The notes under the pieces were generated by a model. The model was given only the letters and a program-made list of their open reading frames with translations, had not been told where the DNA came from and did no database searches. Source: Nostoc sp. UHCC 0302 (GTDB taxonomy: Bacteria > Cyanobacteriota > Cyanobacteriia > Cyanobacteriales > Nostocaceae). Taken from it: a DNA stretch of 64,000 nt. The position numbers were made by a program, and so were the translations under genes. Position 1 is the stretch's first letter, and each line of letters starts with the position of its first letter. Below, one piece after another: positions 1-64,000 of this stretch. The DNA is taken from positions 7,728,001-7,792,000 of the forward strand of contig NZ_CP151099.1 in NCBI RefSeq assembly GCF_038096175.1, read 5' to 3'.

Positions 1-260
1 TCAGGATTGACAGCACAGCGGATATAGCCAGATCGAGCATTAAATTTGCAACTAATGTCGCCAATTAAATAACCCACTCCTTCTAGATAGTAGCGATCAC
101 TTTCAATAGGTCTTTCATTCTGGCGTACCCGTACCACTGGAAAACTCATCGCTGCTTGTCTTAACCGTGCGCGTGTCCGTAATTGGGTTTTACGCATCAC
201 CCACAGGGAAAACAGGGACGGTAAAAAACCAACGGCAATCACTAAAAGTGTCCTTAACAC
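1..260 (-). CDS. DUF6464-like small membrane protein (3' part outside window)
   Basis: The reading frame is open from the window edge to a GTG at 258-260, preceded by AGAAGG. The visible protein has a hydrophobic N-terminal helix (about residues 4-21), a basic stretch (MRKTQLRTRARLRQ), then YYLEGVGYLIGDISCKFNA and an IRCAVNP motif. I recall this pattern from small cyanobacterial proteins labelled DUF6464; that is from memory. The function is unknown. It is probably anchored in a membrane with a cysteine-containing domain exposed. The frame stays open upstream of the GTG to about 480 without a convincing start, so a longer form cannot be excluded. Confidence 0.6.
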   Translation of the reverse strand, partial: MLRTLLVIAVGFLPSLFSLWVMRKTQLRTRARLRQAAMSFPVVRVRQNERPIESDRYYLEGVGYLIGDISCKFNARSGYIRCAVNP

Positions 261-518
261 CTTCTTTTTACCTCTTTTGTGCGCTGATTGATCGTCACCT
301 GATGTTGCACTCTGGTGTTTACGGAAGTGCAAATCTTTGGGCAGTTGTATCTTTTTGCCATTAACAAGTTTGTCAATGGCAATAACAGTGTGGCATTTAG
401 CAATTCTCAACAAGAAGTACACCCTGCCACTTCCATCAGCATAACTTTTACAACCCAAGGGGTGAGCTGTTGTTGAATATTAATAATTTTAAGATTTGTT
501 GATTAGCACGCTTTTAAA

Positions 519-998
519 TCAGCGCTTTGTGTCAGTCTCTACCTCATTCTTGTTTTTTCTATGTCGCTGTGATGCTAGTCTTTTATTTTTGGTTTGCTCA
601 CGTAGTTGCTGTGCTAGTTGCGCTGCTTCCTTCTCTGCTCGGCATAAATCAACTTTTCGCATTGTCAGGATAAATGTTGCATCGGGCTTTTTTCTGACGC
701 AAGGAACACCTACTGTGAAATCCTGACAAATGTTTTTGCCTGGCCCCTCTTTTATCAGTGGGTGAAATTTTTGAGATTTGAGCGTGCTGGCTATTGCCTT
801 CAACTCTAATATTGCTATTTCTAACTCTTCTGCTATTTCGTTGATACGTTCGCTTTGTGCTACTAAACGCTCCCATCCACTGATGATTCTTTCCTCTTGA
901 GGTTGCAGTGGCGCGATCGCAGTAGTGACAATTGTTGGTTTTAATAAAGGAACATTCAGCGAGATGGCACTTTTGTAGCTGTTTTGGATGTTTTTCAT
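519..998 (-). CDS. Hypothetical charged coiled-coil protein
   Basis: I do not recognise this protein. The start at 998 (MKNIQNSYKSA) is chosen because AGGAG lies about 7 nt upstream; the frame could also open at 1034. The middle (roughly residues 40-85) is a helical run rich in E, I, A and L (RINEIAEELEIAILELKAIAS), compatible with a coiled coil. A short cysteine-containing patch (GKNICQDFTVGVPCVRKK) follows, then a strongly basic C-terminus (REQTKNKRLASQRHRKNKN) that could bind nucleic acid. No partner gene is adjacent. It may be lineage-specific. Confidence 0.55.
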   Translation of the reverse strand: MKNIQNSYKSAISLNVPLLKPTIVTTAIAPLQPQEERIISGWERLVAQSERINEIAEELEIAILELKAIASTLKSQKFHPLIKEGPGKNICQDFTVGVPCVRKKPDATFILTMRKVDLCRAEKEAAQLAQQLREQTKNKRLASQRHRKNKNEVETDTKR

Positions 999-1525
999 AG
1001 TTACTCCTGTAATGCTACTTAACTCGTAAGGCATTTTAGCAGTAAAAAGTACATATGTACTATAAATTTAATATATAACGTTTTTGACCACTTGTACTAA
1101 GTGGCAGTCATACACGTAAAAATGTGATGCTTAGGGTAACGTAGTGAAGTATCTTAGAAATTATTTGCTACAAGTGCTGCTAGCGCGAAGTGAGACAGTG
1201 CATGTATAATTTGTACAGTTATCGCGAGTAGACGCCCATAGATACATCTTGCCATAGGCTAGGGTGCTTTAAAGCAGGGTGGCAAGTAGCATACAGCAGT
1301 TTGCAAGTAAATGAATTACAGGATCTGAGTTAAAAAGCTAGATATAAAGCCGGATTTATTTCTGACTCACCTCGGCTACGCTCGATGGTCGCCGAGCGCA
1401 GCTGAGGTGCAACCACCTGTATTCGGAATTCTGCTGTATTTTATATAGCGGACAATTTCACCAATATATATATAAGCTAAATCGTATTTTAAAAATTGTC
1501 AGATGATAACTAGCGATTACTAAAA
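999..1525. other. Intergenic region with an inverted repeat
   Basis: No gene is supported here. It holds AT-rich sequence and, around 1368-1410, a GC-rich inverted repeat (CACCTCGGCTACGCTCG ... CGAGCGCAGCTGAGGTG) of the dispersed kind seen elsewhere in the window. Confidence 0.5.
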
Positions 1526-2092
1526 TTAATAATGTTTAATTACATTAGAAATAGCGTCAGTTTTATTATAACTTTTGCGCCATTGTTCAAGATGATTAAT
1601 ACATATTGATTTAGTGACAACATTCATATCATTTCCACGCCAAGCTATTTCTGAATCTGTCGTAAAGACTCCACATTCTAACTGCTCCAGCCTGATATCC
1701 CAATATTCACTAAATCGGCTTTTTAAAGTAATAACTTGTTCAAATACTTTGTTTCTATGCTTATTTCTTCTTTTTCTTTCTGTAGCACCCGTTGCTTCTG
1801 TATCAATAAACTTAGTTTCTATTAAAAGTAAATTTCCTTTAAATGTTAGATAAACAAAATCGCATTTTCCTAAATCTGTATAATCTGCTATTGGAGATTT
1901 TTCAAATAACAGTAATTCAGCGCATGAAGGAAATAACTCTTTTATATTTAGGAATAAATAAGCTTGTAATAGAAGTTCTTTATCATAAGGAAACACGATA
2001 ACCCCCTCAAAGAATTTTTTAATGTCTTCTTGAGTTTGGGGTTGAATTCTTCTACAGTATGAAACAAATTTATTTAGCTCATTTGCGGTCAT
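1526..2092 (-). CDS. PD-(D/E)XK nuclease-like hypothetical protein
   Basis: About 188 aa. The central block has the spacing expected of a restriction-endonuclease-like core: an aspartate in GKCDFVYLT on one strand, then LLLIETKFID, giving D-x(n)-E-x-K, followed by a basic helix (GATERKRRNKHRNKVFEQV). That makes a divergent DNase or DNA-binding fold the best guess; it is inference from motif spacing only. The ATG at 2092 has AAGGAG about 10 nt upstream, and a TTG one codon earlier is equally well placed. No methylase or helicase partner is adjacent; dnaE lies downstream on the same strand after about 160 bp. Confidence 0.6.
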   Translation of the reverse strand: MTANELNKFVSYCRRIQPQTQEDIKKFFEGVIVFPYDKELLLQAYLFLNIKELFPSCAELLLFEKSPIADYTDLGKCDFVYLTFKGNLLLIETKFIDTEATGATERKRRNKHRNKVFEQVITLKSRFSEYWDIRLEQLECGVFTTDSEIAWRGNDMNVVTKSICINHLEQWRKSYNKTDAISNVIKHY

Positions 2093-2255
2093 CAAGTTTT
2101 AGCTCCTTACCTCAGTTGCTGCCTCAATGATCATGGCATTAAAATATACCAACTTCTTAAGGAAGGTATCATCCGCATAAGTAACTAAAAAAACAATTAC
2201 CTTTTTGATTGCGTAAGTTGATCTACTATTGACAGTTAGTAAAAAAGATATCAAG

Positions 2256-3617
2256 CTACTGACTTTGGCTACTAATCAACGGTTTGATATGGGCAGAAAA
2301 TCTGGCGTTTTGCAAAGCTTGGACGGTAATTCTAGAATCTTGTACACAAAATTGCCAACCTAAGCGCACAAGTTTGCGAGAATTTTCAGTTTGTACAATT
2401 CCGATAATCGGCATTTTTGCCTTTTCTTTATCACCTGACTGTTCTTGTAAAATTGTTTTCAAGCGATGTAGTTCTTCAATGTTTCCGGCTTGTTGAGGAT
2501 TCAATTCCACCATTACCATCTGTACTGTTTCAACTGGTTCTGCGTCTTCAAGAATAAATTGGGTTTGTTCGTCTCGTCGGTCTACTTTCCCCCAAATAAT
2601 TAATCTGGTATCTACTTGCAGCAAAGAACTAATACGTTCATAAGTTTTGGGAAATACTACAGCTTCTGATTGTGTGGTTAAATCTTCTATTTGCAAAATT
2701 GCCATTGAGTCACCTTTTTTGGTGACCACTTTTTTGACACCATTTAACATGACAACTGCACAAAGTTTTATATCTTCTCTTTGTTCACCAAGTTGCGAAA
2801 GGTTAATTGGAGTTAAGAGAGGTACTATTTGCCTTAAAGATTTTAATGGATGATCTGATACATAAAAGCCCAATAATTCTTTTTCCATCCGCAATTTTTC
2901 TTGTGGGGGAAAATCCATAACAGGTTTAGCTTTAGGAGCTATTTCAAAAGCATTATTTGCTCTCTTATTATTAGCGGAAGAAAATCCACCTCCTAATAAA
3001 TCAAAAAGATTTCCTTGACCGCTAGCCCTGTCTTTAGCACGGGATTGCGCCCAGTCATACACTAGCTCTAAGTCATTGATTAACTGTTGGCGGTTCGGTT
3101 CAAGTTTGTCAAAAGCTCCACAGTAAATCAATGACTCCAAAGTACGGCGATTAACAGCGCGTAAATCGACGCGATCGCAAAAATCAGCGAGTGATTTAAA
3201 CTCTCCTGTCTCATTCCTCGCTGACAAAATGCAGGCGATCGCATTCTGGCCTACATTACGCACCGCTGAAAATCCAAATAAAATTTTTCCTGCTGTTGGC
3301 GTGAAATCTACACCAGAGCGATTAATATCAGGCGGATCTATTGGAATCCCCATATTCGTGCAGTTAGTAATATATCTCTGCACTTTATCTGTGTCGCCAC
3401 TGTTAGCTGTTAACAGTGCCGCCATATACTCTAATGGATAATTAGCTTTTAAATATGCTGTTTGATAAGTTACATATCCATAGGCAGTAGAATGGGATTT
3501 ATTGAAACAATTAGAAGCTATTAAACTATTTTTGATAACAAAATTATGGTCGCGTTCTAAGCCAATATCGTAGACATTCTCGTTGCCTAAATATTTACGG
3601 GTGACTATTTTAACCAT
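2256..3617 (-). CDS. dnaE: DNA polymerase III alpha subunit, C-terminal half with split-intein IntC
   Basis: Residues 1-36 are the C-terminal fragment of the cyanobacterial DnaE split intein: TRKYLGNENVYDIG, then ERDHNF with the block-F histidine, ending in ...IASN. The +1 residue is Cys37, followed by FN. In the family, Asn36 cyclises and Cys37 accepts the N-extein, so trans-splicing with DnaE-N (encoded elsewhere) restores the replicative polymerase. The rest (about 416 aa) matches the alpha-subunit C-terminus: the finger/tau-binding region, a helix-hairpin-helix segment (ALADFCDRVDLRAVNRRTLE) and an OB fold (IKLCAVVMLNGVKKVVTKKG). The start is an ATG directly on the intein. The penultimate residue is Ser rather than the usual His, as in the fast Nostoc DnaE inteins. 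Confidence 0.97.
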   Translation of the reverse strand: MVKIVTRKYLGNENVYDIGLERDHNFVIKNSLIASNCFNKSHSTAYGYVTYQTAYLKANYPLEYMAALLTANSGDTDKVQRYITNCTNMGIPIDPPDINRSGVDFTPTAGKILFGFSAVRNVGQNAIACILSARNETGEFKSLADFCDRVDLRAVNRRTLESLIYCGAFDKLEPNRQQLINDLELVYDWAQSRAKDRASGQGNLFDLLGGGFSSANNKRANNAFEIAPKAKPVMDFPPQEKLRMEKELLGFYVSDHPLKSLRQIVPLLTPINLSQLGEQREDIKLCAVVMLNGVKKVVTKKGDSMAILQIEDLTTQSEAVVFPKTYERISSLLQVDTRLIIWGKVDRRDEQTQFILEDAEPVETVQMVMVELNPQQAGNIEELHRLKTILQEQSGDKEKAKMPIIGIVQTENSRKLVRLGWQFCVQDSRITVQALQNARFSAHIKPLISSQSQ

Positions 3618-4136
3618 TCTTTCCTACTCCTAAAACAAATTTTGTTAAACTGATTAATTGATAAAAATATCAGGTTTATAGAGTGGATATTACTTAATAA
3701 TACAAAACTTTGTGACGAGCAAACACTGCTATACTCTTACACAAAAATAGCCACAATTTATCAAATTTTAGTAAAATACTAAACAAACAGTTTGAAAAGC
3801 AGCTATCTGCTGTCTTAGAAACTGATTCAATATAGATTAATCAAAGTAATCAGCATCTTAAACGGCTCAACCTAGTTGATTTGCGCGATGATGTTAAGTG
3901 TTTAATCGCTTTGTTCCTAAACCTCAGACCCTTACAGCCTTTCTTGCTCAGCCAATTGAGTATTACCTCTGAATAATCCTAGATACGGTGTTGGGAAGGG
4001 GTAGATGCAGAGAGATGAGCGAAAATAGCTATTGATTAATGCCCCATACTTCGACAAAGCTCAGTACAAGTGCCCTATGCCCAATTTGGGTCAATATGTA
4101 ATAAAATCAAGGACTTGAGTCATAGAGAGAGCAATC
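3618..4136. other. Divergent intergenic region dnaE-C / gatA
   Basis: No gene is seen. This AT-rich space should hold divergent promoters for dnaE-C and gatA. A short dispersed-repeat fragment (CTTCGACAAAGCTCAGTACAA) lies near 4051-4071. A GAGAGAG purine run about 6 nt before 4137 probably serves as the gatA ribosome binding site. Confidence 0.45.
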
Positions 4137-5597
4137 ATGGCATCCATCCGCGAGTTGCACGAACAGCTAATAAAAAAAGAACGTTCTGCCGTTGAAATTA
4201 CCCAAGAAGCTCTAGAGCGCATTCAAGCTCTAGAGCCGAAATTGCACAGTTTCTTGTATGTGACAGCAGAACAAGCATTAGAGCAAGCTCGTGCTGTGGA
4301 TGGCAAAATCGCTGCTGGAGAGGAAATTGGCATCCTTGCAGGGATTCCCATTGGCGTTAAAGACAATATGTGTACTAAGGGTATTCCTACTACCTGCGCC
4401 TCACGAATTTTAGAAAATTTTGTGCCGCCTTATGAATCAACCGTGACGCAAAAACTGGCGGACTCTGGAGCGGTGATGGTAGGCAAAACTAATTTAGACG
4501 AGTTTGCAATGGGTGGTTCCACAGAAAACTCTGCTTACCAAGTCACGGCTAATCCTTGGGATTTGTCACGGGTTCCGGGTGGTTCTTCTGGGGGATCTGC
4601 CGCAGCCGTAGCGGCAGATGAATGCGTTGTTGCCCTTGGTTCTGATACTGGTGGTTCGATTCGGCAACCTGCATCTTTTTGTGGTGTAGTGGGGATGAAA
4701 CCGACTTATGGCCTAGTTTCTCGTTATGGTTTAGTGGCTTACGCTTCATCTTTAGATCAAATAGGGCCATTTGCCCAGACAGTAGAAGATGCTGCGATAT
4801 TATTGAGTGCGATCGCAGGTTACGATCCCAAAGACTCTACCAGCCTGAAAGTAGATATTCCTGACTACGCCGCTAGCTTAAAACCAGACCTCAAAGCCAG
4901 AGGAAAAATCAGAATCGGTGTAATTAAAGAAACTTTTGGTGAAGGCTTAGACTCCGTAGTCGAACAAGCTGTTACCAAAGCACTGGAACAACTACAACAT
5001 TTGGGAGCAGAGATTGATGTAGTTTCCTGTCCCAGTTTCCGCTATGGCGTACCTAGCTATTACATCATCGCCCCATCGGAAGCCTCAGCTAACCTAGCCC
5101 GTTACGATGGTGTTAAGTATGGGTTGCGTGCGCCTGATGCAGACAATCTACTATCTATGTACACTCGTACTCGCGCTACTGGTTTTGGAGCAGAAGTCAA
5201 ACGCCGAATTATGATTGGAACCTACGCCCTTTCGGCTGGCTATTATGATGCCTTTTATCTGAAAGCTCAAAAAGTCCGCACTTTGATTAAACAAGACTTT
5301 CAAAAAGCTTTTCAAAAATTTGATGTACTAGTCTCTCCTACCGCTCCCACTACAGCTTTCAAGGCAGGAGAAAAAACTACAGATCCGTTGAGTATGTATT
5401 TAGTTGACTTAATGACTATTCCCGTTAACCTTGCTGGTTTACCAGGATTAAGCGTACCTTGTGGCTTTGATGATCAAGGGCTACCGATTGGATTGCAACT
5501 AATTGGCAATGTACTTAGAGAAGACCAACTGTTTCAAGTGGCTTATGCTTATGAGAAATCTACCTCTTGGCATCTACGTAAACCGCAAATATCTTGA
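4137..5597 (+). CDS. gatA: Asp-tRNA(Asn)/Glu-tRNA(Gln) amidotransferase subunit A
   Basis: Full-length GatA of 486 aa. This amidase-signature subunit of GatCAB releases ammonia from glutamine and passes it to GatB, which amidates Glu-tRNA(Gln) in the cytoplasm. The catalytic Ser-cisSer-Lys triad is visible: Lys75 in GIPIGVKDN, Ser150 in [10 protein letters not shown] and Ser174 in [13 protein letters not shown]; the 75- and 99-residue spacings match the family. It stands alone here without gatB or gatC, which is normal in cyanobacteria. It ends 24 bp before the convergent RodZ-like gene. The start is the ATG at 4137 ([11 protein letters not shown]). Confidence 0.97.
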
Positions 5598-5621
5598 AAA
5601 TAGACATTGAGTTTCTACTAG

Positions 5622-6098
5622 TTAATTGTCAATTATTCGTTCTTGATTGCTATTGACCATTGACTGTTGCTCGTTGAGTTGTGGAGTCAAAGATTCGGAT
5701 GTAACTTGTGGATTATGTGTATAAAATAGCCCGGCAGACGCAGCCGCTAACAATAATCCATAGGTAATAAAAAGAGGTATGTGTAAAACTGATTTTCTGT
5801 CTAAATTCTGATTTTTACAATTAGTATCTAGACAGAAAACATTACTTTTAAGGCTCTGTGTTAAAGCACTTCCATCCAGGCCCAAGGCGTCTGCGTAGCG
5901 ACGGATGAATCCTTGAACAAAAACAAGCTCAGGCAATTCTTCATATCGCCCTTCTTCTAAAGCTAGCAAAATAGCTGGTCGAATAAGTGTCTGAGCCGCT
6001 ATTTCTTCTATACGTATGGATTTTTCTTGTCTTACTTGTTGCAGCTTTGTACTGATTTCCTGGAACTGTTTTACTTGAACTTCATTTAAGCGCGTCAC
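5622..6098 (-). CDS. Short RodZ-like HTH membrane protein
   Basis: 158 aa, GTG start at 6098 with GGAGA about 8 nt upstream. Residues 13-80 form a RodZ/HTH_25-type helix-turn-helix (LQQVRQEKSIRIEEIAAQT, then VQGFIRRYADALGLDG). A basic linker and one transmembrane helix (about 110-125, LFITYGLLLAAASAGLFY) follow, with a short tail. RodZ proteins link the MreB cytoskeleton to the cell wall, and the HTH acts as a protein-binding module. This copy lacks the long periplasmic domain of canonical RodZ, so its role may be regulatory. A longer paralogue lies 1.2 kb away, beyond the hydrolase gene. Confidence 0.8.
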   Translation of the reverse strand: MTRLNEVQVKQFQEISTKLQQVRQEKSIRIEEIAAQTLIRPAILLALEEGRYEELPELVFVQGFIRRYADALGLDGSALTQSLKSNVFCLDTNCKNQNLDRKSVLHIPLFITYGLLLAAASAGLFYTHNPQVTSESLTPQLNEQQSMVNSNQERIIDN

Positions 6099-6327
6099 AG
6101 TCTTCTCCCGGTATTGATGAATCCTTACTATTAAAGAGTGAAACTACTGATAAACGCATACGTAAATTTACTAATAAATTCCTTTTAGGAAAAAAATTTT
6201 TCAAGATTCAGTTTAATCCTGATTAGAAAATTCCCACATAGTCAGAAAGAGCGTAATTATTATTTTTTATAAATACTTGTAACCGATTAAAATCTAGTAC
6301 ATGACTGCTAATTCACTGTAGCTTCCA

Positions 6328-7203
6328 ATGCAAGTATTGTTTAAACTGCTACTTTGGGCAGGGACAGTTGTAGCGATCGCTTACTCTGCTATCTGTCTCT
6401 TTCTGCTTATTCAACAACCTCGGTTCATCTTTTTTCCCTCTGCCGTGATTGAAAAGACACCAGAGTTGTTTAATCTTACTTACGAAGAGGTATGGTTACC
6501 TGTGCCAGTTAAAACTGGTAAGGTAGAACATATTCACGGTTGGTGGATAAAAGCAAAACAGCCTAACGCCAAAACATTACTGTACCTGCACGGAAATGGG
6601 ATTAATATTGGTGCAAACATAGCTCACACTAACCGATTTTATCAATTAGGATTTTCGGTCTTGCTGATTGATTACCGGGGTTACGGCCGCAGTCAGGGTA
6701 TCTTTCCAAATGAAAAGCGGGTTTATCAGGATGCAGCTACAGCTTGGAAATACTTAGTGCAGCAGCGACAGATTCCAGCCAAGCAAATTTTTATTTACGG
6801 TCATTCTCTGGGAGGAGCAATAGCTATTGATTTAGCAGTTAAATATCCAGATGCCGCTGGGCTAATTGTCGAAAGCTCTTTTACCTCTATCCGAGATTTA
6901 GTAACATATCAGAATATTTTTTGGATGTTTCCTGTCGATTTGATTCTGACACAGCGATTTGAATCTATCAAAAAAGTGCCAGAGCTGAAAATGCCAGTTT
7001 TATTCATTCATGGCGCTGTTGATTCGACTGTACCCGCTTTCATGAGCGAAAAACTTTACGCCAAAGCTATTGCACCAAAGCAACTATTTTTAGTTTCAGG
7101 AGCAAATCATAATGACACAGCAGTTGTTGGCGGTTTGCAATATGTGCAAAAGATAGAGTCTTTCATCCAACAAGTGCAAGGTTGCAGGTATTTAAATTTC
7201 TAA
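6328..7203 (+). CDS. Membrane-anchored alpha/beta hydrolase (BEM46/ABHD13-like)
   Basis: 291 aa with an N-terminal membrane helix (about residues 5-28) and an alpha/beta hydrolase domain. The catalytic triad can be placed: Ser160 in the nucleophile elbow YGHSLGG, Asp232 in GAVDST and His261 in GANHND. The oxyanion region is YLHGNG and the family motif DYRGYGRSQG is present. Substrates of this family are mostly unknown (ester or thioester hydrolysis). The gene sits alone between two RodZ-like genes, divergent from the first and 140 bp upstream of the second. The start is ATG 6328; no strong ribosome binding site is visible. Confidence 0.88.
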   Translation: MQVLFKLLLWAGTVVAIAYSAICLFLLIQQPRFIFFPSAVIEKTPELFNLTYEEVWLPVPVKTGKVEHIHGWWIKAKQPNAKTLLYLHGNGINIGANIAHTNRFYQLGFSVLLIDYRGYGRSQGIFPNEKRVYQDAATAWKYLVQQRQIPAKQIFIYGHSLGGAIAIDLAVKYPDAAGLIVESSFTSIRDLVTYQNIFWMFPVDLILTQRFESIKKVPELKMPVLFIHGAVDSTVPAFMSEKLYAKAIAPKQLFLVSGANHNDTAVVGGLQYVQKIESFIQQVQGCRYLNF

Positions 7204-7343
7204 CAGCGCACTGGTAATAATTTTTACTATTTTTCTGATTTTGGAGAAATTTTATACATTAGAATCCGGATAATTTAGGAACATTAAGAATAAATTATAC
7301 AGGTTAAACAACTCTTATTAGGGCGCCAGGAGAAACTTCAACC

Positions 7344-8453
7344 ATGACGATGACACCTGTATACTTGCTATCTATTCCAGGAAATCCTGAGATTAAAATA
7401 TCTGAAGATGAATTGCGATCGCCTAAAGAGCAGTGCCAAAAGCAATCACTACTAGGTGAAATAGAAGCTGAACTACATCAGAGTAAAGCTTATCGCCATG
7501 CTTTAGCTAGCTTGCAAGATTTGCTAGGCTTTTCATCTGAACAACTGAATATTTTGTTGAAAGTAGTAGGCAGAGAGGCAATTAATATAGCATTTCAGCG
7601 ATTTACACAAAATGAACAAACGGTTGCAGATATTAAGCAACAAGTAGATATTACTGTTTCACCAAGTCTTGAACAAGAAAAACCCAGCAGCGTAGCAAGC
7701 GATAAACTATATTTAAACCCAACGTCTGCAAATACTAGCGACGGCAATTTGCCGTTAGAATCTCAGGTGTTAGCGAATACACCTCAAAATTCAATAAATG
7801 AGCTGAAAAATAGGACTTCAGCAAGACTTATAAAATGGCTCAAGCCAAAGAAGCAACCTTCTACAACAACTGAAATAACTAAACAAATAGTAGTAGCCGA
7901 ACAACGTTTGGAAACTATGCGTCAAATCGGTGCAAAATTACGCCAAGCTCGTGAGTCTCAGCGTATTTCTCTGAGACAGCTTAACATTTATACTCACTTA
8001 TCAATCTATCAAATGGAGGCTATAGAGAATGGCAAGTTAGATTTATTGCCAGAGGATATCTTTGTTCGTGGCTTTATTCGGGTGATGGGAAATGCTTTAA
8101 AACTAGATGGCACAGCTTTGGCTGCTTCTTTACCAGTACCTGAGAAAGTTAAATCAGTTTTGCCTTCTAGGTATCAGTCTCAAAATACTTCCAAAGGATT
8201 GGACTTGACAATCAAGCCAATGCATCTATATGTGAGCTATACAGCGCTTGTTGCTGGGGCGATGGGAGGATTGACATTGATATCACAGCAAGCATATTCT
8301 GATAAAACACTTAATTCAGATGTAGTTACTTTGCCTTCTTCAACTATTTCTAAGTCACCTGATAAAACTAACGTAACTACTAAACCAGGGATTAAGTCTA
8401 GCAGTGCGGGTATTAGTGTAGGAACAGATATTGCTCCACCAGAATCACTCTAG
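7344..8453 (+). CDS. RodZ-like HTH membrane protein, long form
   Basis: 369 aa. An N-terminal helical region (about 1-100: IEAELHQSKAYRHALASLQ, then LGFSSEQLNILLKVVGREA) has no family I can name. A RodZ-type HTH_25 domain follows at about 190-260 (IGAKLRQARESQRISLRQL, then FVRGFIRVMGNALKLDGTAL), then one transmembrane helix near 293-312 (LYVSYTALVAGAMGGLTLIS) and a short Ser/Thr-rich tail. GGAG lies about 10 nt before the ATG at 7344; a second ATG two codons on is possible. The HTH is related to that of the short protein at 5622-6098. The N-terminal extension is an addition to the usual RodZ layout. Confidence 0.8.
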   Translation: MTMTPVYLLSIPGNPEIKISEDELRSPKEQCQKQSLLGEIEAELHQSKAYRHALASLQDLLGFSSEQLNILLKVVGREAINIAFQRFTQNEQTVADIKQQVDITVSPSLEQEKPSSVASDKLYLNPTSANTSDGNLPLESQVLANTPQNSINELKNRTSARLIKWLKPKKQPSTTTEITKQIVVAEQRLETMRQIGAKLRQARESQRISLRQLNIYTHLSIYQMEAIENGKLDLLPEDIFVRGFIRVMGNALKLDGTALAASLPVPEKVKSVLPSRYQSQNTSKGLDLTIKPMHLYVSYTALVAGAMGGLTLISQQAYSDKTLNSDVVTLPSSTISKSPDKTNVTTKPGIKSSSAGISVGTDIAPPESL

Positions 8454-8508
8454 GGTACAAAATTTTTCTGCATTACTTTTACTTTAGCGATCGCTTTATG
8501 CTCACTGT

Positions 8509-9282
8509 TTAAACCTGGGGAATAACGAGGTTAACCAGAGTATTAATTAAGCGATCGCTTTCCATTGGCATCACTTCTTTGCCATGAAGTACTTCCATCG
8601 TTATGACGTATGACATCACAGTCCCGGCAAAAATCCGTGCTGTTGCCTCTAGGTCAGAAATCTTTAGTTCTGGATGAGAAGCTAAATATTGAGTTAGAGT
8701 CACAATCCCAACTTTAAAGCCATTGCGAATAAACGTTTGCGCTAAATTAGGAAAACGCCCCGATTCCGCAAACACTAAGCGGATGAAAGAGATATATTTT
8801 TGATCCTTCAATATTTGGTTGAGCAAACTTATTGCTAACTCTTGCAATACCACTTTTGGTTCCCCTTCTAGCATTTGGGAACTAAATAAAAACTCAAACC
8901 GTTCGCTCACTATTCGCTCTATTAAGGCTGTGAATAGTCCTTCTTTGTCTCGAAAGTAGCTGTACAGGGTTTGCTTTGATACTCCAGAGGTTGCGGCTAT
9001 TCGCTCCATGCTGGTATCTGCATACCCATGCTGGAGAAACTCCTGCATTGCTCCCTGTAATATCTGTTCAGGCTTGCTCGTGTACTGAATATTGGGTAAT
9101 GAAGGTAGTTCGTCCTGCAACTCAATGCTTGGAGAATTAATATCTGGGCTGATTTTAGTGCGAATCAACTGGCGGATTACAGCAGTCATTGGTACTCCCT
9201 GACGTTCTGACTCATCCTTGAGTAAAGAAAGCTCACTTTGATTGAGTGTGACTCTCAAGCTGTAATCTCTTGGCTGTTTCAT
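8509..9282 (-). CDS. TetR-family repressor with N-terminal ribbon-helix-helix segment
   Basis: 257 aa. Residues 70-120 form the TetR DNA-binding domain (ILQGAMQEFLQHGYADTSM, then GVSKQTLYSYFRDKEGLF), and the remainder is an all-helical ligand/dimer domain. Ahead of it, residues 1-48 look like a CopG/Arc ribbon-helix-helix: one strand (YSLRVTLNQ) and two helices (LSLLKDESERQG, MTAVIRQLIRT). The gene is divergent from the HlyD-ABC operon, with 340 bp between. By analogy with E. coli CecR (YbiH) and ybhGFSR it probably represses the exporter; that is inference from layout and family. Confidence 0.88.
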   Translation of the reverse strand: MKQPRDYSLRVTLNQSELSLLKDESERQGVPMTAVIRQLIRTKISPDINSPSIELQDELPSLPNIQYTSKPEQILQGAMQEFLQHGYADTSMERIAATSGVSKQTLYSYFRDKEGLFTALIERIVSERFEFLFSSQMLEGEPKVVLQELAISLLNQILKDQKYISFIRLVFAESGRFPNLAQTFIRNGFKVGIVTLTQYLASHPELKISDLEATARIFAGTVMSYVITMEVLHGKEVMPMESDRLINTLVNLVIPQV

Positions 9283-9622
9283 TTTTGTATCATTTATTGT
9301 TCATTTTATGGAGTAAATATTTTACGTTATTTTTGATTAACAAACCATAGATATTCGGATATAATCTCGGATAATTAAAATAAATATCAACGCGATCGCA
9401 CCAAAAATCCCTGAAATAGCAAACCATACAGTCTAGTTGATTAACTATCAATTAGGAATGTTTTAAGTTGGCTACAAACAAGTACTTTTTTTACAGTAGG
9501 AAATAAATACATACCGTCAACCAAACATCTGTTCAGATAAACTCACACGACTTACCTAATATAAAAATCTGATTAGATTCTCCTGTAGCTGACACAATAA
9601 CAGTTGGACAAAGAGAAAAATT
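9283..9622. promoter_or_regulatory. Divergent regulatory region between TetR gene and exporter operon
   Basis: This AT-rich 340-bp divergent spacer must contain promoters for the repressor gene and the exporter operon, and presumably the operator. I see a HIP1-like GCGATCGC at about 9392-9399, but no clear long palindrome I would call the operator. Confidence 0.45.
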
Positions 9623-10885
9623 ATGGCTCAGTCACTTTCGCCACCTCAAGAACCTATTGATAGTAGTGAATCAGCCAAACAAAAGCGCAAATTGTCTCCC
9701 AGGTTGCTAATTTTGTTGGTCTTACTATTAGCAGGAATTGGTATATCAATCTGGTATTTTCTCTCATCAAACTCAGAAACTAACGTTTTACGGGTAAGCG
9801 GTCGACTTGAAGGCTACGAAACTGATATTGGCGCGAAAGTTGCAGGGCGAATCGAGTCTGTAGCAGTGCGGGAAGGAGATGAAGTTCATAAAAATCAAGT
9901 GATTGTTCAGCTGGATGATGCAGAGATTCAAGCACAACTTCAGGGTGCGGCTGCTCGTTTAGATTCCATGAAAAAAGAAGAAGAACAAGCACGGCTGCAA
10001 ATTAATCTTTTACAAAGCCAGATTTTGGAGAATCAGCTGAATTTACAACAAGCGCGGGGAGATGCCAAAGGACAGATTTTTCAGGCAGAGTCATCGGTAG
10101 CTTCATCACAGGCGCAATTAGATCAAGCGATCGCTCAAGCAGAACAAGCCAAATCTGAGTTGAAACTAGCGCAAATAAATCGCGATCGCTACGAGAAATT
10201 AGTAGGCGATGGAGCTGTCACCAAGCAACAATTTGACCAAGCTCAAACTAGCTTTGAAACTGCTTTTGCCACCCTCAAATCACGTCAAGCAGCAGTAGCT
10301 TCGGCTCGGAAATTAGTTAATTCTGCACAAGGTCAATTGACACAAGCCCAAAGCACAGGGTTAAATCCTTCCATTCGCAACGCCCAGCTAGCAGGGTTAC
10401 GTACCCAATTGGCACAGACGCGCTTAAAACTAGCAGCAGCTCAAGCTAATGTCGCCAATGCTAAAGCCTCTCAGCAAGAGACTAAATCTAAAATTGCCGA
10501 CCTCAAGGTTATCAGTCCGATTGAAGGCGTAGTTGTCAGTCGGAGTGTAGAACCAGGAGCCGTTGTTACCACTGGCAAAACCCTGCTGACAGTGATTAAT
10601 CCCAATACAGTTTATTTGCGTGCTTTTATCCCTCAAGGAGAAATTGGCAAGCTGCGAGTCGGTCAAGAAGCTCAGGTCTTTCTAGATTCAGCCCCTAAAC
10701 AACCCCTCAGCGCCAAAATTGCTGCCGTTGATACCCAAGCATCTTTTACCCCTGAGAACATTTATTTCCAGCAAGACCGAGTTAAACAAGTTTTTGGCGT
10801 CAAAATCACCATCGATAACCCCGGTGGATTAGCCAAACCAGGAATGCCGGCAGATGCTGAGATTGGTATTGCACCAACAAGGTGA
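9623..10885 (+). CDS. HlyD/YbhG-type membrane fusion protein
   Basis: 420 aa periplasmic adaptor of a multidrug-type ABC exporter. A cytoplasmic N-terminus precedes a membrane anchor at about 29-47 (LLILLVLLLAGIGISIWYF). Then come the first lipoyl half (GRIESVAVREGDEVHKNQ), a very long Gln/Ala-rich alpha-hairpin (about 110-290), the second lipoyl half (SPIEGVVVSRSVEPGAVV) and a beta-barrel domain. It bridges the inner-membrane permeases to an outer-membrane channel. It is the first gene of the operon; the ATPase follows after 324 bp filled by a 21-bp tandem repeat. Confidence 0.93.
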   Translation: MAQSLSPPQEPIDSSESAKQKRKLSPRLLILLVLLLAGIGISIWYFLSSNSETNVLRVSGRLEGYETDIGAKVAGRIESVAVREGDEVHKNQVIVQLDDAEIQAQLQGAAARLDSMKKEEEQARLQINLLQSQILENQLNLQQARGDAKGQIFQAESSVASSQAQLDQAIAQAEQAKSELKLAQINRDRYEKLVGDGAVTKQQFDQAQTSFETAFATLKSRQAAVASARKLVNSAQGQLTQAQSTGLNPSIRNAQLAGLRTQLAQTRLKLAAAQANVANAKASQQETKSKIADLKVISPIEGVVVSRSVEPGAVVTTGKTLLTVINPNTVYLRAFIPQGEIGKLRVGQEAQVFLDSAPKQPLSAKIAAVDTQASFTPENIYFQQDRVKQVFGVKITIDNPGGLAKPGMPADAEIGIAPTR

Positions 10886-10928
10886 GTGGGAGGTTGGGGG
10901 AGATTAGGGAGTCTTTTGAAACATAAAA

Positions 10929-11171
10929 GTTGAGGTTCAGAAGGTCAACATCGAGTCTCAGAAGCTCAATGTTGATGTTCAAAAGGTCAACGTCGAGCCT
11001 CAGAAGGTCAACGTCGAGCCTCAAAAGGTCAATGTTGATGTTCAGAAGGTCAACGTCGAGCCTCAGAAGGTCAATGTTGAGGTTCAAAAGGTAAACGTCG
11101 AGCCTCAGAAGGTCAATGTTGATGTTCAAAAGGTCAACGTCGAGCCTCAAAAGGTCAATATTGAGTTTTAA
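10929..11171. repeat. 21-bp tandem repeat (minisatellite), about 11.5 copies
   Basis: Units vary around GTCAACGTCGAGCCTCAGAAG and alternate with a GTCAATGTTGATGTTCAAAAG variant. Because 21 is a multiple of three, frames on both strands stay open (QKVNVEP-type on +, LLRLDVD-type on -). The plus frame has no start codon and sits behind a TGA, so I treat these as accidental. The array lies between the adaptor and ATPase genes of one operon, so it would be transcribed as a spacer in the mRNA. Confidence 0.9.
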
Positions 11172-11209
11172 CAAATGACCAATGACCAATGACAAATGCC
11201 CAATAACAA

Positions 11210-13333
11210 ATGACAAACGTCGTAGTTAATGTCGAGAATTTATTCAAACGTTATGGCAAATTAGTCGCCGTTAAGGGAATAGATTTCGCCGTCAAGCAGG
11301 GAGAAATATTTGGTTTAATTGGCCCTGATGGTGCAGGGAAAACTACTACATTCCACATTTTAGGTGGAGTGATGGAAGCATCTGCTGGTAATATCCAGGT
11401 TTTAGGAAAACTACCCCGCGATGCTCGTCTAGCCATAGGTTATCTGACACAGCAATTCTCACTGTATCTTGACCTAAGTATTGATGAAAATTTACGTTAC
11501 ACTGCTGGATTGCATGAAGTTGCAGACAAGCTTTTTTGGCAGCGTCGCCATAAATATCTGCGATTAATGAGTTTGGAGAAATTTGGCGATCGCTTAGCTG
11601 GACGCCTCTCTGGTGGGATGAAGCAGAAATTAGCTTTGTGCTGTGCGTTGATTTCCCAACCCGAAATTCTTCTGTTAGATGAGCCGACTACAGGAGTTGA
11701 CCCCGTATCGCGGCGAGAATTTTGGGATGTCCTAGCCGCCATTGCAGCGGAGGGAGTGACGATAGTTGTAGCAACACCTTATTTGGACGAAGCAGAAAGA
11801 TGCGATCGCATTGCTTTAATGTATGAGGGAGAGATTCAGCAAATTGGTACTCTTTCTCAGTTGCGAGAGAGTCTAGGTTTACAACGATTAGAAGTTCGGA
11901 CTAATCACATCGAAGCCGCTGAACAAGCATTACACAAAGCGACAAATAGTAAACAAACATCAATCATCGATGTGCAGACCTTTGGTGATCGCTTGGACGT
12001 ACTAGTTAAAGATGCTGCGATCGCTTCGAGAGTAATTGAAACAATTTTTACTCAGCAGCAACTACAACTTGACAGCATTCAAACTGCTGACGCCACCTTA
12101 GAAAATGTTTTTGTCAGTCGCTTGCGTGCAGCTGGTAACGACCCAGAATTTATTCCTTTTCCTCGTGCAAGAAAGGGGATTGGTGATTGGGGACTGGGTA
12201 CTAGGGACACTTCTCTACGAGAGGCTGCGCCAACGACAGGTTCAGTGCATCGCTGGGGGTTAAAAGGGCAAGGTAAACAAGAGGTACAAGGAAGAATTAT
12301 TAAAGAAATTCCCTTGTCTCCTCTCAATCCACAGTTCCAAGTCACCAATCCCCAGTCACCAATCCCCAACCCCCAATTTCCAATCTCCAATCCCTCACCT
12401 ATCGCTATTGGTGCAAATCAACTGAGGAAAGTTTTTGGCAACTTCCAAGCAGTTAAAGGTGTAGATTTGGAAGTTCGTTATGGTGAAATTTACGGTTTAC
12501 TTGGAGCTAATGGTGCAGGAAAGACAACTACGATTAAGATTCTCTGTGGCTTATTAGAACCAACATCCGGCAAAATTTCTTTAGCAGGACAAACCCAGAA
12601 TTTACGTAGCAGAAATGTGCGCCAGCGTATTGGCTACATGAGCCAAAAATTTACCCTCTACGATGATTTAACTATTATCCAGAATCTGGAATTTTACTGT
12701 GGGGTTTATGGTGTACCAACTCGTTTGCGTCGCACCAAAATTGACTGGGTACTTACAACCTGTGGCTTAGTCGGTAGAGAAAATCTGCTCACAGGACAAC
12801 TACCAGGAGGATGGAAGCAACGAGTGGCTTTTGGTGCTTCTGTAATGCATGAACCAGAAATCTTGTTTTTAGATGAACCGACATCAGGAGTAGACCCTTT
12901 AGCACGTCGTCAGTTTTGGCGGTTAATTAATGAGTTTGCCAGATCGGGTACAGCAGTGCTGGTAACTACCCATTATCTAGAAGAAGCAGAACAATGCAAC
13001 CGTATGGGATTTATGGTTGCGGGTGAAGTGGTAGCACAGGGTTCACCTAGTGAAATTAAAGCTTCTCAACCTGGTCAGTTAATCGAAGTAGTGATTGATA
13101 AAACTCAAAATGCCTCAAATTTACTTAAAACTCATTTAGCACCGTGGCGAGTGTCAATTTTTGGCGATCGCTTACACCTTGTTCTCGATCATCCTGACAC
13201 AGAAATTCCTTTTATCCGCTCTATTTTACAAACAGAAGGGATAAATCTTTACTCTCTACGGCCTATTCCCTTTTCCCTTGAAGATTCATTTATTGGTATT
13301 GTGCAACGCACTGAAGAAAAGGAGGAGAAATAA
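11210..13333 (+). CDS. Fused double ABC ATPase (YbhF-like)
   Basis: 707 aa with two nucleotide-binding domains in one chain. NBD1: Walker A GPDGAGKTT at 38-46, signature LSGGMKQ at 133-139, Walker B ILLLDEPT at 153-160. NBD2: Walker A GANGAGKTT near 432-440, an altered signature LPGGWKQR, and Walker B ILFLDEPTSG. It powers the two permeases encoded downstream. The linker (about residues 322-400, nt 12175-12410) reads like dispersed intergenic repeat: GDWGLGTRD on one side and NPQSPIPNPQFPIS on the other, coded by inverted GGGATTGGG/CCCAATCCC runs. The start is ATG 11210. The protein is longer than E. coli YbhF (578 aa) mostly because of this linker. Confidence 0.93.
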   Translation: MTNVVVNVENLFKRYGKLVAVKGIDFAVKQGEIFGLIGPDGAGKTTTFHILGGVMEASAGNIQVLGKLPRDARLAIGYLTQQFSLYLDLSIDENLRYTAGLHEVADKLFWQRRHKYLRLMSLEKFGDRLAGRLSGGMKQKLALCCALISQPEILLLDEPTTGVDPVSRREFWDVLAAIAAEGVTIVVATPYLDEAERCDRIALMYEGEIQQIGTLSQLRESLGLQRLEVRTNHIEAAEQALHKATNSKQTSIIDVQTFGDRLDVLVKDAAIASRVIETIFTQQQLQLDSIQTADATLENVFVSRLRAAGNDPEFIPFPRARKGIGDWGLGTRDTSLREAAPTTGSVHRWGLKGQGKQEVQGRIIKEIPLSPLNPQFQVTNPQSPIPNPQFPISNPSPIAIGANQLRKVFGNFQAVKGVDLEVRYGEIYGLLGANGAGKTTTIKILCGLLEPTSGKISLAGQTQNLRSRNVRQRIGYMSQKFTLYDDLTIIQNLEFYCGVYGVPTRLRRTKIDWVLTTCGLVGRENLLTGQLPGGWKQRVAFGASVMHEPEILFLDEPTSGVDPLARRQFWRLINEFARSGTAVLVTTHYLEEAEQCNRMGFMVAGEVVAQGSPSEIKASQPGQLIEVVIDKTQNASNLLKTHLAPWRVSIFGDRLHLVLDHPDTEIPFIRSILQTEGINLYSLRPIPFSLEDSFIGIVQRTEEKEEK

Positions 13334-13434
13334 CTGACTCTTAACTCTTGTACAGACGCGTAGACGCTCGAAGAGCGGCTTCTCGTAAGAGTATAATTGC
13401 GTCTCTACGACTCTTGACTCTTTACTTTTGACCC

Positions 13435-14580
13435 ATGAAAAGAATTTTATCTCAATGTCAAAAAGAATTGGCACAATTTCAGCGCGATCGCCTTACATTA
13501 GCGTTGGCATTTATATTGCCATTTATGACTTTAATCATCTTCGGTTTTGCTATCAGGCTAGAATCTAAAAATATTCCTTTATTCATAGAGGATTTGGATA
13601 TTAGCCCTCTCAGTCGTGCTTACACTGAGCGGTTATTTGCTACAAACCAGTTTGAACCTATTAATAATATTAATTTATCGTTTTTCAATTCTTTTAAGAC
13701 TTCAAAAGTTGAAATTCGAAATCCTCAAGAGTCAATTGATAAGGGCTTTGCAAAAGCTGCTGTAGTGATTCCACCAGATTTCAGTCGTCGGATTAAATCA
13801 GGTTTAGCTAGCACAGTACAGATTTTAGTTGATGGGACTGATGTTAATAATGCACGTATTATCAAAAACAGTGTGCAGGCAACGACAGGATTTTTTTTGC
13901 AGAATTCTGGTTTACAATCTTCGGTTGATAAAGTAGTTGCCCATATCCGTCTTTGGTTTAATCCTGGGAGAAAAGAATCTTTGTATATTGTGCCTGGAGT
14001 TTACGCGGTTATTCTCTGGATTTTTCCGTCACTGATAACAGCGATCGCAATGGTGCGTGAGAAAGAAAAAGGGACAATATTACAAGTCTATGCTTCTAAT
14101 CTCAGCGCTGAAGAACTGCTATTAGGGAAAGCTTTAGCTTATCTACTCATTGGAGTTAGTGAAGCTTTATTGCTTATGGTAATGAGTTCAATAATTTGGC
14201 AATTATCTTTAGCAGTAGAGCCAACAACATTATTATTTGGCACATTATTTTTTTTAATAGATAGTATTATGTTTGGTTTATTGGTTGGTGTTCGTGCTGC
14301 TAATCAAAATTCTGCTATTCAGGCTGTAGCATTGCTTGGTTTTTTGACAGCTTTACTGTTATCTGGATTTATTTATCCAATTAGTAATATTCCGTTTCCA
14401 CTTTCATTATTTTCTTATGTTGTTCCAGCGCGTTATTATGTTGAGATTACTCGTGATGCATATGTACGTGGCACTGGTTGGGCAGGTGTTTGGTTATCAA
14501 TACTAATATTAATTATTTTAGGATTATTGTTATTTAATGCAGCACGTCAAATATTAAAGCGGATGCAGTTACCAGATTAA
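13435..14580 (+). CDS. ABC-2 type permease (YbhS-like)
   Basis: 381 aa ABC2_membrane_3-type permease. TM1 is near residues 22-40 (LTLALAFILPFMTLIIFGFA). A large extracytoplasmic domain follows, with the family motif FAKAAVVIPPDFSRRIKSG and VDGTDVNNARI, then five TM helices in the C-terminal half, including the hallmark AIAMVREKEKGTILQVYAS loop. It starts at ATG 13435, 101 bp after the ATPase stop; this gap holds a short dispersed-repeat fragment. It forms a heterodimeric pore with the next gene product. The transported substrate cannot be read from sequence; E. coli YbhFSR exports some antibiotics. Confidence 0.92.
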   Translation: MKRILSQCQKELAQFQRDRLTLALAFILPFMTLIIFGFAIRLESKNIPLFIEDLDISPLSRAYTERLFATNQFEPINNINLSFFNSFKTSKVEIRNPQESIDKGFAKAAVVIPPDFSRRIKSGLASTVQILVDGTDVNNARIIKNSVQATTGFFLQNSGLQSSVDKVVAHIRLWFNPGRKESLYIVPGVYAVILWIFPSLITAIAMVREKEKGTILQVYASNLSAEELLLGKALAYLLIGVSEALLLMVMSSIIWQLSLAVEPTTLLFGTLFFLIDSIMFGLLVGVRAANQNSAIQAVALLGFLTALLLSGFIYPISNIPFPLSLFSYVVPARYYVEITRDAYVRGTGWAGVWLSILILIILGLLLFNAARQILKRMQLPD

Positions 14581-14624
14581 TTTTACTTGATTTGTTTTGT
14601 CTCCCATTCAGCAATAAAATAACA

Positions 14625-15749
14625 ATGAATTTTATTAAAAGGATTTTAGAAAGCCGATTTTTTAGTTTAGTAATTAAAGAATTTAATCAAATACTGAGGA
14701 GTAAAGAAACATTAGTATTATTAATAATTCCTCCGACAGTTCAAATGCTACTTTATGGATTTGCTCTTAATCCAGATGTACATTATATTAAATTAGGAAT
14801 TGTTGATGATGCCAAAACTTATGAAAGCCGGGAGCTAATCTCAGCTTTGACTGAAAATAAAGTTTTTGTAGCTGAAAAATATCTATTTAATACTCAAGAT
14901 TTAGGTGAGCAAGTACGACAGGGTAAAATTACTGCTGGTTTAATAATTCCACCTAATTTTAAACGTGATTTAGCTCAAGATAAACCTAGTGACATTCAAG
15001 TTTTAGTCGATGCTGTAGATGCTAATACTGCTGGAATAGCACAAGGTTACATAACTCAAATCATTAATCAGTTTAATCAAAGATTATCACCGAATCAAAC
15101 ACCACCATTAATTAGTACTCAAACAACTTTTCTTTATAATCCAGGACTAGCAAGTAGTTGGTTTTTTGTTCCAGGAGTATTAGGTTTAGTTTTAACACTC
15201 ATTAGTTCCTTGGTTTCTTCAGTCACAGTTGTACGAGAAAAAGATACAGGGACGCTAGAACAATTATTAATGACTCCAGCAGAAGCCTGGGAAATTCTAC
15301 TAGCTAAAATTGTGCCATTGTTTATTTTATTAATGGGTGATGTCATCTTAGCTTTGAGTTTGGCAAGATTAGTTTTTAGAGTACCATTCCAAGGAAATTT
15401 AGTTCTGTTTTTAGGCCTTTCAGGACTCTATTTATTTGTAGGAATTGGCATTGGAATTATGTTAGCAACGGTTTGCCGCACTCAGCAACAAGTTGTATTG
15501 ACATCATTCTTTATTAATTTACCCTTGATTCAGCTTTCTGGTGCAATTTCTCCAATTGAAAGTATGCCTCTGGCACTTAAGTATGTGTCACTGCTGAATC
15601 CATTGCGTCATTACATAACAATTGTGCGAGGAATACTGCTCAAAGGAGTAGGCTTAGAAGTACTTTGGTTGAATGCGATCGCACTTCTACTCTTTGCTAC
15701 AGTACTTTTGTCCATCAGTATTAATAGATTTCGTCGTCAACTGAGTTAG
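14625..15749 (+). CDS. ABC-2 type permease (YbhR-like)
   Basis: 374 aa from ATG 14625 (MNFIKRILESRFFSL); a TTG 33 nt upstream would add eleven unlikely residues. The layout matches its neighbour: TM1 (LVLLIIPPTVQMLLYGFAL), an external domain with GKITAGLIIPPNF and DAVDANTAGIAQGY, then five TMs with TVVREKDTGTLEQLLMTP and a PLRHYITIVRGI segment near the C-terminus. It is the last gene of the exporter operon, 44 bp after the other permease. Confidence 0.92.
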   Translation: MNFIKRILESRFFSLVIKEFNQILRSKETLVLLIIPPTVQMLLYGFALNPDVHYIKLGIVDDAKTYESRELISALTENKVFVAEKYLFNTQDLGEQVRQGKITAGLIIPPNFKRDLAQDKPSDIQVLVDAVDANTAGIAQGYITQIINQFNQRLSPNQTPPLISTQTTFLYNPGLASSWFFVPGVLGLVLTLISSLVSSVTVVREKDTGTLEQLLMTPAEAWEILLAKIVPLFILLMGDVILALSLARLVFRVPFQGNLVLFLGLSGLYLFVGIGIGIMLATVCRTQQQVVLTSFFINLPLIQLSGAISPIESMPLALKYVSLLNPLRHYITIVRGILLKGVGLEVLWLNAIALLLFATVLLSISINRFRRQLS

Positions 15750-15909
15750 CGTGAATTTAATAGTTTGTATAAAATACATAAGAAATTAAAATGCATCCGT
15801 CATTGGATAGAGTTTGGAGTAACAAACAGTATTGTAAAATAGACATAAGTAAGAATTCGGGGGGCCATTTGACTGGTCATAAACGCCTATAGAGACTATA
15901 TTTGGTAAT

Positions 15910-17637
15910 TTGCAAGGTTTAAAATCCAGCCAGCTAAAGCAACTACAGCGGCTGTATCACCAGCGCATACCGGGCGATCGCATCACCACGCCTGAGTTTT
16001 CCCAGCGTCTGGCAGCAATTAGTACAGAAATTAATCAACCCGTTTGTGCCTACCTCAACCGTCGCGGACAAGTGATTCGCGTGGGGGTAGGCACACCGCG
16101 TCAAACGCAAATCCCACCGCTGGAACTACCCCGTTACGGTGCAGAACGACTCAGTGGTATCCGTTGTATTGCCACCAATCTCAAGCCAGAACCACCAAAT
16201 GATGCGGCGCTGACAGCTATGGCATTACAACGATTAGATGCCCTGGTTGTGCTTAACATTACTGGCTCAGGATTTCAACGGCGGGGAGGCGGCGCGACTG
16301 GGTATGTCAAAGAAACTTATTTAGCTCATTTGATATCAAACACTAAACAGCTAGCCCTGACTCAGCATGGGCTAAACGCCACAGGAATTAATGCTCAAGA
16401 TTCAACCTTATATTCCAGCGTATCGCCGCCTCTGAGCTTGGATATGCTGGCACAGGAAGATTTCATCGAGTTGGTAGAAGGCCTAGAAGCAGAATTCCAG
16501 CGGGAATTTATTGCTCAGGAAGTAGATGCCGACCACGATCGCGTGTTAATTGTAGGGTTATTCACCGAGCGAACAAATCCTCAGCAATTCCAAGACACTC
16601 TAGCGGAATTGGCAAGGTTAGTGGATACTGCTGGCGGAGATGTATTGCAAACAGTACAACAAAAGCGATCGCGTGTTCATCCTCAGACAGTAGTTGGTGA
16701 AGGAAAGGTGCAAGAAATCGCCCTAACTGCACAAACCCTGGGAGCCAATCTAGTTGTCTTTGACCGTGACCTCTCACCTAGCCAAGTCCGTAACTTAGAA
16801 GCGCAAATCGGTGTTCGGGTAGTTGACCGCACCGAAGTGATCTTAGATATCTTTGCTCAACGCGCTCAATCCCGTGCTGGGAAACTACAAGTAGAACTGG
16901 CACAGTTAGAATATATGTTGCCGCGCCTGACTGGTAGAGGTCAAGCGATGTCCCGCTTGGGTGGTGGTATCGGTACTCGCGGCCCTGGCGAAACTAAACT
17001 AGAAACTGAACGCCGTGGTATTGGAAAACGCATTTCCCGACTGCAACAAGAAGTAACCCAATTACAAGCACATCGTTCACGGCTAAGGCAACAACGACAG
17101 CATCGAGAAGTTCCTTCAGTAGCTTTGGTTGGTTATACCAACGCTGGCAAGTCTACCTTACTGAATACTCTCACCAATGCAGAAGTTTATACAGCCGACC
17201 AGCTATTTGCCACCCTTGATCCCACCACGCGCCGCTTAGTTATTCCTCATATCGATACCAATGAACCTCAAGCAGTTCTCATTACAGATACCGTAGGTTT
17301 CATACATGAACTGCCTGCATCTTTAATGGATGCCTTCCGAGCTACATTGGAGGAAGTCACAGAAGCGGATGCTCTATTGCATTTAGTCGATTTGTCTCAT
17401 CCTGCTTGGTTGAGCCATATTCGCTCAGTCAGAGAAATCCTAGCGCAAATGCCAGTGACTCCTGGCCCGGCGCTAGTCGCTTTTAACAAAATTGATCAAG
17501 TGGATAGCGAGACCCTAGCTCTAGCTCAAGAAGAGTTTCCCCTAGCAGTATTTATTTCGGCAAGTCAGCGTTTGGGATTAGAAACCCTACGCCAGCGCCT
17601 TGCTCACCTGATTCAATATGCAGTTGATAGTAGATAA
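15910..17637 (+). CDS. hflX: Ribosome-associated GTPase HflX
   Basis: HflX splits stalled or stressed 70S ribosomes. The N-terminal HflX domain (about 200-390) contains RVVDRTEVILDIFAQRAQS and the Gly-rich GRGQAMSRLGGGIGTRGPGE. The GTPase domain has G1 GYTNAGKST near residue 407, G3 DTVGF and G4 NKID. Cyanobacterial HflX carries a long N-terminal extension, also present here. The first standard start is TTG 15910. Seven codons upstream the frame reads ATA-GAG-ACT-ATA-TTT-GGT-AAT (ETIFGN after the initiator), which matches the METIFGNLQGL start I remember for Nostoc HflX, so translation may begin at ATA 15889. Confidence 0.93.
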   Translation: MQGLKSSQLKQLQRLYHQRIPGDRITTPEFSQRLAAISTEINQPVCAYLNRRGQVIRVGVGTPRQTQIPPLELPRYGAERLSGIRCIATNLKPEPPNDAALTAMALQRLDALVVLNITGSGFQRRGGGATGYVKETYLAHLISNTKQLALTQHGLNATGINAQDSTLYSSVSPPLSLDMLAQEDFIELVEGLEAEFQREFIAQEVDADHDRVLIVGLFTERTNPQQFQDTLAELARLVDTAGGDVLQTVQQKRSRVHPQTVVGEGKVQEIALTAQTLGANLVVFDRDLSPSQVRNLEAQIGVRVVDRTEVILDIFAQRAQSRAGKLQVELAQLEYMLPRLTGRGQAMSRLGGGIGTRGPGETKLETERRGIGKRISRLQQEVTQLQAHRSRLRQQRQHREVPSVALVGYTNAGKSTLLNTLTNAEVYTADQLFATLDPTTRRLVIPHIDTNEPQAVLITDTVGFIHELPASLMDAFRATLEEVTEADALLHLVDLSHPAWLSHIRSVREILAQMPVTPGPALVAFNKIDQVDSETLALAQEEFPLAVFISASQRLGLETLRQRLAHLIQYAVDSR

Positions 17638-17696
17638 ATGTTGAGCTAGTTAATTTAGCGTCAACAGTCCAATATTAGTACCCTGAATTTTAACTT

Positions 17697-17720
17697 AAGG
17701 GAAGGCGATCGCCTTCCCTT
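17697..17720. terminator. Perfect palindromic hairpin after hflX
   Basis: A 24-nt perfect palindrome (AAGGGAAGGCGA and its complement) with a HIP1 octamer at its centre, followed by GTTGTTT. It lies 60 bp after the hflX stop. It probably works as an intrinsic terminator, though the T tract is weak. Confidence 0.6.
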
Positions 17721-18319
17721 GTTGTTTAAAGATTATTAAATATTCCTGATAAGCTATTTTGCAAAGAAACTTGCACAATTACTCATAACGATTATTCAAA
17801 GTCAAAAGCTAAAACTTAATAGTTATTCTGAAATCTTTATTTTGGAATGCAACAGCTTAGGGTTTATCACAAATTAATCTTGGCATTAATTTCAGTTAAA
17901 AATGCTTTGAAGACAGCTTTCTAAATATAAACTTCTAAAAGTTCTTTCTTCACAGCTTCTTAATACAAAATCCGATTGATTATACTAGCTCCCTATTCTC
18001 TAGTAATGCAAATATGATTACTTTGTACGGCTGACATTTGCAGTTGCTAGAAAAAACAAAGGTTATCAAAGTAGATTTACTATCAACAAACATATTTATT
18101 TAAAAAATATCTAAAAAGCTTAAGTGTAAATACTAATAATACTTAATAAATACATAGAAGTTATATTTTTTATTTCCAAATTAAAGTTTTAAACAATCAC
18201 TATAAATAGCGTAGACAATTAATATTTTTGTATGCCAATTTATACATTAGTAATGTTAATAAAAATTATTTTGAGACATTTTAAATGTTCTCAATATAAA
18301 ACAAAGGAGTTTTAACCGA
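17721..18319. other. AT-rich leader region of the PEP-CTERM gene
   Basis: About 600 bp of very AT-rich sequence with no credible ORF. It ends with AAGGAG about 10 nt before the GTG start at 18320, so it is mainly promoter and 5' UTR. Confidence 0.5.
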
Positions 18320-19153
18320 GTGTCTCAGCCATATTCCAAGAAAATAGTAGGTTATGTAACTTGCTGTGTATCAGCATTAGCTATGGTTACTGCTGGGCAA
18401 ATATCCAAAGCAAATGCAGCCTCCATGACTTTTTCAGCCACAGGTACTAACCCAATATCAGGTGGAAACAGTACAGCCCTTGCGGCGAAAGCTGTCTTTG
18501 ATGATTCAATAGCAGGTAAGTTGACACTGACCCTTACCAATACAGGCCCGGGTGCATCAGTCCCTTCTGATGTCTTAACAGGAATCTTCTGGGATTATGC
18601 TGGCTCTCCCTTAACAAGCTTAACTTTGTCTTCAGCAAAAGCTCCAACCGTAATTACGAATAATGTAACGACTGGAACTAATATCGATCTTACCAAGGTT
18701 GGAGGAAGTAAAGTTGAATGGGGTTTTGCAAAGACTACCGCTAGCAGTGGACTTGGTGGTGCTAGTGGCGTAGCTAACCCAGTAACTCAGCATTACGGTA
18801 TTGGTACAGCCGGTTTTGGCATATCGCCTGGTTTGGGTCTTTCGGGTGGGCAGCAATTAAATTACGGTATTATTACTGGTTACGATAGTGCAAATCCAGC
18901 AGTGAATGGGGGGACTTTTATCAAGAACTCTGCTACATTCGTTTTTGCAGGGCTACCTACTGGCTTTGATTTAACAAAGATTCAGAATGTTCGTTTTCAG
19001 TATGGGACTGCTTTAAATGAACCTAGTACTTATTATATTGCTCCGCCACCTCCACCAAAGAAAGTACCTGAGCCTGGAGCTACAGCTGCTCTTGGCTTAT
19101 TTGCTGTAGGTGCGCTGAGACTAACAAAGAAAAAGTCTCTAGTGGCAGCCTAA
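18320..19153 (+). CDS. PEP-CTERM exported protein
   Basis: 277 aa from GTG 18320, with AAGGAG upstream. A signal peptide covers about residues 1-33 (basic SKKIVG, hydrophobic core, cleavage near SKANA-A). The mature part is Gly/Ser/Thr/Asn-rich and mostly beta. The C-terminus has the tripartite PEP-CTERM sorting signal: VPEPG, a hydrophobic helix (ATAALGLFAVGAL) and basic RLTKKK. In the family this tail is recognised and cleaved by exosortase, linked to extracellular polysaccharide. No exosortase is in the window. The exact role is unknown; it may be a surface or sheath protein. Confidence 0.85.
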   Translation: MSQPYSKKIVGYVTCCVSALAMVTAGQISKANAASMTFSATGTNPISGGNSTALAAKAVFDDSIAGKLTLTLTNTGPGASVPSDVLTGIFWDYAGSPLTSLTLSSAKAPTVITNNVTTGTNIDLTKVGGSKVEWGFAKTTASSGLGGASGVANPVTQHYGIGTAGFGISPGLGLSGGQQLNYGIITGYDSANPAVNGGTFIKNSATFVFAGLPTGFDLTKIQNVRFQYGTALNEPSTYYIAPPPPPKKVPEPGATAALGLFAVGALRLTKKKSLVAA

Positions 19154-19698
19154 ATAAACTTTCGTAGAAGTTGCACTGGAATATACCAGATGCAACTCTT
19201 AGAAGCACAAGGTTGCCAAACATATTCTCTATTAATCAATACCTTTGCCAAAATAAGAGCCTACAAAAATTTTGGCAAAAAGACTCATAAGCGACAAGGT
19301 AGTTTGAAAGATCAAACCCTTGATACTGCGGGCAATACGTTAAAAAATGCTTGCGGTAAATCTTTAAGGAATTTTTAAGACTTATTGTTTTGTCCAAACC
19401 TTTGAGAACAAGGCGTTAATACATCAACTCATCCTTGTAAATTGGCGAAGGTATTGTTAATACAAGGTGTGTATCTCCAAATCCTTTAAAACTCTTATAG
19501 AGTGAGCATCTTACCTGCTAATCTTAAATAATAGATATTTTATATTTAATAATCTTAGTTTATTTGAGTTAAAAGTTTAACTCTGATTTTTTAAAACTAT
19601 TTAGCCACTTCTGAGGATTAAATCAAAACGTGATATGACACCTATAGTCAGTGGTAACGTTCTAAAATTAAAAAGTATTAAATCAAGTAGAGAAAGTT
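19154..19698. other. Intergenic region upstream of grxC
   Basis: A 62-codon frame at 19190-19378 overlaps this space but has no protein-like composition and no ribosome binding site, so I leave it out. Otherwise AT-rich sequence that should carry the promoter for grxC-gshB. Confidence 0.4.
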
Positions 19699-19971
19699 AT
19701 GGCTGCAAAAGTAGAAATTTATACTTGGAGGACTTGCCCGTTTTGTATTCGTGCCAAAAGTCTGCTCAAAACCAAGGGAGTTGAATTTGTCGAATACAGC
19801 ATTGATGGAGACGAGGCCGCAAGAGATAAAATGGCTCAAAGATCAAATGGACGCCGCTCTGTACCGCAAATTTTCATCAATGATGATCATATTGGCGGTT
19901 GTGACGATATCCATGCTTTAGACCGTCAAGGCAAACTAGATGAGTTACTCGCTTCTAGTAATAGTGTGTAG
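19699..19971 (+). CDS. grxC: Glutaredoxin 3
   Basis: 90 aa dithiol glutaredoxin. The active site is C13-P-F-C16 (TWRTCPFCIRAK), the cis-proline motif is RSVPQIFIN and the glutathione-binding motif is GGCDDIHAL. It reduces protein disulfides and glutathione mixed disulfides with GSH. The gene precedes gshB by 136 bp on the same strand, so the enzyme and its cofactor synthesis are probably co-transcribed. Confidence 0.95.
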   Translation: MAAKVEIYTWRTCPFCIRAKSLLKTKGVEFVEYSIDGDEAARDKMAQRSNGRRSVPQIFINDDHIGGCDDIHALDRQGKLDELLASSNSV

Positions 19972-20107
19972 CTACAGAAGGTATTGCGATGTCTGTCAAT
20001 CAGGAATTACCCATCTAAATGGTTGTGTTTCGGTAAATTGGTAAGATCATCAGGGCATAATCTAAATTGCATAACGATTAAGTTTTCTGGTGATTAAGGG
20101 AGAAAGC

Positions 20108-21097
20108 GTGAAACTAGCTTTTATCATTGATCCCATCCATCTACTTGACCCGTGTCACGATACTAGTGTTGCTTTAATGGAAGCAGCGCAAATCCTGGGA
20201 CACGAAGTTTGGATAACTCAAGCAAATCTGCTGAGTGTGGTGGAGGGCAAAGCCTGGGCTGTCCTACAGCGAGTAGAACTTGTACCAGTGCAGTTGGTCG
20301 AGGGACGCTGGCTAGCGGCGAATCCTTGGTATAAGTTGAGCGCTCGTGCCTTAACTTCTTTAGAAACAATGGACGCCGTATTTATGCGGACAGATCCACC
20401 AGTCAATGATTCCTACCTCTATGCCACCTACATTCTGGATTACATTGACCAAAAGAATACTCTGGTGATTAACAGTCCTAGCGGTATCCGGGGGGCAAAT
20501 GAAAAAATGTATGCCCTTCAGTTTACTAATGCAGTTCCAGAAACAATTGTTAGTGCTGATAAGCAGGTTATTAGGGAATTTGTCGAAGCCAAGAGAGCAA
20601 CGGTTCTTAAACCACTGGGTAACAAAGCTGGGGAAGGTATTTTATTTTTGCAATCAGGCGATCGCAACTTCAATTCTATTGTCGAACTTAGTACCCTCCA
20701 AGGTAAAGTGCCAGTAATGGTACAGACGTATTTACCAGAGGCAAAAGCAGGAGACAAGCGAATTATTTTACTCAATGGGGAACCTATTGGTGCGCTCAAT
20801 CGCCTTTCTAGCGGAACTGATTTTCGCAATAATATGGCTACTGGTGGCACAGTAGCTCAAACTGAGATTACCCCAAGAGAGTATGAAATTTGTACCCAAC
20901 TAGCTGAACGCCTACGCCAAGACGGCTTAATTTTTGTGGGCATAGATGTTATTGGTGGCTACCTTACTGAAGTTAACGTCACCAGTCCTACCGGAATTCG
21001 CGAAATTGACCGTTTAGATGGCACTCGCCTTGCTCATCAGGTCATTCAGTGGGTTGAACAGACCTTAAGCAATTCAAAATTCAAAGTTCGTTTTTAA
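20108..21097 (+). CDS. gshB: Glutathione synthetase
   Basis: 329 aa ATP-grasp ligase that adds glycine to gamma-glutamylcysteine. The start is GTG 20108 (MKLAFIIDPIH), with AGGGAG about 7 nt upstream; the GTG at 20090 would add six residues unlike the family. Visible blocks: DPCHDTSVALM, FMRTDPPVNDSYLYATYILD, VLKPLGNKAGEGI (ATP-grasp), VPVMVQTYLPEAKAGDKRIILLNGEP and GIDVIGGYLTEVNVTSPTGIR (metal and substrate binding). The protein is full length and follows grxC. Confidence 0.96.
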   Translation: MKLAFIIDPIHLLDPCHDTSVALMEAAQILGHEVWITQANLLSVVEGKAWAVLQRVELVPVQLVEGRWLAANPWYKLSARALTSLETMDAVFMRTDPPVNDSYLYATYILDYIDQKNTLVINSPSGIRGANEKMYALQFTNAVPETIVSADKQVIREFVEAKRATVLKPLGNKAGEGILFLQSGDRNFNSIVELSTLQGKVPVMVQTYLPEAKAGDKRIILLNGEPIGALNRLSSGTDFRNNMATGGTVAQTEITPREYEICTQLAERLRQDGLIFVGIDVIGGYLTEVNVTSPTGIREIDRLDGTRLAHQVIQWVEQTLSNSKFKVRF

Positions 21098-21602
21098 AAG
21101 TTTGCTAGGCGGGAAAACTGATAACACTTACTGCAAATAACGAACCGTTCATAGCAGTTGCTTTTACGAGAAATAACGCCAATGTAAAGCAGTTTTACCC
21201 TGCCTTAAACCGTCCTAAGGGCGTCTAGAAACCGACAAAGCTATGCTAGTCGGTACAACGGAGGCTTCCTCTGAAGTTGCTAGCTACGCAAAGCGAGGAG
21301 CTAACGCGCTTCTTTTAAAGGAGAAGCCTTCGTTCAGACTTTTTTCCGTACAGTGTTTACTCCCCCTTAGAACTTTTCGCAAAATCAAAATTCAGAAATA
21401 CTATCTGGATTATCTGGGTAAGCATCTTGGCTATTGAATGGATTTAATTAGAGCTTTGACAACAATTGCCAAAATTGGGGATGGCAATAGATTGCTAACC
21501 CCTGTGTCTGGCGAAACCCTATTTAGAACTAACAGATTTTATAAAGCGTTCAGCTTGACATGAGACTGCAAATTTAATCTAAAATCTCAAATCTAAAATC
21601 AC
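21098..21602. other. Intergenic region with dispersed repeats (gshB / ftsZ, convergent)
   Basis: The region contains a repeat block around 21228-21340 (ACCGAC ... GTCGGT hairpin, then GGAGGCTTCCTC) of the dispersed Nostoc type. A 64-codon frame at 21243-21437 lies within it and is treated as accidental. Confidence 0.45.
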
Positions 21603-22898
21603 TTAATTCCTTGGTGTACGTCTGTTGCGGAGAAAATCAGGTATATCCAATCCAGGTTTTTCTTTTGGTTCTGGAATAGGTGTTGGAGTTGGGGTTGAAG
21701 GATTAACTGTGGGTTGCTGTGTTGCTGGTCGTTTTGACGTAGGCGCTACCCTAACATTAGCGGCGTTTTGTTGTGGCGCTGCTTGCACTTCACCTGTAAA
21801 TCCAGTAGCAATTACGGTAATTCTCACTTCACCCTGGAGCCTATCATCAATTACGGCACCAAAAATAATATTAGCGTTGGGATCAACCACTTCATAGATT
21901 GCTTCTGCTGCGGCATTCACCTCGTGCAGAGTCAGGTCAGTACCACCAGTAATATTAAAGACAACTCCTCTGGCTCCTTCAATAGAACTTTCTAACAAAG
22001 GCGAAGAAATAGCTGCGATCGCCGCTTCTCTGGCTCTAGATTTCCCAGAACTGACGCCAATCCCCATCAATGCCGACCCTGCATCTGCCATTACAGCTCT
22101 GACATCGGCAAAGTCAACGTTTACCAATCCAGGAATCGTAATGATATCAGAAATTCCTTGTACGCCTTGACGCAGCACATCATCTGCATAGCGAAAAGCT
22201 TCCTGTACAGGCGTTTGCTCAGGGATTACTTCTAGCAGCTTATTGTTAGGGATAATAATCAGTGTATCTACCCTACTTTTTAGCCCTTCAATGCCTTGTT
22301 CTGCTTGGCTAGTACGGCGGCGTCCTTCAAATACAAATGGACGTGTGACTACACCAACTGTAAGAGCGCCCATTTCTTTTGCTACTTCTGCCACAATCGG
22401 AGCTGCACCTGTTCCGGTACCACCTCCCATCCCAGCTGTGATAAATACTAAATCTGCACCCTCTAAAGCTGTGGCAATTTCATCTCGTGATTCTTCAGCT
22501 GCTTTTTGACCAATAGCAGGATTACCACCTGCACCTAAACCCCGCGTCAGTTTCTGCCCAATTTGCAATCTGCTGGGAGCGCCAGCTAAGGTAAGGGCTT
22601 GGGCATCAGTATTAATTGACCAAAACTCAACTCCAGAAACATCAGACTCGATCATGCGGTTAACGGCATTGCCACCGCCGCCACCTACACCAATTACTTT
22701 GATGTTAGCGACTCGACCAGGAACTATCTCGCCAATTCGGCTATTTTCAACAGGAATCTTTTTATTATCGTGATTTTGTCCGAAGTTCAACCCAGAATTA
22801 TTAAAGGGATTGGTCGAGTTAGCTGCCAGAGAGAACCCTGGCTGCCCCACAGATTGGGAATTTTTATAGGTAAGCTCTTGGTTATTATCAAGTGTCAT
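21603..22898 (-). CDS. ftsZ: Cell division GTPase FtsZ
   Basis: 431 aa tubulin homologue that forms the Z ring. The tubulin signature GGGTGTG is at 158-164, the nucleotide-binding loop [10 protein letters not shown] at 71-80, and the T7 loop region [11 protein letters not shown] supplies the catalytic aspartates. The N-terminal extension of about 60 residues (Asn/Ser-rich) is typical of filamentous cyanobacteria. A Pro/Thr-rich linker leads to a C-terminal [10 protein letters not shown] peptide, the usual docking site for partner proteins. ftsQ is upstream on the same strand, separated by an unusually long 1060 bp. Confidence 0.97.
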
Positions 22899-23958
22899 TG
22901 GATTCAGAAAGGTAGATAAACGACTTTTTCAGGTGTGATTCACCTAAGAGTCAACTATAGTTTGACACGCCACAATCTATGGCATTGTTCTTTATTGTTC
23001 TTTCTACTGCCAACCATAACAGGATTAGCAGTCGGAAAATTTAGTCTGACATCAGTCTTTAACCCAGCGGCTCGGTCAGCTAATTTTACGGAAGTATACT
23101 TACATCGATCTAAAAGTGAACTGTAAAACTTCAAGCACATCTTTATTACTTCAGTGCTATGTTGCTCATTAGGTTCATTATCCTTTTCGCATTTCCAATT
23201 GCCTCCCTTCCTTTGTACCAGTGATTTAAATTGGTCATTAATTTTACTACTAACAGTATTGGTTGTTTTGAGTTTAACTGCCACATATTCAGTATTTATC
23301 TTGTATAATTTGCACTCTTCTAAAAAAGAAAAATGCAATTTCAAGTCATTCTGTCTGTGTTTGTAGTTAAACCTTGTTGCAAAATTTAAGTAACTAAGTA
23401 TACACTTAATCCCAGTAATATTTTCAATAAATTCAAAATTATTAATGGATGACGTAGCTTGTATAAACGCTCTATGGTGCGTCTTGTATGCCTTAATAAT
23501 ATTGTTAATAGGTTTTACCATTAGAAATAATTGCAACTAAATACACCAAAATTACCCTCTATTTACTTATCTTTAGGCTTGAAGTAAAGCAGAATTTACT
23601 TGTCAGACTATAGCTGATAAATTTGTTGTTTGGTGAGAATCTAAGGACATTGTGTAGGAGCAATATTTTATCCTATGGGAACTCCTAGCAGTCTTGTCAA
23701 TAAACCAAGAGTTTTAAAGACGTTTCGCACGTTAAACATCATCATTAGATTCTCTAACATTCTGCACTCTATCACTAGATGCTAGAGTAACCATTAAAGA
23801 GCTATGGCTTTTGAACAAGATTCTATGATTGGTTTGATCATTTTAATTAGAAGTTAATGTCGATTTTTTGGTAGGTTTCTGGAAAATTGAAAATAATAAA
23901 TATACTTATCAGCATAAAGCTTATTTATTTACTTGTAGGAATTCATACATTAAGCGCC
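22899..23958. promoter_or_regulatory. Long ftsQ-ftsZ intergenic region
   Basis: 1060 bp upstream of ftsZ. A 193-codon minus-strand frame at 22955-23536 covers much of it, but its composition (many K, N, I, S and F; no family motif) does not persuade me that it codes. The space probably holds ftsZ promoters and a long 5' leader. No clear operator was found. Confidence 0.4.
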
Positions 23959-24813
23959 CTAGAGTTTTTTCAAGTTTTTAGGAGTTAACTTTCGGTTTTG
24001 TTGGTTCACTTGTACTAATGGAGTTTCCAGATTTTTTAGATCAATATACTCTATTTGACTGGAATTAATTTTTGCTGGTAAATGGCGCATTTGGGCAAGT
24101 ACTTTGATTTTGTCAGGTAGCTGGGGGTCTGGAACACCAAGATAGACAGTTCCTAGTTCTGTTTTCAACATTAAATTCGCTGGATCTTGGCAATTAATTT
24201 CTGCAACTTTCACAGAACTCTCGCTGATAGCTTGATAAAGTTGAGGCCAGTAGTGACGGTATTGTTGTGGCAATCCAATAACTTTGAGAGTGGGAAATTT
24301 TGCCGTGGGATTCAATGATTTATATCTTGCTAAAGGCATCCAAACTCCACTTGCATCTAGTAAACCTACAGCTACTTGTTTATTGCTAGAGCGTTGATTT
24401 TGTACAGTATATGCTTGAGTTATCGCTACAGGTACTCTTTCTTGAAGTTCAATGATTAGTCCAGGAGGAAATAGACGACGGCTAACAGTCGCTTGTGCAA
24501 TAGTTGGTTGTTTCTTCAAAGATTCGGCGATCGCAGACGGTTGAATCCGCCATAAAGACTGGGGATAGGATAGCACCACTAGTGATTGAATCGCATCATC
24601 CGACAGTAATTGATTGCCTGATTTGATCACTATTTGTTTGGGAGTATTTAGCACCCAGATTGGTTGGATTGCTATCCATAGCAATCCACCTGCCAACCCA
24701 CTAATCGCAAAGGTTCGCCAAATCGCCTGGATAATTTTCATCTGCCGCTGCCGACGTAAGTTCTTACGGCGCTGGGCTAAATCTGTGCGGGAAACTGATA
24801 CTATGTCAGCCAT
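23959..24813 (-). CDS. ftsQ: Cell division protein FtsQ/DivIB
   Basis: 284 aa bitopic division protein. A basic cytoplasmic N-terminus (RRKNLRRQRQMK) is followed by one TM helix near 32-51 (TFAISGLAGGLLWIAIQPIW), a POTRA domain (VIKSGNQLLSDDAIQSLV, then LKKQPTIAQATVSRRLFPPG and ELQERVPVA) and the beta domain (LLDASGVWMPLARY). FtsQ connects early and late divisome components. The start ATG 24813 is clear. The gene is upstream of ftsZ, the usual cyanobacterial order. Confidence 0.9.
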   Translation of the reverse strand: MADIVSVSRTDLAQRRKNLRRQRQMKIIQAIWRTFAISGLAGGLLWIAIQPIWVLNTPKQIVIKSGNQLLSDDAIQSLVVLSYPQSLWRIQPSAIAESLKKQPTIAQATVSRRLFPPGLIIELQERVPVAITQAYTVQNQRSSNKQVAVGLLDASGVWMPLARYKSLNPTAKFPTLKVIGLPQQYRHYWPQLYQAISESSVKVAEINCQDPANLMLKTELGTVYLGVPDPQLPDKIKVLAQMRHLPAKINSSQIEYIDLKNLETPLVQVNQQNRKLTPKNLKKL

Positions 24814-24852
24814 TCAAACCCCTTCCTAGTTTCAGTTCAATTCTTTAACACG

Positions 24853-24892
24853 CTCGTATGATCATTTAATTACTCGTATGATCATTTAATTA
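24853..24892. repeat. 20-bp tandem duplication upstream of ftsQ
   Basis: Two exact head-to-tail copies of CTCGTATGATCATTTAATTA, each containing the palindrome ATGATCAT. The pair lies 40-80 bp before the ftsQ start, so it could be a paired operator or a plain duplication. Confidence 0.85.
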
Positions 24893-25763
24893 TTAGTAAA
24901 CCTTGTTGGCATATTTTTGCCACTCTATCTCAGGATTTTTTCACTTTTATTAGCACACTATGAGTAGCCACAAAAGTATTGTGGCGCTAGTAACTCTTCT
25001 TAATTAAAGCTTTTTGGGTTTACTTTTAACCGACTATAGCTTTTCGACGGTGGGATAATAGTTCATACCTACGAAAAGAGCTACAACGCAGTTACTGACA
25101 AAATTACCACAATCTAAATACAGCTTTTTAACTAGCTCACAGTAGTGATGAAGGCTAGCTGCAAAGGCAAAAGTTGCATCGAATCAAAACTTATTCACCA
25201 AAATTTCTTCTTTCACAAGGATGAATAACAAAAAATGTAGCCAAACCCCATAGTAGTAAGCTTGTTAATGATTCAGCGGTAATGAGAAATTTTTTAGCAA
25301 TTACAAAATATTAAGTTCTGCTGAAGTAAAATTCAAAAAAGTCTCAGCAAATATACTGAATATTATTCAATACATGACTATTTACTGTATCCCTTGCTAG
25401 AATTAACACAAGTCCTCGCTGATCAGCTATGCAAACTGAGCATTAGTCATCTTAGTAGCTTTTTGATAAATTGGCTTAGCCGTCTGGGTTTGTGCTAAGT
25501 CAAATACAAGCTACAGATTGTCAAAATCTCAACAGCTGCTGTAAAAAGGACAAATATGCTTAATGTTATTAGGGTCAATTAAATCTCTACCACACCACTA
25601 ACAGTTACTCATAGCAGGATAACTGCCACGAGTAGCGCCCTTCACAAGATTTAGGTAGCTTGTGAACTGTTCGTGTATATACATAGTGGTTAGAGATTTT
25701 TAGTATAAAAAATACTAATTAATTTGCATTTACAGAGACAATAATATATACACCTCTACATAC
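24893..25763. other. Intergenic region ftsQ / ATPase module (divergent)
   Basis: About 870 bp with no credible ORF. AT-rich throughout; presumably carries the promoter of the ATPase-WD40 module. Nothing else recognisable. Confidence 0.4.
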
Positions 25764-27095
25764 ATGAAAACGACACTAAATTTGTCACGTTTTTATAAAG
25801 CTTGTAATCCAAGCTACACGTTAAACATAAGTAACGTGTTAGATCGGCAGTACTACATAGATTTTGCTGACGTACGCGGTTGCAAGATTGTGGAAGAATT
25901 GCAACGTACAATTAGCCGCATTTCTCCGGATGAGCCAACCTGCCAGCTATTTACAGGTCACATTGGTTGTGGTAAATCAACAGAGTTGCAACGCCTCAAG
26001 GCAGAACTAGAATTGGCTGGATTTCATGTGGTTTATTTTGAGTCCAGTCAAGACTTAGACATGGCAGATATTGATGTCAGCGACATTTTGTTGAGTGTAG
26101 CCCGGCAAGTAAGCATCAGTTTAGAAGCTATTGGCATCAAACTCAAACCTAGTTACTTTACCAATTTGTTTAAAGAAGTAGGCGATTTTTTGCAAACTCC
26201 TATAGAGCTTTCTGGACAAGCAGAGTTGTCTTTGGGTATTGCCAAAATTACTGCCAAAACTAAAGATAGCGCTCAGATGCGTAATCAACTGAGACAATAT
26301 CTGGAACCACGTACTAATAGTATTTTGCAAGCAATTAATGAAGAGATATTAGAAAAAGCTGTTGAACAGCTAAAGCTGAGGGGTCAAAAAGGACTGGTTG
26401 TGATTGTAGATAACTTAGATCGAGTGGATATGCGTCCTGTTGCCTCCGGGCGATCGCAACCAGAATATCTCTTCATCGACCGAGGCGAACAGTTACGCCG
26501 ACTCAAATGCCACCTAGTTTACACAATCCCCTTAGCTTTAATTTTCTCGAACGAATACGAGACACTAAAAAATCGTCTAGGGGGAGGCATTGCCCCTAAA
26601 GTACTACCAATGGTGCTGGTGCGGCAAAGAGATGGTAGCGATTACGAACCGGGAATTTCACTACTACGCCAGTTAGTCCTAGCAAGAGCTTTTCCTGAAG
26701 TTTCTTGGAATGAAAGACTATCGCTAGTTACAGAGTTATTCGATCACGCCGAAACCTTAGATCGTATATGCCGCGTTAGTGGTGGCCATATTCGTAATCT
26801 ATTAGGTTTGCTCTATAGCTGCCTGCAACGACAAGATCCTCCTTTTTCGAGAAACTGCTTGGAAGCCGTAATTAAGGACTACCGCGATGATCTCTTATTG
26901 GCTATTGATGAATACCAATGGGAATTGTTGTTTGAAGTAGTGCAGCAACAGAGAGTTAAAGGCGAGTCTGACTATCAGAGTTTACTGCGAAGTATGTACC
27001 TGTTTGAATACCGTGATCCTATAGGACGTTGGTTTGGGATCAGCCCAGCATTATCAGAAACAGAAAAAGTTCTCGCTTGGCAGCAAAAAAAGTAG
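25764..27095 (+). CDS. P-loop ATPase, first gene of the STAND/WD40 module
   Basis: 443 aa. Walker A is GHIGCGKST at 65-73 and Walker B LVVIVDNLDR at 211-220. A sensor-like YTIPLAL strand follows, then SGGHIRNLLGLL and a C-terminal winged-helix-like tail (SMYLFEYRDPIGRWFG). The fold is AAA/STAND-like, but I cannot assign a named family. The same motif order occurs in the 48707-49999 protein (GHRGCGKSS, VLVIIDDLDK, IIYTIPIAV, SGGVLRELIR, LYILEYRSEETWYD), so the two are paralogues. The next gene, 230 bp downstream, is its likely partner. It is probably a cytoplasmic ATP-dependent switch; its output is unknown. Confidence 0.85.
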   Translation: MKTTLNLSRFYKACNPSYTLNISNVLDRQYYIDFADVRGCKIVEELQRTISRISPDEPTCQLFTGHIGCGKSTELQRLKAELELAGFHVVYFESSQDLDMADIDVSDILLSVARQVSISLEAIGIKLKPSYFTNLFKEVGDFLQTPIELSGQAELSLGIAKITAKTKDSAQMRNQLRQYLEPRTNSILQAINEEILEKAVEQLKLRGQKGLVVIVDNLDRVDMRPVASGRSQPEYLFIDRGEQLRRLKCHLVYTIPLALIFSNEYETLKNRLGGGIAPKVLPMVLVRQRDGSDYEPGISLLRQLVLARAFPEVSWNERLSLVTELFDHAETLDRICRVSGGHIRNLLGLLYSCLQRQDPPFSRNCLEAVIKDYRDDLLLAIDEYQWELLFEVVQQQRVKGESDYQSLLRSMYLFEYRDPIGRWFGISPALSETEKVLAWQQKK

Positions 27096-27325
27096 AAATC
27101 TGAGAGTTTCAAAAGTAAAAATAAAAAATTCAAAAAATCTTTAATTTTAAATTTCTGATAATTAGGAATTTTGAATTAGAGTGGAAACGGCTAGAGAGTA
27201 TCTTTAGTCAAAATAGTTATATCCATAAGGTATGAGCCATGAGAAATAAGATTTTAAAAAGCTCATAATTTCCTTGTGATTTTTGGTGTGATGTTTTTCT
27301 TTCCTTTCAATCTCAATTTTTACTT

Positions 27326-30300
27326 ATGACAATCTGGCAACTTACAGGAGAGATCGCCACCGAAAATCAGCATGCTCTGCAAAGGCTGATTCGAGCGATC
27401 GCACTTTCGCAAGGTCAATTTTCCCTAATTCTAGTTCGGTGTAATTATGGGCAATTACGTGAGCAAATGTTAGAAAATATTCGCTCAACTACCAAAGATA
27501 TTAATTTAAAAGGAATTGTTCTTGATCCATCAACTAAAACTTTACATAGCACAATAATCTCAGAATTATTTTTAGATAATCCTGTTGTCATCACAGATTC
27601 TTTGCCATCAGCTGTAATGGTTTTGGGGCTAGAGTCAATTATTCATATTGAAGACTTACTTACTACCATCAACCAAGCGCGAGATATATATGCCACCACT
27701 TTTCGGTTTCCACTGGTCTTATGGCTACAAGATGAAGTGGCTTCATTGCTTTCTCGATTAGCACCCGATTTTAAAAGTTGGGCTGCTACGACTATTAAAT
27801 TTGAAATGGCAAAAGTAGATTTAATTACTTTGATCCGTCAAGAGGTAGAATCTATTTTTACTAAAGTTTTAGATGTAGGCGCAGAAAAATTTTTATCTAA
27901 TGCCTCTCTAGAATTAGATCCAAAATCCCAACATCGTCACGAAATAGAATCAGCCCGTAATGATTTACTGCGCCTATATGCTGTCAAATTAGATCCAGGG
28001 TTAGAAGCTAGTTTAGAAGTTGTATTAGGGCGAGATAAATATGCAAATGATCAAATTAATGGTGCTTTAGCTCATTATCAAAGAAGCCTAGCATTGTGGC
28101 AGCAGAACACAAGAAGAGTAGAGTGGGAACGTAGGAGAATGGGAGAGTGGGAGGCAGAGAAAGTAGAAGAAATAAGTGAACAATTACTCTTGTCTCTTCC
28201 TCCTTTTGTTCCCTCCTCTTCTTTACTTTGGCAAGCTATTGTATTATTCCACCTGGGACTGTGTTATCGCCGAATGGCAGACTTACATCAGAGTGGTAAC
28301 AATAGTTATTGGCAGCCGGCTCTGTCGTGGTTTAAGCAATGCTTGGAGGTATTAGAGGAGGCACAAAGAGAAGATTTAGTTGCCAAATTTATTTTGCCTG
28401 TTTGTGAAATTCTCCAACGTTTACAAGCTTGGAAAGAGTTAAAAGAATTAGCTCAAAAGTCATTACAGCTACATAAAATTTATGGAACTCGAACACAAGT
28501 TGCTCAAGATTATGGATTTTTAGGATATGTTGCCGCTTCTGAGTCAAATTGGATTCAAGCTCATGAATTAGCGAATACGGCGCTTTCTATTTCAGAAATA
28601 GCAACAGAAGTTTCTCTGCGAGACGCTTTGCGAACACGGCAACAGGAAAGTTGGTATTTATTATTATTGGCACGTACCCAGAGGCATTTAGGTGAGTGGG
28701 AAGAAGCTATTAATAACCTAGAGTGGGCGAGAATAGTTTGTGAGCTACAACATGAACCATCGCTCTACTTAGAAATTTTAGAGGAGTTGCGATCGCTTTA
28801 CTTTGTTGAGCGTCATGACTATATAGAAGCCTTTAACCTTAAGCAAGAGAAAATTCAAATAGAACATCAGTATGGCTTTCGTGCCTTCATCGGGGCAAGT
28901 CAATTGCAACCACAGCGTTCTAGAATTAACCCAGTCTTAGATTCACAAAAAACACCTTTTATTACTGAGGAAACTGCTCAAGAAATATCTGCTTCTGGAC
29001 GACGCCAAGATGTCAATCGCTTGATTGAAAGAATTACCCGTGCTGACTACAAACTTACAGTTATTCATGGTTCATCAGGCGTTGGGAAAAGTTCTGTTCT
29101 CAAAGCTGGTTTAGTCCCAGCTTTGAAAACCAAAGTAATTGGGGAACGTATTCCTATACCCATTGTTTTATCTGTTTACACTGATTGGGTTGGAGCTTTG
29201 GGAAATAGTGTTAATCAAGCACTAGCACACGCGGAAATATCTATCTCTACAGAAATTACACCTACTGTAATAAGTGAAAATCTCCGCTTATTAACCGAAC
29301 GTAATCATATAATAGTTATTATTTTTGATCAGTTTGAAGAATTTTTCTTTATAAGTAAATCTCCCGCCAATAAAATTAAATTTTATAACTTTTTTACTGA
29401 ATGTTTAAATATACCCTTTGTTAAAATAATTTTATCATTAAGGGAAGATTATTTACATTATTTATTAGAGTTCGAACGCTTAAATAGAGAAAATAATAAT
29501 AAAGTATATGATTTAGGCGTAATTAATAAAAATGTTCTCGATAAGGATATTCGCTATTACTTAGGAAAATTCTCCAGTCAAGATGCAAGAAGTGTAATTC
29601 GGAGTCTTACTCAACGTTCTCATTATGAACTCAGTAAGGAATTAATTAATAAACTAGTACAGGATTTGGCAGGAGAACTAGATGAAGTACATCCGATTGA
29701 ATTACAAATAGTCGGCGCTCAGCTACAAGCAGAAAACATTACCACATTGGAACAATATAAGCTTTGTGGTGGCTCGGAAAAACTTGTAGAACGCTGGCTT
29801 GAAGAAGTTATCAAAGACTGCGGGCAAGAAAATGAAGATTTAAGCTGGAAATTATTATTTGCGTTAACTGATGAAAAGGGTACACGACCGCTAAAAACGA
29901 AAACTGATTTAGTGGCTGCACTAGAAACTCATAACGATGATGCAATATCTGATTTTGACCCAGCTTGGGAATTGATTTTAGAAATTTTGGTTGGTTCAGG
30001 GTTAGTGTTACAAGTGCGGGAAGAATTAGGCGATCGCTACCAGTTGGTTCACGATTATTTAGTAGAACCAATTCGCCAAAAAAACAACTATGGCATGGTT
30101 GCTGAATTAGAAAAAGTCAGAATTGAAAAAAATAAAGCCGAAATAGCCCAAAAACTTAGTCAAGAACATCTTAATTTAGTGTTGCGACGACGGTTGCGAG
30201 AAGCACGTTTAGCGGGCGCATTATTGGCAGTTATGGGCGGGACAATAGCAGGGTTATGGTGGCAAGCTGATTTACAAAAAAGGGCTGCATTGCGCCAAAC

Positions 30301-32398
30301 CATCCGAGCTGAACGCAGCGAAACTAACTTTAAAATTAGTGCGATCACTGGGGCTAGTGAAGCTTTGTTTGCTTCCAATAAAGAATTTGATGCCCTTTTA
30401 GAAAGTTTACGGGCTTGGAGAAAACTTAAACAGACAGACAAAGTTCAACCACAAACCCGAATGCGAGTTGTCACAGCCCTGCAACAAGCTATTTATGGAG
30501 TTACCGAAGTAAATCGCCTGGAAGGACACACTGATATTGTTTGGGGTGTAACTTTCAGCCCTGATGGTAAGTTGTTAGCATCTGGTAGCCGAGATCAGAC
30601 AGTGAAACTTTGGCGTCCAAATGGCACTTTACTCCAAACCCTCAAAGGTCATACCGATGCCATTACCAGCGTGAATTTCAGTCCAGATGGCCAAAGCTTA
30701 GCTGCTGCCAGTCTTGATAAAACTGTGCAAATCTGGCACAAAAACCCAATAACAGGCGAATTTGACCCAAAACCATCTAAAACTCTGTTAGCAGGAGATT
30801 GGGTTTATAGTGTGAGTTTCAGTCCTGATGGAGAATTAGTAGCTACTGGCAGTAAGGATAAAACCATCAAAATTTGGCGCAACGACGGTAGCTTAGTCAA
30901 AATACTCAAGGGACATCAAGGATGGGTTAACTGGGTAAGCTTCAGTCCTGACAGCCAATACATCGCCTCAGCAAGCGAAGACAAGACAGTGAAAATCTGG
31001 CGACGAGACGGTAGCTTGGTTAAAACTTTGCAGGGGCATGAGCAGGGTGTGACTATGGTTACTTTCAGTCCTGATGGCAAGCTATTAGCTTCAACAGGTC
31101 AAGATAAAACAGTGAAACTGTGGCAACGAGAGCCTGATAGTAAAGATAATTGGGACTTTCATATTTATAAAACTTTACAACACCATACCAGCACAATTTG
31201 GAGTCTAAGTTTCAGTTCTGATGGTCAAAAGTTAGCTTCCGCCAGCGATGACAATACCATTGACATCTGGAGTAACACTGGCACATTACTCAAAACCTTA
31301 AAAGGACATAATGATGCTGTGACTAGTGTGGCTTTTAGTCCAGATAACAAATTGCTTGCTTCAGGAAGTTATGACAAAAGTGTCAAACTTTGGCGACTAG
31401 ATACACCAACTTTACCCGTTCTTAAAGGGCATCAGGATCGAGTTTTGAGCGTTGCTTGGAGTCCTGATGGTCAAATGTTAGCTTCTGGTAGTCGTGATCG
31501 CACGGTGAAGCTTTGGCAAAGAGAAACTAACCACGGCGAGGTTACAACTCGACTCTACAAAACTCTGGTCGGCCATACAGATAGAGTTCCTAGTGTCAGT
31601 TTTGATCCAAAAGGTGAAATGCTGGTCTCAGGAAGTTATGACAAAACTCTCAAACTTTGGCGGCGTGATGGCACTTTACTCAAAACTCTTCAAGGGCATA
31701 GCGATAGTGTAATGAGTGTGAGTTTCAGCCCAGATGGCCAGTTATTAGCATCAGCAAGTAAAGACAAGACAGTAAAACTTTGGAATCGTCAAGGCAAGTT
31801 ACTCAAAACCTTAATTGGCCATCAGGGTTGGGTGAATAGCGTGAATTTCAGCCCTGACGGTCAGGTTTTAGCTTCAGCTAGCGATGACAAAACTCTTAAA
31901 CTTTGGCGGCGGGATGGTACTTTAATCAAAACTTTTACGCCCCATGACAGCTGGGTGTTAGGTGTAAGCTTTAGTCCTACTGATAACTTGCTAGCTTCTG
32001 CTAGCTGGGACAATACAGTGAGGTTGTGGCAGCGGGACGGTAAGTTGTTCAAAACATTGTTAAAGGGATACAGCGATAGCGTTAATGCTGTTACTTTCAG
32101 TCCCAATGGTGAACTCCTCGCCGCTGCCAATTGGGACAGTACAGTTAAACTTTGGAGCCGTGATGGTGAATTGATTAAAATTCTTAACGGACATCGCGCC
32201 CCAGTTTTAAGTGTCAGCTTTAGTCCAGATGGTCAAACACTAGCATCAGCTAGTGATGACAACACGATTATTCTCTGGAATTTGCATCTCGATAACTTGC
32301 TCTTTCGTAGTTGTAACTGGGTGGGTGATTACCTTAAGTACAACCGCAATGTCGAAGAGCGCGATCGCTCTATTTGTGATGACATACCCTCCAAGTGA
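27326..32398 (+). CDS. STAND NTPase with degenerate N-terminal domain, TPR-like region, TM helix and 14 WD40 repeats
   Basis: 1690 aa, in order: (1) residues 1-200, an NTPase-like domain without a P-loop, ending in FPLVLWLQDEVASLLSRLAPDFKSW, shared with the 49989-51782 protein; (2) about 230-520, TPR-like helices, interrupted near 260-300 by a charged repeat-like insert; (3) an nSTAND1-type NTPase with Walker A GSSGVGKSS near 582-590 and Walker B IIVIIFDQFEEF near 665-676; (4) one hydrophobic helix near 962-981 (AGALLAVMGGTIAGLWWQA); (5) fourteen WD40 repeats from about 1063 to 1660, enough for two seven-bladed propellers. STAND proteins sense a trigger through their repeats and switch on by NTP-driven assembly. 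No catalytic effector domain is visible. Confidence 0.92.
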   Translation: MTIWQLTGEIATENQHALQRLIRAIALSQGQFSLILVRCNYGQLREQMLENIRSTTKDINLKGIVLDPSTKTLHSTIISELFLDNPVVITDSLPSAVMVLGLESIIHIEDLLTTINQARDIYATTFRFPLVLWLQDEVASLLSRLAPDFKSWAATTIKFEMAKVDLITLIRQEVESIFTKVLDVGAEKFLSNASLELDPKSQHRHEIESARNDLLRLYAVKLDPGLEASLEVVLGRDKYANDQINGALAHYQRSLALWQQNTRRVEWERRRMGEWEAEKVEEISEQLLLSLPPFVPSSSLLWQAIVLFHLGLCYRRMADLHQSGNNSYWQPALSWFKQCLEVLEEAQREDLVAKFILPVCEILQRLQAWKELKELAQKSLQLHKIYGTRTQVAQDYGFLGYVAASESNWIQAHELANTALSISEIATEVSLRDALRTRQQESWYLLLLARTQRHLGEWEEAINNLEWARIVCELQHEPSLYLEILEELRSLYFVERHDYIEAFNLKQEKIQIEHQYGFRAFIGASQLQPQRSRINPVLDSQKTPFITEETAQEISASGRRQDVNRLIERITRADYKLTVIHGSSGVGKSSVLKAGLVPALKTKVIGERIPIPIVLSVYTDWVGALGNSVNQALAHAEISISTEITPTVISENLRLLTERNHIIVIIFDQFEEFFFISKSPANKIKFYNFFTECLNIPFVKIILSLREDYLHYLLEFERLNRENNNKVYDLGVINKNVLDKDIRYYLGKFSSQDARSVIRSLTQRSHYELSKELINKLVQDLAGELDEVHPIELQIVGAQLQAENITTLEQYKLCGGSEKLVERWLEEVIKDCGQENEDLSWKLLFALTDEKGTRPLKTKTDLVAALETHNDDAISDFDPAWELILEILVGSGLVLQVREELGDRYQLVHDYLVEPIRQKNNYGMVAELEKVRIEKNKAEIAQKLSQEHLNLVLRRRLREARLAGALLAVMGGTIAGLWWQADLQKRAALRQTIRAERSETNFKISAITGASEALFASNKEFDALLESLRAWRKLKQTDKVQPQTRMRVVTALQQAIYGVTEVNRLEGHTDIVWGVTFSPDGKLLASGSRDQTVKLWRPNGTLLQTLKGHTDAITSVNFSPDGQSLAAASLDKTVQIWHKNPITGEFDPKPSKTLLAGDWVYSVSFSPDGELVATGSKDKTIKIWRNDGSLVKILKGHQGWVNWVSFSPDSQYIASASEDKTVKIWRRDGSLVKTLQGHEQGVTMVTFSPDGKLLASTGQDKTVKLWQREPDSKDNWDFHIYKTLQHHTSTIWSLSFSSDGQKLASASDDNTIDIWSNTGTLLKTLKGHNDAVTSVAFSPDNKLLASGSYDKSVKLWRLDTPTLPVLKGHQDRVLSVAWSPDGQMLASGSRDRTVKLWQRETNHGEVTTRLYKTLVGHTDRVPSVSFDPKGEMLVSGSYDKTLKLWRRDGTLLKTLQGHSDSVMSVSFSPDGQLLASASKDKTVKLWNRQGKLLKTLIGHQGWVNSVNFSPDGQVLASASDDKTLKLWRRDGTLIKTFTPHDSWVLGVSFSPTDNLLASASWDNTVRLWQRDGKLFKTLLKGYSDSVNAVTFSPNGELLAAANWDSTVKLWSRDGELIKILNGHRAPVLSVSFSPDGQTLASASDDNTIILWNLHLDNLLFRSCNWVGDYLKYNRNVEERDRSICDDIPSK

Positions 32399-32467
32399 AT
32401 CGCTGAAGCCTAAATGAACAAACGCCCTCAGAGTTTATGATCTCAAAACTCAAAAAAAGTTTTGAGC

Positions 32468-32818
32468 TTAAAAATCACAAGAGCGATCGCTAGTCAACAC
32501 CTCGTCGCTGTTTTCCTCAGTTGAGTCTTCTTGGAAATTCGCTAAAAAAGCTTGTATCCTCATGCGCTCAATATAAGGCCAGCCCCCCTCAGACTCAATA
32601 TCTTTGAGTAGTGAGTACAGTTGTCGGCGATTACTAGGCAAACTTTCTTGAAAAGCCCCATCCCGAATCTCTCGGTGTAACTTCTCTAACTGCCGTAGCA
32701 AACTCAAAATAGCTATAGTATCCCCCTGACAGCTTTTAGCTGCATCATGTACTACACTTGCGATCGCCTGGATTTGACAGGATAATTGCCCAGATTCAGA
32801 ACTTTTGTCGTTACTCAT
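32468..32818 (-). CDS. Conserved hypothetical small protein
   Basis: 116 aa from ATG 32818. It is helical and acidic: a first helix pair (IQAIASVVHDAAKSCQ, ILSLLRQLEKLHREIRDG), then RRQLYSLLKDIESEGGWPYI and RMRIQAFLANFQED, ending in an acidic tail. It resembles small cyanobacterial hypothetical proteins I have seen, but I cannot name the family. It is convergent with the WD40 gene (70 bp gap). No function assigned. Confidence 0.7.
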   Translation of the reverse strand: MSNDKSSESGQLSCQIQAIASVVHDAAKSCQGDTIAILSLLRQLEKLHREIRDGAFQESLPSNRRQLYSLLKDIESEGGWPYIERMRIQAFLANFQEDSTEENSDEVLTSDRSCDF

Positions 32819-33815
32819 GCCGTCCTTTCCGTGTAAATAAGGTCAACTTAAATTTACCGGAGATTGTAAATTTTCCTTGTTTAACAGTCTTTATTCTTCA
32901 ATTGTCACTCTACATCAACTGAAGAGGAAATGAAGCTTCTAGAGGGTTTTAGAGGGGTCTGGAGAGGTTTTTTTCGACTCCCAAGATAAAAACAACGGAA
33001 CGCAGAAAGTGTGGGTTGTGGGTGAGGCAGGAAAATCTTCACTTCTAACTCCTAATTGTTAACTCCTGCGATCGCTTCTAAAACAAAGCAGTAACCTCTA
33101 GTAAAGCCTCCGTGTGAGCTAGAAGGGATCAAGAGGTTATTGAGCAAGACTACAGTACTTTGATTTTGAGTTAAAAAAAATCGTATGATCTGGCTGATTT
33201 CCCAATCGAACAATGATCTGTATGTAATGGCAATACATACATAATACAGACCGGCTTGGGCGACGCCGCTTTTGCCACAGGCAAAAGTCAAGCGGGAAGC
33301 AAACTCCTTCTTCACGCTCTTTAAGGTAAACACTTATGCCGCTCTGTACTAGGGCAGACTCATTCATGCGCCAAACTCTAACTAATACTGGCAACAGTAA
33401 AACTGCTGGTTTTTACTTTCCTAGTGACACACATCCAAAAAAAATGGATGCGGTGTGTTGTTTGATCTGGAGTTTACACTCTAGGCTCAAGAACGCGGCA
33501 CCTTTAAGTACGTTTAGCAGAAAAAAGTTTGAGCAGCGGTGAGACAGCCCTGCTGAGAGACGTTTGAGTGGAGAAAGTCTCTACTCAAAACTTCGGGGAG
33601 AGTTTCCCTCCGGAGCTACTGCCGTTAGCGACGTAGGAGCATCACTCGTAAGGTTTTCCGTCTTCGCATAGCGTCTCCAAAGAAAATACCCCAAGAGCTT
33701 CCATCGAAGACACTCGTTGAGGTATAGACGTTCGGAGGGTAGCTTCTCGTGAGAGAATCAAAGTTTTGGTGCAGTTTTACAACTTAGATATTAATTTTTG
33801 AGATTGAGGTTGACC
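32819..33815. other. 1-kb intergenic region with dispersed repeats, upstream of psbO
   Basis: No gene is supported. A hairpin-forming repeat lies near 33262-33300 (CTTTTGCCACAGGCAAAAG) and a long composite repeat at about 33530-33765 (CGGGGAGAGTTTCCCTCCGG and CTTCTCGTGAGAGAA segments). Short frames at 33052-33333 and 33336-33542 overlap these repeats and are left out. The psbO promoter should be in the last 100-200 bp. Confidence 0.5.
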
Positions 33816-34649
33816 ATGAGGTATCGCGCTGTAATTGTTGCATTCTTGGCATTGTGCCTTGGGCTACTAACTGCTTGTAGTGATGCTCCTGCCACTAGTG
33901 GTAGAGATGTACTCACTTACGAACAAATTCGAGGCACTGGTTTGGCTAACAAATGCCCCCAACTGGCAGAAACCAGCCGTGGTTCCATTCCCATTGATTC
34001 TAGCCAGTCCTACGCCATCAAAGAACTTTGCTTAGAACCAACTAATTTCTTTATCAAAGAAGAACCTGCCAATAAACGGCAAGAAGCAGAATTTGTTGCT
34101 GGCAAATTATTGACTAGATACACTTCCACTATTGACCAAGTACAAGGCGACCTGAAAATCAATGAAGATAAAAGTCTGACCTTTGTGGAAACAGATGGTC
34201 TTGACTTCCAAGCTATCACTGTACAACTACCTGGTGGTGAGCGAGTACCTTTCCTCTTCACCATCAAGAACTTGGTTGCCCAAACTCAACCTGGTTTAAC
34301 TAGCATTAATACCTCGACTGACTTTGAAGGCGAGTTCAAAGTTCCTTCTTATCGTGGTGCTGCCTTCCTAGACCCTAAAGGTCGCGGTGTTGTTAGTGGC
34401 TATGATAATGCGGTGGCTCTCCCTGCCCAAGCAGATGATGAAGAACTTACCCGCACTAACGTCAAGCGTGCCGAAATTCTTAAAGGCAAGATTTCTCTGC
34501 AAGTAGCTAAGATAGATAACTCTAGTGGGGAAATTGCTGGTACTTTCGAGAGCGAACAACCATCTGACACCGATTTAGGTGCTGGTGAACCTAAAGAGGT
34601 CAAAATTCGCGGTCTATTCTATGCTCGCGTTGAACCATCTCGTGGCTAA
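33816..34649 (+). CDS. psbO: Photosystem II manganese-stabilising protein PsbO
   Basis: 277 aa from ATG 33816 (MRYRAVIVAF). The signal peptide ends in LLTAC, which looks like a lipobox, so the protein may be lipid-anchored in the thylakoid lumen. Family marks: LTYEQIRGTGLANKCPQL, the second cysteine in ELCLEPTNFF (disulfide partner), and GGERVPFLFTIKNLV, GEFKVPSYRGAAFLDPKGRG and the C-terminal GLFYARVEP. It stabilises the Mn4CaO5 cluster of the oxygen-evolving complex. Two hairpins downstream act as terminators. Confidence 0.97.
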   Translation: MRYRAVIVAFLALCLGLLTACSDAPATSGRDVLTYEQIRGTGLANKCPQLAETSRGSIPIDSSQSYAIKELCLEPTNFFIKEEPANKRQEAEFVAGKLLTRYTSTIDQVQGDLKINEDKSLTFVETDGLDFQAITVQLPGGERVPFLFTIKNLVAQTQPGLTSINTSTDFEGEFKVPSYRGAAFLDPKGRGVVSGYDNAVALPAQADDEELTRTNVKRAEILKGKISLQVAKIDNSSGEIAGTFESEQPSDTDLGAGEPKEVKIRGLFYARVEPSRG

Positions 34650-34729
34650 AGCTTCTTGATTACTCCAACTGGCGCTAAGAACTAAAATTCTGGAAAGCAT
34701 CAGGCTCTACTACAACAGTTAACTGCTTT

Positions 34730-34749
34730 GCCCCCATTTTTTAGGGGGC
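34730..34749 (+). terminator. Hairpin after psbO
   Basis: GCCCCC stem paired with GGGGGC around an AT-rich loop, 80 bp after the psbO stop, followed by GAGTAGCTTTTTTAC. Likely intrinsic terminator. Confidence 0.6.
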
Positions 34750-34800
34750 GAGTAGCTTTTTTACTCACTTAACTAACTAGTCATAGACCTAAGTGCAACA

Positions 34801-34823
34801 AAGGGCAAGCTGCCCTTTTTTTT
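34801..34823 (+). terminator. Second hairpin after psbO
   Basis: AAGGGCA-AGC-TGCCCTT stem-loop followed at once by a T run. A classic intrinsic terminator form, and a backup to the hairpin at 34730. Confidence 0.8.
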
Positions 34824-35249
34824 ATGGTTTTACGTAAAAATACATACTAATTTTTACATATTATTAGTAATTGCTCAATATTAGCTGAATCCCATTAGAT
34901 AAAATACGTAATTCTACTGCTAGTAAAATTTTTCCTCTTATATATAGACTCAAAATTATTCTCGTTTTATTTATATAATTTATCCTCATTAATATTTAAT
35001 TAAATTAAGTACAATCTCGGTTTGAGAATTACTCACTAATTTTATATTTTATTTCTATGTAGTTCTTTCTGAAGCGACAAGTCATTCTCAAGCTTAATAA
35101 CATAAAAAACAATTTCGCGATTTAAATTTTGCTCAATAGTCAATCTACTTATGGCAATTTATATAGAAAAAATCGATTGTACGCCATAGGTTTCTTTCTG
35201 AAATATAACGTGATGTCTGACTGTTTATTTACTTGATAAACGCAGTGCT
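34824..35249. other. AT-rich upstream region of sigF
   Basis: About 430 bp of AT-rich sequence with no ORF. It should carry the sigF promoter. Confidence 0.4.
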
Positions 35250-36026
35250 ATGTCTACTACAATTACCAATGAATTGAAGCATGAGATTTGGCAGTTATTG
35301 CGAGAATACCAAGATTCCCGCACAGAAGCTGTTCGTAATCAACTGGTAAACCTAAATTTTGGATTAGTGAGAAAAGAAGCTCATTACTGGCTAAATCAAT
35401 GCCATGAAAGCTACGATGATTTGCTTCAAGTCGGTTGTTTGGGCTTAATACGAGCTATTGAAAAATTTGAAATTTCCAAAGGACACGCCTTCAGTTCTTA
35501 TGCTATTCCTTATATTCGAGGTGAAATTCAACACTACCTTCGAGATAAAGGTGTCACAGTGCGAATTCCTCGGCGATGGTTAGCACTGCAACAGCAGGCA
35601 ATAGGAGTTACACGTTCTTTGCGGGAAAAGTACAATCGTCAACCAACCGACGTGGAATTAGCCGCAGCATTAGAAATTTCTCCTAACGAATGGCAAGAAA
35701 TTAAATTAGCATGGGTCAATCGCGCTCCTTTGAGCCTAGATGTACCAATACAGGACGGAGAAGAAGGAGCTACTTGTTTAGGAGAATTAGTTCCAGATCC
35801 TCACTATCGCAGCTTTCAATTAGCACAAGAAGACCAACTTCGCCTTCAACAAGGGCTAGTTCAGTTGGAACAACGCACCCGCGAAGTGTTGGAATGTGTT
35901 TTTTTACATGATTTAACACAAAAACAAGTGGCAGAACATCTGGGGATTAGTGTAGTAACAGTTTCCCGTAGAGTTAAAAAAGGCTTGGATTTGTTGAAAA
36001 ATATCATGTGTGTCGCAGATGATTAA
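35250..36026 (+). CDS. sigF: Group 3 sigma-70 factor (SigF type)
   Basis: 258 aa alternative sigma factor. Region 2: LNFGLVRKEAHYWLNQ, the core-binding YDDLLQVGCLGLIRAIEKFE and the -10 recognition segment AFSSYAIPYIRGEIQHYLRDK. Region 3: REKYNRQPTDVELAAALEI. Region 4 HTH: LTQKQVAEHLGISVVTVSRRVKKGL. Lack of region 1 and the short length fit group 3. In cyanobacteria SigF regulates pili, motility and surface genes. It follows psbO, a pairing I remember from Nostoc/Anabaena. The PilP-like gene downstream on the same strand (165 bp) would fit a pilus link, but that is inference. Confidence 0.9.
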   Translation: MSTTITNELKHEIWQLLREYQDSRTEAVRNQLVNLNFGLVRKEAHYWLNQCHESYDDLLQVGCLGLIRAIEKFEISKGHAFSSYAIPYIRGEIQHYLRDKGVTVRIPRRWLALQQQAIGVTRSLREKYNRQPTDVELAAALEISPNEWQEIKLAWVNRAPLSLDVPIQDGEEGATCLGELVPDPHYRSFQLAQEDQLRLQQGLVQLEQRTREVLECVFLHDLTQKQVAEHLGISVVTVSRRVKKGLDLLKNIMCVADD

Positions 36027-36191
36027 CTACCAAGCAACTGAAGCCGCAGTTATGCTTAACTGAGAGTGCTAAAAATAACCCTTGAAATGTATAAAATTTA
36101 AGTTATAAAGGGAACAGACTTCGCCTTTGATACAAATTTTAGGCAGGTTGATTTCCACAAGCACATTTTTCAATGCTTTTAAGAACGGCTC

Positions 36192-37013
36192 ATGGGCAGA
36201 AATTCAAAAATTGCAGTTGCAGCCATTTTAACTCTCGCGATCGCTGGATGTGCTTCTGAAGACACACCACAAGTGATTAATCCGACACCAATTCCTAAAA
36301 CGGCAGCAAAGTCGCCACCAGCGACTCAAACCTTTAAAAATCCAGTAGTGCCTGCCAAACAGATTCCCCAAGTTCCTGCTGCAAATGTTGGCTTGATTCA
36401 ATCCACTAATGCTACAGAACGGATAGTTGTGGTGCAAAAAGGGCGAACTGACCCGTTCGCACAACTCTTTGGACAAACGGTTGCTGTGACTCCTAACAAT
36501 ACAGGTGCAAGACCTGTTCCTGTGTTACCTCAGCTACCAACCGCATCGACAGCGGGGCTAAAAACGGCAATCAACAGCACATCTCAGAATCAACAAAAAA
36601 ATAAACCTGCTGCTGTACGGATAGCAAAAAAGCCGGGCTTACCTACAGTTCTACCTAAAGTTTTACCTCAAGTTCTCCCCAATCCTAGTTTGGTATCTGT
36701 ATTACCACCACCAGCACAACCTGAGTTAGCAAAGGCAGTTTTTGTGAGTGGTGTAGTTCTAATTGGTAGTGAACCCCAAGCAATTATCAAAGTACCAAAT
36801 GAGCCAACGAGTCGATATGTAGAAGCAGGACAGCGATTAGCAAATGGCGTTTTAGTTAAACGTATTGAAATGAATGAAGGCTATAATCCTACCGTGGTTC
36901 TGGAACAATATGGAATTGAAGTTGCTAAAACGGTAGGGGAAGCACCTGTCAACACAGCACCTTCAGCTTCAAATGCTAGCAATAACCCTATTTCTATGGT
37001 CACGCCACTCTAA
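36192..37013 (+). CDS. PilP/GspC-like lipoprotein
   Basis: 273 aa. A signal peptide ends in the lipobox LAIAGCAS (Cys about residue 20), so the mature protein is probably a lipoprotein. A long Pro/Ala/Thr-rich linker follows with KGRTDPFAQLFG near residue 83, a phrase typical of PilP-like proteins. The C-terminal beta domain reads FVSGVVLIGSEPQAIIKVP, then YVEAGQRLANGVLVKRIEM and VVLEQYGIEV, like the PilP/GspC homology region. A role in type IV pilus or secretion assembly is the best guess. A small gene and a large unknown gene follow on the same strand. Confidence 0.75.
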   Translation: MGRNSKIAVAAILTLAIAGCASEDTPQVINPTPIPKTAAKSPPATQTFKNPVVPAKQIPQVPAANVGLIQSTNATERIVVVQKGRTDPFAQLFGQTVAVTPNNTGARPVPVLPQLPTASTAGLKTAINSTSQNQQKNKPAAVRIAKKPGLPTVLPKVLPQVLPNPSLVSVLPPPAQPELAKAVFVSGVVLIGSEPQAIIKVPNEPTSRYVEAGQRLANGVLVKRIEMNEGYNPTVVLEQYGIEVAKTVGEAPVNTAPSASNASNNPISMVTPL

Positions 37014-37051
37014 AATTTTATAAGTGGTGGAAGTGGTAAAACTTGATCAAG

Positions 37052-37306
37052 ATGGAAACTAAGGAAAAAATTGAATTGGCTGGTTTGCCTTTAGCGGTCT
37101 ATCGAGAGATGGCCGCTCATTTACGTCAAGTGGAAGGGGTAGAAGTGGATTTGATTCCCCAGTCATCTCAGCAGTTTGATTACAGTCAAAGTCAAATTAG
37201 TGGCTTGTGGATATTATGGACAGCAAGCTCTGGTTCAGAAAGCCGGGAACGCGTTAGTGAAATTTTGGCTTACTATCAAAATTGCTATGGTGTTTCAAGT
37301 AAGTGA
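37052..37306 (+). CDS. Conserved hypothetical small protein
   Basis: 84 aa from ATG 37052 (METKEKIELAG); a TTG three codons upstream is less likely. It looks like one compact alpha/beta domain: LAVYREMAAHLRQVEGVEVDL, a Gln/Ser-rich turn, then SGLWILWTA and RERVSEILAYYQNCYG. Family not recognised. It lies 38 bp after the PilP-like gene and 86 bp before the large unknown gene, so the three probably form one operon. Confidence 0.75.
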   Translation: METKEKIELAGLPLAVYREMAAHLRQVEGVEVDLIPQSSQQFDYSQSQISGLWILWTASSGSESRERVSEILAYYQNCYGVSSK

Positions 37307-37392
37307 TGTAATTATAAATTGCTGGGTTAAACTTGCAAGCAAGCTAATGCAAAATATTACTCAGCGGCTCTTCGGTGTGGGCATCACATACA

Positions 37393-40245
37393 ATGGAACA
37401 CTGGCAATTTCTGATACAGAAACAGGACGCTCGCTCTTGGCATCTCCTGGAATGGCCAAATTTAGAAATTTTGGAAGGTGAGTATAGAGTTTTGGCTCGT
37501 TCTCACCTTCCTAATACAGATGTGGAAGTGCGGATTACCTACTCCTCAACCCAGGAAGTTCCACCAAAACGGCGAATTTTTAAGCGATCGCGTCGCACGA
37601 ACACAGAAGGTTTAATGGCGGTAATTCCCTTTACTTACTTCAAGCCAGGAGTTTGGGAATTTCGCTGCTACTGCGATTTAATGTCGGAACTGGTTGGTGA
37701 AGCTTGGCAACACAGCGTCCAAGTGCAGGTTTTGCCGCAAAAAACAGAGAAGGAGAATCTAGAATCTAATCCTGCTTTTGACACTACCATTCAATCACCC
37801 GAACAACCGAATACTATTTCTGATGCTAATTTTATATCCACCGTCCCAGTAGAACCCGTTATCCTAAATAAAGCTATTTCTCTCCCTAGACAACTAGTAA
37901 TTGCTACTCAACAGCTATCTGAGAACAAAGAAAATAAAGAAGATACAGTTATCGATCAGCCTGTTAGGCCTGTTTGGCTTAAAGGTGAGACGGCAGAACA
38001 AATTTTACAAAACTTAATAGAATTAGCTTTCCCTGCCTCTGAGCTTCTGCCGGAGAATCAAACTGTTAGAGATTTTTCAGCAATACAACCACCGCCACCA
38101 TTACTGCTAACTTTGGCAAAGGAAACTTACATTGCTCATTGGGGGCAAACTCTCAAAGTTGAAGGAAACGTAGAATTAAAAGACAAGACGAATCTAGATG
38201 CAGCTGAGATATCAGCCTTAAACAGCCTTTGTGCGCTTGAACTAAGAATTGACTTGCGCTCACCCCTAAAGTCGGAAATACTCACCCAAGTGCGGCAAAG
38301 CTTACCAGATCAGGTATTGCCTTTCACTATTAACACCTCAATTGATATTCCTGCTGAGTGCAAATCTAAGCTGATTTTGGCAGATATTAGTTTGTATGGT
38401 GGACTCGCTAATGTTAATGAAGTTATTTTAGCTAGTCAGTCCTTCACTATCACAGCGAATGTGACAGAATTACTGACAATCACAGCCGCAGCAAAATCTA
38501 GTACATCTAATCTGTTAGCTGACCCTAACGGAGTGTCGACGCCGCCAAATATTGAGACAGAGTCAGAGCCGGCTTTTAGCCTTGATTTAAAACTTTTCAA
38601 TCTGGTCAAAACTCGAAAGCCAGATCAGTCATTGATATTTAATCCATCCCCAAATAAACCCCTGCCACCACAAATTAACTTGCAAGTTCTGCGAGAAGCA
38701 ACCTTACGGGCGGCTACGTTGAAGGATTCAGATGAGACGCCGCAATTGCCGAAGTTACCTGCTCCTGTGCAAACTAATGCAATTGAGCAAAGCGCAGTGC
38801 TAAAGGCGATCGCCGCCGCAGATGATCAAGCGATCGTTACTACTGCTATTGCAGAACTACCTGCTCTGGAAGAGCCTGTAGAAAAAGCTCCTCCTATGGC
38901 TGCCATCAACTTGGAGCAGTTACTTATCAAACATCGGCGAGTTCCAAAGGTAGATGTTACTTTTCGATATTTGAGACGACTCAAAGCTTTGCCAACTCAG
39001 GCAGAAGAAGTAGAAGACAATGCGACAGATAGGTTAAAATCTCAAGATATTGAAGATTTTCAGCCTTTCAATGTAAATGTAGTTGAAGATGAAAATGCAC
39101 CTCAATTAAGTTCACTTGAATTCGCAGCAGACGAAGCACAATCTCAGGAAGAGTCTGTTGCTGAAATAGCCCAGTCGAGTGCAGAATTCATTGAAGAGTC
39201 GATTGCTCAAGTGGTAGTGCAACCGAGTACAGAATTCAACGATGAAACTGTTACCGAATTGGTAGCCCAGCCTAGTGGATTACTCTCCACAGCAGGTAAC
39301 CGAGCATCCCCCTTGATTAGGAAGTGGATGCAGAGTCAAGGCTATTCTTTGCCGGAATCTGTTAATAAGCAGTACGAAACTTCTTTCTCAGTTCAACAGA
39401 CGCCTCTGTCTGGAAATGCTGAAGCTCGGAGTACTGATGTCAATTTGCCATTACAACTAGATACTGACACAGGTATATCGCTTGAGCAGACGCCCCTATC
39501 AGGAAGCGCTGAAACTCCGAGTATTGATGTGAACTTGCTAGATACTGAAACGGAAGTTAATACAGATGCACACAGAAGTCTGAGTAGCGAAAGCCCCGAT
39601 TCAGAACTTCAAGAGATAGCCAAAGAAGAGAATATAGAAGTAGAGCTAAACACGGAGATAAAAAATATACGAGAGGAAGCCTCCTTGCCATCTCATCCAT
39701 TACCAGAACTACCGTTTGACCTTCCTATTAAGACACTATCAGCTTGGTTAGCGCAAGAAATCGTTGTAGATGATACATACAGTGAGCCAGAAGCCGATAC
39801 GACAAGGAATCAAGCGTCTGAGGAAGAGCAATTCTTATCAGATTTATCCCTTTCTCTGCCTACGACTGCGGCAATTATCAAGCCTTTACCAATTCCACAG
39901 CTGCATTTACCAGATGGCGAATTACCGGCTGGCAAGTCTGTAAGAGTGCGTGTAGAACTGCCTGACGTACCTCCGCAAGTTGTTGTTAAACTATGGGTCG
40001 AGGATTACCAAACTCGCTGGTTGCTAGATGGGCCCCATTTGCTGAAAAATTTGCTGCCTAATTCTCAGGGAGGGGTGGAAGTGTTGACACAATTAAATAT
40101 TCCGTTTGGCTGCTTGGAAATTCGCGTAGAGGCGATCGCTCTTGATCCAATAAGCAAACAGGAGAGCCATAAAGTCACAATCGTGCGGACTGTGATTCCT
40201 CCAGATTTACCGACCTTGCAGATCGATGAATTAATGGGTATGTGA
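37393..40245 (+). CDS. Large hypothetical protein with low-complexity middle and Ig-like end
   Basis: About 950 aa from ATG 37393 (MEHWQFLIQK); GTG 37375 would add six residues. The N-terminal 110 residues look folded (WHLLEWPNLEILEGEYRVLA, FKPGVWEFRCYCDLMSELVG), as do about 225-370 (LLTLAKETYIAHWGQTLKVEG). The middle is acidic and Ser/Glu-rich and contains imperfect internal repeats (QTPLSG-AE--S-DVNL twice; AQPS-EF-EE twice). The C-terminal 110 residues form a beta-sandwich-like domain (LPAGKSVRVRVELPDVPPQV, VKLWVEDYQTRWLLDGP). I do not recognise a named family. No signal peptide is seen, so it is probably cytoplasmic. Confidence 0.75.
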   Translation: MEHWQFLIQKQDARSWHLLEWPNLEILEGEYRVLARSHLPNTDVEVRITYSSTQEVPPKRRIFKRSRRTNTEGLMAVIPFTYFKPGVWEFRCYCDLMSELVGEAWQHSVQVQVLPQKTEKENLESNPAFDTTIQSPEQPNTISDANFISTVPVEPVILNKAISLPRQLVIATQQLSENKENKEDTVIDQPVRPVWLKGETAEQILQNLIELAFPASELLPENQTVRDFSAIQPPPPLLLTLAKETYIAHWGQTLKVEGNVELKDKTNLDAAEISALNSLCALELRIDLRSPLKSEILTQVRQSLPDQVLPFTINTSIDIPAECKSKLILADISLYGGLANVNEVILASQSFTITANVTELLTITAAAKSSTSNLLADPNGVSTPPNIETESEPAFSLDLKLFNLVKTRKPDQSLIFNPSPNKPLPPQINLQVLREATLRAATLKDSDETPQLPKLPAPVQTNAIEQSAVLKAIAAADDQAIVTTAIAELPALEEPVEKAPPMAAINLEQLLIKHRRVPKVDVTFRYLRRLKALPTQAEEVEDNATDRLKSQDIEDFQPFNVNVVEDENAPQLSSLEFAADEAQSQEESVAEIAQSSAEFIEESIAQVVVQPSTEFNDETVTELVAQPSGLLSTAGNRASPLIRKWMQSQGYSLPESVNKQYETSFSVQQTPLSGNAEARSTDVNLPLQLDTDTGISLEQTPLSGSAETPSIDVNLLDTETEVNTDAHRSLSSESPDSELQEIAKEENIEVELNTEIKNIREEASLPSHPLPELPFDLPIKTLSAWLAQEIVVDDTYSEPEADTTRNQASEEEQFLSDLSLSLPTTAAIIKPLPIPQLHLPDGELPAGKSVRVRVELPDVPPQVVVKLWVEDYQTRWLLDGPHLLKNLLPNSQGGVEVLTQLNIPFGCLEIRVEAIALDPISKQESHKVTIVRTVIPPDLPTLQIDELMGM

Positions 40246-40356
40246 ATATGACCCAAACAGAGGCTGTGTTAAAAATATGCAAGAATTTCAAAAACTTGGC
40301 AGGATTTGCAGTAAGCTCATCTTGAATTGTAGTGTGATTTAACAGGAATGTTTACT

Positions 40357-40497
40357 ATGGCATCTGCATTTTTACCCTCTATCTTGGCAAGCACTTCCTA
40401 CTTGTCTTCTATCTTAGTTCCCATCATTGGTTGGGTTTTGCCAGGTGCGGTGTTCGCGTTTCTATTTTTATACATTGAACGCGAAGATGCTGCTTAA
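40357..40497 (+). CDS. psaI: Photosystem I subunit VIII (PsaI)
   Basis: 46 aa. It reads MASAFLPSILAST, then VPIIGWVLPGAVFAFLFLYI, and ends EREDAA, matching PsaI (one transmembrane helix and the IERED end). AGGAA lies before the ATG. PsaI helps PsaL bind and so supports PSI trimer or tetramer formation. It faces psbJ across a shared bidirectional terminator. Confidence 0.95.
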   Translation: MASAFLPSILASTSYLSSILVPIIGWVLPGAVFAFLFLYIEREDAA

Positions 40498-40499
40498 TT

Positions 40500-40584
40500 G
40501 GTTAATAAGCAATTGATAATTGGTAATTGGTATATAGGCTACTTTAACTTTTTACCAATTGCTTAATTATCAATTCACTAACCA
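40500..40584. repeat. Imperfect inverted repeat after psaI
   Basis: Left arm 40500-40532 (GGTTAATAAGCAATTGATAA ...) pairs imperfectly with right arm 40551-40584 (... TTATCAATTCACTAACC). It starts 3 bp after the psaI stop. It could be a small MITE relic or a transcript-end hairpin. Confidence 0.55.
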
Positions 40585-40603
40585 AGTTAATGAATATAGC
40601 AAT

Positions 40604-40636
40604 ACCGCCTATCTCAAAGAGACAGGCGGTTTTTTA
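40604..40636. terminator. Bidirectional terminator between psaI and psbJ
   Basis: ACCGCCTATCTC-AAA-GAGACAGGCGGT with one mismatch, followed by TTTTTT on the plus strand. It sits between convergent psaI and psbEFLJ. Confidence 0.8.
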
Positions 40637-40698
40637 ATGCTGATTTCTAAACAAATGCTAGAAATTCTATACTGAATGGTACTCGGTTCTAACTATTT

Positions 40699-40821
40699 TT
40701 ATATCGAAGAACCGATTCCGGCGTAGGCACCATAAAAGAAAATGCCTAAAACAGTAATTGCACCTAAACCTGCGATCGTAGCGACGACCCACAGGGGAAT
40801 TCTTCCGCTTCCAGCAGACAC
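40699..40821 (-). CDS. psbJ: Photosystem II protein PsbJ
   Basis: 40 aa from GTG 40821 ([20 protein letters not shown]), with GGGAGGAGAG upstream as a strong ribosome binding site. One transmembrane helix carries [21 protein letters not shown], the typical PsbJ ending. Last gene of psbEFLJ. PsbJ is needed for PSII assembly and electron flow at the acceptor side. Confidence 0.95.
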
Positions 40822-40891
40822 AGCTTCTCTCCTCCCTTAACAAAAAATTAACACAGGTTAAATAAACAAAGATTAACAACAGTACTTCCTG

Positions 40892-41014
40892 TTAGTTAAA
40901 GAAGTAACTGGAAAACAGAATCCCTAGAACGAAAACTAGTAGTAGTCCCAGGTATAGTGAAGTCCGGTTAAGTTCAACCGGTTGATTATTAGGATTGGGC
41001 GTTCTTTCTACCAT
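40892..41014 (-). CDS. psbL: Photosystem II protein PsbL
   Basis: 40 aa: [20 protein letters not shown] followed by a single TM helix ([20 protein letters not shown]). This is the highly conserved PsbL sequence. It lies between psbF (9 bp upstream) and psbJ (70 bp downstream). PsbL sits at the PSII dimer interface and affects QA function. Confidence 0.97.
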
Positions 41015-41023
41015 GAGTTGCTC

Positions 41024-41170
<147 letters not shown>

Positions 41171-41419
41171 CTACTTTCCAATAAATTGTTCAACTTGCTT
41201 TTTAGCTTCAAAACGGTTTTTCACAATTGGCACTTCCTGCCGTGCTGGTGTGAAATACTCATTGGGACGTGGTGTGCCAAAGGCATCATAAGCCAGTCCA
41301 GTTTGCACAAATAACCAACCAGCAATAAACAATGCGGGGATTGTGATGCTGTGAATTACCCAGTAACGAATACTGGTTACAATGTCCGAAAACGGACGCT
41401 CTCCAGTGGTACCTGACAT
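41171..41419 (-). CDS. psbE: Cytochrome b559 subunit alpha (PsbE)
   Basis: 82 aa. The haem ligand is His23 in [17 protein letters not shown], followed by the TM helix and the lumenal part [10 protein letters not shown], with a C-terminal [11 protein letters not shown]. First gene of psbEFLJ. ycf48 and rubA lie upstream on the same strand, the standard cyanobacterial arrangement for PSII assembly genes. Confidence 0.98.
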
Positions 41420-41644
41420 TGAGATTCCCTACCTTCGCAAAGGATGTATTGAGTTTATTATCCTACAAAGTTTAGAAAGAGTTACAAGTTGCAACGTCCT
41501 TCTCAGAAATTAGGTATTGGGTATTGGGGATTAGGGACTGGGTACTGGGGATCAGGAGTAATGAAAAAGCAATTTCTTCTCTTTCTCCCTGCTCTCCTGT
41601 CTCTTTCTAGTCCCTCATCACCCTTCACCGTGTACTCTTAATCA

Positions 41645-42667
41645 CTAAGCTGCTTCTGCTTGAGAGGTTTTCTCAGGATTGGGAAAATATTTCAGTAAAA
41701 CACCGCGATCGCCAATAATAAATCCCTGATCGGGGTTGAAGAAAACAATCTTGTATAAATTAGCAGCGACTTCTTCCACCTGACGGTCTTTTTCCCAGGT
41801 TTTGCCACCGTCACCACTCCGCAGTAAATTACCGCTACCGCCACCTATCCAAATTTCATTAGGTGTGCGATAGGCCAAATCCAGCAAACCCCAACTGGTG
41901 GACAACTCTGGATATTTTGCTTCTTGCCACTCATCAGGTTTATTTAGGTCATTAAATTGAATCTGACCACCCCTTGCTAGCATCCACAACTGACCACCGT
42001 CAGCAAAACCCATGTTTTCTACCCGCCGAGAACTATTGCGATTATGAGGAACCCAAGCATTTTGCCCTGGTTCCCAAGTCGAGTAAAAGTTCCCTTTGGC
42101 CGAAACTGCTACATATTTGCCATCAGCAGAACGTTCCAAGTTACGCACCACGCCAACCGCTGATTCCACCTGGGCTTTCCAGTTTTTGCCACCATCTGTA
42201 GTTTTGTATATTGCTCCTACATCCGTAGCAATTTCAGCTGTATTTTCTGCCAGTGCCTTGACAGCGATCGGGCTACCTGGTAACTTTTCACTCAAAGGAA
42301 TGCGCGACCATGAAGCACCTTCATCAGTCGTGTGCAGAAGCAGCCCTGGTTCTCCCGCAATCCAACCTTCTTTGCCAGTAAAACTTACTGAGTCAAAACG
42401 AGACTTTGATTCATCCAGTTGTAGTGTTATCGGTTTCCAAGTTTCACCCCCATCATTTGTCTCCAGAAGGGTAGCATTGCTACCAACTAAGTAACCATGT
42501 TGAGAATTATCAGTGAAGGCAATATCCAGTAACTTTGAGTCTGTTGGCACAGAAATGGCTTTCCAGGGATTGTAGCTAACGGAGGGGACTTGGCTACAAC
42601 CTATGCACATAATGACTACTATCAACAAGGCAAATATTCGTTGCCAACTTCTCACAATTGAATGCAT
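41645..42667 (-). CDS. ycf48: Photosystem II assembly factor Ycf48 (HCF136)
   Basis: 340 aa. The signal peptide ends in a lipobox (IVVIMCIGCSQ), so it is probably a lumenal lipoprotein. The mature part is a seven-bladed propeller made of ASP-box/BNR motifs (TNDGGETWKP, TTDEGASWSR, TTDGGKNWKA, SGDGGKTWEK). Ycf48 binds precursor D1 and helps build the PSII reaction centre. It lies between rubA and psbE. The 226-bp gap to psbE contains GGGATTAGGGAC-type dispersed repeats. Confidence 0.95.
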   Translation of the reverse strand: MHSIVRSWQRIFALLIVVIMCIGCSQVPSVSYNPWKAISVPTDSKLLDIAFTDNSQHGYLVGSNATLLETNDGGETWKPITLQLDESKSRFDSVSFTGKEGWIAGEPGLLLHTTDEGASWSRIPLSEKLPGSPIAVKALAENTAEIATDVGAIYKTTDGGKNWKAQVESAVGVVRNLERSADGKYVAVSAKGNFYSTWEPGQNAWVPHNRNSSRRVENMGFADGGQLWMLARGGQIQFNDLNKPDEWQEAKYPELSTSWGLLDLAYRTPNEIWIGGGSGNLLRSGDGGKTWEKDRQVEEVAANLYKIVFFNPDQGFIIGDRGVLLKYFPNPEKTSQAEAA

Positions 42668-42768
42668 CAGTATTTCTTACTTGTTTCTAAATTTGTCTAA
42701 GGGTTTTCTAAAAGGTTTACGTTAAGAGCTTTGGCTAGCCTTTAAACTGAGTAAAAAGGTTTCGGGTG

Positions 42769-43104
42769 TCACTGTAAGCCGTAAAGACTAATAAAAAACA
42801 AGAAGCCAAGAGCCAAAGCACCAAAAATCAGGATATTTTTTTGAGTTGGCGTCAGCTTGTTGACACCCAAACCATAACCGAGATTTTCTTTGAAACCGGA
42901 TGCTGTACCCGCAGGGCCAATGTTGGCGAAAGCGGTTTTCTTTGCAGAACAAACGGGACACCGCCAATTTACAGGTAGCTCTGCAAAAGGCGTTCCTGAA
43001 GGAATATCATCCTTGTCGTCTCCCTTTTCAGGTTCGTAAACATAACCGCAGGCGCGACACTCATAGCGGTCTAACACCGTAGTCTCAACACCTTGTTCGC
43101 TCAT
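42769..43104 (-). CDS. rubA: Membrane-anchored rubredoxin RubA
   Basis: 111 aa from ATG 43104 (MSEQGVETTVLDRYECRACG). The iron is held by Cys16 and Cys19 (CRACG) and Cys49 and Cys52 (CPVC). A C-terminal TM helix (ILIFGALALGFLFFISLYG) anchors it, as in the cyanobacterial and chloroplast RubA needed for photosystem assembly. It is 101 bp upstream of ycf48. Confidence 0.95.
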   Translation of the reverse strand: MSEQGVETTVLDRYECRACGYVYEPEKGDDKDDIPSGTPFAELPVNWRCPVCSAKKTAFANIGPAGTASGFKENLGYGLGVNKLTPTQKNILIFGALALGFLFFISLYGLQ

Positions 43105-43421
43105 GGCTAAAGCCTCGCAGAGGAGAAATCTTAAATATACGTTAAAAATTATGACATAACTGTTAGACTTTTCTATCACTAGCAAAAACGAATCAAATAC
43201 TTGAAGTGCATCTGTTTCCCAGATTTCAGAAAAGCCAAAAAGATATAATGTAAAAAGAAGTTACGGAATTAAGGGATTGGGGATTGGGTACTGGGTATTA
43301 GGGATTGCCTAGAGCGTGTAGGAAAGAATTAAATTTTTAGTTCTTATTCCCTAGTTCCTAGTCCCCAGTCTCTAGTCCCCAGTCCCTAATCTGATTACAC
43401 CTTAAGCGGTAGATATTCATT
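43105..43421. other. Divergent region rubA / ndhC with inverted repeat
   Basis: The region holds two arms of a dispersed repeat: GGATTGGGGATTGGGTACTG near 43275 and CTAGTCCCCAGTCCCTAATC near 43372-43391. These could fold into a large hairpin. Promoters for rubA and ndhC must also lie here. Confidence 0.55.
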
Positions 43422-43784
43422 GTGTTTGTCCTCAGCGGTTACGAGTATCTTCTAGGCTTCTTACTCATCTGTAGCCTAGTACCTGCCTTAGCGCTCTCAG
43501 CGTCCAAGCTCTTACGACCCAGTAGTTACAGCCCAGAACGGCGCACTACATACGAATCTGGTATGGAACCCATTGGGGGAGCCTGGATTCAGTTCAACAT
43601 CCGCTACTATATGTTTGCCCTGGTCTTCGTCGTTTTTGATGTGGAGACTGTGTTTTTGTATCCTTGGGCAGTAGCGTTCCACCGTTTGGGGCTATTGGCA
43701 TTTATTGAAGCACTAATCTTTATTGCAATTCTTGTAGTCGCCTTAGTGTACGCATGGCGTAAAGGAGCTTTGGAGTGGTCTTGA
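43422..43784 (+). CDS. ndhC: NAD(P)H-quinone oxidoreductase subunit 3 (NdhC)
   Basis: 120 aa from GTG 43422. Three TM helices, with the family loop [20 protein letters not shown] between TM1 and TM2 and the [13 protein letters not shown] segment of TM2. NdhC lies in the membrane arm of NDH-1 near the quinone entry site, used in respiration and cyclic electron flow. Its end overlaps ndhK by 10 bp. Confidence 0.97.
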
Positions 43785-44512
43785 ATTCTAACTTAACAAC
43801 TCAGGACAAAGAGCGAATCATCAACCCTATTGAGCGTCCCTCAGTTACACAAGAGCTTTCAGAAAACGTCATTTTGACGACGGTTGATGACCTCTACAAC
43901 TGGGCGCGGCTTTCTAGTTTGTGGCCTTTGCTGTTTGGTACTGCTTGCTGCTTTATTGAATTTGCAGCTCTAATTGGCTCCCGGTTTGACTTTGACCGCT
44001 TTGGGCTAATTCCCCGTTCTAGCCCCCGCCAAGCTGATTTAATTATTACGGCAGGGACGATTACTATGAAGATGGCTCCGCAGTTGGTGCGTCTTTATGA
44101 GCAAATGCCAGAGCCGAAGTATGTCATCGCTATGGGAGCTTGCACGATTACTGGTGGGATGTTTAGCGTTGATTCTCCTACAGCAGTGCGTGGAGTTGAT
44201 AAACTAATTCCTGTAGACGTGTACTTGCCTGGTTGTCCTCCCCGTCCAGAAGCGATTATTGACGCAATTATTAAGCTACGGAAGAAGATTACTAATGATT
44301 CGATGCAGGAGCGGAGTAAGATTAAGCAAACTCACCGCTACTACAGCACGACTCATAACTTCAAGCCAGTAGATGAAATTTTAACTGGGAAGTATTTGCA
44401 GTCAGAAACTCGCTTTACACCACCTAAAGAATTGACAGAAGCGATCGGTCTACCAGTACCGCCTGCGTTGTTGACAGAAAAAGCGCAAAAGGAGGAACAA
44501 AACCGTGGCTGA
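43775..44512 (+). CDS. ndhK: NAD(P)H-quinone oxidoreductase subunit K (NdhK)
   Basis: 245 aa from GTG 43775 ([15 protein letters not shown]), overlapping ndhC. The N2 iron-sulfur cluster ligands are in [20 protein letters not shown] and LPGCPPRPE. It sits in the NDH-1 connecting module next to the quinone site. Followed by ndhJ with an 8-bp overlap, so translation is probably coupled. Confidence 0.98.
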
Positions 44513-45062
44513 AGAAGAATCTAAAGCAGTACCAGCAGACGAAGCAGAGTCTAAACCATTACCAGCAGCTCAAGAATCTCTAGTAGAAGCTGGTAAAATT
44601 TCCAAGTGGCTGACCGAAAATGGCTTTGATCATGAGTTTTCGGAACCAGACAAGAACGGGGTAGAGATTATTAAGGTTGAGCCTGATTTCTTGCTCCCCA
44701 CCGCTACAGCTTTGTATGCTTACGGGTTTAATTATCTTCAGTTTCAAGGTGGTGTTGACCTTGGGCCTGGGCAAGAATTGGTGAGCGTGTATCACTTAAT
44801 TAAAGTCGGTGATAATGGCGATCGCCCTGAAGAAGTGCGAGTTAAAGTGTTCTTACCACGGGAAAATCCGAGAGTGCCTTCTGTGTACTGGATTTGGAAA
44901 ACCGCAGATTGGCAAGAGCGCGAAGCTTACGATATGTTTGGCATTATCTACGAAGGACACCCGAATCTCAAGCGAATTTTGATGCCGGAAGATTGGGTGG
45001 GTTGGCCTTTGCGGAAGGATTACGTCTCGCCTGATTTCTATGAGTTGCAGGATGCTTATTAA
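44505..45062 (+). CDS. ndhJ: NAD(P)H-quinone oxidoreductase subunit J (NdhJ)
   Basis: 185 aa from GTG 44505. The complex I 30-kDa signature reads [17 protein letters not shown], then [14 protein letters not shown] and [15 protein letters not shown]. The first 35 residues are acidic and Ala-rich, a common cyanobacterial extension. Last gene of ndhCKJ; hairpins follow. Confidence 0.97.
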
Positions 45063-45123
45063 GTAGTGCTGAATAGAGACGCGATTCATCGCGTCTGTAC
45101 AATATAGTGTTTCGATAGTGATT

Positions 45124-45151
45124 AACCCCTTTCCGGTGGCGGAGAGGGGTT
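45124..45151 (+). terminator. Putative hairpin after ndhJ
   Basis: AACCCCT paired with AGGGGTT around a 14-nt loop, 60 bp after the ndhJ stop. A GACGCGATTCATCGCGTC palindrome of the dispersed family at about 45079-45096 lies between and may also stop transcription. Confidence 0.4.
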
Positions 45152-45484
45152 ATGTTTTCCATGTCTTGCGCAAAGGCGCAAAGAAGGACGCCAAAGAGTG
45201 TGGTTTTAAACAAGACAAAGGTTAATCAAAGCCTACAGAACCCCATGCTAGAAGCGAAAAAGGGATATTACACCTGTATTTCTGCAACAACCTTCTTGTT
45301 CTTTTGCGATCGCACTCAGCATCTCTATCGTCATTGGTGCGTAGGCGTAGCCCGTCGTAGACATCGCTGGACTAATTAAAATCCTAAAATCTGGCTAATT
45401 CCAACATCTAGTGCAGGTTAAAATTAGATATGCTCGTAAAAAATGTTGTATTTACAGCAGAGCTACTACAAAAATTAAAAGCTT
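45152..45484. other. Intergenic region with repeat fragments
   Basis: Contains a dispersed fragment near 45162-45197 (CTTGCGCAAAGGCGCAAAG). A 75-codon frame starting at 45152 overlaps it and is not supported. A 24-codon frame at 45430 runs into the antitoxin gene and is too short to call. Confidence 0.4.
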
Positions 45485-45832
45485 ATGACAGCCAGCAATA
45501 TTAGGCAACAAATTTTAGAGCATCTTAAAACATTACCTGGAGAACAGGTGAAAACTCTCCTGTTAACATGGCTGTCTGGTACATCCAATTCTTTAGAAGA
45601 TTTTGAGCGATTACTGACACATCAAACTACTCAAACGACGGAAGAATCATTTGAGTACGGAGAGATAGACACAGGATTAAATTTTCAACCTCTTACTGAA
45701 GCCCAAATGCTTCAGCAGAGTCAATCTGCTCTCGAAGCTTACCGTTCCAAAGGTTCAGGAATAGCCCATGATCACGTGCGTGAATGGGCTGAAAGTTTGG
45801 GAACAGATCGAGAACGTCCATGTCCTAGATAG
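45485..45832 (+). CDS. Putative antitoxin of a ParE/RelE-type pair
   Basis: 115 aa. The N-terminal helices (IRQQILEHLKTLPGEQVKTLL) lead to a polar middle and a C-terminus ending GIAHDHVREWAESLGTDRERPCP. This ending is like that of cyanobacterial antitoxins that precede RelE/ParE toxins. The stop overlaps the 5' end of the toxin frame by 13 nt, the usual coupled layout. The N-terminus is unlike the standard RHH or Phd antitoxins, so the family is uncertain. Its partner is broken (see 45820-46110). Confidence 0.7.
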   Translation: MTASNIRQQILEHLKTLPGEQVKTLLLTWLSGTSNSLEDFERLLTHQTTQTTEESFEYGEIDTGLNFQPLTEAQMLQQSQSALEAYRSKGSGIAHDHVREWAESLGTDRERPCPR

Positions 45833-46110
45833 TTTGGACTGAAACTGCAATTGACGACTTAAATCGTCATTACGATTTTGTAAAACTGAATAATCCTGAT
45901 GCAGCAGTACGTGCAGTACAAGCAATTGTTTCTTCAGGCGAAAGTCTAGAGCAGAATCCTCGTCGAGGTGCAATCGTAGATGAAATAGCAGGCTTACGAA
46001 AACTTTTGGTTTCTTTTGGTAAGTACGGCTTTATAATTCACTACGTTATTCTTGAGGATGATGTTGTTATTCTACGCATCTATCACGGGCGAGAGAATCG
46101 ACCTCGTTAG
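45820..46110 (+). pseudogene. ParE/RelE-type toxin, nonsense codon at position 3
   Basis: From ATG 45820 the frame reads ATG-TCC-TAG-ATA-GTT-TGG and then stays open for 93 codons. Translation after the TAG gives IVWTETAIDDLNRHYDFVKL and ends in IIHYVILEDDVVILRIYHGRENRPR, the ParE/RelE fold including the C-terminal catalytic-type RxYHGRENR. Restoring AAG at codon 3 would give MSKIVWTE, a normal start for this family. There is no other ATG, GTG or TTG near the start. It therefore looks inactivated by one substitution (see findings). Confidence 0.75.
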
Positions 46111-46265
46111 TATTAATTTTCATGTTGAAAAGATTAGGCTACCTACTCCCTCTCGACATCCTCAGCAATTACCGTAACCGCTTGCTCAACTCTTAAAGCA
46201 AACATTGGATAAAGGAGAATATGAAGCGATCACCATCAAACATCACAACCAAATCTGTAAAAAAA

Positions 46266-46829
46266 TTACTCTAATAACCACCCAAAAACAGACGCCACGC
46301 TCAGATTTAACTCATTAGCAAAAGATGGAACAGGAAGTTTTTGCTGTGGTTCATCAAATACTTCTGGTTGCTGCTTGGGAAGATAAACAAACACTGTTTG
46401 CTCATTTGGATCAATTAACCAACACATTTGAGTGCCAGAATTGAGGCAACACAAAATATTTTTGGTGACTTTTGTTTGACTTTGGTCAGGTGATAGAATC
46501 TCAATTGTCCAATCAGGAGCTATTAAAAAGGTATTAGCAACCTCGCCTTTTTCATCGCGGGGAATTCTCTCCCAAGTAAACACAGACACATCTGGAATTA
46601 TTGAGCGTCCATCAAATGTGCAACGTAACTCTGAAAATGCTCGTGCAATCTGTTGCGGTTTAAGAATTACATTGATAGTAGTAGAAAACTCGGTTTGAAT
46701 TGTGCTGTGCTTACCCTGCGGCATTGGTTTCTGGATGATTTGCCCATCAATATATTCGCTAGCAGGTTCTGTTTCTGGTAGCTTGAGAAACTCATCTAAA
46801 GTTATCGATTTAGATGGGGTTTGTAGCAT
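46266..46829 (-). CDS. Uma2-family (DUF820) putative endonuclease
   Basis: 187 aa. The Uma2/DUF820 core is visible: LDEFLKLPETEPASEYIDGQ, then SIIPDVSVFTW and APDWTIEILSPDQSQTKVTKNI, which supply the PD-(D/E)XK-like Asp and Glu, and WLIDPNEQTVFVYLP. These proteins are very abundant in cyanobacteria; DNase activity is suspected from the fold and the biological role is unknown. It stands alone with ATG 46829. The family often varies by duplication and transfer. Confidence 0.88.
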   Translation of the reverse strand: MLQTPSKSITLDEFLKLPETEPASEYIDGQIIQKPMPQGKHSTIQTEFSTTINVILKPQQIARAFSELRCTFDGRSIIPDVSVFTWERIPRDEKGEVANTFLIAPDWTIEILSPDQSQTKVTKNILCCLNSGTQMCWLIDPNEQTVFVYLPKQQPEVFDEPQQKLPVPSFANELNLSVASVFGWLLE

Positions 46830-46937
46830 TAGGGCTTTCTTGTAAAAAAGAGTTTAATTAGCTTTATATTAATTTTAATGGTGCGTTGTCACAAAGGTCA
46901 ACGCACCCTTATCTAAAGAAGCAGCGAGTCCAAACAA

Positions 46938-47306
46938 TCACTTCACAGATGTCACTGTTTGGTTGACTACTGGACGTGCTTTTTTACGGTCTGATCTGCG
47001 CGTTCCACCAGCCATCTCATACTCATCACTACTTTTGCCATAGTGAGATGCAACATTTAACAGCATTTGTTCAGAATAAGTATTTAACTCGCGTTCTGCT
47101 TCTATTAATGCATTGTGTGTCTTATCTACTATTGTTTGTGCTTGATTATAAGCGGCTAGCTTTTCTCGTAACTCAATTACTTTAGTGTTGTAAGTAGCAA
47201 TTGAAAACCCATTACTAAAGTTTAACTCAGGGTTAATTGTCTGCATTCCTTCAATCCGTCGTTCAGCTTTGGTAAGTGCGATGGAGTTTCGTTTCCGTTG
47301 CGTCAT
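46938..47306 (-). CDS. Conserved hypothetical cyanobacterial protein
   Basis: 122 aa, helical and basic. A central coiled-coil-like region (VIELREKLAAYNQAQTIVDK, NALIEAERELNTYSEQML) is followed by ASHYGKSSDEYEMAGGTRRS and a Lys/Arg-rich tail. I remember the YGKxSDEYEMAGGTR ending from Nostocales hypothetical proteins. No function known. ATG 47306. Runs in the same direction as the Uma2 gene, 108 bp upstream of it. Confidence 0.75.
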   Translation of the reverse strand: MTQRKRNSIALTKAERRIEGMQTINPELNFSNGFSIATYNTKVIELREKLAAYNQAQTIVDKTHNALIEAERELNTYSEQMLLNVASHYGKSSDEYEMAGGTRRSDRKKARPVVNQTVTSVK

Positions 47307-47487
47307 ATAGTTTTCCTATTTGGATTAATTTATAAATAACCATGATCTTATACACTGAGTTATTTATATATCATCAAAATATGCAATAAGCAGATGCACC
47401 AGCCACAGTGAAGTTACAGAATTTTAAAAGCATTGGATGGCATTAGCCAACTAATAGATGCGGGTATATTTGCTTAAATTTGTTGAG

Positions 47488-47690
47488 AAAAGCTAGTTTT
47501 GAAGTCGCAAAAGCTAGTTTTGAAGTCGCAAAAGCTGGTTTTGAAGTCGCAAAAGCTGGTTTTGAAGTCGCAAAAGCTAGTTTTGAAGTCGCAAAAGCTG
47601 GTTTTGAAGTCGCAAAAGCTAGTTTTGAAGTCGCAAAAGCTGGTTTTGAAGTCGCAAAAGCTGGTTTTGAAGTCGCAAAAGCTAGTTTGA
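47488..47690. repeat. 21-bp minisatellite, nine full copies plus a partial
   Basis: Unit AAAAGCTRGTTTTGAAGTCGC, identical in every copy apart from one A/G site. The order of that site is A A G G A G A G G A. Being 21 bp, the array leaves frames open on both strands (FEVAKAS-type and TSFCDFK-type); these are not taken as genes because no folded flank or ribosome binding site accompanies them. Confidence 0.92.
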
Positions 47691-47737
47691 TGAAAGTTGT
47701 TCAAATAATTCCATAACCTTAATTAGCTCAACAGAAC

Positions 47738-47767
47738 AACCCCACGGATAAATTTATCCGTGGGGTT
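47738..47767. terminator. 30-nt perfect palindrome
   Basis: AACCCCACGGATAAA followed directly by its exact complement. It can form a strong hairpin in RNA or a cruciform. No T run follows on either side (TTACGAC to the right, GTTCTGTT on the other strand), so a terminator role is only one option. Confidence 0.5.
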
Positions 47768-48146
47768 ACGACTATTACCGCAAGGCGGAATTAAAAGAAT
47801 GCTTTTTAGCGCCGTGTGCAACTTTCTTTCAAACCTAACCCCCAGCCCCTTCCCTGCAAGGGAAGGGGAGCAAGAATCAAAACCTCTCGACTTTTCGGGG
47901 CTACGGTAAATTACCCCCCTTAATCCCCCCTTATAAAGGTGGGAAACAAAAAATCTAGTTCTCTCCCCTTGTAAAGTAGAGGGTTAGGGAGGGGTAAAAC
48001 CAACGCTTAAACCCAGATAAGTGAACTGTTTCCGACTTGTGTGTACACGGTAGCATTTCCAAGGGGGGAAACAAGAAATCCAGTTCCCTCCCCTTTGCAA
48101 GGGCAGGGTTAGGGTGGGGTAAAACAGTACGGCGTAAATAAAGCAA
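47768..48146. repeat. Block of dispersed CCCCTTCCC-type repeats
   Basis: Several copies of a common Nostoc repeat: CCCCTTCCCTGCAAGGGAAG near 47850, CTCTCCCCTTGTAAAG near 47961 and TCCCTCCCCTTTGCAAGGG near 48084, each followed by a GGGTTAGG(G)GGGGTAAAAC-like tail. A related copy occurs at about 53024-53108 near pstB. No gene seen. Confidence 0.7.
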
Positions 48147-48359
48147 CTATTTCAAATTATTCAAAAGCCTGTCTTCTAAGCTTTTTGACTTTTGACCCTT
48201 CGACTGCGCTTCAGGGTCAAGGCTGAGCGAACTTGTGCTTAGCGTAGCCGAAGTAGCCGAAGCCTTGACTTTTGACTTCCGGCTTACAGTAATAAGTATA
48301 TTTGCAAAAGTGAGATAAATACCTAGTAAACCAGTAGTAACAACAGCTTCCCATTGCAT
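48147..48359 (-). CDS. Possible small membrane protein with repeat-derived tail
   Basis: 70 codons from ATG 48359. The first 30 residues (MQWEAVVTTGLLGIYLTFAN, then ILITVSRKSK) look like a real single-span membrane protein of the small photosynthetic type, though I cannot match it to a known subunit. From about residue 31 the coding sequence is a dispersed repeat (GACTTTTGACTTCCGG-like and CTTCGGCTACTTCGGCTAC), so the tail may be an accident. Low confidence. Confidence 0.35.
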   Translation of the reverse strand: MQWEAVVTTGLLGIYLTFANILITVSRKSKVKASATSATLSTSSLSLDPEAQSKGQKSKSLEDRLLNNLK

Positions 48360-48706
48360 CGGCTAGAGGGGGATGAGACGAAGCACACTAAAAATTTGTT
48401 TTTATAACTGAAAACTTTATTTTATTTATTTGTTAAGTAACTTTCACTATTTCAAATGTATAATCCATCATCTATTGCTATTTAGCAAATGTATAATTTG
48501 TTATTCATTATTATTTATTTATCACTCCTATTACTTATTTTCTCGTTAGCACTCTCGGAGATAGAGCTTACCTTTTAAAAAGATAAGTTAGTAACCACTT
48601 AGTAGCCATTTATTAACATAGCTATTAAGGTTGCACTTGCCTTAATTTTTGCTTCAAAAATGATGAGCCATTATATGAATAGTTGGCACGTTTACGGCAC
48701 TATCTT
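48360..48706. other. AT-rich leader before the second ATPase/TPR pair
   Basis: About 350 bp of AT-rich sequence with TATTTA-type runs. No ORF. It presumably holds the promoter of the pair at 48707-51782. Confidence 0.4.
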
Positions 48707-49999
48707 ATGACTCAAGAATTATTAAACTCCTTTCAAGAAGCATACAGCAATCTCGAGCTGTTTCCATTAATGGAACAAAACGAAATGGAAAGATTCCGGG
48801 TGCAATATGGTGATGATTTAATCGCAGACCTGAGACAATTAGTTGAAGACAGTCCCAATGGAGATGGCAAAATTGTCTTTACAGGACATCGAGGATGTGG
48901 TAAGTCCAGTTTGTTAGCTGAGTTCAGCAGACAAATCCAAGATAAGTATTTTGTAGTGTTATTCTCTATTGCAGACAAAATTGAAATGTCGGCAGTTAAC
49001 CATATTAATATTCTGTTTGCGATCGCAGTAAATTTAATGACTGAGGCAGAAGCACGTAAAGTTGAAATTCCTCAATCTACTAAAGAAGCTCTTTATAAAT
49101 GGTTTGCTACCCGTACTCGCACTGAAGAATTAAATTTTCAAGCAGAAGCTTCAATAGGTTTTGACTTGTTGAAGTTGATTAGCTCTAAATTAAAAGCTGA
49201 CGCTACAGTTCGCGATGAAATTAAGCAAGAATTTGAACGTAAAATATCAGATTTAGTTGCCAGAATTAACGAAATTGCTGCTCTTATTCAAGCAGCTACC
49301 AAACAAGACGTATTGGTAATTATTGATGATTTAGATAAACTCGACTTAGGAAGAGTCAATGAAATATATAAAGATAATATTAAAGCTCTTTGCCAGCCTA
49401 ATTTTCGCATCATTTACACTATCCCGATCGCAGTGCTTCGCGAAACATTTATCAGCACAATAATTGCTACAGAGACTAACGACCAAGTTGTAGCCATGCC
49501 TGTCTTAAAAATTTTTGAGAAAGGTAAAAACAGGCTACCTTACGCAGAACCTCGTCCGGAAACAACTAAAATTCTTGGTGAAGTTTTACGGAAACGGATT
49601 CCTAGTGAATTAATCGCAGATGACACTGCTGAAAAAATTGTTATTTACAGTGGTGGTGTATTGCGAGAGTTAATTCGGATTTCTAAAGAATGTTGCCGGA
49701 TTTGCTTACGAATGATCCGGCGAAATCCATCTGCTAAGGTTTTGATTGATGATAAAATATTAGCCCAAGCAATCAACAAAATACGCAATGACTTTTCTAT
49801 ATGTTTAGGAAAAGTTGATATAGGTATTTTGCAAAGTATTTATCAACAATTCATGCCGAATGACCCCAAACAAGCAGAGTTTTTAGATTTACTACATGGA
49901 TTGTACATCTTAGAATATCGCAGTGAAGAAACTTGGTACGATGTTCACCCGATTATCATAGAAAGCCTGAAAAGTCAGGGAGTCGTCAATGTGGCATGA
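48707..49999 (+). CDS. P-loop ATPase, first gene of the TPR module
   Basis: 430 aa from ATG 48707 (MTQELLNSF); a TTG 24 nt upstream is less likely. Walker A GHRGCGKSS at 60-68, Walker B VLVIIDDLDK at 202-211, then IIYTIPIAVLRET and SGGVLRELIRISKECC, ending in LYILEYRSEETWYDVHPIII. The motif order and C-terminal LEYR...W motif match the 25764-27095 protein. It overlaps the TPR gene by 11 bp, implying translational coupling and a stoichiometric complex. The family is AAA/STAND-like; the function is not known. Confidence 0.85.
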   Translation: MTQELLNSFQEAYSNLELFPLMEQNEMERFRVQYGDDLIADLRQLVEDSPNGDGKIVFTGHRGCGKSSLLAEFSRQIQDKYFVVLFSIADKIEMSAVNHINILFAIAVNLMTEAEARKVEIPQSTKEALYKWFATRTRTEELNFQAEASIGFDLLKLISSKLKADATVRDEIKQEFERKISDLVARINEIAALIQAATKQDVLVIIDDLDKLDLGRVNEIYKDNIKALCQPNFRIIYTIPIAVLRETFISTIIATETNDQVVAMPVLKIFEKGKNRLPYAEPRPETTKILGEVLRKRIPSELIADDTAEKIVIYSGGVLRELIRISKECCRICLRMIRRNPSAKVLIDDKILAQAINKIRNDFSICLGKVDIGILQSIYQQFMPNDPKQAEFLDLLHGLYILEYRSEETWYDVHPIIIESLKSQGVVNVA

Positions 50000-51782
50000 A
50001 GAATCTTTAGATGATGAAGACTTGTTAGATAATGATGAGGATAATCTAGATGCTTATGATGATTTAATTGTTTCTATTGAACCTCGAAAGCAGGGCTTGA
50101 ATTTACTGATTGCAGTTTGTGATGATGCTAACTTTCAGGATGAGATTATTAGCCAGTATGAAACTGAACTACAACCAGTTTTTCGTACCTATCGGGTGAC
50201 TTTACCACGCAAGGAACCGAGCCTGAAAGCTGCACTGAATCAACTGGTACAACAAGAAGAATATCTCCAGCAACGTAACCCAGCAGTCATTACTGTCACA
50301 GGTACTGAGCAGTTTTATTTTCTCAGACTGGGGGAGGAACAATCGGAACAGGAGAAGTTTTTTGGTTACTTACAGTGGACAAGAGAAGGATTGCGCGATT
50401 TTCCTTTTGCGATCGTCCTTTGGGTGACTAACCAAATTTTAGTCAACTTGATTAAAAAAGCTCCTGATTTTTGGAGTTGGCGCAATGGTGTTTTTAAGTT
50501 TGTCTCTAAAAAGACAAATGCGATCGCTGGGAAGGAACTAGAATCTATTCGCTTTGTTTTTCGAGACACGGAATTAGCCAGCACAGATACTGATGAAGAT
50601 AACCCTTTTTTCTTACCCATCCAAGATTTACAAAGGTTAATCGACAAGATAGAACAGGAACGGGGAACTAAAGACCCTAGCTTGGCTACCTTATACTCAA
50701 GGTTGGGCGATATTTACCACAGCAGATTAGATCGGGGAGAGTCTCAAAATTACAAACAAGAACAGGAACTAGCAATTAGGTATTGGTATAAGGCGATCGA
50801 GCTACAAAATGAATTAGGTTTGCAGATAGATTTGGCTGCTAACCTGAATAATTTAGCAGGGTTATACCGCGCAACAGGACGCTACAGCGAAGCAGAACCC
50901 CTGTATCAACAAGCCTTGGAACTCAGGAAACGTCTTTTAGGAGACAATCATCCTTCTCTCGCTACTAGCCTCAATAACCTAGCGGGACTCTACAAATCTA
51001 CTGGACATTACAAGAAAGCAGAACTTCTATATCAAGAAGCTTTGGAACTAAGAAAACGTCTTTTGGGAGAAAATCATCCCGATGTTGCCGCTAGTTTAAA
51101 TAACTTAGCACTGCTGTACGATGAACAAGGACGCTATGAAGAAGCAGAACCGCTTTATTTGCGATCGCTAGAACTTGCAAAAAGTCTGCTTGGCGAAAAT
51201 CATCCTTCTTTCGCTTTCATGCTAAATAATTTAGCACTGCTTTATTATCATCAAGGACGCTACAGTGAAGCTGAACCGTTGTCGCAACAAGCGGTAGAGT
51301 TAGATAAGCGATTTTTAGGCGAAGATAATCCTGATGTTGCTACAGACCTTCACAATTTGGGATTGATCTACCGCGCTCAAGCACGCTACTCTGAAGCTGA
51401 ATCATTGTTTCTGCAATCTTTAGAACTTAAGCAGCGTCTATTACCAAAGGCGCATCCCCTATTGGCAGATACTATTTACGCTCTTGGTTATATGTACAGA
51501 GAGCAGGAGCGCTACAATGAGGCTGAACCTTTGTGTGTACAAGCTTTAGAATTTGATAAACATTTATTGGGAGAAAACCATCCCAATGTTGCTGAAAGTC
51601 TGAATAATTTGGCAGAAATCTATCGTGTAACTGGACGCTACAACGAAGCAAAACCCCTTTACGAGGAAGCTTTAGATGTTTGTCAACGAGTTTGGGGCAC
51701 AAGTCATCCTCGTACTATCGCTGTTCATCAAAATCTGGCAAAACTTGATGCAGCAATGCAAAATAATTGTAGCAATCAGTAG
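49989..51782 (+). CDS. Adaptor protein with degenerate NTPase-like domain and seven TPRs
   Basis: 597 aa. After an acidic start (DDEDLLDNDEDNLD), residues about 30-190 form a domain without a P-loop that ends FPFAIVLWVTNQ, then KKAPDFWSWRNGVFKF. It aligns by eye with the N-terminus of the 1690-aa WD40 protein (FPLVLWLQDE, LAPDFKSW). From about 280 to 575 there are seven 42-residue kinesin-light-chain-type TPRs (LNNLAGLY...GRY.EAEPLY..ALEL...LLGENHP). TPR arrays bind partner proteins or peptides. The ATG 49989 overlaps the upstream ATPase gene. Confidence 0.88.
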   Translation: MWHEESLDDEDLLDNDEDNLDAYDDLIVSIEPRKQGLNLLIAVCDDANFQDEIISQYETELQPVFRTYRVTLPRKEPSLKAALNQLVQQEEYLQQRNPAVITVTGTEQFYFLRLGEEQSEQEKFFGYLQWTREGLRDFPFAIVLWVTNQILVNLIKKAPDFWSWRNGVFKFVSKKTNAIAGKELESIRFVFRDTELASTDTDEDNPFFLPIQDLQRLIDKIEQERGTKDPSLATLYSRLGDIYHSRLDRGESQNYKQEQELAIRYWYKAIELQNELGLQIDLAANLNNLAGLYRATGRYSEAEPLYQQALELRKRLLGDNHPSLATSLNNLAGLYKSTGHYKKAELLYQEALELRKRLLGENHPDVAASLNNLALLYDEQGRYEEAEPLYLRSLELAKSLLGENHPSFAFMLNNLALLYYHQGRYSEAEPLSQQAVELDKRFLGEDNPDVATDLHNLGLIYRAQARYSEAESLFLQSLELKQRLLPKAHPLLADTIYALGYMYREQERYNEAEPLCVQALEFDKHLLGENHPNVAESLNNLAEIYRVTGRYNEAKPLYEEALDVCQRVWGTSHPRTIAVHQNLAKLDAAMQNNCSNQ

Positions 51783-51812
51783 AGACGTTGTATTGCAACG
51801 CTCTACAAGGAT

Positions 51813-52012
51813 GTATGTAGGAGAATGCCACTAAGAAAAGGTGAAACCTCGTCAGGGCAGGGTGTTGGGGGTAGTGTTCCAGACAATTGAATGCGAATGC
51901 GTCAAAAAGTTCAACATCTTCTTAATTACCCACACCCGAACCTGCAACCCCACACCCAAAAGCCAGTAATACCAGTGATTTACGCTTTTCTTAGTGCCAT
52001 TCGTATGTAGGA
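51813..52012. mobile_element. 180-bp MITE with 10-bp target duplication
   Basis: Terminal inverted repeats are GAATGCCACTAAGAAAAG at 51823-51840 and its complement with one mismatch at 51985-52002. Exact direct repeats GTATGTAGGA flank it at 51813-51822 and 52003-52012, so the sequence itself shows a transposition event. It carries no ORF. It sits just downstream of the TPR gene. Confidence 0.85.
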
Positions 52013-52109
52013 TTTGTTATACCAATTCAATTAATGATTGCCACATCTTTGAGTGAAGTGAAGACGCGATGAATCGCGTCTCTACAAGGGTGTATGTGCG
52101 GTGTATTAC
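52013..52109. repeat. TTATACCAATT-type repeat with GACGCGAT palindrome
   Basis: Begins TTATACCAATT at 52017 and carries GAAGACGCGATGAATCGCGTC at about 52063. It is the inverse relative of the element at 60266-60372. The second end is not evident before pstB, so it may be truncated. Confidence 0.55.
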
Positions 52110-52937
52110 TTAACCGAATCGTCCACTGATGTAGTCGGCTGTTTCTCCAGAGGTAGGAGTACTAAATATTTGTTTGGTAGTACCGACTTCGACTAGTTTT
52201 CCTCGACGCTTGCCAGTTTCATCGGTTTCTGTGTTGAAAAATGCGGTTAAATCTGATATGCGTGTAGCTTGCTGCATATTATGAGTCACCATGATGATGG
52301 TGTACTGTTCTTTTAGTTCTACGCACAACTCTTCAATCTCTCGTGTGGAAATCGGATCTAAAGCAGAACAGGGTTCATCCATTAATAATACATCTGGTTT
52401 CATGGCGATCGCTCTGGCAATACAAAGCCGCTGTTGCTGTCCTCCAGATAAATCTGTGCCTTTGGACTTCAGCTTATCCTTTACCTCATTCCAAATTGCC
52501 GCTCGTCGCAGTGAATCCTCTACAAGATCGTCCAGGTTGCCTTTATAACCGTTAGCGCGTGGCCCAAAAGCAATGTTTTCGTAAATCGATTTAGGAAAAG
52601 GATTTGGTCTCTGAAATACCATCCCGACTTGACGCCGCAACTTCACCGGATTCGTTTTGCTGTCATAAATGTCTCTACCCCGGTAATTCAGCTGTCCTGC
52701 TACCCTAGCTCCAGGTATTAAATCATTCATACGATTGAAGCAGCGCAGTAAAGTACTTTTACCACATCCCGAAGGCCCAATAAAGGCGACAATTTGCTTT
52801 TCGGGAATTTCCATATTTACTTCCCGAAGTGCCATAAAGCCACCATAATAAACTCTCACAGTGTCAGCACGAAAAATTGCCGTATCTTGTTTGTTATTTA
52901 CTACATTATTTGAGCGCATACCCTGTGTTACTCCCAC
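52110..52937 (-). CDS. pstB: Phosphate ABC transporter ATP-binding protein PstB
   Basis: 275 aa. Walker [11 protein letters not shown]-loop [12 protein letters not shown], signature LSGGQQQR, Walker [14 protein letters not shown], and switch His in MVTHNMQQA. The start is GTG 52937; ATG 52919 (MRSNNVVNN) is also possible. It drives PstCA. pstA lies 291 bp upstream; that gap holds a CCCCTTGGAAAGGGG-type dispersed repeat. Confidence 0.96.
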
Positions 52938-53228
52938 TATTTACGATTGAGAAAAATCCCAATTTATTGCTTAAAAAACAAACGAAATTAACTTACCGTT
53001 ACTTTGTGAAGCTGCATATATTTTTACCCCACCCTAACCCTCCCCTTGGAAAGGGGAGGGAATTAGATTTATTGTCTCTCCCTTTATAAGGGGATTAAGG
53101 GGGGTAATTCGACTTGCCAAGGGAAGACTACAGAAGGGTCTTTTTATATGCATCTTCATACATAATTGGTATTACCGTAGTATCTTTAGTTTTGCTACTA
53201 AGTTTTCTCTTTGCTAATCCCAAGTTTA

Positions 53229-54128
53229 TTACCGCATTGTGAAGCGTTGCCTGATATATATGGCTGCACCATTGAGTACAAAAATCAGTAACAACAAAAC
53301 AATAATCCCTGCTGCCGCAGCATTGCCAAAACCTGGTTCAGGACGAGTAATGTAGTTGTAAATGATGATGGGCAAAGCCATAAAGCGTTGAAATAAACCA
53401 GGGTTAAATGTCAAAAAGCTCACTGCTCCGATAACTATGAGAGAAGCTGCATCACCTATAGCACGTGAGACAGCAATAATCACCCCAGTTAAAATGCCTG
53501 GAATTGCATAAGGTAAAACATGATTGCTTACGGTTTGCCATTTAGTTGTTCCCAAGCCATAAGAAGCTTCTCTTAAAGGATTGGGAACTGCACGAATTGC
53601 TTCTCTGGCTGTCACAATAATCAAAGGCAGGGAGAGTAATGATAAAGTGAGCGCTCCAGAAATCAAAACTGGGCCGAAGCCTAGCAGATAGTTGAAAACG
53701 CCTAATCCTAACAATCCGTAGACAATTGAAGGAACACCAGCAAGATTAGCAATGTTGATTTCAATGATGTCAGTCCACCAAGTTTTAGGTGCATATTCTT
53801 CTAGATATAAAGCGGCTCCCACACCAATAGGAACTGCAATTAATATAACTAATAGACCAATTAAAGCACTGCCTAATATTGCGGGACGAATACCACCTAA
53901 TTCAGGAAAACGAGAAGGAGTCTCTGTAAGAAAACCTGGTGTCAAAAATCTCAACAATCCATCTTGAAGTATATCGAATAGTAGTAATACTAGGACAAAC
54001 AAACCAATCAAAAGACCAATCAAAAAGAGAATTTCAAAAATTTTACCTGTGGTTTCTCTGCTATCAACATTATCGCTAAACTCATTAGATTCGTCATCGA
54101 AATTATTTTGATAAGTAGGATTAGCCAT
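53229..54128 (-). CDS. pstA: Phosphate ABC transporter permease PstA
   Basis: 299 aa with six TM helices and the EAA-type coupling loop (EASYGLGTTKWQTVSNHVLP). Typical motifs: LAGVPSIVYGLLGLGVF and ISRAIGDAASLIVIGA. Partner of PstC. ATG 54128, 9 bp after pstC. Confidence 0.95.
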   Translation of the reverse strand: MANPTYQNNFDDESNEFSDNVDSRETTGKIFEILFLIGLLIGLFVLVLLLFDILQDGLLRFLTPGFLTETPSRFPELGGIRPAILGSALIGLLVILIAVPIGVGAALYLEEYAPKTWWTDIIEINIANLAGVPSIVYGLLGLGVFNYLLGFGPVLISGALTLSLLSLPLIIVTAREAIRAVPNPLREASYGLGTTKWQTVSNHVLPYAIPGILTGVIIAVSRAIGDAASLIVIGAVSFLTFNPGLFQRFMALPIIIYNYITRPEPGFGNAAAAGIIVLLLLIFVLNGAAIYIRQRFTMR

Positions 54129-54137
54129 GTCTGTGAT

Positions 54138-55076
54138 TTAATATTTTTCCTTGAAGCGTTTAGCAATCCAATGACTGACAATATTTAACGAAAGAGTCAT
54201 CAAAAATAGAACTGCTCCCACTGCATATAAGGTTTTATAGTTAATGCTGCCGCGAGGGCTATCTCCTCCAGAAATTTGGGCCATATATGCTGTCATCGTG
54301 GATACAGATTCAAAGGCATTGAGGGTGAGCTTTGGTTCTTGTCCAGCCGCAATCAAAACCGTCATTGTTTCACCAATAGCTCTAGAAATGCCCAAAATAA
54401 TTGAGGCAGCAATTCCAGAGAGCGCAGCCGGCAGAACAACTGTGCCAATTACTTCTAATTTAGTAACTCCCATTGCATAAGCACCTTCCCGGAGAGCGCG
54501 AGGCACTGCTTGTATAGCATCTAGGCTGATAGAACCGACTGTCGGAATAATCATAATTCCCATCATCAGTCCAGCACTCAGAGCATTAAAAATCTCTAAG
54601 GGTAAGAAAGTTCGTAGAAATGGTGTAACAAATAATAATGCAAAGTACCCATAGACTACTGTAGGTACTCCAGCTAGTAGTTCTACCGCCGGACGTAAAA
54701 TTGCCGCTGTTTTCGGTGAAGCGTATTCACTAAGGTAAATAGCAGAAGATAAACCTAGAGGAATAGCTACTAACATAGCGATCGCTGTAATCAATACAGT
54801 ACCGCAGATTAATGGCCACACTCCAAAATGGCGATCGGCAAATAATGGTGTCCAACGAGTATCAAGAAAGAATTGAGCAAACGAAACCTGTTGGAAAAAC
54901 TCAAAAGTTACCTGAAAAATAATGAAAACTATGCCAAAAGTCGTCAGAATCGAAACTAAACCACAGGCAAATAAAATTACCTCAATGATTTTTTCCCAGA
55001 TATCTTCAAACGCATTCTTATCAAGAGATTTCGGATATTCGTGATTTACTTCATCTCTAAAATTTGTATTGGCCAT
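54138..55076 (-). CDS. pstC: Phosphate ABC transporter permease PstC
   Basis: 312 aa from ATG 55076 ([14 protein letters not shown]). Six TM helices, [18 protein letters not shown] and the coupling loop [21 protein letters not shown], with [15 protein letters not shown]. First gene of pstC-pstA-pstB. No pstS is in the window, so the binding protein must be encoded elsewhere. The operon is probably phosphate-regulated, but I did not find an unambiguous Pho box. Confidence 0.95.
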
Positions 55077-55817
55077 AACTAGTGTAAAGTAACTAAAAAA
55101 TAATGTTAGCAATTAAATAAAAATACTTTTATATTTCAACTTTTTAATTTTAATAAACAAACATCATGAGTCAAAAATATGGATTTCCTACTACAAAACT
55201 TAGTTTTTTCTTGCTTCTCTACTCTGCGATCGCTTCTGGCGCTAATCAAATTGCAATAATTTTTGTGTAAAGGCGAAAACCAGCATCATACATATGTATA
55301 ATATTAGGTATATTTTTTACCACCAAGAATTATTGGTAAGTAAGGCTTAATTGTTGAATATATACTCATTTTTACAGGGAGCAAGCTTTAACTAAAAAGC
55401 CTTGTTTTCGCTGCCTCAAAAGACAAGACAGATAATTATTGATTCACTACTACTTATCAAGTATACTCCAGTAAATTGACAGATTTACCGTTCTTTGTGA
55501 GATAAAGTATCACATACTAAGCTGTAAAAAAGCAAGCCTGAATACGGCAGTATTCAGGCTTATTAGTTGTTTACAAGAGTAATTTAGTATTAAAAGGCTT
55601 ATAACGTAAGGTTTTGTAGCTTATTGCAGCTAAAAGCTAAAGTTAACAAAATTAAAAGAATGAGAAAATTCTCAATATAGGATATTTTATATTTTTTATA
55701 TTTAAGTGCGATCGCCCTTTTTCCTTTCATCTCTCCAGGGAGCCACTGCCTTTGGTATTACTCCTTAAGCGATTGCGCTAGGCGCACTACCGGAGGCGAT
55801 CGCACTTTAAGGTGAGT
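55077..55817. other. Intergenic region upstream of pstC
   Basis: About 740 bp, AT-rich. A hairpin (see 55534) lies near the middle, and repeat fragments with GCGATCGC lie near 55709 and 55797. No gene seen. It should carry the pst promoter in the first 200 bp. Confidence 0.4.
55534..55561 (-). terminator. Intrinsic terminator
   Basis: AAGCCTGAATAC-GGCA-GTATTCAGGCTT, a perfect 12-bp stem. On the minus strand it is followed by TGCTTTTTTAC, so it best serves transcripts from the 55818-56063 gene. Confidence 0.75.
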
Positions 55818-56063
55818 CTACATCTTACCGTGCTGCATTACTGCTTGTAGATGCTGGCGGATCTCTTGTGCTTGCTGAACATCAGATTGCCGCAATTTTT
55901 GGAACAACTCTACACAAGGCTGTGAGCCGGCTTGCTCTGCATCCTGAATGTATGTGTCATAAGCCTTAACAGCTTCAGCTTTGTTATGCAACACAGTAAT
56001 AAAATCGTATTCCAGATTGCTAATTGGTTGTTGAGACTGTCCGTTACCTGTATTTGTAGTCAT
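55818..56063 (-). CDS. Conserved hypothetical helical protein
   Basis: 81 aa. Two long helices: LEYDFITVLHNKAEAVKAYD and VELFQKLRQSDVQQAQEIRQ. The pattern is a helical hairpin like small stress or ferritin-like cyanobacterial proteins, but no metal ligands are clear. Function unknown. ATG 56063; 147 bp downstream of psiE on the same strand. Confidence 0.7.
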   Translation of the reverse strand: MTTNTGNGQSQQPISNLEYDFITVLHNKAEAVKAYDTYIQDAEQAGSQPCVELFQKLRQSDVQQAQEIRQHLQAVMQHGKM

Positions 56064-56210
56064 TGCTTGAACCTCTTCTAGGATTTCTACTTAACTTTTA
56101 CCTAGCCTCAAAGAGTGATTCATCTCCCGAAAAGAGTATATTTCAATACGCCGTAAGAAGCTTGCAGAGATACAACAAGTAGAGACGTTGTATCGCAACG
56201 TCTCTACAGT

Positions 56211-56759
56211 TTATCCAAGAGGTTGGCTTTCATCACAGCGACGTGAATACTGAAATTCCAACTCATTTTGCTGCTCTCTACCTCCTCTATAGGCAATAGG
56301 ACAAAGCTTAGTGTTGGCACTTATACAATCCATGTGTGGCGTCTTAGCACACACCACAAGTAGCCCACCCAGAACGAACAATAAGCCGCAAATTGCTAGT
56401 GTCTGTATCGAGGCAATTTCTAACGCTCCGTGAACCACTACTTCCCGTAGCACGGATACAATTGTTACCTCGACTGCTACCCCAACAGAGATACTATGTT
56501 CTTGCAAATAGACCATTAGTAGCCGAAATAACTCGACTAATATCAACACAAATAGTATTTTGGCAGTCACGTGTTTATAATCCAGTGGTTGCGTCAGGGC
56601 GATTAGTATTCCCCACAACTGAATCAGCATGACGGCGAACAAACCTAAACACAAGATAATCACAATTAAGTCTTGAAAGGCCTCCATGTTACGAACAATT
56701 GAATGCCGATCAAGCCAGCGATCAGAAAATAAAAATCGACTCTTGATGCGCTTTTGCAT
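56211..56759 (-). CDS. PsiE-family membrane protein
   Basis: 182 aa with four TM helices. The PsiE (phosphate-starvation-inducible E) signature is present: ELFRLLMVYLQEHSISVGVA and EVTIVSVLREVVVHGALEI. The C-terminal 45 residues are an extra polar, cysteine-containing tail (HMDCISANTKLCPIAYRGG). The function is unknown; the family name comes from phosphate-starvation induction in E. coli. The location near pstCAB supports a phosphate link, but the genes are not contiguous. Confidence 0.85.
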   Translation of the reverse strand: MQKRIKSRFLFSDRWLDRHSIVRNMEAFQDLIVIILCLGLFAVMLIQLWGILIALTQPLDYKHVTAKILFVLILVELFRLLMVYLQEHSISVGVAVEVTIVSVLREVVVHGALEIASIQTLAICGLLFVLGGLLVVCAKTPHMDCISANTKLCPIAYRGGREQQNELEFQYSRRCDESQPLG

Positions 56760-56848
56760 TACATTTTCATTCCAATGTGATCAAGTGCAGACCACACCAA
56801 CCAGCCCACCCAATAATCTCATTGTTACCCAATATTAAGTTTTGCGCC

Positions 56849-57787
56849 TCAGCGAGGTTGGTAATTTAAATTTTGTGCTTGTTGTAACAATTGTTCAGCA
56901 TTTTTTGTCCACTGAGAATTACCCTGAGCATTATATAAATCTTTAGCAAATTGAAATACTTGTGCAGCATCTCCATAGCGTTTTAACTGCATAAAAACTA
57001 AGCCTGCACCGTAATAGGCATTGGGATAATTAGAATTAGCTTCGGCTGATTTTCTAAAAGACTCTAAGGCTTCTTGTAATTTGCCTTGGCTAAACCAAAC
57101 TGAACCAATAGTATAATGAGCTTCTGAATATTTAGGATTAATTTTGATTGCCTCACGAAAAGCAGCTTTTGCTTTATCAAGGTTGCCTTCTTGGAGAAAA
57201 CATATCCCTATGTGATAAGCAGGCTCTGGTGCATTTTTACTATATTCCATTGCTTTTCTAAAAGATGCGATCGCCTGTTTGCAATCTCGTTGCTGTTCTC
57301 GTACCAACCCTAAGTTATAGTGAGCAAAACCCAGTTTCGGATCAAGTTCTAACGCCCGTTGCAAGTAATCATTTGCCAATTGTAAGTTATTACCTTCTAA
57401 CAAAGCTCCACCCAAATTCGCAAAGGCTGGGGCAAAGTTGGGATCGGTTTGTGTTGCTCGATAAAATGCATCCGCCGAAGGTTGTAATTGTCCTGTTTGT
57501 CGTAGTGCTAGTCCCAAATTATAATGCGCTGCCGCTAATGCTGGATCTAATTTAGTTGCCTGTCGAAAGGCAGCGATCGCATCTTGCACTTTTCCTGCCT
57601 GAATTGACTGTAAGCCCTGGTTTAACCAGTCTGTAGCGGTTTTACTACCTGCTTGTGCTAGCTTGCCTGGGGGAGAAGGGGGGAGTGGAAGAGTGGGAGC
57701 AGAAGAAGCAGGGTATAGAATGCTGCCACTTGCTAATATCAAACTCACTAATACTGCTATGCGATATTTATAGAATGATAATCTCAT
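56849..57787 (-). CDS. Exported TPR protein
   Basis: 312 aa. An N-terminal signal or anchor (YRIAVLVSLILASGSILYP) is followed by a Pro-rich spacer and about seven 34-residue TPRs (for example AAAHYNLGLALRQTGQLQPS, EAHYTIGSVWFSQGKLQEAL). Probably a periplasmic or lumenal scaffold protein; the partner is unknown. The Pro-rich spacer (LPLPPSPPGK) is coded by a GGGGGAGAAGG-type low-complexity run like the dispersed repeats. Confidence 0.85.
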   Translation of the reverse strand: MRLSFYKYRIAVLVSLILASGSILYPASSAPTLPLPPSPPGKLAQAGSKTATDWLNQGLQSIQAGKVQDAIAAFRQATKLDPALAAAHYNLGLALRQTGQLQPSADAFYRATQTDPNFAPAFANLGGALLEGNNLQLANDYLQRALELDPKLGFAHYNLGLVREQQRDCKQAIASFRKAMEYSKNAPEPAYHIGICFLQEGNLDKAKAAFREAIKINPKYSEAHYTIGSVWFSQGKLQEALESFRKSAEANSNYPNAYYGAGLVFMQLKRYGDAAQVFQFAKDLYNAQGNSQWTKNAEQLLQQAQNLNYQPR

Positions 57788-58103
57788 GAATTTCCTAACT
57801 CTTAACTTTTGTACAAACGCGATTAATCGCGTCTCTCCTAAATTCCTGTACAGACGCGATTAATCGCGTCTCTCCTAACTTCTCTCTTCTTTTACAAAAG
57901 TTTTTGATTCAGCATTAAAGTTTGTTTTGCTTAACCTTTCTTAAGCTAAATCTTACGAGAGGCTACAATTTTTTTTGCTTCAGATTAAAGGGAGGATAAT
58001 AACTAGTTAAAGAAGGGATTATTCTTTCTTGTCAGAACCATTTTTTATCCCTGGAATAAACAGAATAATGCGGTGTAAAGTGACTCACCGCAAGGGAGGT
58101 TTT
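57788..58103. repeat. Two copies of the GACGCGATTAATCGCGTC palindrome upstream of the EF-G-like gene
   Basis: ACGCGATTAATCGCGTCTCTCCTAA occurs twice, at about 57818 and 57855, in direct orientation between the divergent TPR and EF-G-like genes. GGGAGG just before 58104 is the ribosome binding site of the latter. Confidence 0.7.
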
Positions 58104-60152
58104 ATGAACGAAAAAGTAAAATCGGGTTCGCGGAATGTTGCAATTGTTGGGCCTTATTTAAGTGGAAAAACCACTTTACTAGAAAGCTTGTTATTTGTCA
58201 CAGGGGCAATTTCCCGCAAAGGCAGTGTTAAGGATGGTAACACAGTGGGAGATAGTGCAGCGGAGTCTCGCGATCGCCATATGACTGTGGAAGTCAGCAC
58301 CGCTAGCACCGAATATAATGACACTCGTTTTACCTTTATTGACTGCCCAGGCAGCGTAGAATTTGCCCAAGAAACTTACAATGCTTTAATGGGAGTTGAT
58401 GCGGCAATTGTAGTTTGTGAACCCATACGCGATCGCGTCCTCACCCTTGCTCCTCTATTTAAATTCCTAGATGATTGGGAAATTCCCCACCTTGTCTTTG
58501 TCAATAAAATGGATCGGGCAAATATCCATGTTTTGGAAACATTACACGCCCTCAAAGCAGTTTCCAGCCGTCCTTTAGTAGCCCATCAATATCCTATTTT
58601 GCAAGGTGAACAGCTCATCGGCTTTATCGATATGGTGAGTGAACAGGCGTACAAGTACCATCCAGGTGCAGCTGCTGACCCGATTCCTTTCCCCGAACAT
58701 CTAAAAGAAGAAGAACATACAGCACGGGCAGAAATGCTCGAAGCCTTAGCAAATTTTGATGACCATTTACTTGAAGAACTTTTAGAAGATATCGAACCAC
58801 CCCAAGAAGAAATTCTTAAAGACTTAAAACTAGAATTAGGGGCAGATTTGGTAGTACCCGTTTTCTTTGGGGTAGCAGAACAAGATTATGGTGTTAGACC
58901 TTTATTAGAAGCCCTATTACGAGAAGCCCCAGAACCAGAAGCCACAGCTGAACGTCGCTTAAAAAATCTCAAAGGAAATACCCCCCTAGCGCAGGTATTG
59001 AAAACTTATTACACTCCTCAAGGTGGCAAACTCTCCCTAGTGCGTGTTTGGCGGGGCAAATTAACTGATGGTATTCTTCTCAACGGCATTCGTGCAGGTG
59101 GAATTTACCGCCTCATGGGGCAACAACAGCAGTCAGTTAATGAAGTTGCTGCTGGTGAAATTGTCGCTATCAGCCGTTTGGAGGGTATTAAGACAGGGGA
59201 TACAATTTCTACAGAGCAACAGTCAGCAATAGAATTACCCAAAGCTGAACAGTTGGAACCAGTGTATGCCCTTGCTATTACACCAGAAAAGCGCAACGAT
59301 GAAGTTAAACTCAGCAGTGCCATCACTAAGTTGTTAGAAGAAGATTGCTCACTTGCTTGGGAGCAACATGGTGATACTCACGAAGTAATTCTTTGGGGTC
59401 AAGGCGAGATTCATTTGCAAGTTGCATTAGATAGACTGCGCCGCAAATATAACCTGCCGATGACAACCCACTTGCCACAAGTGCCTTACAAAGAAACCAT
59501 TCGTAAACCTGTGGCATCAATTCATGGGCGCTACAAACATCAAAGTGGTGGTCACGGACAGTTTGGCGATGTTTTTCTAGATATCAAGCCTCTACCACGT
59601 GGTGAAGGATTTAACTTTAAGGAAACTATTGTTGGCGGCGTGGTTCCTAGACAGTATATTCCTGGTGTAGAAATGGGTGTACGGGAGTTTCTCGCACATG
59701 GGCCTTTGGGTTTTCCAATAGTTGATGTGGCGGTAACTTTGACTAACGGTTCTTATCACACAGTTGATAGTTCTGAACAAGCTTTTAAGCAAGCCGCGCG
59801 TCTAGCGATGCAAACGGGAATACCGCAAGCGCAACCTACCCTCTTAGAACCGATTCTACGTGTGAAAGTGAGTACACCTAGCGAATTTACCTCTAAAGTG
59901 CTGCAATTATTAAGTGGTAGAAGAGGGCAAATTTTAGGCTATGAAGGCAGAAATGATTGGCAAGGTTGGGATAATGTATCTGCATACTTGCCGCAAGCAG
60001 AGATGCAAGACTTTATTGTAGAATTGCGATCGCTCACTCTTGGCGTTGGTTCTTTCCACTGGGAATATGACCATCTCCAGGAAGTACCAGAAAAACTTGC
60101 TGAACGCGTTCTTCAAACAAACGGTAATGGTGGTAACGGTAACGGCAAGTAA
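58104..60152 (+). CDS. Elongation factor G-like GTPase (FusA2 type)
   Basis: 682 aa from ATG 58104 (MNEKVKSGSR), chosen for the GGGAGG ribosome binding site; a frame opening at 58029 is unlikely. G1 GPYLSGKTT (16-24), G3 DCPGS (80-84) and G4 NKMD (134-137) are seen, followed by EF-G domains II-V (QVPYKETIRKPVASIHGRYK, HQSGGHGQFGDVFL). The usual G3 DxPGH has Ser in place of the catalytic His, and the P-loop is not AHIDAGKTT, so this is a paralogue, not the housekeeping EF-G. Paralogues of this type are thought to act on ribosomes without ordinary translocation. Ends in a Gly/Asn-rich tail. Confidence 0.93.
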   Translation: MNEKVKSGSRNVAIVGPYLSGKTTLLESLLFVTGAISRKGSVKDGNTVGDSAAESRDRHMTVEVSTASTEYNDTRFTFIDCPGSVEFAQETYNALMGVDAAIVVCEPIRDRVLTLAPLFKFLDDWEIPHLVFVNKMDRANIHVLETLHALKAVSSRPLVAHQYPILQGEQLIGFIDMVSEQAYKYHPGAAADPIPFPEHLKEEEHTARAEMLEALANFDDHLLEELLEDIEPPQEEILKDLKLELGADLVVPVFFGVAEQDYGVRPLLEALLREAPEPEATAERRLKNLKGNTPLAQVLKTYYTPQGGKLSLVRVWRGKLTDGILLNGIRAGGIYRLMGQQQQSVNEVAAGEIVAISRLEGIKTGDTISTEQQSAIELPKAEQLEPVYALAITPEKRNDEVKLSSAITKLLEEDCSLAWEQHGDTHEVILWGQGEIHLQVALDRLRRKYNLPMTTHLPQVPYKETIRKPVASIHGRYKHQSGGHGQFGDVFLDIKPLPRGEGFNFKETIVGGVVPRQYIPGVEMGVREFLAHGPLGFPIVDVAVTLTNGSYHTVDSSEQAFKQAARLAMQTGIPQAQPTLLEPILRVKVSTPSEFTSKVLQLLSGRRGQILGYEGRNDWQGWDNVSAYLPQAEMQDFIVELRSLTLGVGSFHWEYDHLQEVPEKLAERVLQTNGNGGNGNGK

Positions 60153-60170
60153 TTTTGAATTTATCTAAAA

Positions 60171-60204
60171 AAATAGCCCTGCATTTTTAAATGCAGGGCT
60201 ATTT
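60171..60204. terminator. Bidirectional terminator after the EF-G-like gene
   Basis: A 16-bp perfect stem (AAATAGCCCTGCATTT and its complement) with a 2-nt loop, followed by a T run on the plus strand and preceded by an A run. Confidence 0.9.
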
Positions 60205-60265
60205 TTTTAGTCAACGTGAGTTCGATGAACCTCTCTCCCTCACCGACGCAAAGAGAGAAATATTC

Positions 60266-60372
60266 TTATACCAATTTGAAAAAAGAATGTGACAAATAGA
60301 CCATCTGTAGAGACGCGATTCATCGCGTCTTCACCCAAGGATGTATTGCAATCATTAATTAAATTGGTATTA
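60266..60372. mobile_element. 107-bp MITE-like element
   Basis: The ends TTATACCAATTT and AAATTGGTATTA are inverted (TIR TACCAATTT) and flanked by TTA on both sides, which could be a 3-bp target duplication. The interior holds GAGACGCGATTCATCGCGTC and ATTAATTAAATTGG. No ORF. Confidence 0.7.
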
Positions 60373-60846
60373 GTTTTCAACAAAAAAATCAGGGTTTCAA
60401 AGCCTCTCTCAGAGTGGGGGAGCCAGTGTGTTGCAAAGAGAAGTTGGAGCAGAAGCTTGCTCCGTAGACGCTATGCGGTGAAACAGTCCTATCGGTGAGG
60501 TTCACCTGCAATACGGTTCGGATAAGGTTTTTTAATGAAAGTTATAGATCACAAAGACGCGATAAATCGCCGTCTTTACAATAATCAGTCCTTTGTAGAG
60601 ACGGCGATTTATCGCGTCTCTTCCCTTAACCGAACCTATTGGGTTCACCCCGTTGAAGCAACTGGCGTGAGACGTTTGGAGAGGGGTTTTTTAAACGTGC
60701 TGTTGAAATGCAAATTCTTCTTTGTTCCAATGGTTTTGGAATTATTGGAAGATATAGCTCTAAAATTTCTACTGCTACGAAAGTTTCATAAAAAAATTTG
60801 GGAATTATCTGATTAAGTATGTAACGTAAACATATAGGAAAATCTT
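60373..60846. other. Intergenic repeats between EF-G-like and SPFH genes
   Basis: The region contains a large inverted repeat (see 60553) and low-complexity repeat fragments. The frames at 60289-60498 and 60535-60816 overlap these and are not supported as genes. Confidence 0.5.
60553..60622. repeat. Long inverted repeat with GACGCGATAAATCGCCGTC arms
   Basis: Arms 60553-60580 and 60594-60622 are nearly perfect complements of about 28 bp around a 13-nt loop. A larger member of the GACGCGAT palindrome family. Confidence 0.8.
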
Positions 60847-61743
60847 ATGAGCTTTATAGTTACTCTTCTAACTAGCCTGATCGCAATTCTCATTTATCTG
60901 AACACAGGCAAGATATCCAGCGAAAAGTCTCGTTTAGCAGTGCGCGGGATAACTATATTAATTGGCAGTGTTGCGATACTAAATTCCATTTCCAGGGTTT
61001 TGGTTATTGTCCCACCAGGCAATGTCGGCATCGTTAACTTCTTTGGTCAGGTTTCTGAAAACAGTCTTAATTCAGGTGTCCACTTGTTGAACCCGTTTAC
61101 CAAGGTGCTGAATTTTTCCACTCGCCTTAAGGATGTGAAGGAAAACGTAGATGTAACATCCCAAGAAGGATTGAGCCTAAATCTTGATGTTAGTCTTCAG
61201 TACAAGCTCGATCCGCAGAAAGCAGCAACAGTATATAAAACAATTGGAACTGATGAGACACAACTAGTAATTTCCAGATTCCGCTCTACTGTCCGTGCCA
61301 TAACAGCAAACTACCCAGCCAGTGCTATTTACTCTACCAAACGTCAAGAAATCTCTCAAAAAATCGACCAACAACTTACCCAGGAGATACCTACTTTGGG
61401 TTTCATTGTCGAAGAAGCTCTTTTACGAAACGTCAAAATGCCTGATACTCTGCAAGCTGCAATTCAAGAGAAACTAAAAGCAGAGCAACAGAACCAGCAG
61501 ATGAAATTTGTTCTAGAAAAAGAGCGTCAAGAAGCACAACGAAAGCGTATTGAAGCTCAAGGTATAGCAGATTCTCAAAAAATTATCTCTGGTGGACTTA
61601 CCAACCAAGTGCTGCAATTACGAGCGATTGAAGCCACAGAAAAATTAGCTCAATCTAATAATTCTAAAATTGTAATTGTTGGTTCTGAAAAAGGCGGAGT
61701 TCCTATTCTCATTCAGCCAGACGCAGGAAACTCAAAGCCTTAA
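60847..61743 (+). CDS. SPFH/prohibitin-family membrane protein
   Basis: 298 aa. Two hydrophobic helices at the N-terminus (about 2-18 and 32-56), the SPFH domain starting IVPPGNVGIVNFFGQV, with GVHLLNPFTKVLNFSTRL and VTSQEGLSLNLDVSLQYKLD, then a charged coiled-coil (KEQQNQQMKF-type, EKERQEAQRKRIEAQGIAD). Prohibitins assemble into ring scaffolds on the plasma or thylakoid membrane. ATG 60847. Stands alone. Confidence 0.92.
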   Translation: MSFIVTLLTSLIAILIYLNTGKISSEKSRLAVRGITILIGSVAILNSISRVLVIVPPGNVGIVNFFGQVSENSLNSGVHLLNPFTKVLNFSTRLKDVKENVDVTSQEGLSLNLDVSLQYKLDPQKAATVYKTIGTDETQLVISRFRSTVRAITANYPASAIYSTKRQEISQKIDQQLTQEIPTLGFIVEEALLRNVKMPDTLQAAIQEKLKAEQQNQQMKFVLEKERQEAQRKRIEAQGIADSQKIISGGLTNQVLQLRAIEATEKLAQSNNSKIVIVGSEKGGVPILIQPDAGNSKP

Positions 61744-61929
61744 AATTTATCTTAAAATTTATCTTATATGAACTTCAGGCTACAGTTGAGGATTTTCTAT
61801 GTAGAGTTCATCCCTGAAAACGGTGAAGGCATACTAATTATCCTAACAATCTGATTTACAAGCGCAAAGAAGTTCTCACTATGCCGTAAAATTCGCCCTA
61901 GAAATAAAAACAAGGTTTTCATTTCCAGT

Positions 61930-62115
61930 ATGAGCAATACACAAAGTTGGTATATTGTCAAGCATAACACTGGGAATTGCGAAATCATCCCCAGTCAGCA
62001 ATTTGAGGATAATAATCCAGAGATTATAGAACAATGGGGGCCTTTTAATTCGCAAGAAGAAGCGATCGCCCGTCGTGTCGGGCTCATTCGCGCTGGCAAA
62101 TGTCAGCCAGTTTAA
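61930..62115 (+). CDS. Conserved small cyanobacterial protein
   Basis: 61 aa: SWYIVKHNTGNCEIIPS, then EIIEQWGPFNSQEEAIARRV and GLIRAGKCQP. I recall this short family as widespread in cyanobacteria and sometimes mislabelled a DDE transposase; nothing in the sequence supports a transposase. It is too short for an enzyme and may be a regulatory or binding protein. ATG 61930. Confidence 0.8.
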   Translation: MSNTQSWYIVKHNTGNCEIIPSQQFEDNNPEIIEQWGPFNSQEEAIARRVGLIRAGKCQPV

Positions 62116-62289
62116 GTTCAAAGTTAGGAGTTGGAGGTTGACAATGATGGTTTTAATTCCTAACTTCTCACTATTGACTCTTAACTCCTGTAAGGACGCG
62201 ATTAATCAGGCCTCTCTTGTACTGATGCGATTAATGAGCCAGCGCGTTGCGGGGGTTCCCCCCATTGTAGCGACTGGCGTCGCGTCTCT

Positions 62290-63576
62290 TCATTTTTCTG
62301 CTCTGGTGCTGCCTTGAGCTGCAATTTGTTTACCTACCACTTCAACTGCTTTAGCAAATTGAGGATCTGCTAAGGTAGCGAGTTTATCACGTTCGTGGAG
62401 CCACAAGTCCTGTCGCTGGGCATCACTCAAATTTACCTTCACATCTGGATCAACCCCATGCTTGTTAATATCTTTCCCACTAGGAGTGTGATATCTAGCA
62501 ATTGTTACTGCCAATCCTGAACCATCTTCCAAAGGACGTACCGATTGCACCAAGCCCTTACCAAAGGTTTGAGTACCAACCAAAGTAGCACGTTTGTTGT
62601 CCTGCAAAGCTCCCGAAAGAATTTCACTCGCGCTTGCTGAACCTTTATCCACCAATACTACCAATGGTTTATTTGTCAAGGCACGGCCATTTGCCTCTTC
62701 TCGTTCTTGCTCACCCTGGCGGTCAATGGTAGAAACAATAGTACCTTTATTCAACCACATCCGGGCGATTTCTACACTTGAGAAAAGTAAGCCACCTGGA
62801 TTACCACGCAGATCCAAAATATATCCAGCTACCTGTTTGGTTTCTAGATTTTTAATAGCACCTTGCATTTCTTTGCCAGCATTGGCACTGAATTGGTTCA
62901 GGCGAATGTAGCCAAGGTTCCCCGCTGGAGTTTGCTTTTGAGAATACTTAACTGGATGGATTTCAATTCGCGATCGTTTGATGTCAAACTGTTTTGTCTG
63001 ACCGTTACGTTGAATTGTTAGGCTTACTTGCGTTCCGGCTTCACCTCGAATTAGGGATACTGCTTGGTTGGTATCCATTCCTTTGGTACTTTTGCCGTCG
63101 ATTTGCAGAATGACATCTTTTGCCAAAACACCAGCCTTGAAGGCTGGTGTATCTTCAATTGGCGCAATTACAACCAATTGCTTGGTTTTTTCATCCTGGC
63201 TGATTGTGATACCTATCCCTATCAGTTCCCCAGAGGTATCAACTTGCATATTCTTGAATTCTTCAGGATCCATAAACCGGGTGTAGGGATCATCTAGCTT
63301 TTTGAGCATTTCCCGGATGGACTTATACGCTTCTTGCGGATTACTGTAGGACTTGTTCTTCACATACTCGTTACGAACAGCCAGCCAATCTACCTGATTA
63401 AAAGTCCCATCTACGTAATTTCGGTATATATTCTGCCAAACTTCATCTACCAATTCCTTGGGATTAGCTTTAAATAAAGCCTGACCTCGCGAGTGAATGC
63501 CAAGGCTAGTAACTGCAATTGTGGAGAGTGTCACTGCCGTTGCACCCAAAACAAGCCTACTTTTTGTAATCACCAT
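62290..63576 (-). CDS. C-terminal processing peptidase (S41, CtpB/CtpC type)
   Basis: 428 aa from ATG 63576 (MVITKSRLVLG); a longer frame to 63621 is possible. A signal/anchor helix is followed by the N-terminal Ctp helical region (DEVWQNIYRNYVDGTF), a PDZ domain (GIGITISQDEKTKQLVVIAP, VLAKDVILQIDGKS) and the S41 core with the catalytic Ser in KGSASASEIL and the Lys in TQTFGKGLVQS. It cleaves C-terminal tails of exported proteins; the D1-processing CtpA is a different paralogue. ispG is upstream on the same strand. Confidence 0.95.
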   Translation of the reverse strand: MVITKSRLVLGATAVTLSTIAVTSLGIHSRGQALFKANPKELVDEVWQNIYRNYVDGTFNQVDWLAVRNEYVKNKSYSNPQEAYKSIREMLKKLDDPYTRFMDPEEFKNMQVDTSGELIGIGITISQDEKTKQLVVIAPIEDTPAFKAGVLAKDVILQIDGKSTKGMDTNQAVSLIRGEAGTQVSLTIQRNGQTKQFDIKRSRIEIHPVKYSQKQTPAGNLGYIRLNQFSANAGKEMQGAIKNLETKQVAGYILDLRGNPGGLLFSSVEIARMWLNKGTIVSTIDRQGEQEREEANGRALTNKPLVVLVDKGSASASEILSGALQDNKRATLVGTQTFGKGLVQSVRPLEDGSGLAVTIARYHTPSGKDINKHGVDPDVKVNLSDAQRQDLWLHERDKLATLADPQFAKAVEVVGKQIAAQGSTRAEK

Positions 63577-63780
63577 AATGACAGCTGCGTCAGAGGGAAA
63601 ATTTATAGTCAGTATGCCCAATCTAACACAGGGTATTACTGTACAGCGTCAGGATCTATATCTTAATTTAAACAAAATACTTGACAATCTGGGGGATTAG
63701 GTACTGGGGATTGGCGATTGGGGATCTGTCTATTCTCCCCTTGCCCCTCTGCTCCCTCCTCCCCTGCTCCTCTAACCTCC
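63577..63780. other. Repeat-bearing spacer between ispG and the Ctp gene
   Basis: Contains one arm of the dispersed repeat GGGGGATTAGGTACTGGGGA near 63691, then GGGGATTGGCGATTGGGGAT, and a CTCCCCTTGCCCCTCTGCTC run on the other side, forming a loose inverted pair. Confidence 0.55.
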
Positions 63781-64000
63781 CTACGGTTCTACCCAGCGTC
63801 CATCTGCTTTAATGAGGTTGATTAATTCCTCTACACCTTTGTCTTCTGGAACTTTTTTAATTTCTTCTCTGCCACGATACAAGGAAATATAACCAGGAGT
63901 TTTGCCTACATAGCCGTAGTCGGCGTCCGCCATTTCGCCTGGGCCATTTACAATGCAACCCATAACAGCTATGTCTAAGCCAGTTAGGTGTTTGGTAGCT
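63781..64000 (-). CDS. ispG: 4-hydroxy-3-methylbut-2-enyl diphosphate synthase, C-terminal end (5' part outside window)
   Basis: The last 72 residues or so of IspG (GcpE). [20 protein letters not shown] contains an iron-sulfur ligand Cys ([10 protein letters not shown]), followed by [20 protein letters not shown] and the C-terminal [15 protein letters not shown]. IspG makes HMBPP in the MEP isoprenoid pathway using a 4Fe-4S cluster and ferredoxin. The start lies beyond 64000. Confidence 0.97.

What the first reader, a model, noticed from the sequence alone, without database searches (positions are those of the whole stretch)
25764..51782. Same two-gene ATPase/adaptor module present twice, with different sensor repeats
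Seen: 25764-27095 and 48707-49999 encode P-loop ATPases with the same motif order (GH-GCGKS; VDNLD/IDDLD; YTIP; SGG..R; LEYR...W). Each is followed by a protein sharing an N-terminal FP-VLW...APDF-SW domain but ending in either STAND+TM+14 WD40 or seven TPRs. One pair is spaced 230 bp, the other overlaps by 11 bp. Known: STAND/TPR/WD40 proteins of multicellular bacteria are candidates for regulated conflict or cell-suicide signalling. Inference: gene 1 is a shared ATPase core and gene 2 the sensor adaptor, with swappable repeats. No effector enzyme is visible, so the output may be the membrane helix in the WD40 copy.
Basis: partly seen in the sequence, partly recalled or inferred. Interest (0 to 1): 0.85.

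Follow-up and report, generated by a model that had tools for sequence, protein, structure and literature searches.

The report
Paired ATPase and sensor-adaptor immune-like module
Two copies of a widespread two-gene switch, an ATP-binding protein plus a partner that joins an inactive ATPase-like domain to sensing repeats, sit in this cyanobacterium's genome, and some relatives of the switch are fused to parts of predicted suicide and defence systems.

Summary
ORFs 25764-27095 and 48707-49999 encode homologous STAND/Cdc6-like ATPases (25% identity over 403 aa, E 1e-23). Each is followed by a protein with a shared N-terminal domain, then TPR-nSTAND1-14xWD40 or 7xTPR. The pairing recurs: 61 of 64 full-length ATPases in 21 genomes, and 71 of 80 best-matching loci of a second collection (7 of 9 misses lie at contig ends). 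The N-domain has no Pfam match; AlphaFold predicts an AAA+-like core without a P-loop (0 of 54 rows). I read the pair as active plus inactive STAND. ATPase and N-domain co-diverge within one genome (r 0.96). All three tandem-ATPase loci that I met (two events) have tandem N-domains. Four near-identical cores on presumed plasmids carry divergent propellers in five of six pairs. TIR is fused to the second ATPase in two relatives; two others fill the effector slot of MoxR-vWA systems. By sequence it is not WRAP, nSTAND2 or iSTAND, though it works like them. Repeat class changed once on the ATPase tree, so 'swappable' holds mainly for propellers. No defence function is shown; both window copies lie among housekeeping genes, and the TPR copy, conserved in Nostoc, may be regulatory.

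The parts
25764..27095 (+). ATPase A (443 aa), STAND/Cdc6-like AAA+; Walker A GHIGCGKS at 25956-25979
   Evidence: fold inferred by homology with the model
27326..32398 (+). Partner A (1690 aa): P-loop-less N-domain, TPR-like region, nSTAND1, possible TM, 14 WD40 repeats
27326..27925 (+). N-domain of partner A (about aa 1-200)
   Evidence: boundary inferred from standalone versions of about 160 aa
28046..28945 (+). TPR-like middle region of partner A (about aa 240-540)
   Evidence: TPR_12 E 4.8e-12
28997..30067 (+). nSTAND1 NTPase domain of partner A (aa 558-914)
   Evidence: PF20703 E 1.2e-31
30209..30262 (+). Hydrophobic segment, possible transmembrane helix (aa 962-979); weak in this copy
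   Evidence: placed by eye
30506..32290 (+). 14 WD40 repeats; best solved match is the WRAP propeller 2ymu
   Evidence: borders approximate
48707..49999 (+). ATPase B (430 aa), same family; Walker A GHRGCGKS at 48884-48907
   Evidence: AlphaFold model (pLDDT 90.5)
49989..51782 (+). Partner B (597 aa): P-loop-less N-domain plus 7 TPRs; overlaps ATPase B by 11 bp
50037..50528 (+). [quoted passage not shown]
   Evidence: AlphaFold model (pLDDT 81.2)
50832..51728 (+). TPR array of partner B (about aa 282-580)
   Evidence: borders approximate

Best explanation
Each locus is a split STAND switch. Gene 1 is a bare STAND/Cdc6-type ATPase (nucleotide-binding core, helical lid, winged helix) with no sensor of its own. 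Gene 2 begins with a degenerate AAA+ domain that has lost its P-loop and, I infer, docks onto the ATPase 1:1 in a mixed ring or dimer, so that the repeats behind it control ATP-dependent assembly. In the TPR form the repeats would be the sensor. In the WD40 form a second STAND (nSTAND1) and a beta-propeller sit behind the dock, at whose place canonical tripartite STAND proteins carry an effector; here that place holds a dock for an ATPase acting in trans. Ligand binding would release the resting state, the ATPase would assemble, and the assembly would trigger an output. In two relatives an output domain is visible, a TIR fused to a second ATPase; in two others the ATPase itself fills the effector slot of a MoxR-vWA conflict system. 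The most likely role is a regulated counter-invader or cell-suicide switch. Shown: homology, near-obligate pairing seen from the ATPase side, co-divergence, matched duplication, TIR and MoxR-vWA fusions, propeller divergence on near-identical cores. Predicted: the folds. Inferred: complex formation, ligand sensing, the output of the window copies.
For: Pairing: 61 of 64 full-length ATPases (matches of 1100 bases or more) in 21 genomes, gaps 3 to 1361 bp, median 100 (from the tables); 71 of 80 loci, 7 of the 9 misses at contig ends. Walker A: 52 of 52 ATPase rows, 0 of 54 N-domain rows. N-domain model resembles AAA+ domains (TnsC 7ufi Z 11.9, 164 aligned, rmsd 4.2; Drosophila ORC chain C Z 10.9, 159 aligned, rmsd 4.3; Foldseek best E 1.8e-4). 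ATPase model resembles archaeal 2qen (Z 17.4, 304 aligned, rmsd 4.3), TnsC, ORC/Cdc6, CED-4 and plant NLRs. Co-divergence in one genome: Mantel r 0.96, p 1e-4 over 10 pairs and 0.94, p 0.0013 over 7; without copy B 0.97, p 4e-4 over 9 and 0.92, p 0.005 over 6; over 4 of the WD40 class 0.80, p 0.13. Over 45 loci r 0.89, p 5e-4. Tandem ATPases with tandem N-domains in L154, L199, L236, from two events. TIR_2 on the second ATPase: L199 E 1.2e-31, L236 E 1.5e-33. Effector slot of an EAD8-iSTAND/AAA/VWA_CoxE system (L239) and of a VMAP/MoxR/SAV_2336 system on a plasmid (L234). Four cores on presumed plasmids: ATPase 96-97%, N 88-94%, propeller 39-51% in 5 of 6 pairs and 84% in one. Ten further ATPase loci in the genome outside the window: seven intact, one cut short, two decayed. 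A conjugative-plasmid copy lies between recombinase genes.
Against: No phage challenge, toxicity or interaction data exist here. The window copies have no effector domain, and their neighbours are housekeeping genes (ftsQ, psbO, sigma factor, ycf48, ABC transporter) plus one Uma2 nuclease gene, not a defence island. N-domain and ATPase profiles do not match each other (E 0.078), so a common origin is not shown. Position 165 of the N-domain, which I take as the usual arginine-finger site, is Arg in only 31 of 54 rows. PADLOC hits of the ATPases are weak and cover the P-loop region; those of the partners lie in the repeats. The TPR-type ortholog is single-copy here and 89-92% identical in 19 of the 80 loci, unlike a fast-evolving defence gene. 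The co-divergence is not significant within four WD40-class pairs. No match of ATPase A in 50,697 phage records.
Confidence: 0.58

Rival explanations
1. A regulatory signalling switch of ordinary physiology (development, nutrient or stress response), not defence. The TPR copy in particular would be a conserved regulator of Nostoc and near relatives.
For: Copy B is single in this genome and 89-92% identical in 19 of the 80 loci (Nostoc, Desmonostoc, Komarekiella, a Roholtiella-like strain). In 7 of those 19 an ndh or pst neighbour of the window recurs within the stretch held. Neighbours in the window are housekeeping genes. STAND proteins also include transcription regulators such as MalT (recalled).
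Against: The TPR class also occurs scattered in an Anaerolineae genome, Thiomargarita and an acidobacterial plasmid. The WD40 class is multicopy, on presumed or known plasmids, decaying in places, and its ATPases are fused to TIR or MoxR-vWA parts in relatives.
Confidence: 0.28
2. A member of the WRAP two-gene operon (TIR-STAND plus STAND-WD40) described from Nostoc punctiforme.
For: Same logic and same class of WD40 array: 2ymu (WRAP) is the best solved match of the propeller, E 1.8e-254; TIR occurs in both.
Against: In Nostoc sp. CHAB 5824, named as holding a WRAP homologue, the gene most like the 2ymu blades lies in L232 behind a TIR-bearing ORF; neither shows a match to our ATPase, N-domain, middle region or nSTAND at E up to 10, while our pair lies elsewhere on the same contig, L233.
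Confidence: 0.05
3. A transposition or plasmid-maintenance regulator of the TnsC type.
For: Both models have TnsC among the best structural matches; some copies lie near transposase or recombinase genes.
Against: No transposase or recombinase gene was seen to travel with the pair in the loci mapped; neighbours differ. TnsC is one of many AAA+ matches.
Confidence: 0.03

Closest known systems
nSTAND2 two-gene counter-invader operon (Kaur et al. 2021, PMC8195603; section 15 and passages read)
   Same: Two adjacent genes; one active STAND, one STAND with eroded nucleotide site fused to variable modules; mobile
   Different: No place matched by PF20702 coincides with our ATPases or N-domains in 21 genomes; one match is an extra domain fused ahead of an ATPase in L154. 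Variable modules there are most often GT4 or HEPN; here TPR or nSTAND1-WD40
WRAP operon of Nostoc punctiforme (Dunin-Horkawicz et al. 2014, not read; known here through passages of PMC9218822)
   Same: Coupled TIR-STAND and STAND-WD40 genes; recently amplified propellers; proposed innate immunity
   Different: Core domains show no match by sequence in the strain tested; TIR is N-terminal there, C-terminal on a second ATPase in two of our relatives
iSTAND MoxR-vWA ternary systems (Kaur et al. 2020, PMC7159879, passages)
   Same: An inactive STAND as regulatory or sensing component; a relative of our ATPase sits in the effector position of one such system (L239)
   Different: The window pair has no MoxR or vWA gene among the neighbours checked; the N-domain does not match iSTAND
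Origin recognition complex / Cdc6
   Same: Mixed assemblies of active and inactive AAA+ subunits (recalled); among the best fold matches of both models
   Different: No replication context; sensor-type repeats on the inactive partner

Membership tests
STAND / Cdc6-like AAA+ ATPase (gene 1) | Walker A and Walker B | tested here: met
   Walker A in 52 of 52 rows; D207 invariant, L209 and D210 nearly invariant in the Walker B strand
STAND / Cdc6-like AAA+ ATPase (gene 1) | nucleotide-binding core, helical lid and winged helix | tested here: met
   Predicted model only: AlphaFold pLDDT 90.5; 2qen Z 17.4, 304 aligned, rmsd 4.3; CED-4, NLR and ORC also listed
STAND / Cdc6-like AAA+ ATPase (gene 1) | ATP hydrolysis or nucleotide-driven oligomerisation | not testable with these tools
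   needs protein
Inactive AAA+/STAND domain (N-domain) | AAA+ alpha/beta/alpha core | tested here: met
   Predicted model only, pLDDT 81.2; Foldseek best E 1.8e-4; TnsC Z 11.9
Inactive AAA+/STAND domain (N-domain) | loss of P-loop | tested here: met
   0 of 54 rows match GxxxxGK[ST]
iSTAND (PF19995) | match to the iSTAND profile | tested here: not met
   No iSTAND place (E up to 1e-4) coincides with an N-domain place in the 21 genomes shared; no iSTAND hit for either window partner's N-terminus at E 0.1; profile comparison E 0.13 and 0.33
iSTAND MoxR-vWA ternary system | adjacent MoxR and vWA genes | tested here: not met
   10 neighbouring ORFs scanned with Pfam, none MoxR or vWA; the other ORFs by inspection only
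nSTAND2 two-gene system | match to PF20702 | tested here: not met
   0 places on ATPases or N-domains in 21 genomes at E up to 1
nSTAND2 two-gene system | GT4 or HEPN module on the inactive partner (most common, not universal) | tested here: inconclusive
   not listed for the 13 partners scanned (2, of which one list was cut at 25; 10; 1); most partners were not scanned with Pfam
nSTAND2 two-gene system | conserved arginine finger in both proteins | tested here: inconclusive
   N-domain R132 invariant in 54 of 54 but not at the usual site; R165 in 31 of 54
WRAP operon | TIR-STAND and STAND-WD40 cores homologous to those of L232 | tested here: not met
   no ATPase, N-domain, middle-region or nSTAND match at E up to 10
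WRAP operon | WD40 array of WRAP class | tested here: met
   2ymu best, E 1.8e-254
Anti-phage defence system | protection in a phage assay | not testable with these tools
   no experiment

The most novel reading that the evidence does not exclude
An undescribed family of split STAND switches: the catalytic ATPase and a P-loop-less AAA+ partner domain are a co-evolving heteromeric core, with standalone partner-domain proteins acting as free subunits or decoys. The core is recruited repeatedly into other conflict systems (TIR fusions, MoxR-vWA effector slots) and carries rapidly exchanged propellers, a bacterial analogue of a repertoire of NLR receptors sharing one apoptosome core.
Probability: 0.4. 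Interest if true: 0.78.

Novelty: new variant of a known kind. Interest (0 to 1): 0.62.

Why it matters
It adds a common, unnamed module to the STAND-based conflict systems of multicellular bacteria: 101 of 194 genomes sampled from the window's class hold the ATPase at E up to 1e-60, yet the partner domain had no Pfam match. It makes testable whether a dead AAA+ domain gates a live one to turn repeat sensing into an output such as cell death, and whether propeller exchange on a fixed core builds a receptor repertoire within one genome.

Tried and rejected
Generic P-loop similarity only: rejected. N-domain as iSTAND: not supported. nSTAND2 membership: not supported. WRAP operon membership: not supported. 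Common origin of N-domain and ATPase by profile comparison: no significant match, so it rests on fold alone. An internal promoter or terminator around the 230-bp gap of copy A: 2 promoter-like sites against 1.9 expected, both on the other strand, and 0 terminators; whether the two genes share a transcript is open. Solved-structure search by sequence: none for ATPase A, two chance-level hits for ATPase B. PADLOC: PDC-S20 (2.7e-6), mad8 and VakA (3.4e-7) on the ATPases cover the P-loop region; HEAT-ARM_XIII (9e-50) and TPR (5.4e-20) on the partners lie in the repeats. Phage records: none for ATPase A. Paper PMC10811720: one passage seen, a CHAT protein, not ours. Free swapping of repeat class: one change only on the tree; this is a quick tree with long branches among divergent rows. 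I assigned the labels: 8 rows with unclear partners were left out, as were the NACHT, AAA_16 and MoxR-vWA rows, and the partners of L132, L154, L199 and L236, which have the nSTAND domain but no WD40 match, were counted in the STAND-WD40 class. The rough odds of 4e-4 for tandem ATPase with tandem N-domain (two events among 72 loci) assume independent loci. Literature: eight answered searches showed no paper describing this pair in their listings; most subscription journals are not held, and Dunin-Horkawicz 2014 and Leipe 2004 were not read. Papers opened: passages only of PMC7159879, PMC12839542, PMC10907252, PMC9218822 and PMC10811720, and passages plus section 15 of PMC8195603. The 'Npun2340/2341 family' of STAND NTPases named in PMC8195603 might be related; I could not test it.
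Full report
OBSERVATION. The four ORFs lie at the stated coordinates. ATPase A (443 aa) and ATPase B (430 aa) align over 403 columns at 25% identity, E 1e-23, including Walker A, Walker B (VDNLD/IDDLD), YTIP, SGGxxR and the C-terminal EYR...W; copy A reads FEYR. The partners' N-termini align over 169 columns at 25%, E 8e-6. Pfam finds 14 WD40 stretches in partner A and 7 TPR_10 stretches in partner B, nSTAND1 in partner A (PF20703, E 1.2e-31) and a TPR-like region ahead of it. The gap in pair A is 230 bp and pair B overlaps by 11 bp. The membrane helix claimed for partner A is weak in this copy; a simple hydropathy cut-off of 1.9 finds one in 11 of the 16 nSTAND-bearing partners.

SURROUNDINGS. 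The window neighbours are housekeeping genes: FtsQ-type POTRA, PsbO, a sigma factor, YCF48 and phosphate-type ABC transporter genes by Pfam, plus one Uma2 nuclease gene and three ORFs without a Pfam match (10 ORFs scanned); FtsZ and NDH genes by inspection. This is not a defence island.

RECURRENCE IN THE GENOME. The genome (9.59 Mb, 9 contigs) holds ten further ATPase loci outside the window. Seven ATPases are intact: six have a full-length partner of the nSTAND-WD40 type (L024, L025, L026, L027, L029, L030) and one a truncated partner of 153 aa (L028). One is divergent and cut short, separated from a TPR partner by two ORFs that look like transposase pieces (L025:5040-9025). Two are decayed (L031, L032). 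Five of the seven intact ones lie on the 283-383 kb contigs C2, C3 and C4, which I presume to be plasmids; a 93% identical ATPase lies on a known plasmid of Nostoc sp. ATCC 53789.

RECURRENCE ELSEWHERE. In 21 genomes (the own one and 20 relatives; 18 with a match), 64 ATPase matches of 1100 bases or more were found, and 61 have an N-domain match downstream on the same strand at 3 to 1361 bp, median 100. Two of the long gaps span the second ATPase of L154 and the insertion in L025. Of the three without, one is the MoxR-vWA case below and two are unexplained (L157, L158). Seen from the other side, 27 of 91 N-domain matches have no ATPase: 17 standalone ORFs of 138-212 aa in 15 genomes, three long ORFs (1743-1887 aa) whose contig ends I did not check, three weak matches in ORFs of 663-707 aa, two second rows of loci already counted and two fragments. 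In a second collection, the best 80 of 527 confirmed loci were kept; most are close to copy B or of the WD40 class, and the genomes may overlap the first set. 71 of 80 are paired; 7 of the 9 others end within 635 bp of the ATPase, and the remaining two are a truncated ATPase (L113) and L122. The set includes Anaerolineae/Chloroflexi, Thiomargarita and a planctomycete, and an acidobacterial plasmid was found later. A spread of 59 genomes of the phylum gave 16 with a match at E up to 1e-30: 15 of 21 in the window's class and 1 of 38 outside it. A class scan gave 101 of 194 at E up to 1e-60 (row list cut).

STRUCTURE. The ATPase model (52 rows, pLDDT 90.5) matches archaeal Walker-type ATPase 2qen (Z 17.4, 304 aligned, rmsd 4.3; a STAND by recall), TnsC, Cdc6/ORC, CED-4 and plant NLRs. 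Its secondary structure ends in what I read as a winged helix. The N-domain model (54 rows, pLDDT 81.2) has five strands alternating with helices and matches AAA+ domains: TnsC Z 11.9 (164 aligned, rmsd 4.2), ORC chain C Z 10.9, NSF about Z 10. Walker A is present in 52 of 52 ATPase rows and absent in 54 of 54 N-domain rows. R132 and D160 are invariant in 54 of 54 rows; position 165, which by secondary structure I take as the usual AAA+ arginine-finger site, is Arg in 31 of 54. The N-domain has no Pfam match and no convincing NCBIfam match. Sequence profiles do not link it to the ATPase or to iSTAND.

EVIDENCE THAT THE TWO PROTEINS WORK AS A UNIT. Within one genome, distances among ATPases and among N-domains correlate (Mantel r 0.96, p 1e-4 for 10 pairs; r 0.94, p 0.0013 for 7). 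Without the outlying copy B r is 0.97 (9 pairs, p 4e-4) and 0.92 (6 pairs, p 0.005); for four WD40-class pairs it is 0.80 and not significant (p 0.13). So pairs have stayed together through their splits; finer co-adaptation is not shown. Over 45 loci r is 0.89. Three loci that I met have two adjacent ATPases (L154, L199, L236); in all three the partner has two tandem N-domains. No partner ORF has two N-domain matches; in L134 the partner is split over two ORFs. On the ATPase tree L199 and L236 are kin and L154 is separate, so two events. The complex itself is not shown.

LINKS TO CONFLICT SYSTEMS. In L199 and in a Calothrix sp. NIES-4101 plasmid (L236) the second ATPase carries a C-terminal TIR domain (TIR_2 E 1.2e-31 and 1.5e-33). 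In L239 an ATPase that falls inside the WD40-class clade is fused behind a linker in a locus with EAD8-trypsin, EAD8-iSTAND (PF19995, E 5.5e-26), a MoxR-like AAA gene and a VWA_CoxE gene. In Nostoc sp. C057 plasmid p057_J a divergent ATPase is fused to a SAV_2336 protein next to a MoxR gene and a VMAP-C protein. I read both as the effector position of MoxR-vWA ternary systems as described in PMC7159879 and PMC8195603 (passages and section 15). The two ATPases lie apart on the tree, so recruitment probably happened twice, though the second is a long branch. Other partners carry NNH1-NACHT (L118) or TPR plus AAA_16 (L092). A conjugative Acaryochloris plasmid carries the pair between two recombinase genes, with HicAB and NACHT genes nearby. 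Plasmid records with a match: 6 of 72,556 for one ATPase and 5 for ATPase B.

SENSORS. Four copies (L026, L027, L029, L030; L028 left out for its truncated partner) share 96-97% ATPase and 88-94% N-domain identity, yet their propeller regions share 39-51% in five of six pairs and 84% in the sixth; the linker shows the same pattern, 27-51% and 88%. The propeller segments include a shared C-terminal extension and repeats align ambiguously, so these figures are approximate. By contrast the repeat class (TPR or STAND-WD40) changes once on the ATPase tree (labels and left-out rows are told under Tried and rejected). In the own genome all 8 matches of this nSTAND1 at E up to 1e-15, itself included, belong to these loci.

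COMPARISON. The nearest described kinds are the nSTAND2 two-gene operon, the WRAP operon and the iSTAND ternary systems. Logic is shared with all three; sequence membership was tested and not met. The WRAP test used Nostoc sp. CHAB 5824, named in PMC9218822 as holding a WRAP homologue: the gene most like the 2ymu blades (up to 87% in single matches) stands in L232 behind a TIR-bearing ORF, the TIR recognised by eye, and our pair stands elsewhere on the same contig (L233).

RESULTS AGAINST. There is no functional test. Both window copies lie among housekeeping genes. The TPR copy is 89-92% identical in 19 of 80 loci, and an ndh or pst neighbour recurs in 7 of those 19. PADLOC and phage records give no support. 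The N-domain fold is predicted, not solved.

VERDICT. A real, recurrent, multicopy two-gene module; a new variant of the known STAND-based conflict systems of multicellular bacteria. A defence or suicide role is likely for the WD40 class and open for the TPR copy.

Noticed in passing
L143:6525-7028 and homologues in L144-L153: Standalone N-domain protein of about 160 aa, away from the ATPases: 17 ORFs in 15 of 21 genomes. In 5 of 11 stretches read it has a homologue of a GHL10 glycosyl hydrolase gene nearby and in 7 of 11 a recurring protein that looks secreted. Possible free subunit or decoy.
   Followed up: partly
L025:5040-9025: A divergent ATPase separated from its TPR partner by two ORFs that look like transposase pieces, its C-terminus cut short: an insertion inside the module.
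   Followed up: partly
L031, L032 (G000:C1 about 3.266 and 2.772 Mb): Two decaying copies of the module in the same genome.
   Followed up: no
L154:2-2608: ATPase fused behind an nSTAND2-like domain and TPRs, next to a second ATPase.
   Followed up: partly
L199:3736-5826 and L236:8363-10456, after the TIR: A tail that looks by eye like an effector-associated domain; Pfam gave no match.
   Followed up: no
L234:7294-7788: A 164-aa protein rich in hydrophobic stretches right after the vWA-ATPase fusion, possibly a membrane effector.
   Followed up: no
L027:2063-4978, L026:3956-5185, L029:12754-13905: Pentapeptide-repeat genes, one with an NNH3 domain, next to three copies of the module.
   Followed up: no
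L239:3111-5348: An Mrr-like endonuclease domain fused to NACHT inside the MoxR-vWA island.
   Followed up: no
window 46266-46829: A Uma2 putative nuclease gene near pair B.
   Followed up: no

What the first reader, a model, noticed from the sequence alone, without database searches (positions are those of the whole stretch)
45820..45832. Toxin nonsense codon that is silent in the overlapping antitoxin
Seen: the ParE/RelE frame starts ATG-TCC-TAG-ATA-GTT-TGG. A single T to A change at 45826 would give AAG and the start MSKIVWTE. In the antitoxin frame the same base is the third position of a proline codon (CCT/CCA), so antitoxin protein is unchanged. Inference: loss of the toxin by a mutation invisible to the antitoxin, or a sequencing error.
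Basis: partly seen in the sequence, partly recalled or inferred. Interest (0 to 1): 0.6.

Follow-up and report, generated by a model that had tools for sequence, protein, structure and literature searches.

The report
Chromosomal ParE toxin silenced, antitoxin left
In this cyanobacterium a small bacterial toxin gene has been switched off by one premature stop codon that leaves its overlapping antidote gene unchanged; relatives show the same toxin being lost repeatedly in other ways, so this is ordinary decay of a toxin-antitoxin pair and not a new mechanism.

Summary
Codon 3 of a ParE/RelE-family toxin frame (45820-46110) is TAG, and the overlapping upstream antitoxin ORF (45485-45832) is whole. 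Codon 3 is CAG/CAA/CAC in 26 and GAG/GAA in 17 of 45 other distinct loci (AAA in two distant ones), so the likeliest event is a C-to-T transition, CAG to TAG, silent as CCC to CCT in the antitoxin. Silence is not remarkable: of 34 single substitutions that create a stop in the toxin, one lies in the 13-bp overlap and it is silent; the rest lie outside the antitoxin. Among 46 distinct loci, 12 toxins are broken, by different lesions, while 45 antitoxins are open; none has a whole toxin with a broken antitoxin. The nearest relative has a 0.3-kb insertion in the toxin, and the syntenic Komarekiella copy lost the antitoxin and toxin start. The module is sporadic, also on plasmids, and absent next to ndhJ in 29 other genomes. 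This is a recent step in the decay of a horizontally acquired chromosomal toxin-antitoxin module, a known phenomenon. A base-call error cannot be excluded without reads.

The parts
45485..45832 (+). antitoxin ORF, 115 aa, whole; no recognised family
   Evidence: 41-88% identical to the 31 aligned relatives; no Pfam or NCBIfam match above cut-off
45820..46110 (+). ParE/RelE-family toxin frame, codon 3 is a stop (pseudogene)
   Evidence: homologues open over 96 aa
45820..45832 (+). 13-bp overlap of antitoxin end and toxin start
   Evidence: same offset in most relatives
45826..45828 (+). premature TAG, codon 3 of the toxin; CAG or GAG in most relatives
45123..45152 (+). terminator-like hairpin after ndhJ, separating the ndhCKJ genes from the toxin-antitoxin pair
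43422..45062 (+). ndhC-ndhK-ndhJ, the chromosomal neighbour upstream
   Evidence: ndhJ query; shared synteny with L084; gene names from the translations and my own knowledge

Best explanation
A horizontally acquired type II toxin-antitoxin pair (ParE/RelE-fold toxin, unclassified antitoxin) sits downstream of ndhCKJ on the chromosome. Its toxin was inactivated by one nonsense substitution at codon 3, most likely CAG to TAG. Ribosomes that start at the toxin ATG stop after two residues; the antitoxin is still encoded unchanged. Shown: the stop, the whole antitoxin, open homologues, repeated independent toxin loss in the family, and related broken copies at the same site. Inferred: that the intact homologues are toxic, that loss of toxin is neutral or favoured while loss of the antitoxin first is not tolerated, and that the base call is correct.
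For: TAG in frame and no alternative start. Open 96-aa homologues with the same start in 34 of 45 other distinct loci. Codon 3 first base C in 26, G in 17, A in 2, T only in the window (pattern scan of 218 family genomes, whose three other TAG/TAA matches are unrelated sequence). 12 broken toxins with different lesions against 1 broken antitoxin, the latter in a locus (L008) whose toxin is also cut; 11 of 12 against a length-weighted expectation of 0.455 gives p = 0.0012. Additional antitoxins with the toxin gone (L160, L195, L197, L199, L201-L203). Sister locus in Nostoc sp. CHAB 5836 with a ~0.3-kb insertion in the toxin and a shared downstream flank; Komarekiella atlantica at the same ndhJ site with antitoxin and toxin start deleted. 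TAG is the ordinary stop of both genes of the pair, so it is not recoded here.
Against: No reads to verify base 45826. Toxicity of the family is not tested. The 12-versus-1 count treats different lesions as independent and includes draft genomes and MAGs in which some lesions could be errors. Changes special to the window copy are too few to date the lesion (toxin 1 non-synonymous, 2 synonymous besides the stop).
Confidence: 0.84

Rival explanations
1. Sequencing or assembly error: the true base is C (or G) and the toxin is intact.
For: Only this genome has T here; the rest of the toxin is open and 95% identical to its nearest intact relative.
Against: The assembly is 9 contigs at 99.99% completeness; it is a substitution rather than a homopolymer indel; the sister locus lost its toxin independently, which raises the prior for a real loss.
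Confidence: 0.11
2. The TAG is bypassed, by readthrough, by restart at a near-cognate codon (ATA 45829), or by frameshift from the antitoxin, giving low toxin levels.
For: The rest of the frame is intact with few changes, and the antitoxin stop lies close after the TAG.
Against: TAG ends both genes of the pair; no slippery sequence at the junction by inspection; no relative uses such an arrangement; no suppressor tRNA gene in the window, though the whole genome was not scanned for one.
Confidence: 0.04
3. The antitoxin is kept by selection as an anti-addiction gene against plasmids carrying the intact pair (an addition to the best explanation rather than an alternative to toxin loss).
For: Intact pairs lie on Nostoc plasmids, including conjugative ones; orphan antitoxins recur.
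Against: Antitoxin substitution ratio in pairs with a broken toxin (about 0.38) does not differ from pairs with intact toxins (about 0.29, p = 0.54); many orphans are themselves truncated.
Confidence: 0.12

Closest known systems
[quoted passage not shown] ccdO157 in E. coli, Mine et al. 2009, as cited in PMC7167474)
   Same: Chromosomal location, horizontal origin, toxin inactivated by nonsense mutations or deletions, loss varying between relatives.
   Different: ParE/RelE-fold toxin in cyanobacteria; the stop here lies inside the antitoxin overlap.
Orphan antitoxins (PMC7192599, Klebsiella)
   Same: Antitoxin retained without functional toxin; several independent cases.
   Different: Here the toxin remnant is still almost complete.
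parDE/relBE-type modules with overlapping genes (e.g. Microcystis IPF_1067/IPF_1065, PMC7935541)
   Same: Antitoxin upstream, partial overlap with a ParE/RelE toxin, cyanobacterial.
   Different: The antitoxin here matches no Pfam or NCBIfam family, and the toxin is interrupted.

Membership tests
ParE/RelE toxin superfamily (PF05016) | Full-length domain match | tested here: met
   Residues 1-90 to profile 1-88 of 89, E 6.9e-15, above the cut-off; TIGR02385 28.8 bits against 27.9
ParE/RelE toxin superfamily (PF05016) | Translatable open frame from a start codon | tested here: not met
   TAG at codon 3: a pseudogene of the family, not a working member
Type II toxin-antitoxin operon | Small antitoxin gene directly upstream or overlapping, co-conserved | tested here: met
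   13-bp overlap, antitoxin ORF open in 45 of 46 loci
Type II toxin-antitoxin operon | Toxin toxic and neutralised by the antitoxin | not testable with these tools
   no experiment
Known antitoxin families (ParD, RelB, Phd/YefM and others) | Profile match of the antitoxin | tested here: not met
   No match above cut-off in Pfam or NCBIfam, none convincing in the PDB sequences; predicted fold of low confidence, pTM 0.32, no structural match
Gyrase-targeting ParE versus RNA-cleaving RelE | Molecular target | not testable with these tools
   sequence places it only in the superfamily

The most novel reading that the evidence does not exclude
The remaining antitoxin is kept as an anti-addiction factor that protects the host against incoming conjugative plasmids bearing the intact pair, and toxin-first loss is a repeated route to such factors in Nostocaceae.
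Probability: 0.12. Interest if true: 0.45.

Novelty: new member of a known kind. Interest (0 to 1): 0.2.

Why it matters
It is a clear early-stage example of toxin-antitoxin decay, and the family around it shows intact, toxin-dead, orphan-antitoxin and fragment stages side by side, with no case of a whole toxin beside a broken antitoxin. That asymmetry supports the view that the pair is a working addiction module where intact. On its own the stop codon is ordinary.

Tried and rejected
AAG as the earlier state: rejected, absent from relatives. Recurrence of the same codon-3 stop: three further TAG/TAA pattern matches (G001, G127) proved unrelated sequence. A 7-bp duplication around the CHAB 5836 insertion: an alignment artefact on reading the sequence. 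Viral copies: none. Classifying the antitoxin by profile, sequence or predicted fold: no result. The toxin ratio difference there (p = 0.045) is confounded by the unrelated tail of L080 and is not used.

Full report
Observation. Bases 45820-45837 read ATG TCC TAG ATA GTT TGG. The frame after the TAG is open for 93 codons and is a ParE/RelE-superfamily toxin: Pfam ParE_toxin PF05016 E 6.9e-15, TIGR02385 just above cut-off, and a solved RelE/StbE-family toxin, 7etr, at E 4.6e-10. The upstream ORF 45485-45832 (115 aa) overlaps it by 13 bp, and 45826 is the third base of its Pro-114 codon.

What the base was. I collected homologues from the genome's family and order and from a named genome collection, oriented them and reduced them to 46 distinct toxin-antitoxin loci. 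At codon 3 the first base is C in 26 (CAG, CAA, CAC), G in 17 (GAG, GAA), A in two distant loci (AAA) and T only in the window. The window's sister is Nostoc sp. CHAB 5836 (L079, GAA) and the next branch is N. linckia z4 (L032/L058, CAG), both with full support. A C-to-T transition, CAG to TAG, is the simplest reading; a G-to-T change is possible. A pattern scan of 218 family genomes found no second toxin with a stop at this codon; three other TAG/TAA matches are unrelated sequence.

Is silence in the antitoxin special? In the toxin of the nearest intact relative, 34 single substitutions create a stop. One lies in the overlap, exactly this one, and it is synonymous in the antitoxin; the other 33 lie beyond the antitoxin. 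Silence in the antitoxin is therefore what any nonsense mutation here would show. A hit within the overlap has a probability of about 3% unweighted, or 8% with each transition weighted sixfold, which is not striking for a feature picked out after the fact.

The family decays toxin-first. Of the 46 loci, 12 have a broken toxin: the window, L007 (TAG at codon 6), L008 (TGA near the end), L056 (ATC start and a TAA), L079 (about 0.3-kb insertion), L080 (foreign tail), L086 with identical copies in L104, L105 and L123 (one extra base, seen in two strains), L087, L088 (103-bp insertion), L111, L118 and L121. The antitoxin ORF is open in 45; the exception is L008, whose toxin is also cut. No locus has a whole toxin with a broken antitoxin. 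With a length-weighted expectation, 11 of 12 gives p = 0.0012. The collection began from toxin hits, which works against finding orphan antitoxins. A search from the antitoxin then found further antitoxin loci with the toxin missing (L160, L195, L197, L199, L201-L203), many truncated at the 3' end. Toxin fragments without antitoxin also exist (L082-L084, L089, L100), all lacking the toxin start.

The site. Komarekiella atlantica (L084) has the same ndhCKJ - toxin remnant - downstream order; there the antitoxin and the toxin start are deleted and the toxin has a further 21-nt deletion. CHAB 5836 shares the downstream flank. In 29 other ndhJ loci the pair is absent within the 1.5 kb fetched. Intact pairs lie on Nostoc and Calothrix plasmids, some conjugative, and one plasmid of Nostoc sp. 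ATCC 53789 also has a split toxin. The pair is thus a mobile module that was acquired and is being lost.

Mechanism. Where intact, the pair most likely works as an ordinary type II module: the antitoxin, translated first, neutralises a ParE/RelE-fold toxin; this is inferred from family and layout. In the window, toxin translation stops after two residues and no usable downstream start exists near the front of the frame. TAG is also the normal stop of both genes, which argues against recoding. Readthrough or restart is possible but has no positive evidence.

Selection on what remains. Sister-pair counts show no difference in the antitoxin's substitution ratio between pairs with broken and intact toxins (0.38 against 0.29, p = 0.54), so an anti-addiction role is neither shown nor excluded. 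The changes special to the window copy are few, in keeping with a recent lesion.

What is known. Decay of chromosomal toxin-antitoxin systems by nonsense mutations and deletions, and inactive toxin mutants arising by drift, are described (PMC7167474, citing Mine et al. 2009, which was not held; passages). Orphan antitoxins are abundant in Klebsiella, with anti-addiction proposed (PMC7192599). Overlapping ParE-type modules occur in cyanobacteria (PMC7935541). The finding is a new member of this known kind. The antitoxin family itself is unclassified.

Verdict. Observation confirmed, interpretation partly supported, ordinary in kind. The remaining doubt is the base call, which needs reads.

Noticed in passing
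L005, L039, L047, L048, L050, L057, L073, L092 (antitoxin): In one clade the antitoxin N-terminus is replaced (MTLTEILPSLQKLSHQEKIKAIQFLATELA in place of MTASNIRQQILEHLETLPGEQVK...), while the C-terminal half and the toxin stay: a domain swap in an unclassified antitoxin family.
   Followed up: partly
window 47488-47688: Tandem array of a 21-bp unit (GTTTTGAAGTCGCAAAAGCTA type), open in several frames on both strands; also present in CHAB 5836 and Komarekiella.
   Followed up: no
L122 and L123 (Nostoc plasmids): The pair lies between a DUF1156-domain gene and a helicase-related gene, a setting that may be a defence-type island.
   Followed up: no
L079:2650-2960: About 0.3-kb insertion in the toxin with a hairpin end (CCCCTGCCTAAAGGCGAGGGG), which resembles, from memory, IS200/IS605-type ends; no clear target duplication.
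   Followed up: partly
L118, toxin frame after codon 68: The toxin frame hits a TAA and then runs into a tandem repeat (WAYANRE), another kind of lesion.
   Followed up: no
window 45327-45373: 47-bp stretch found identical in CHAB 5836 at a different relative position (L079:6306-6352): a dispersed repeat.
   Followed up: no
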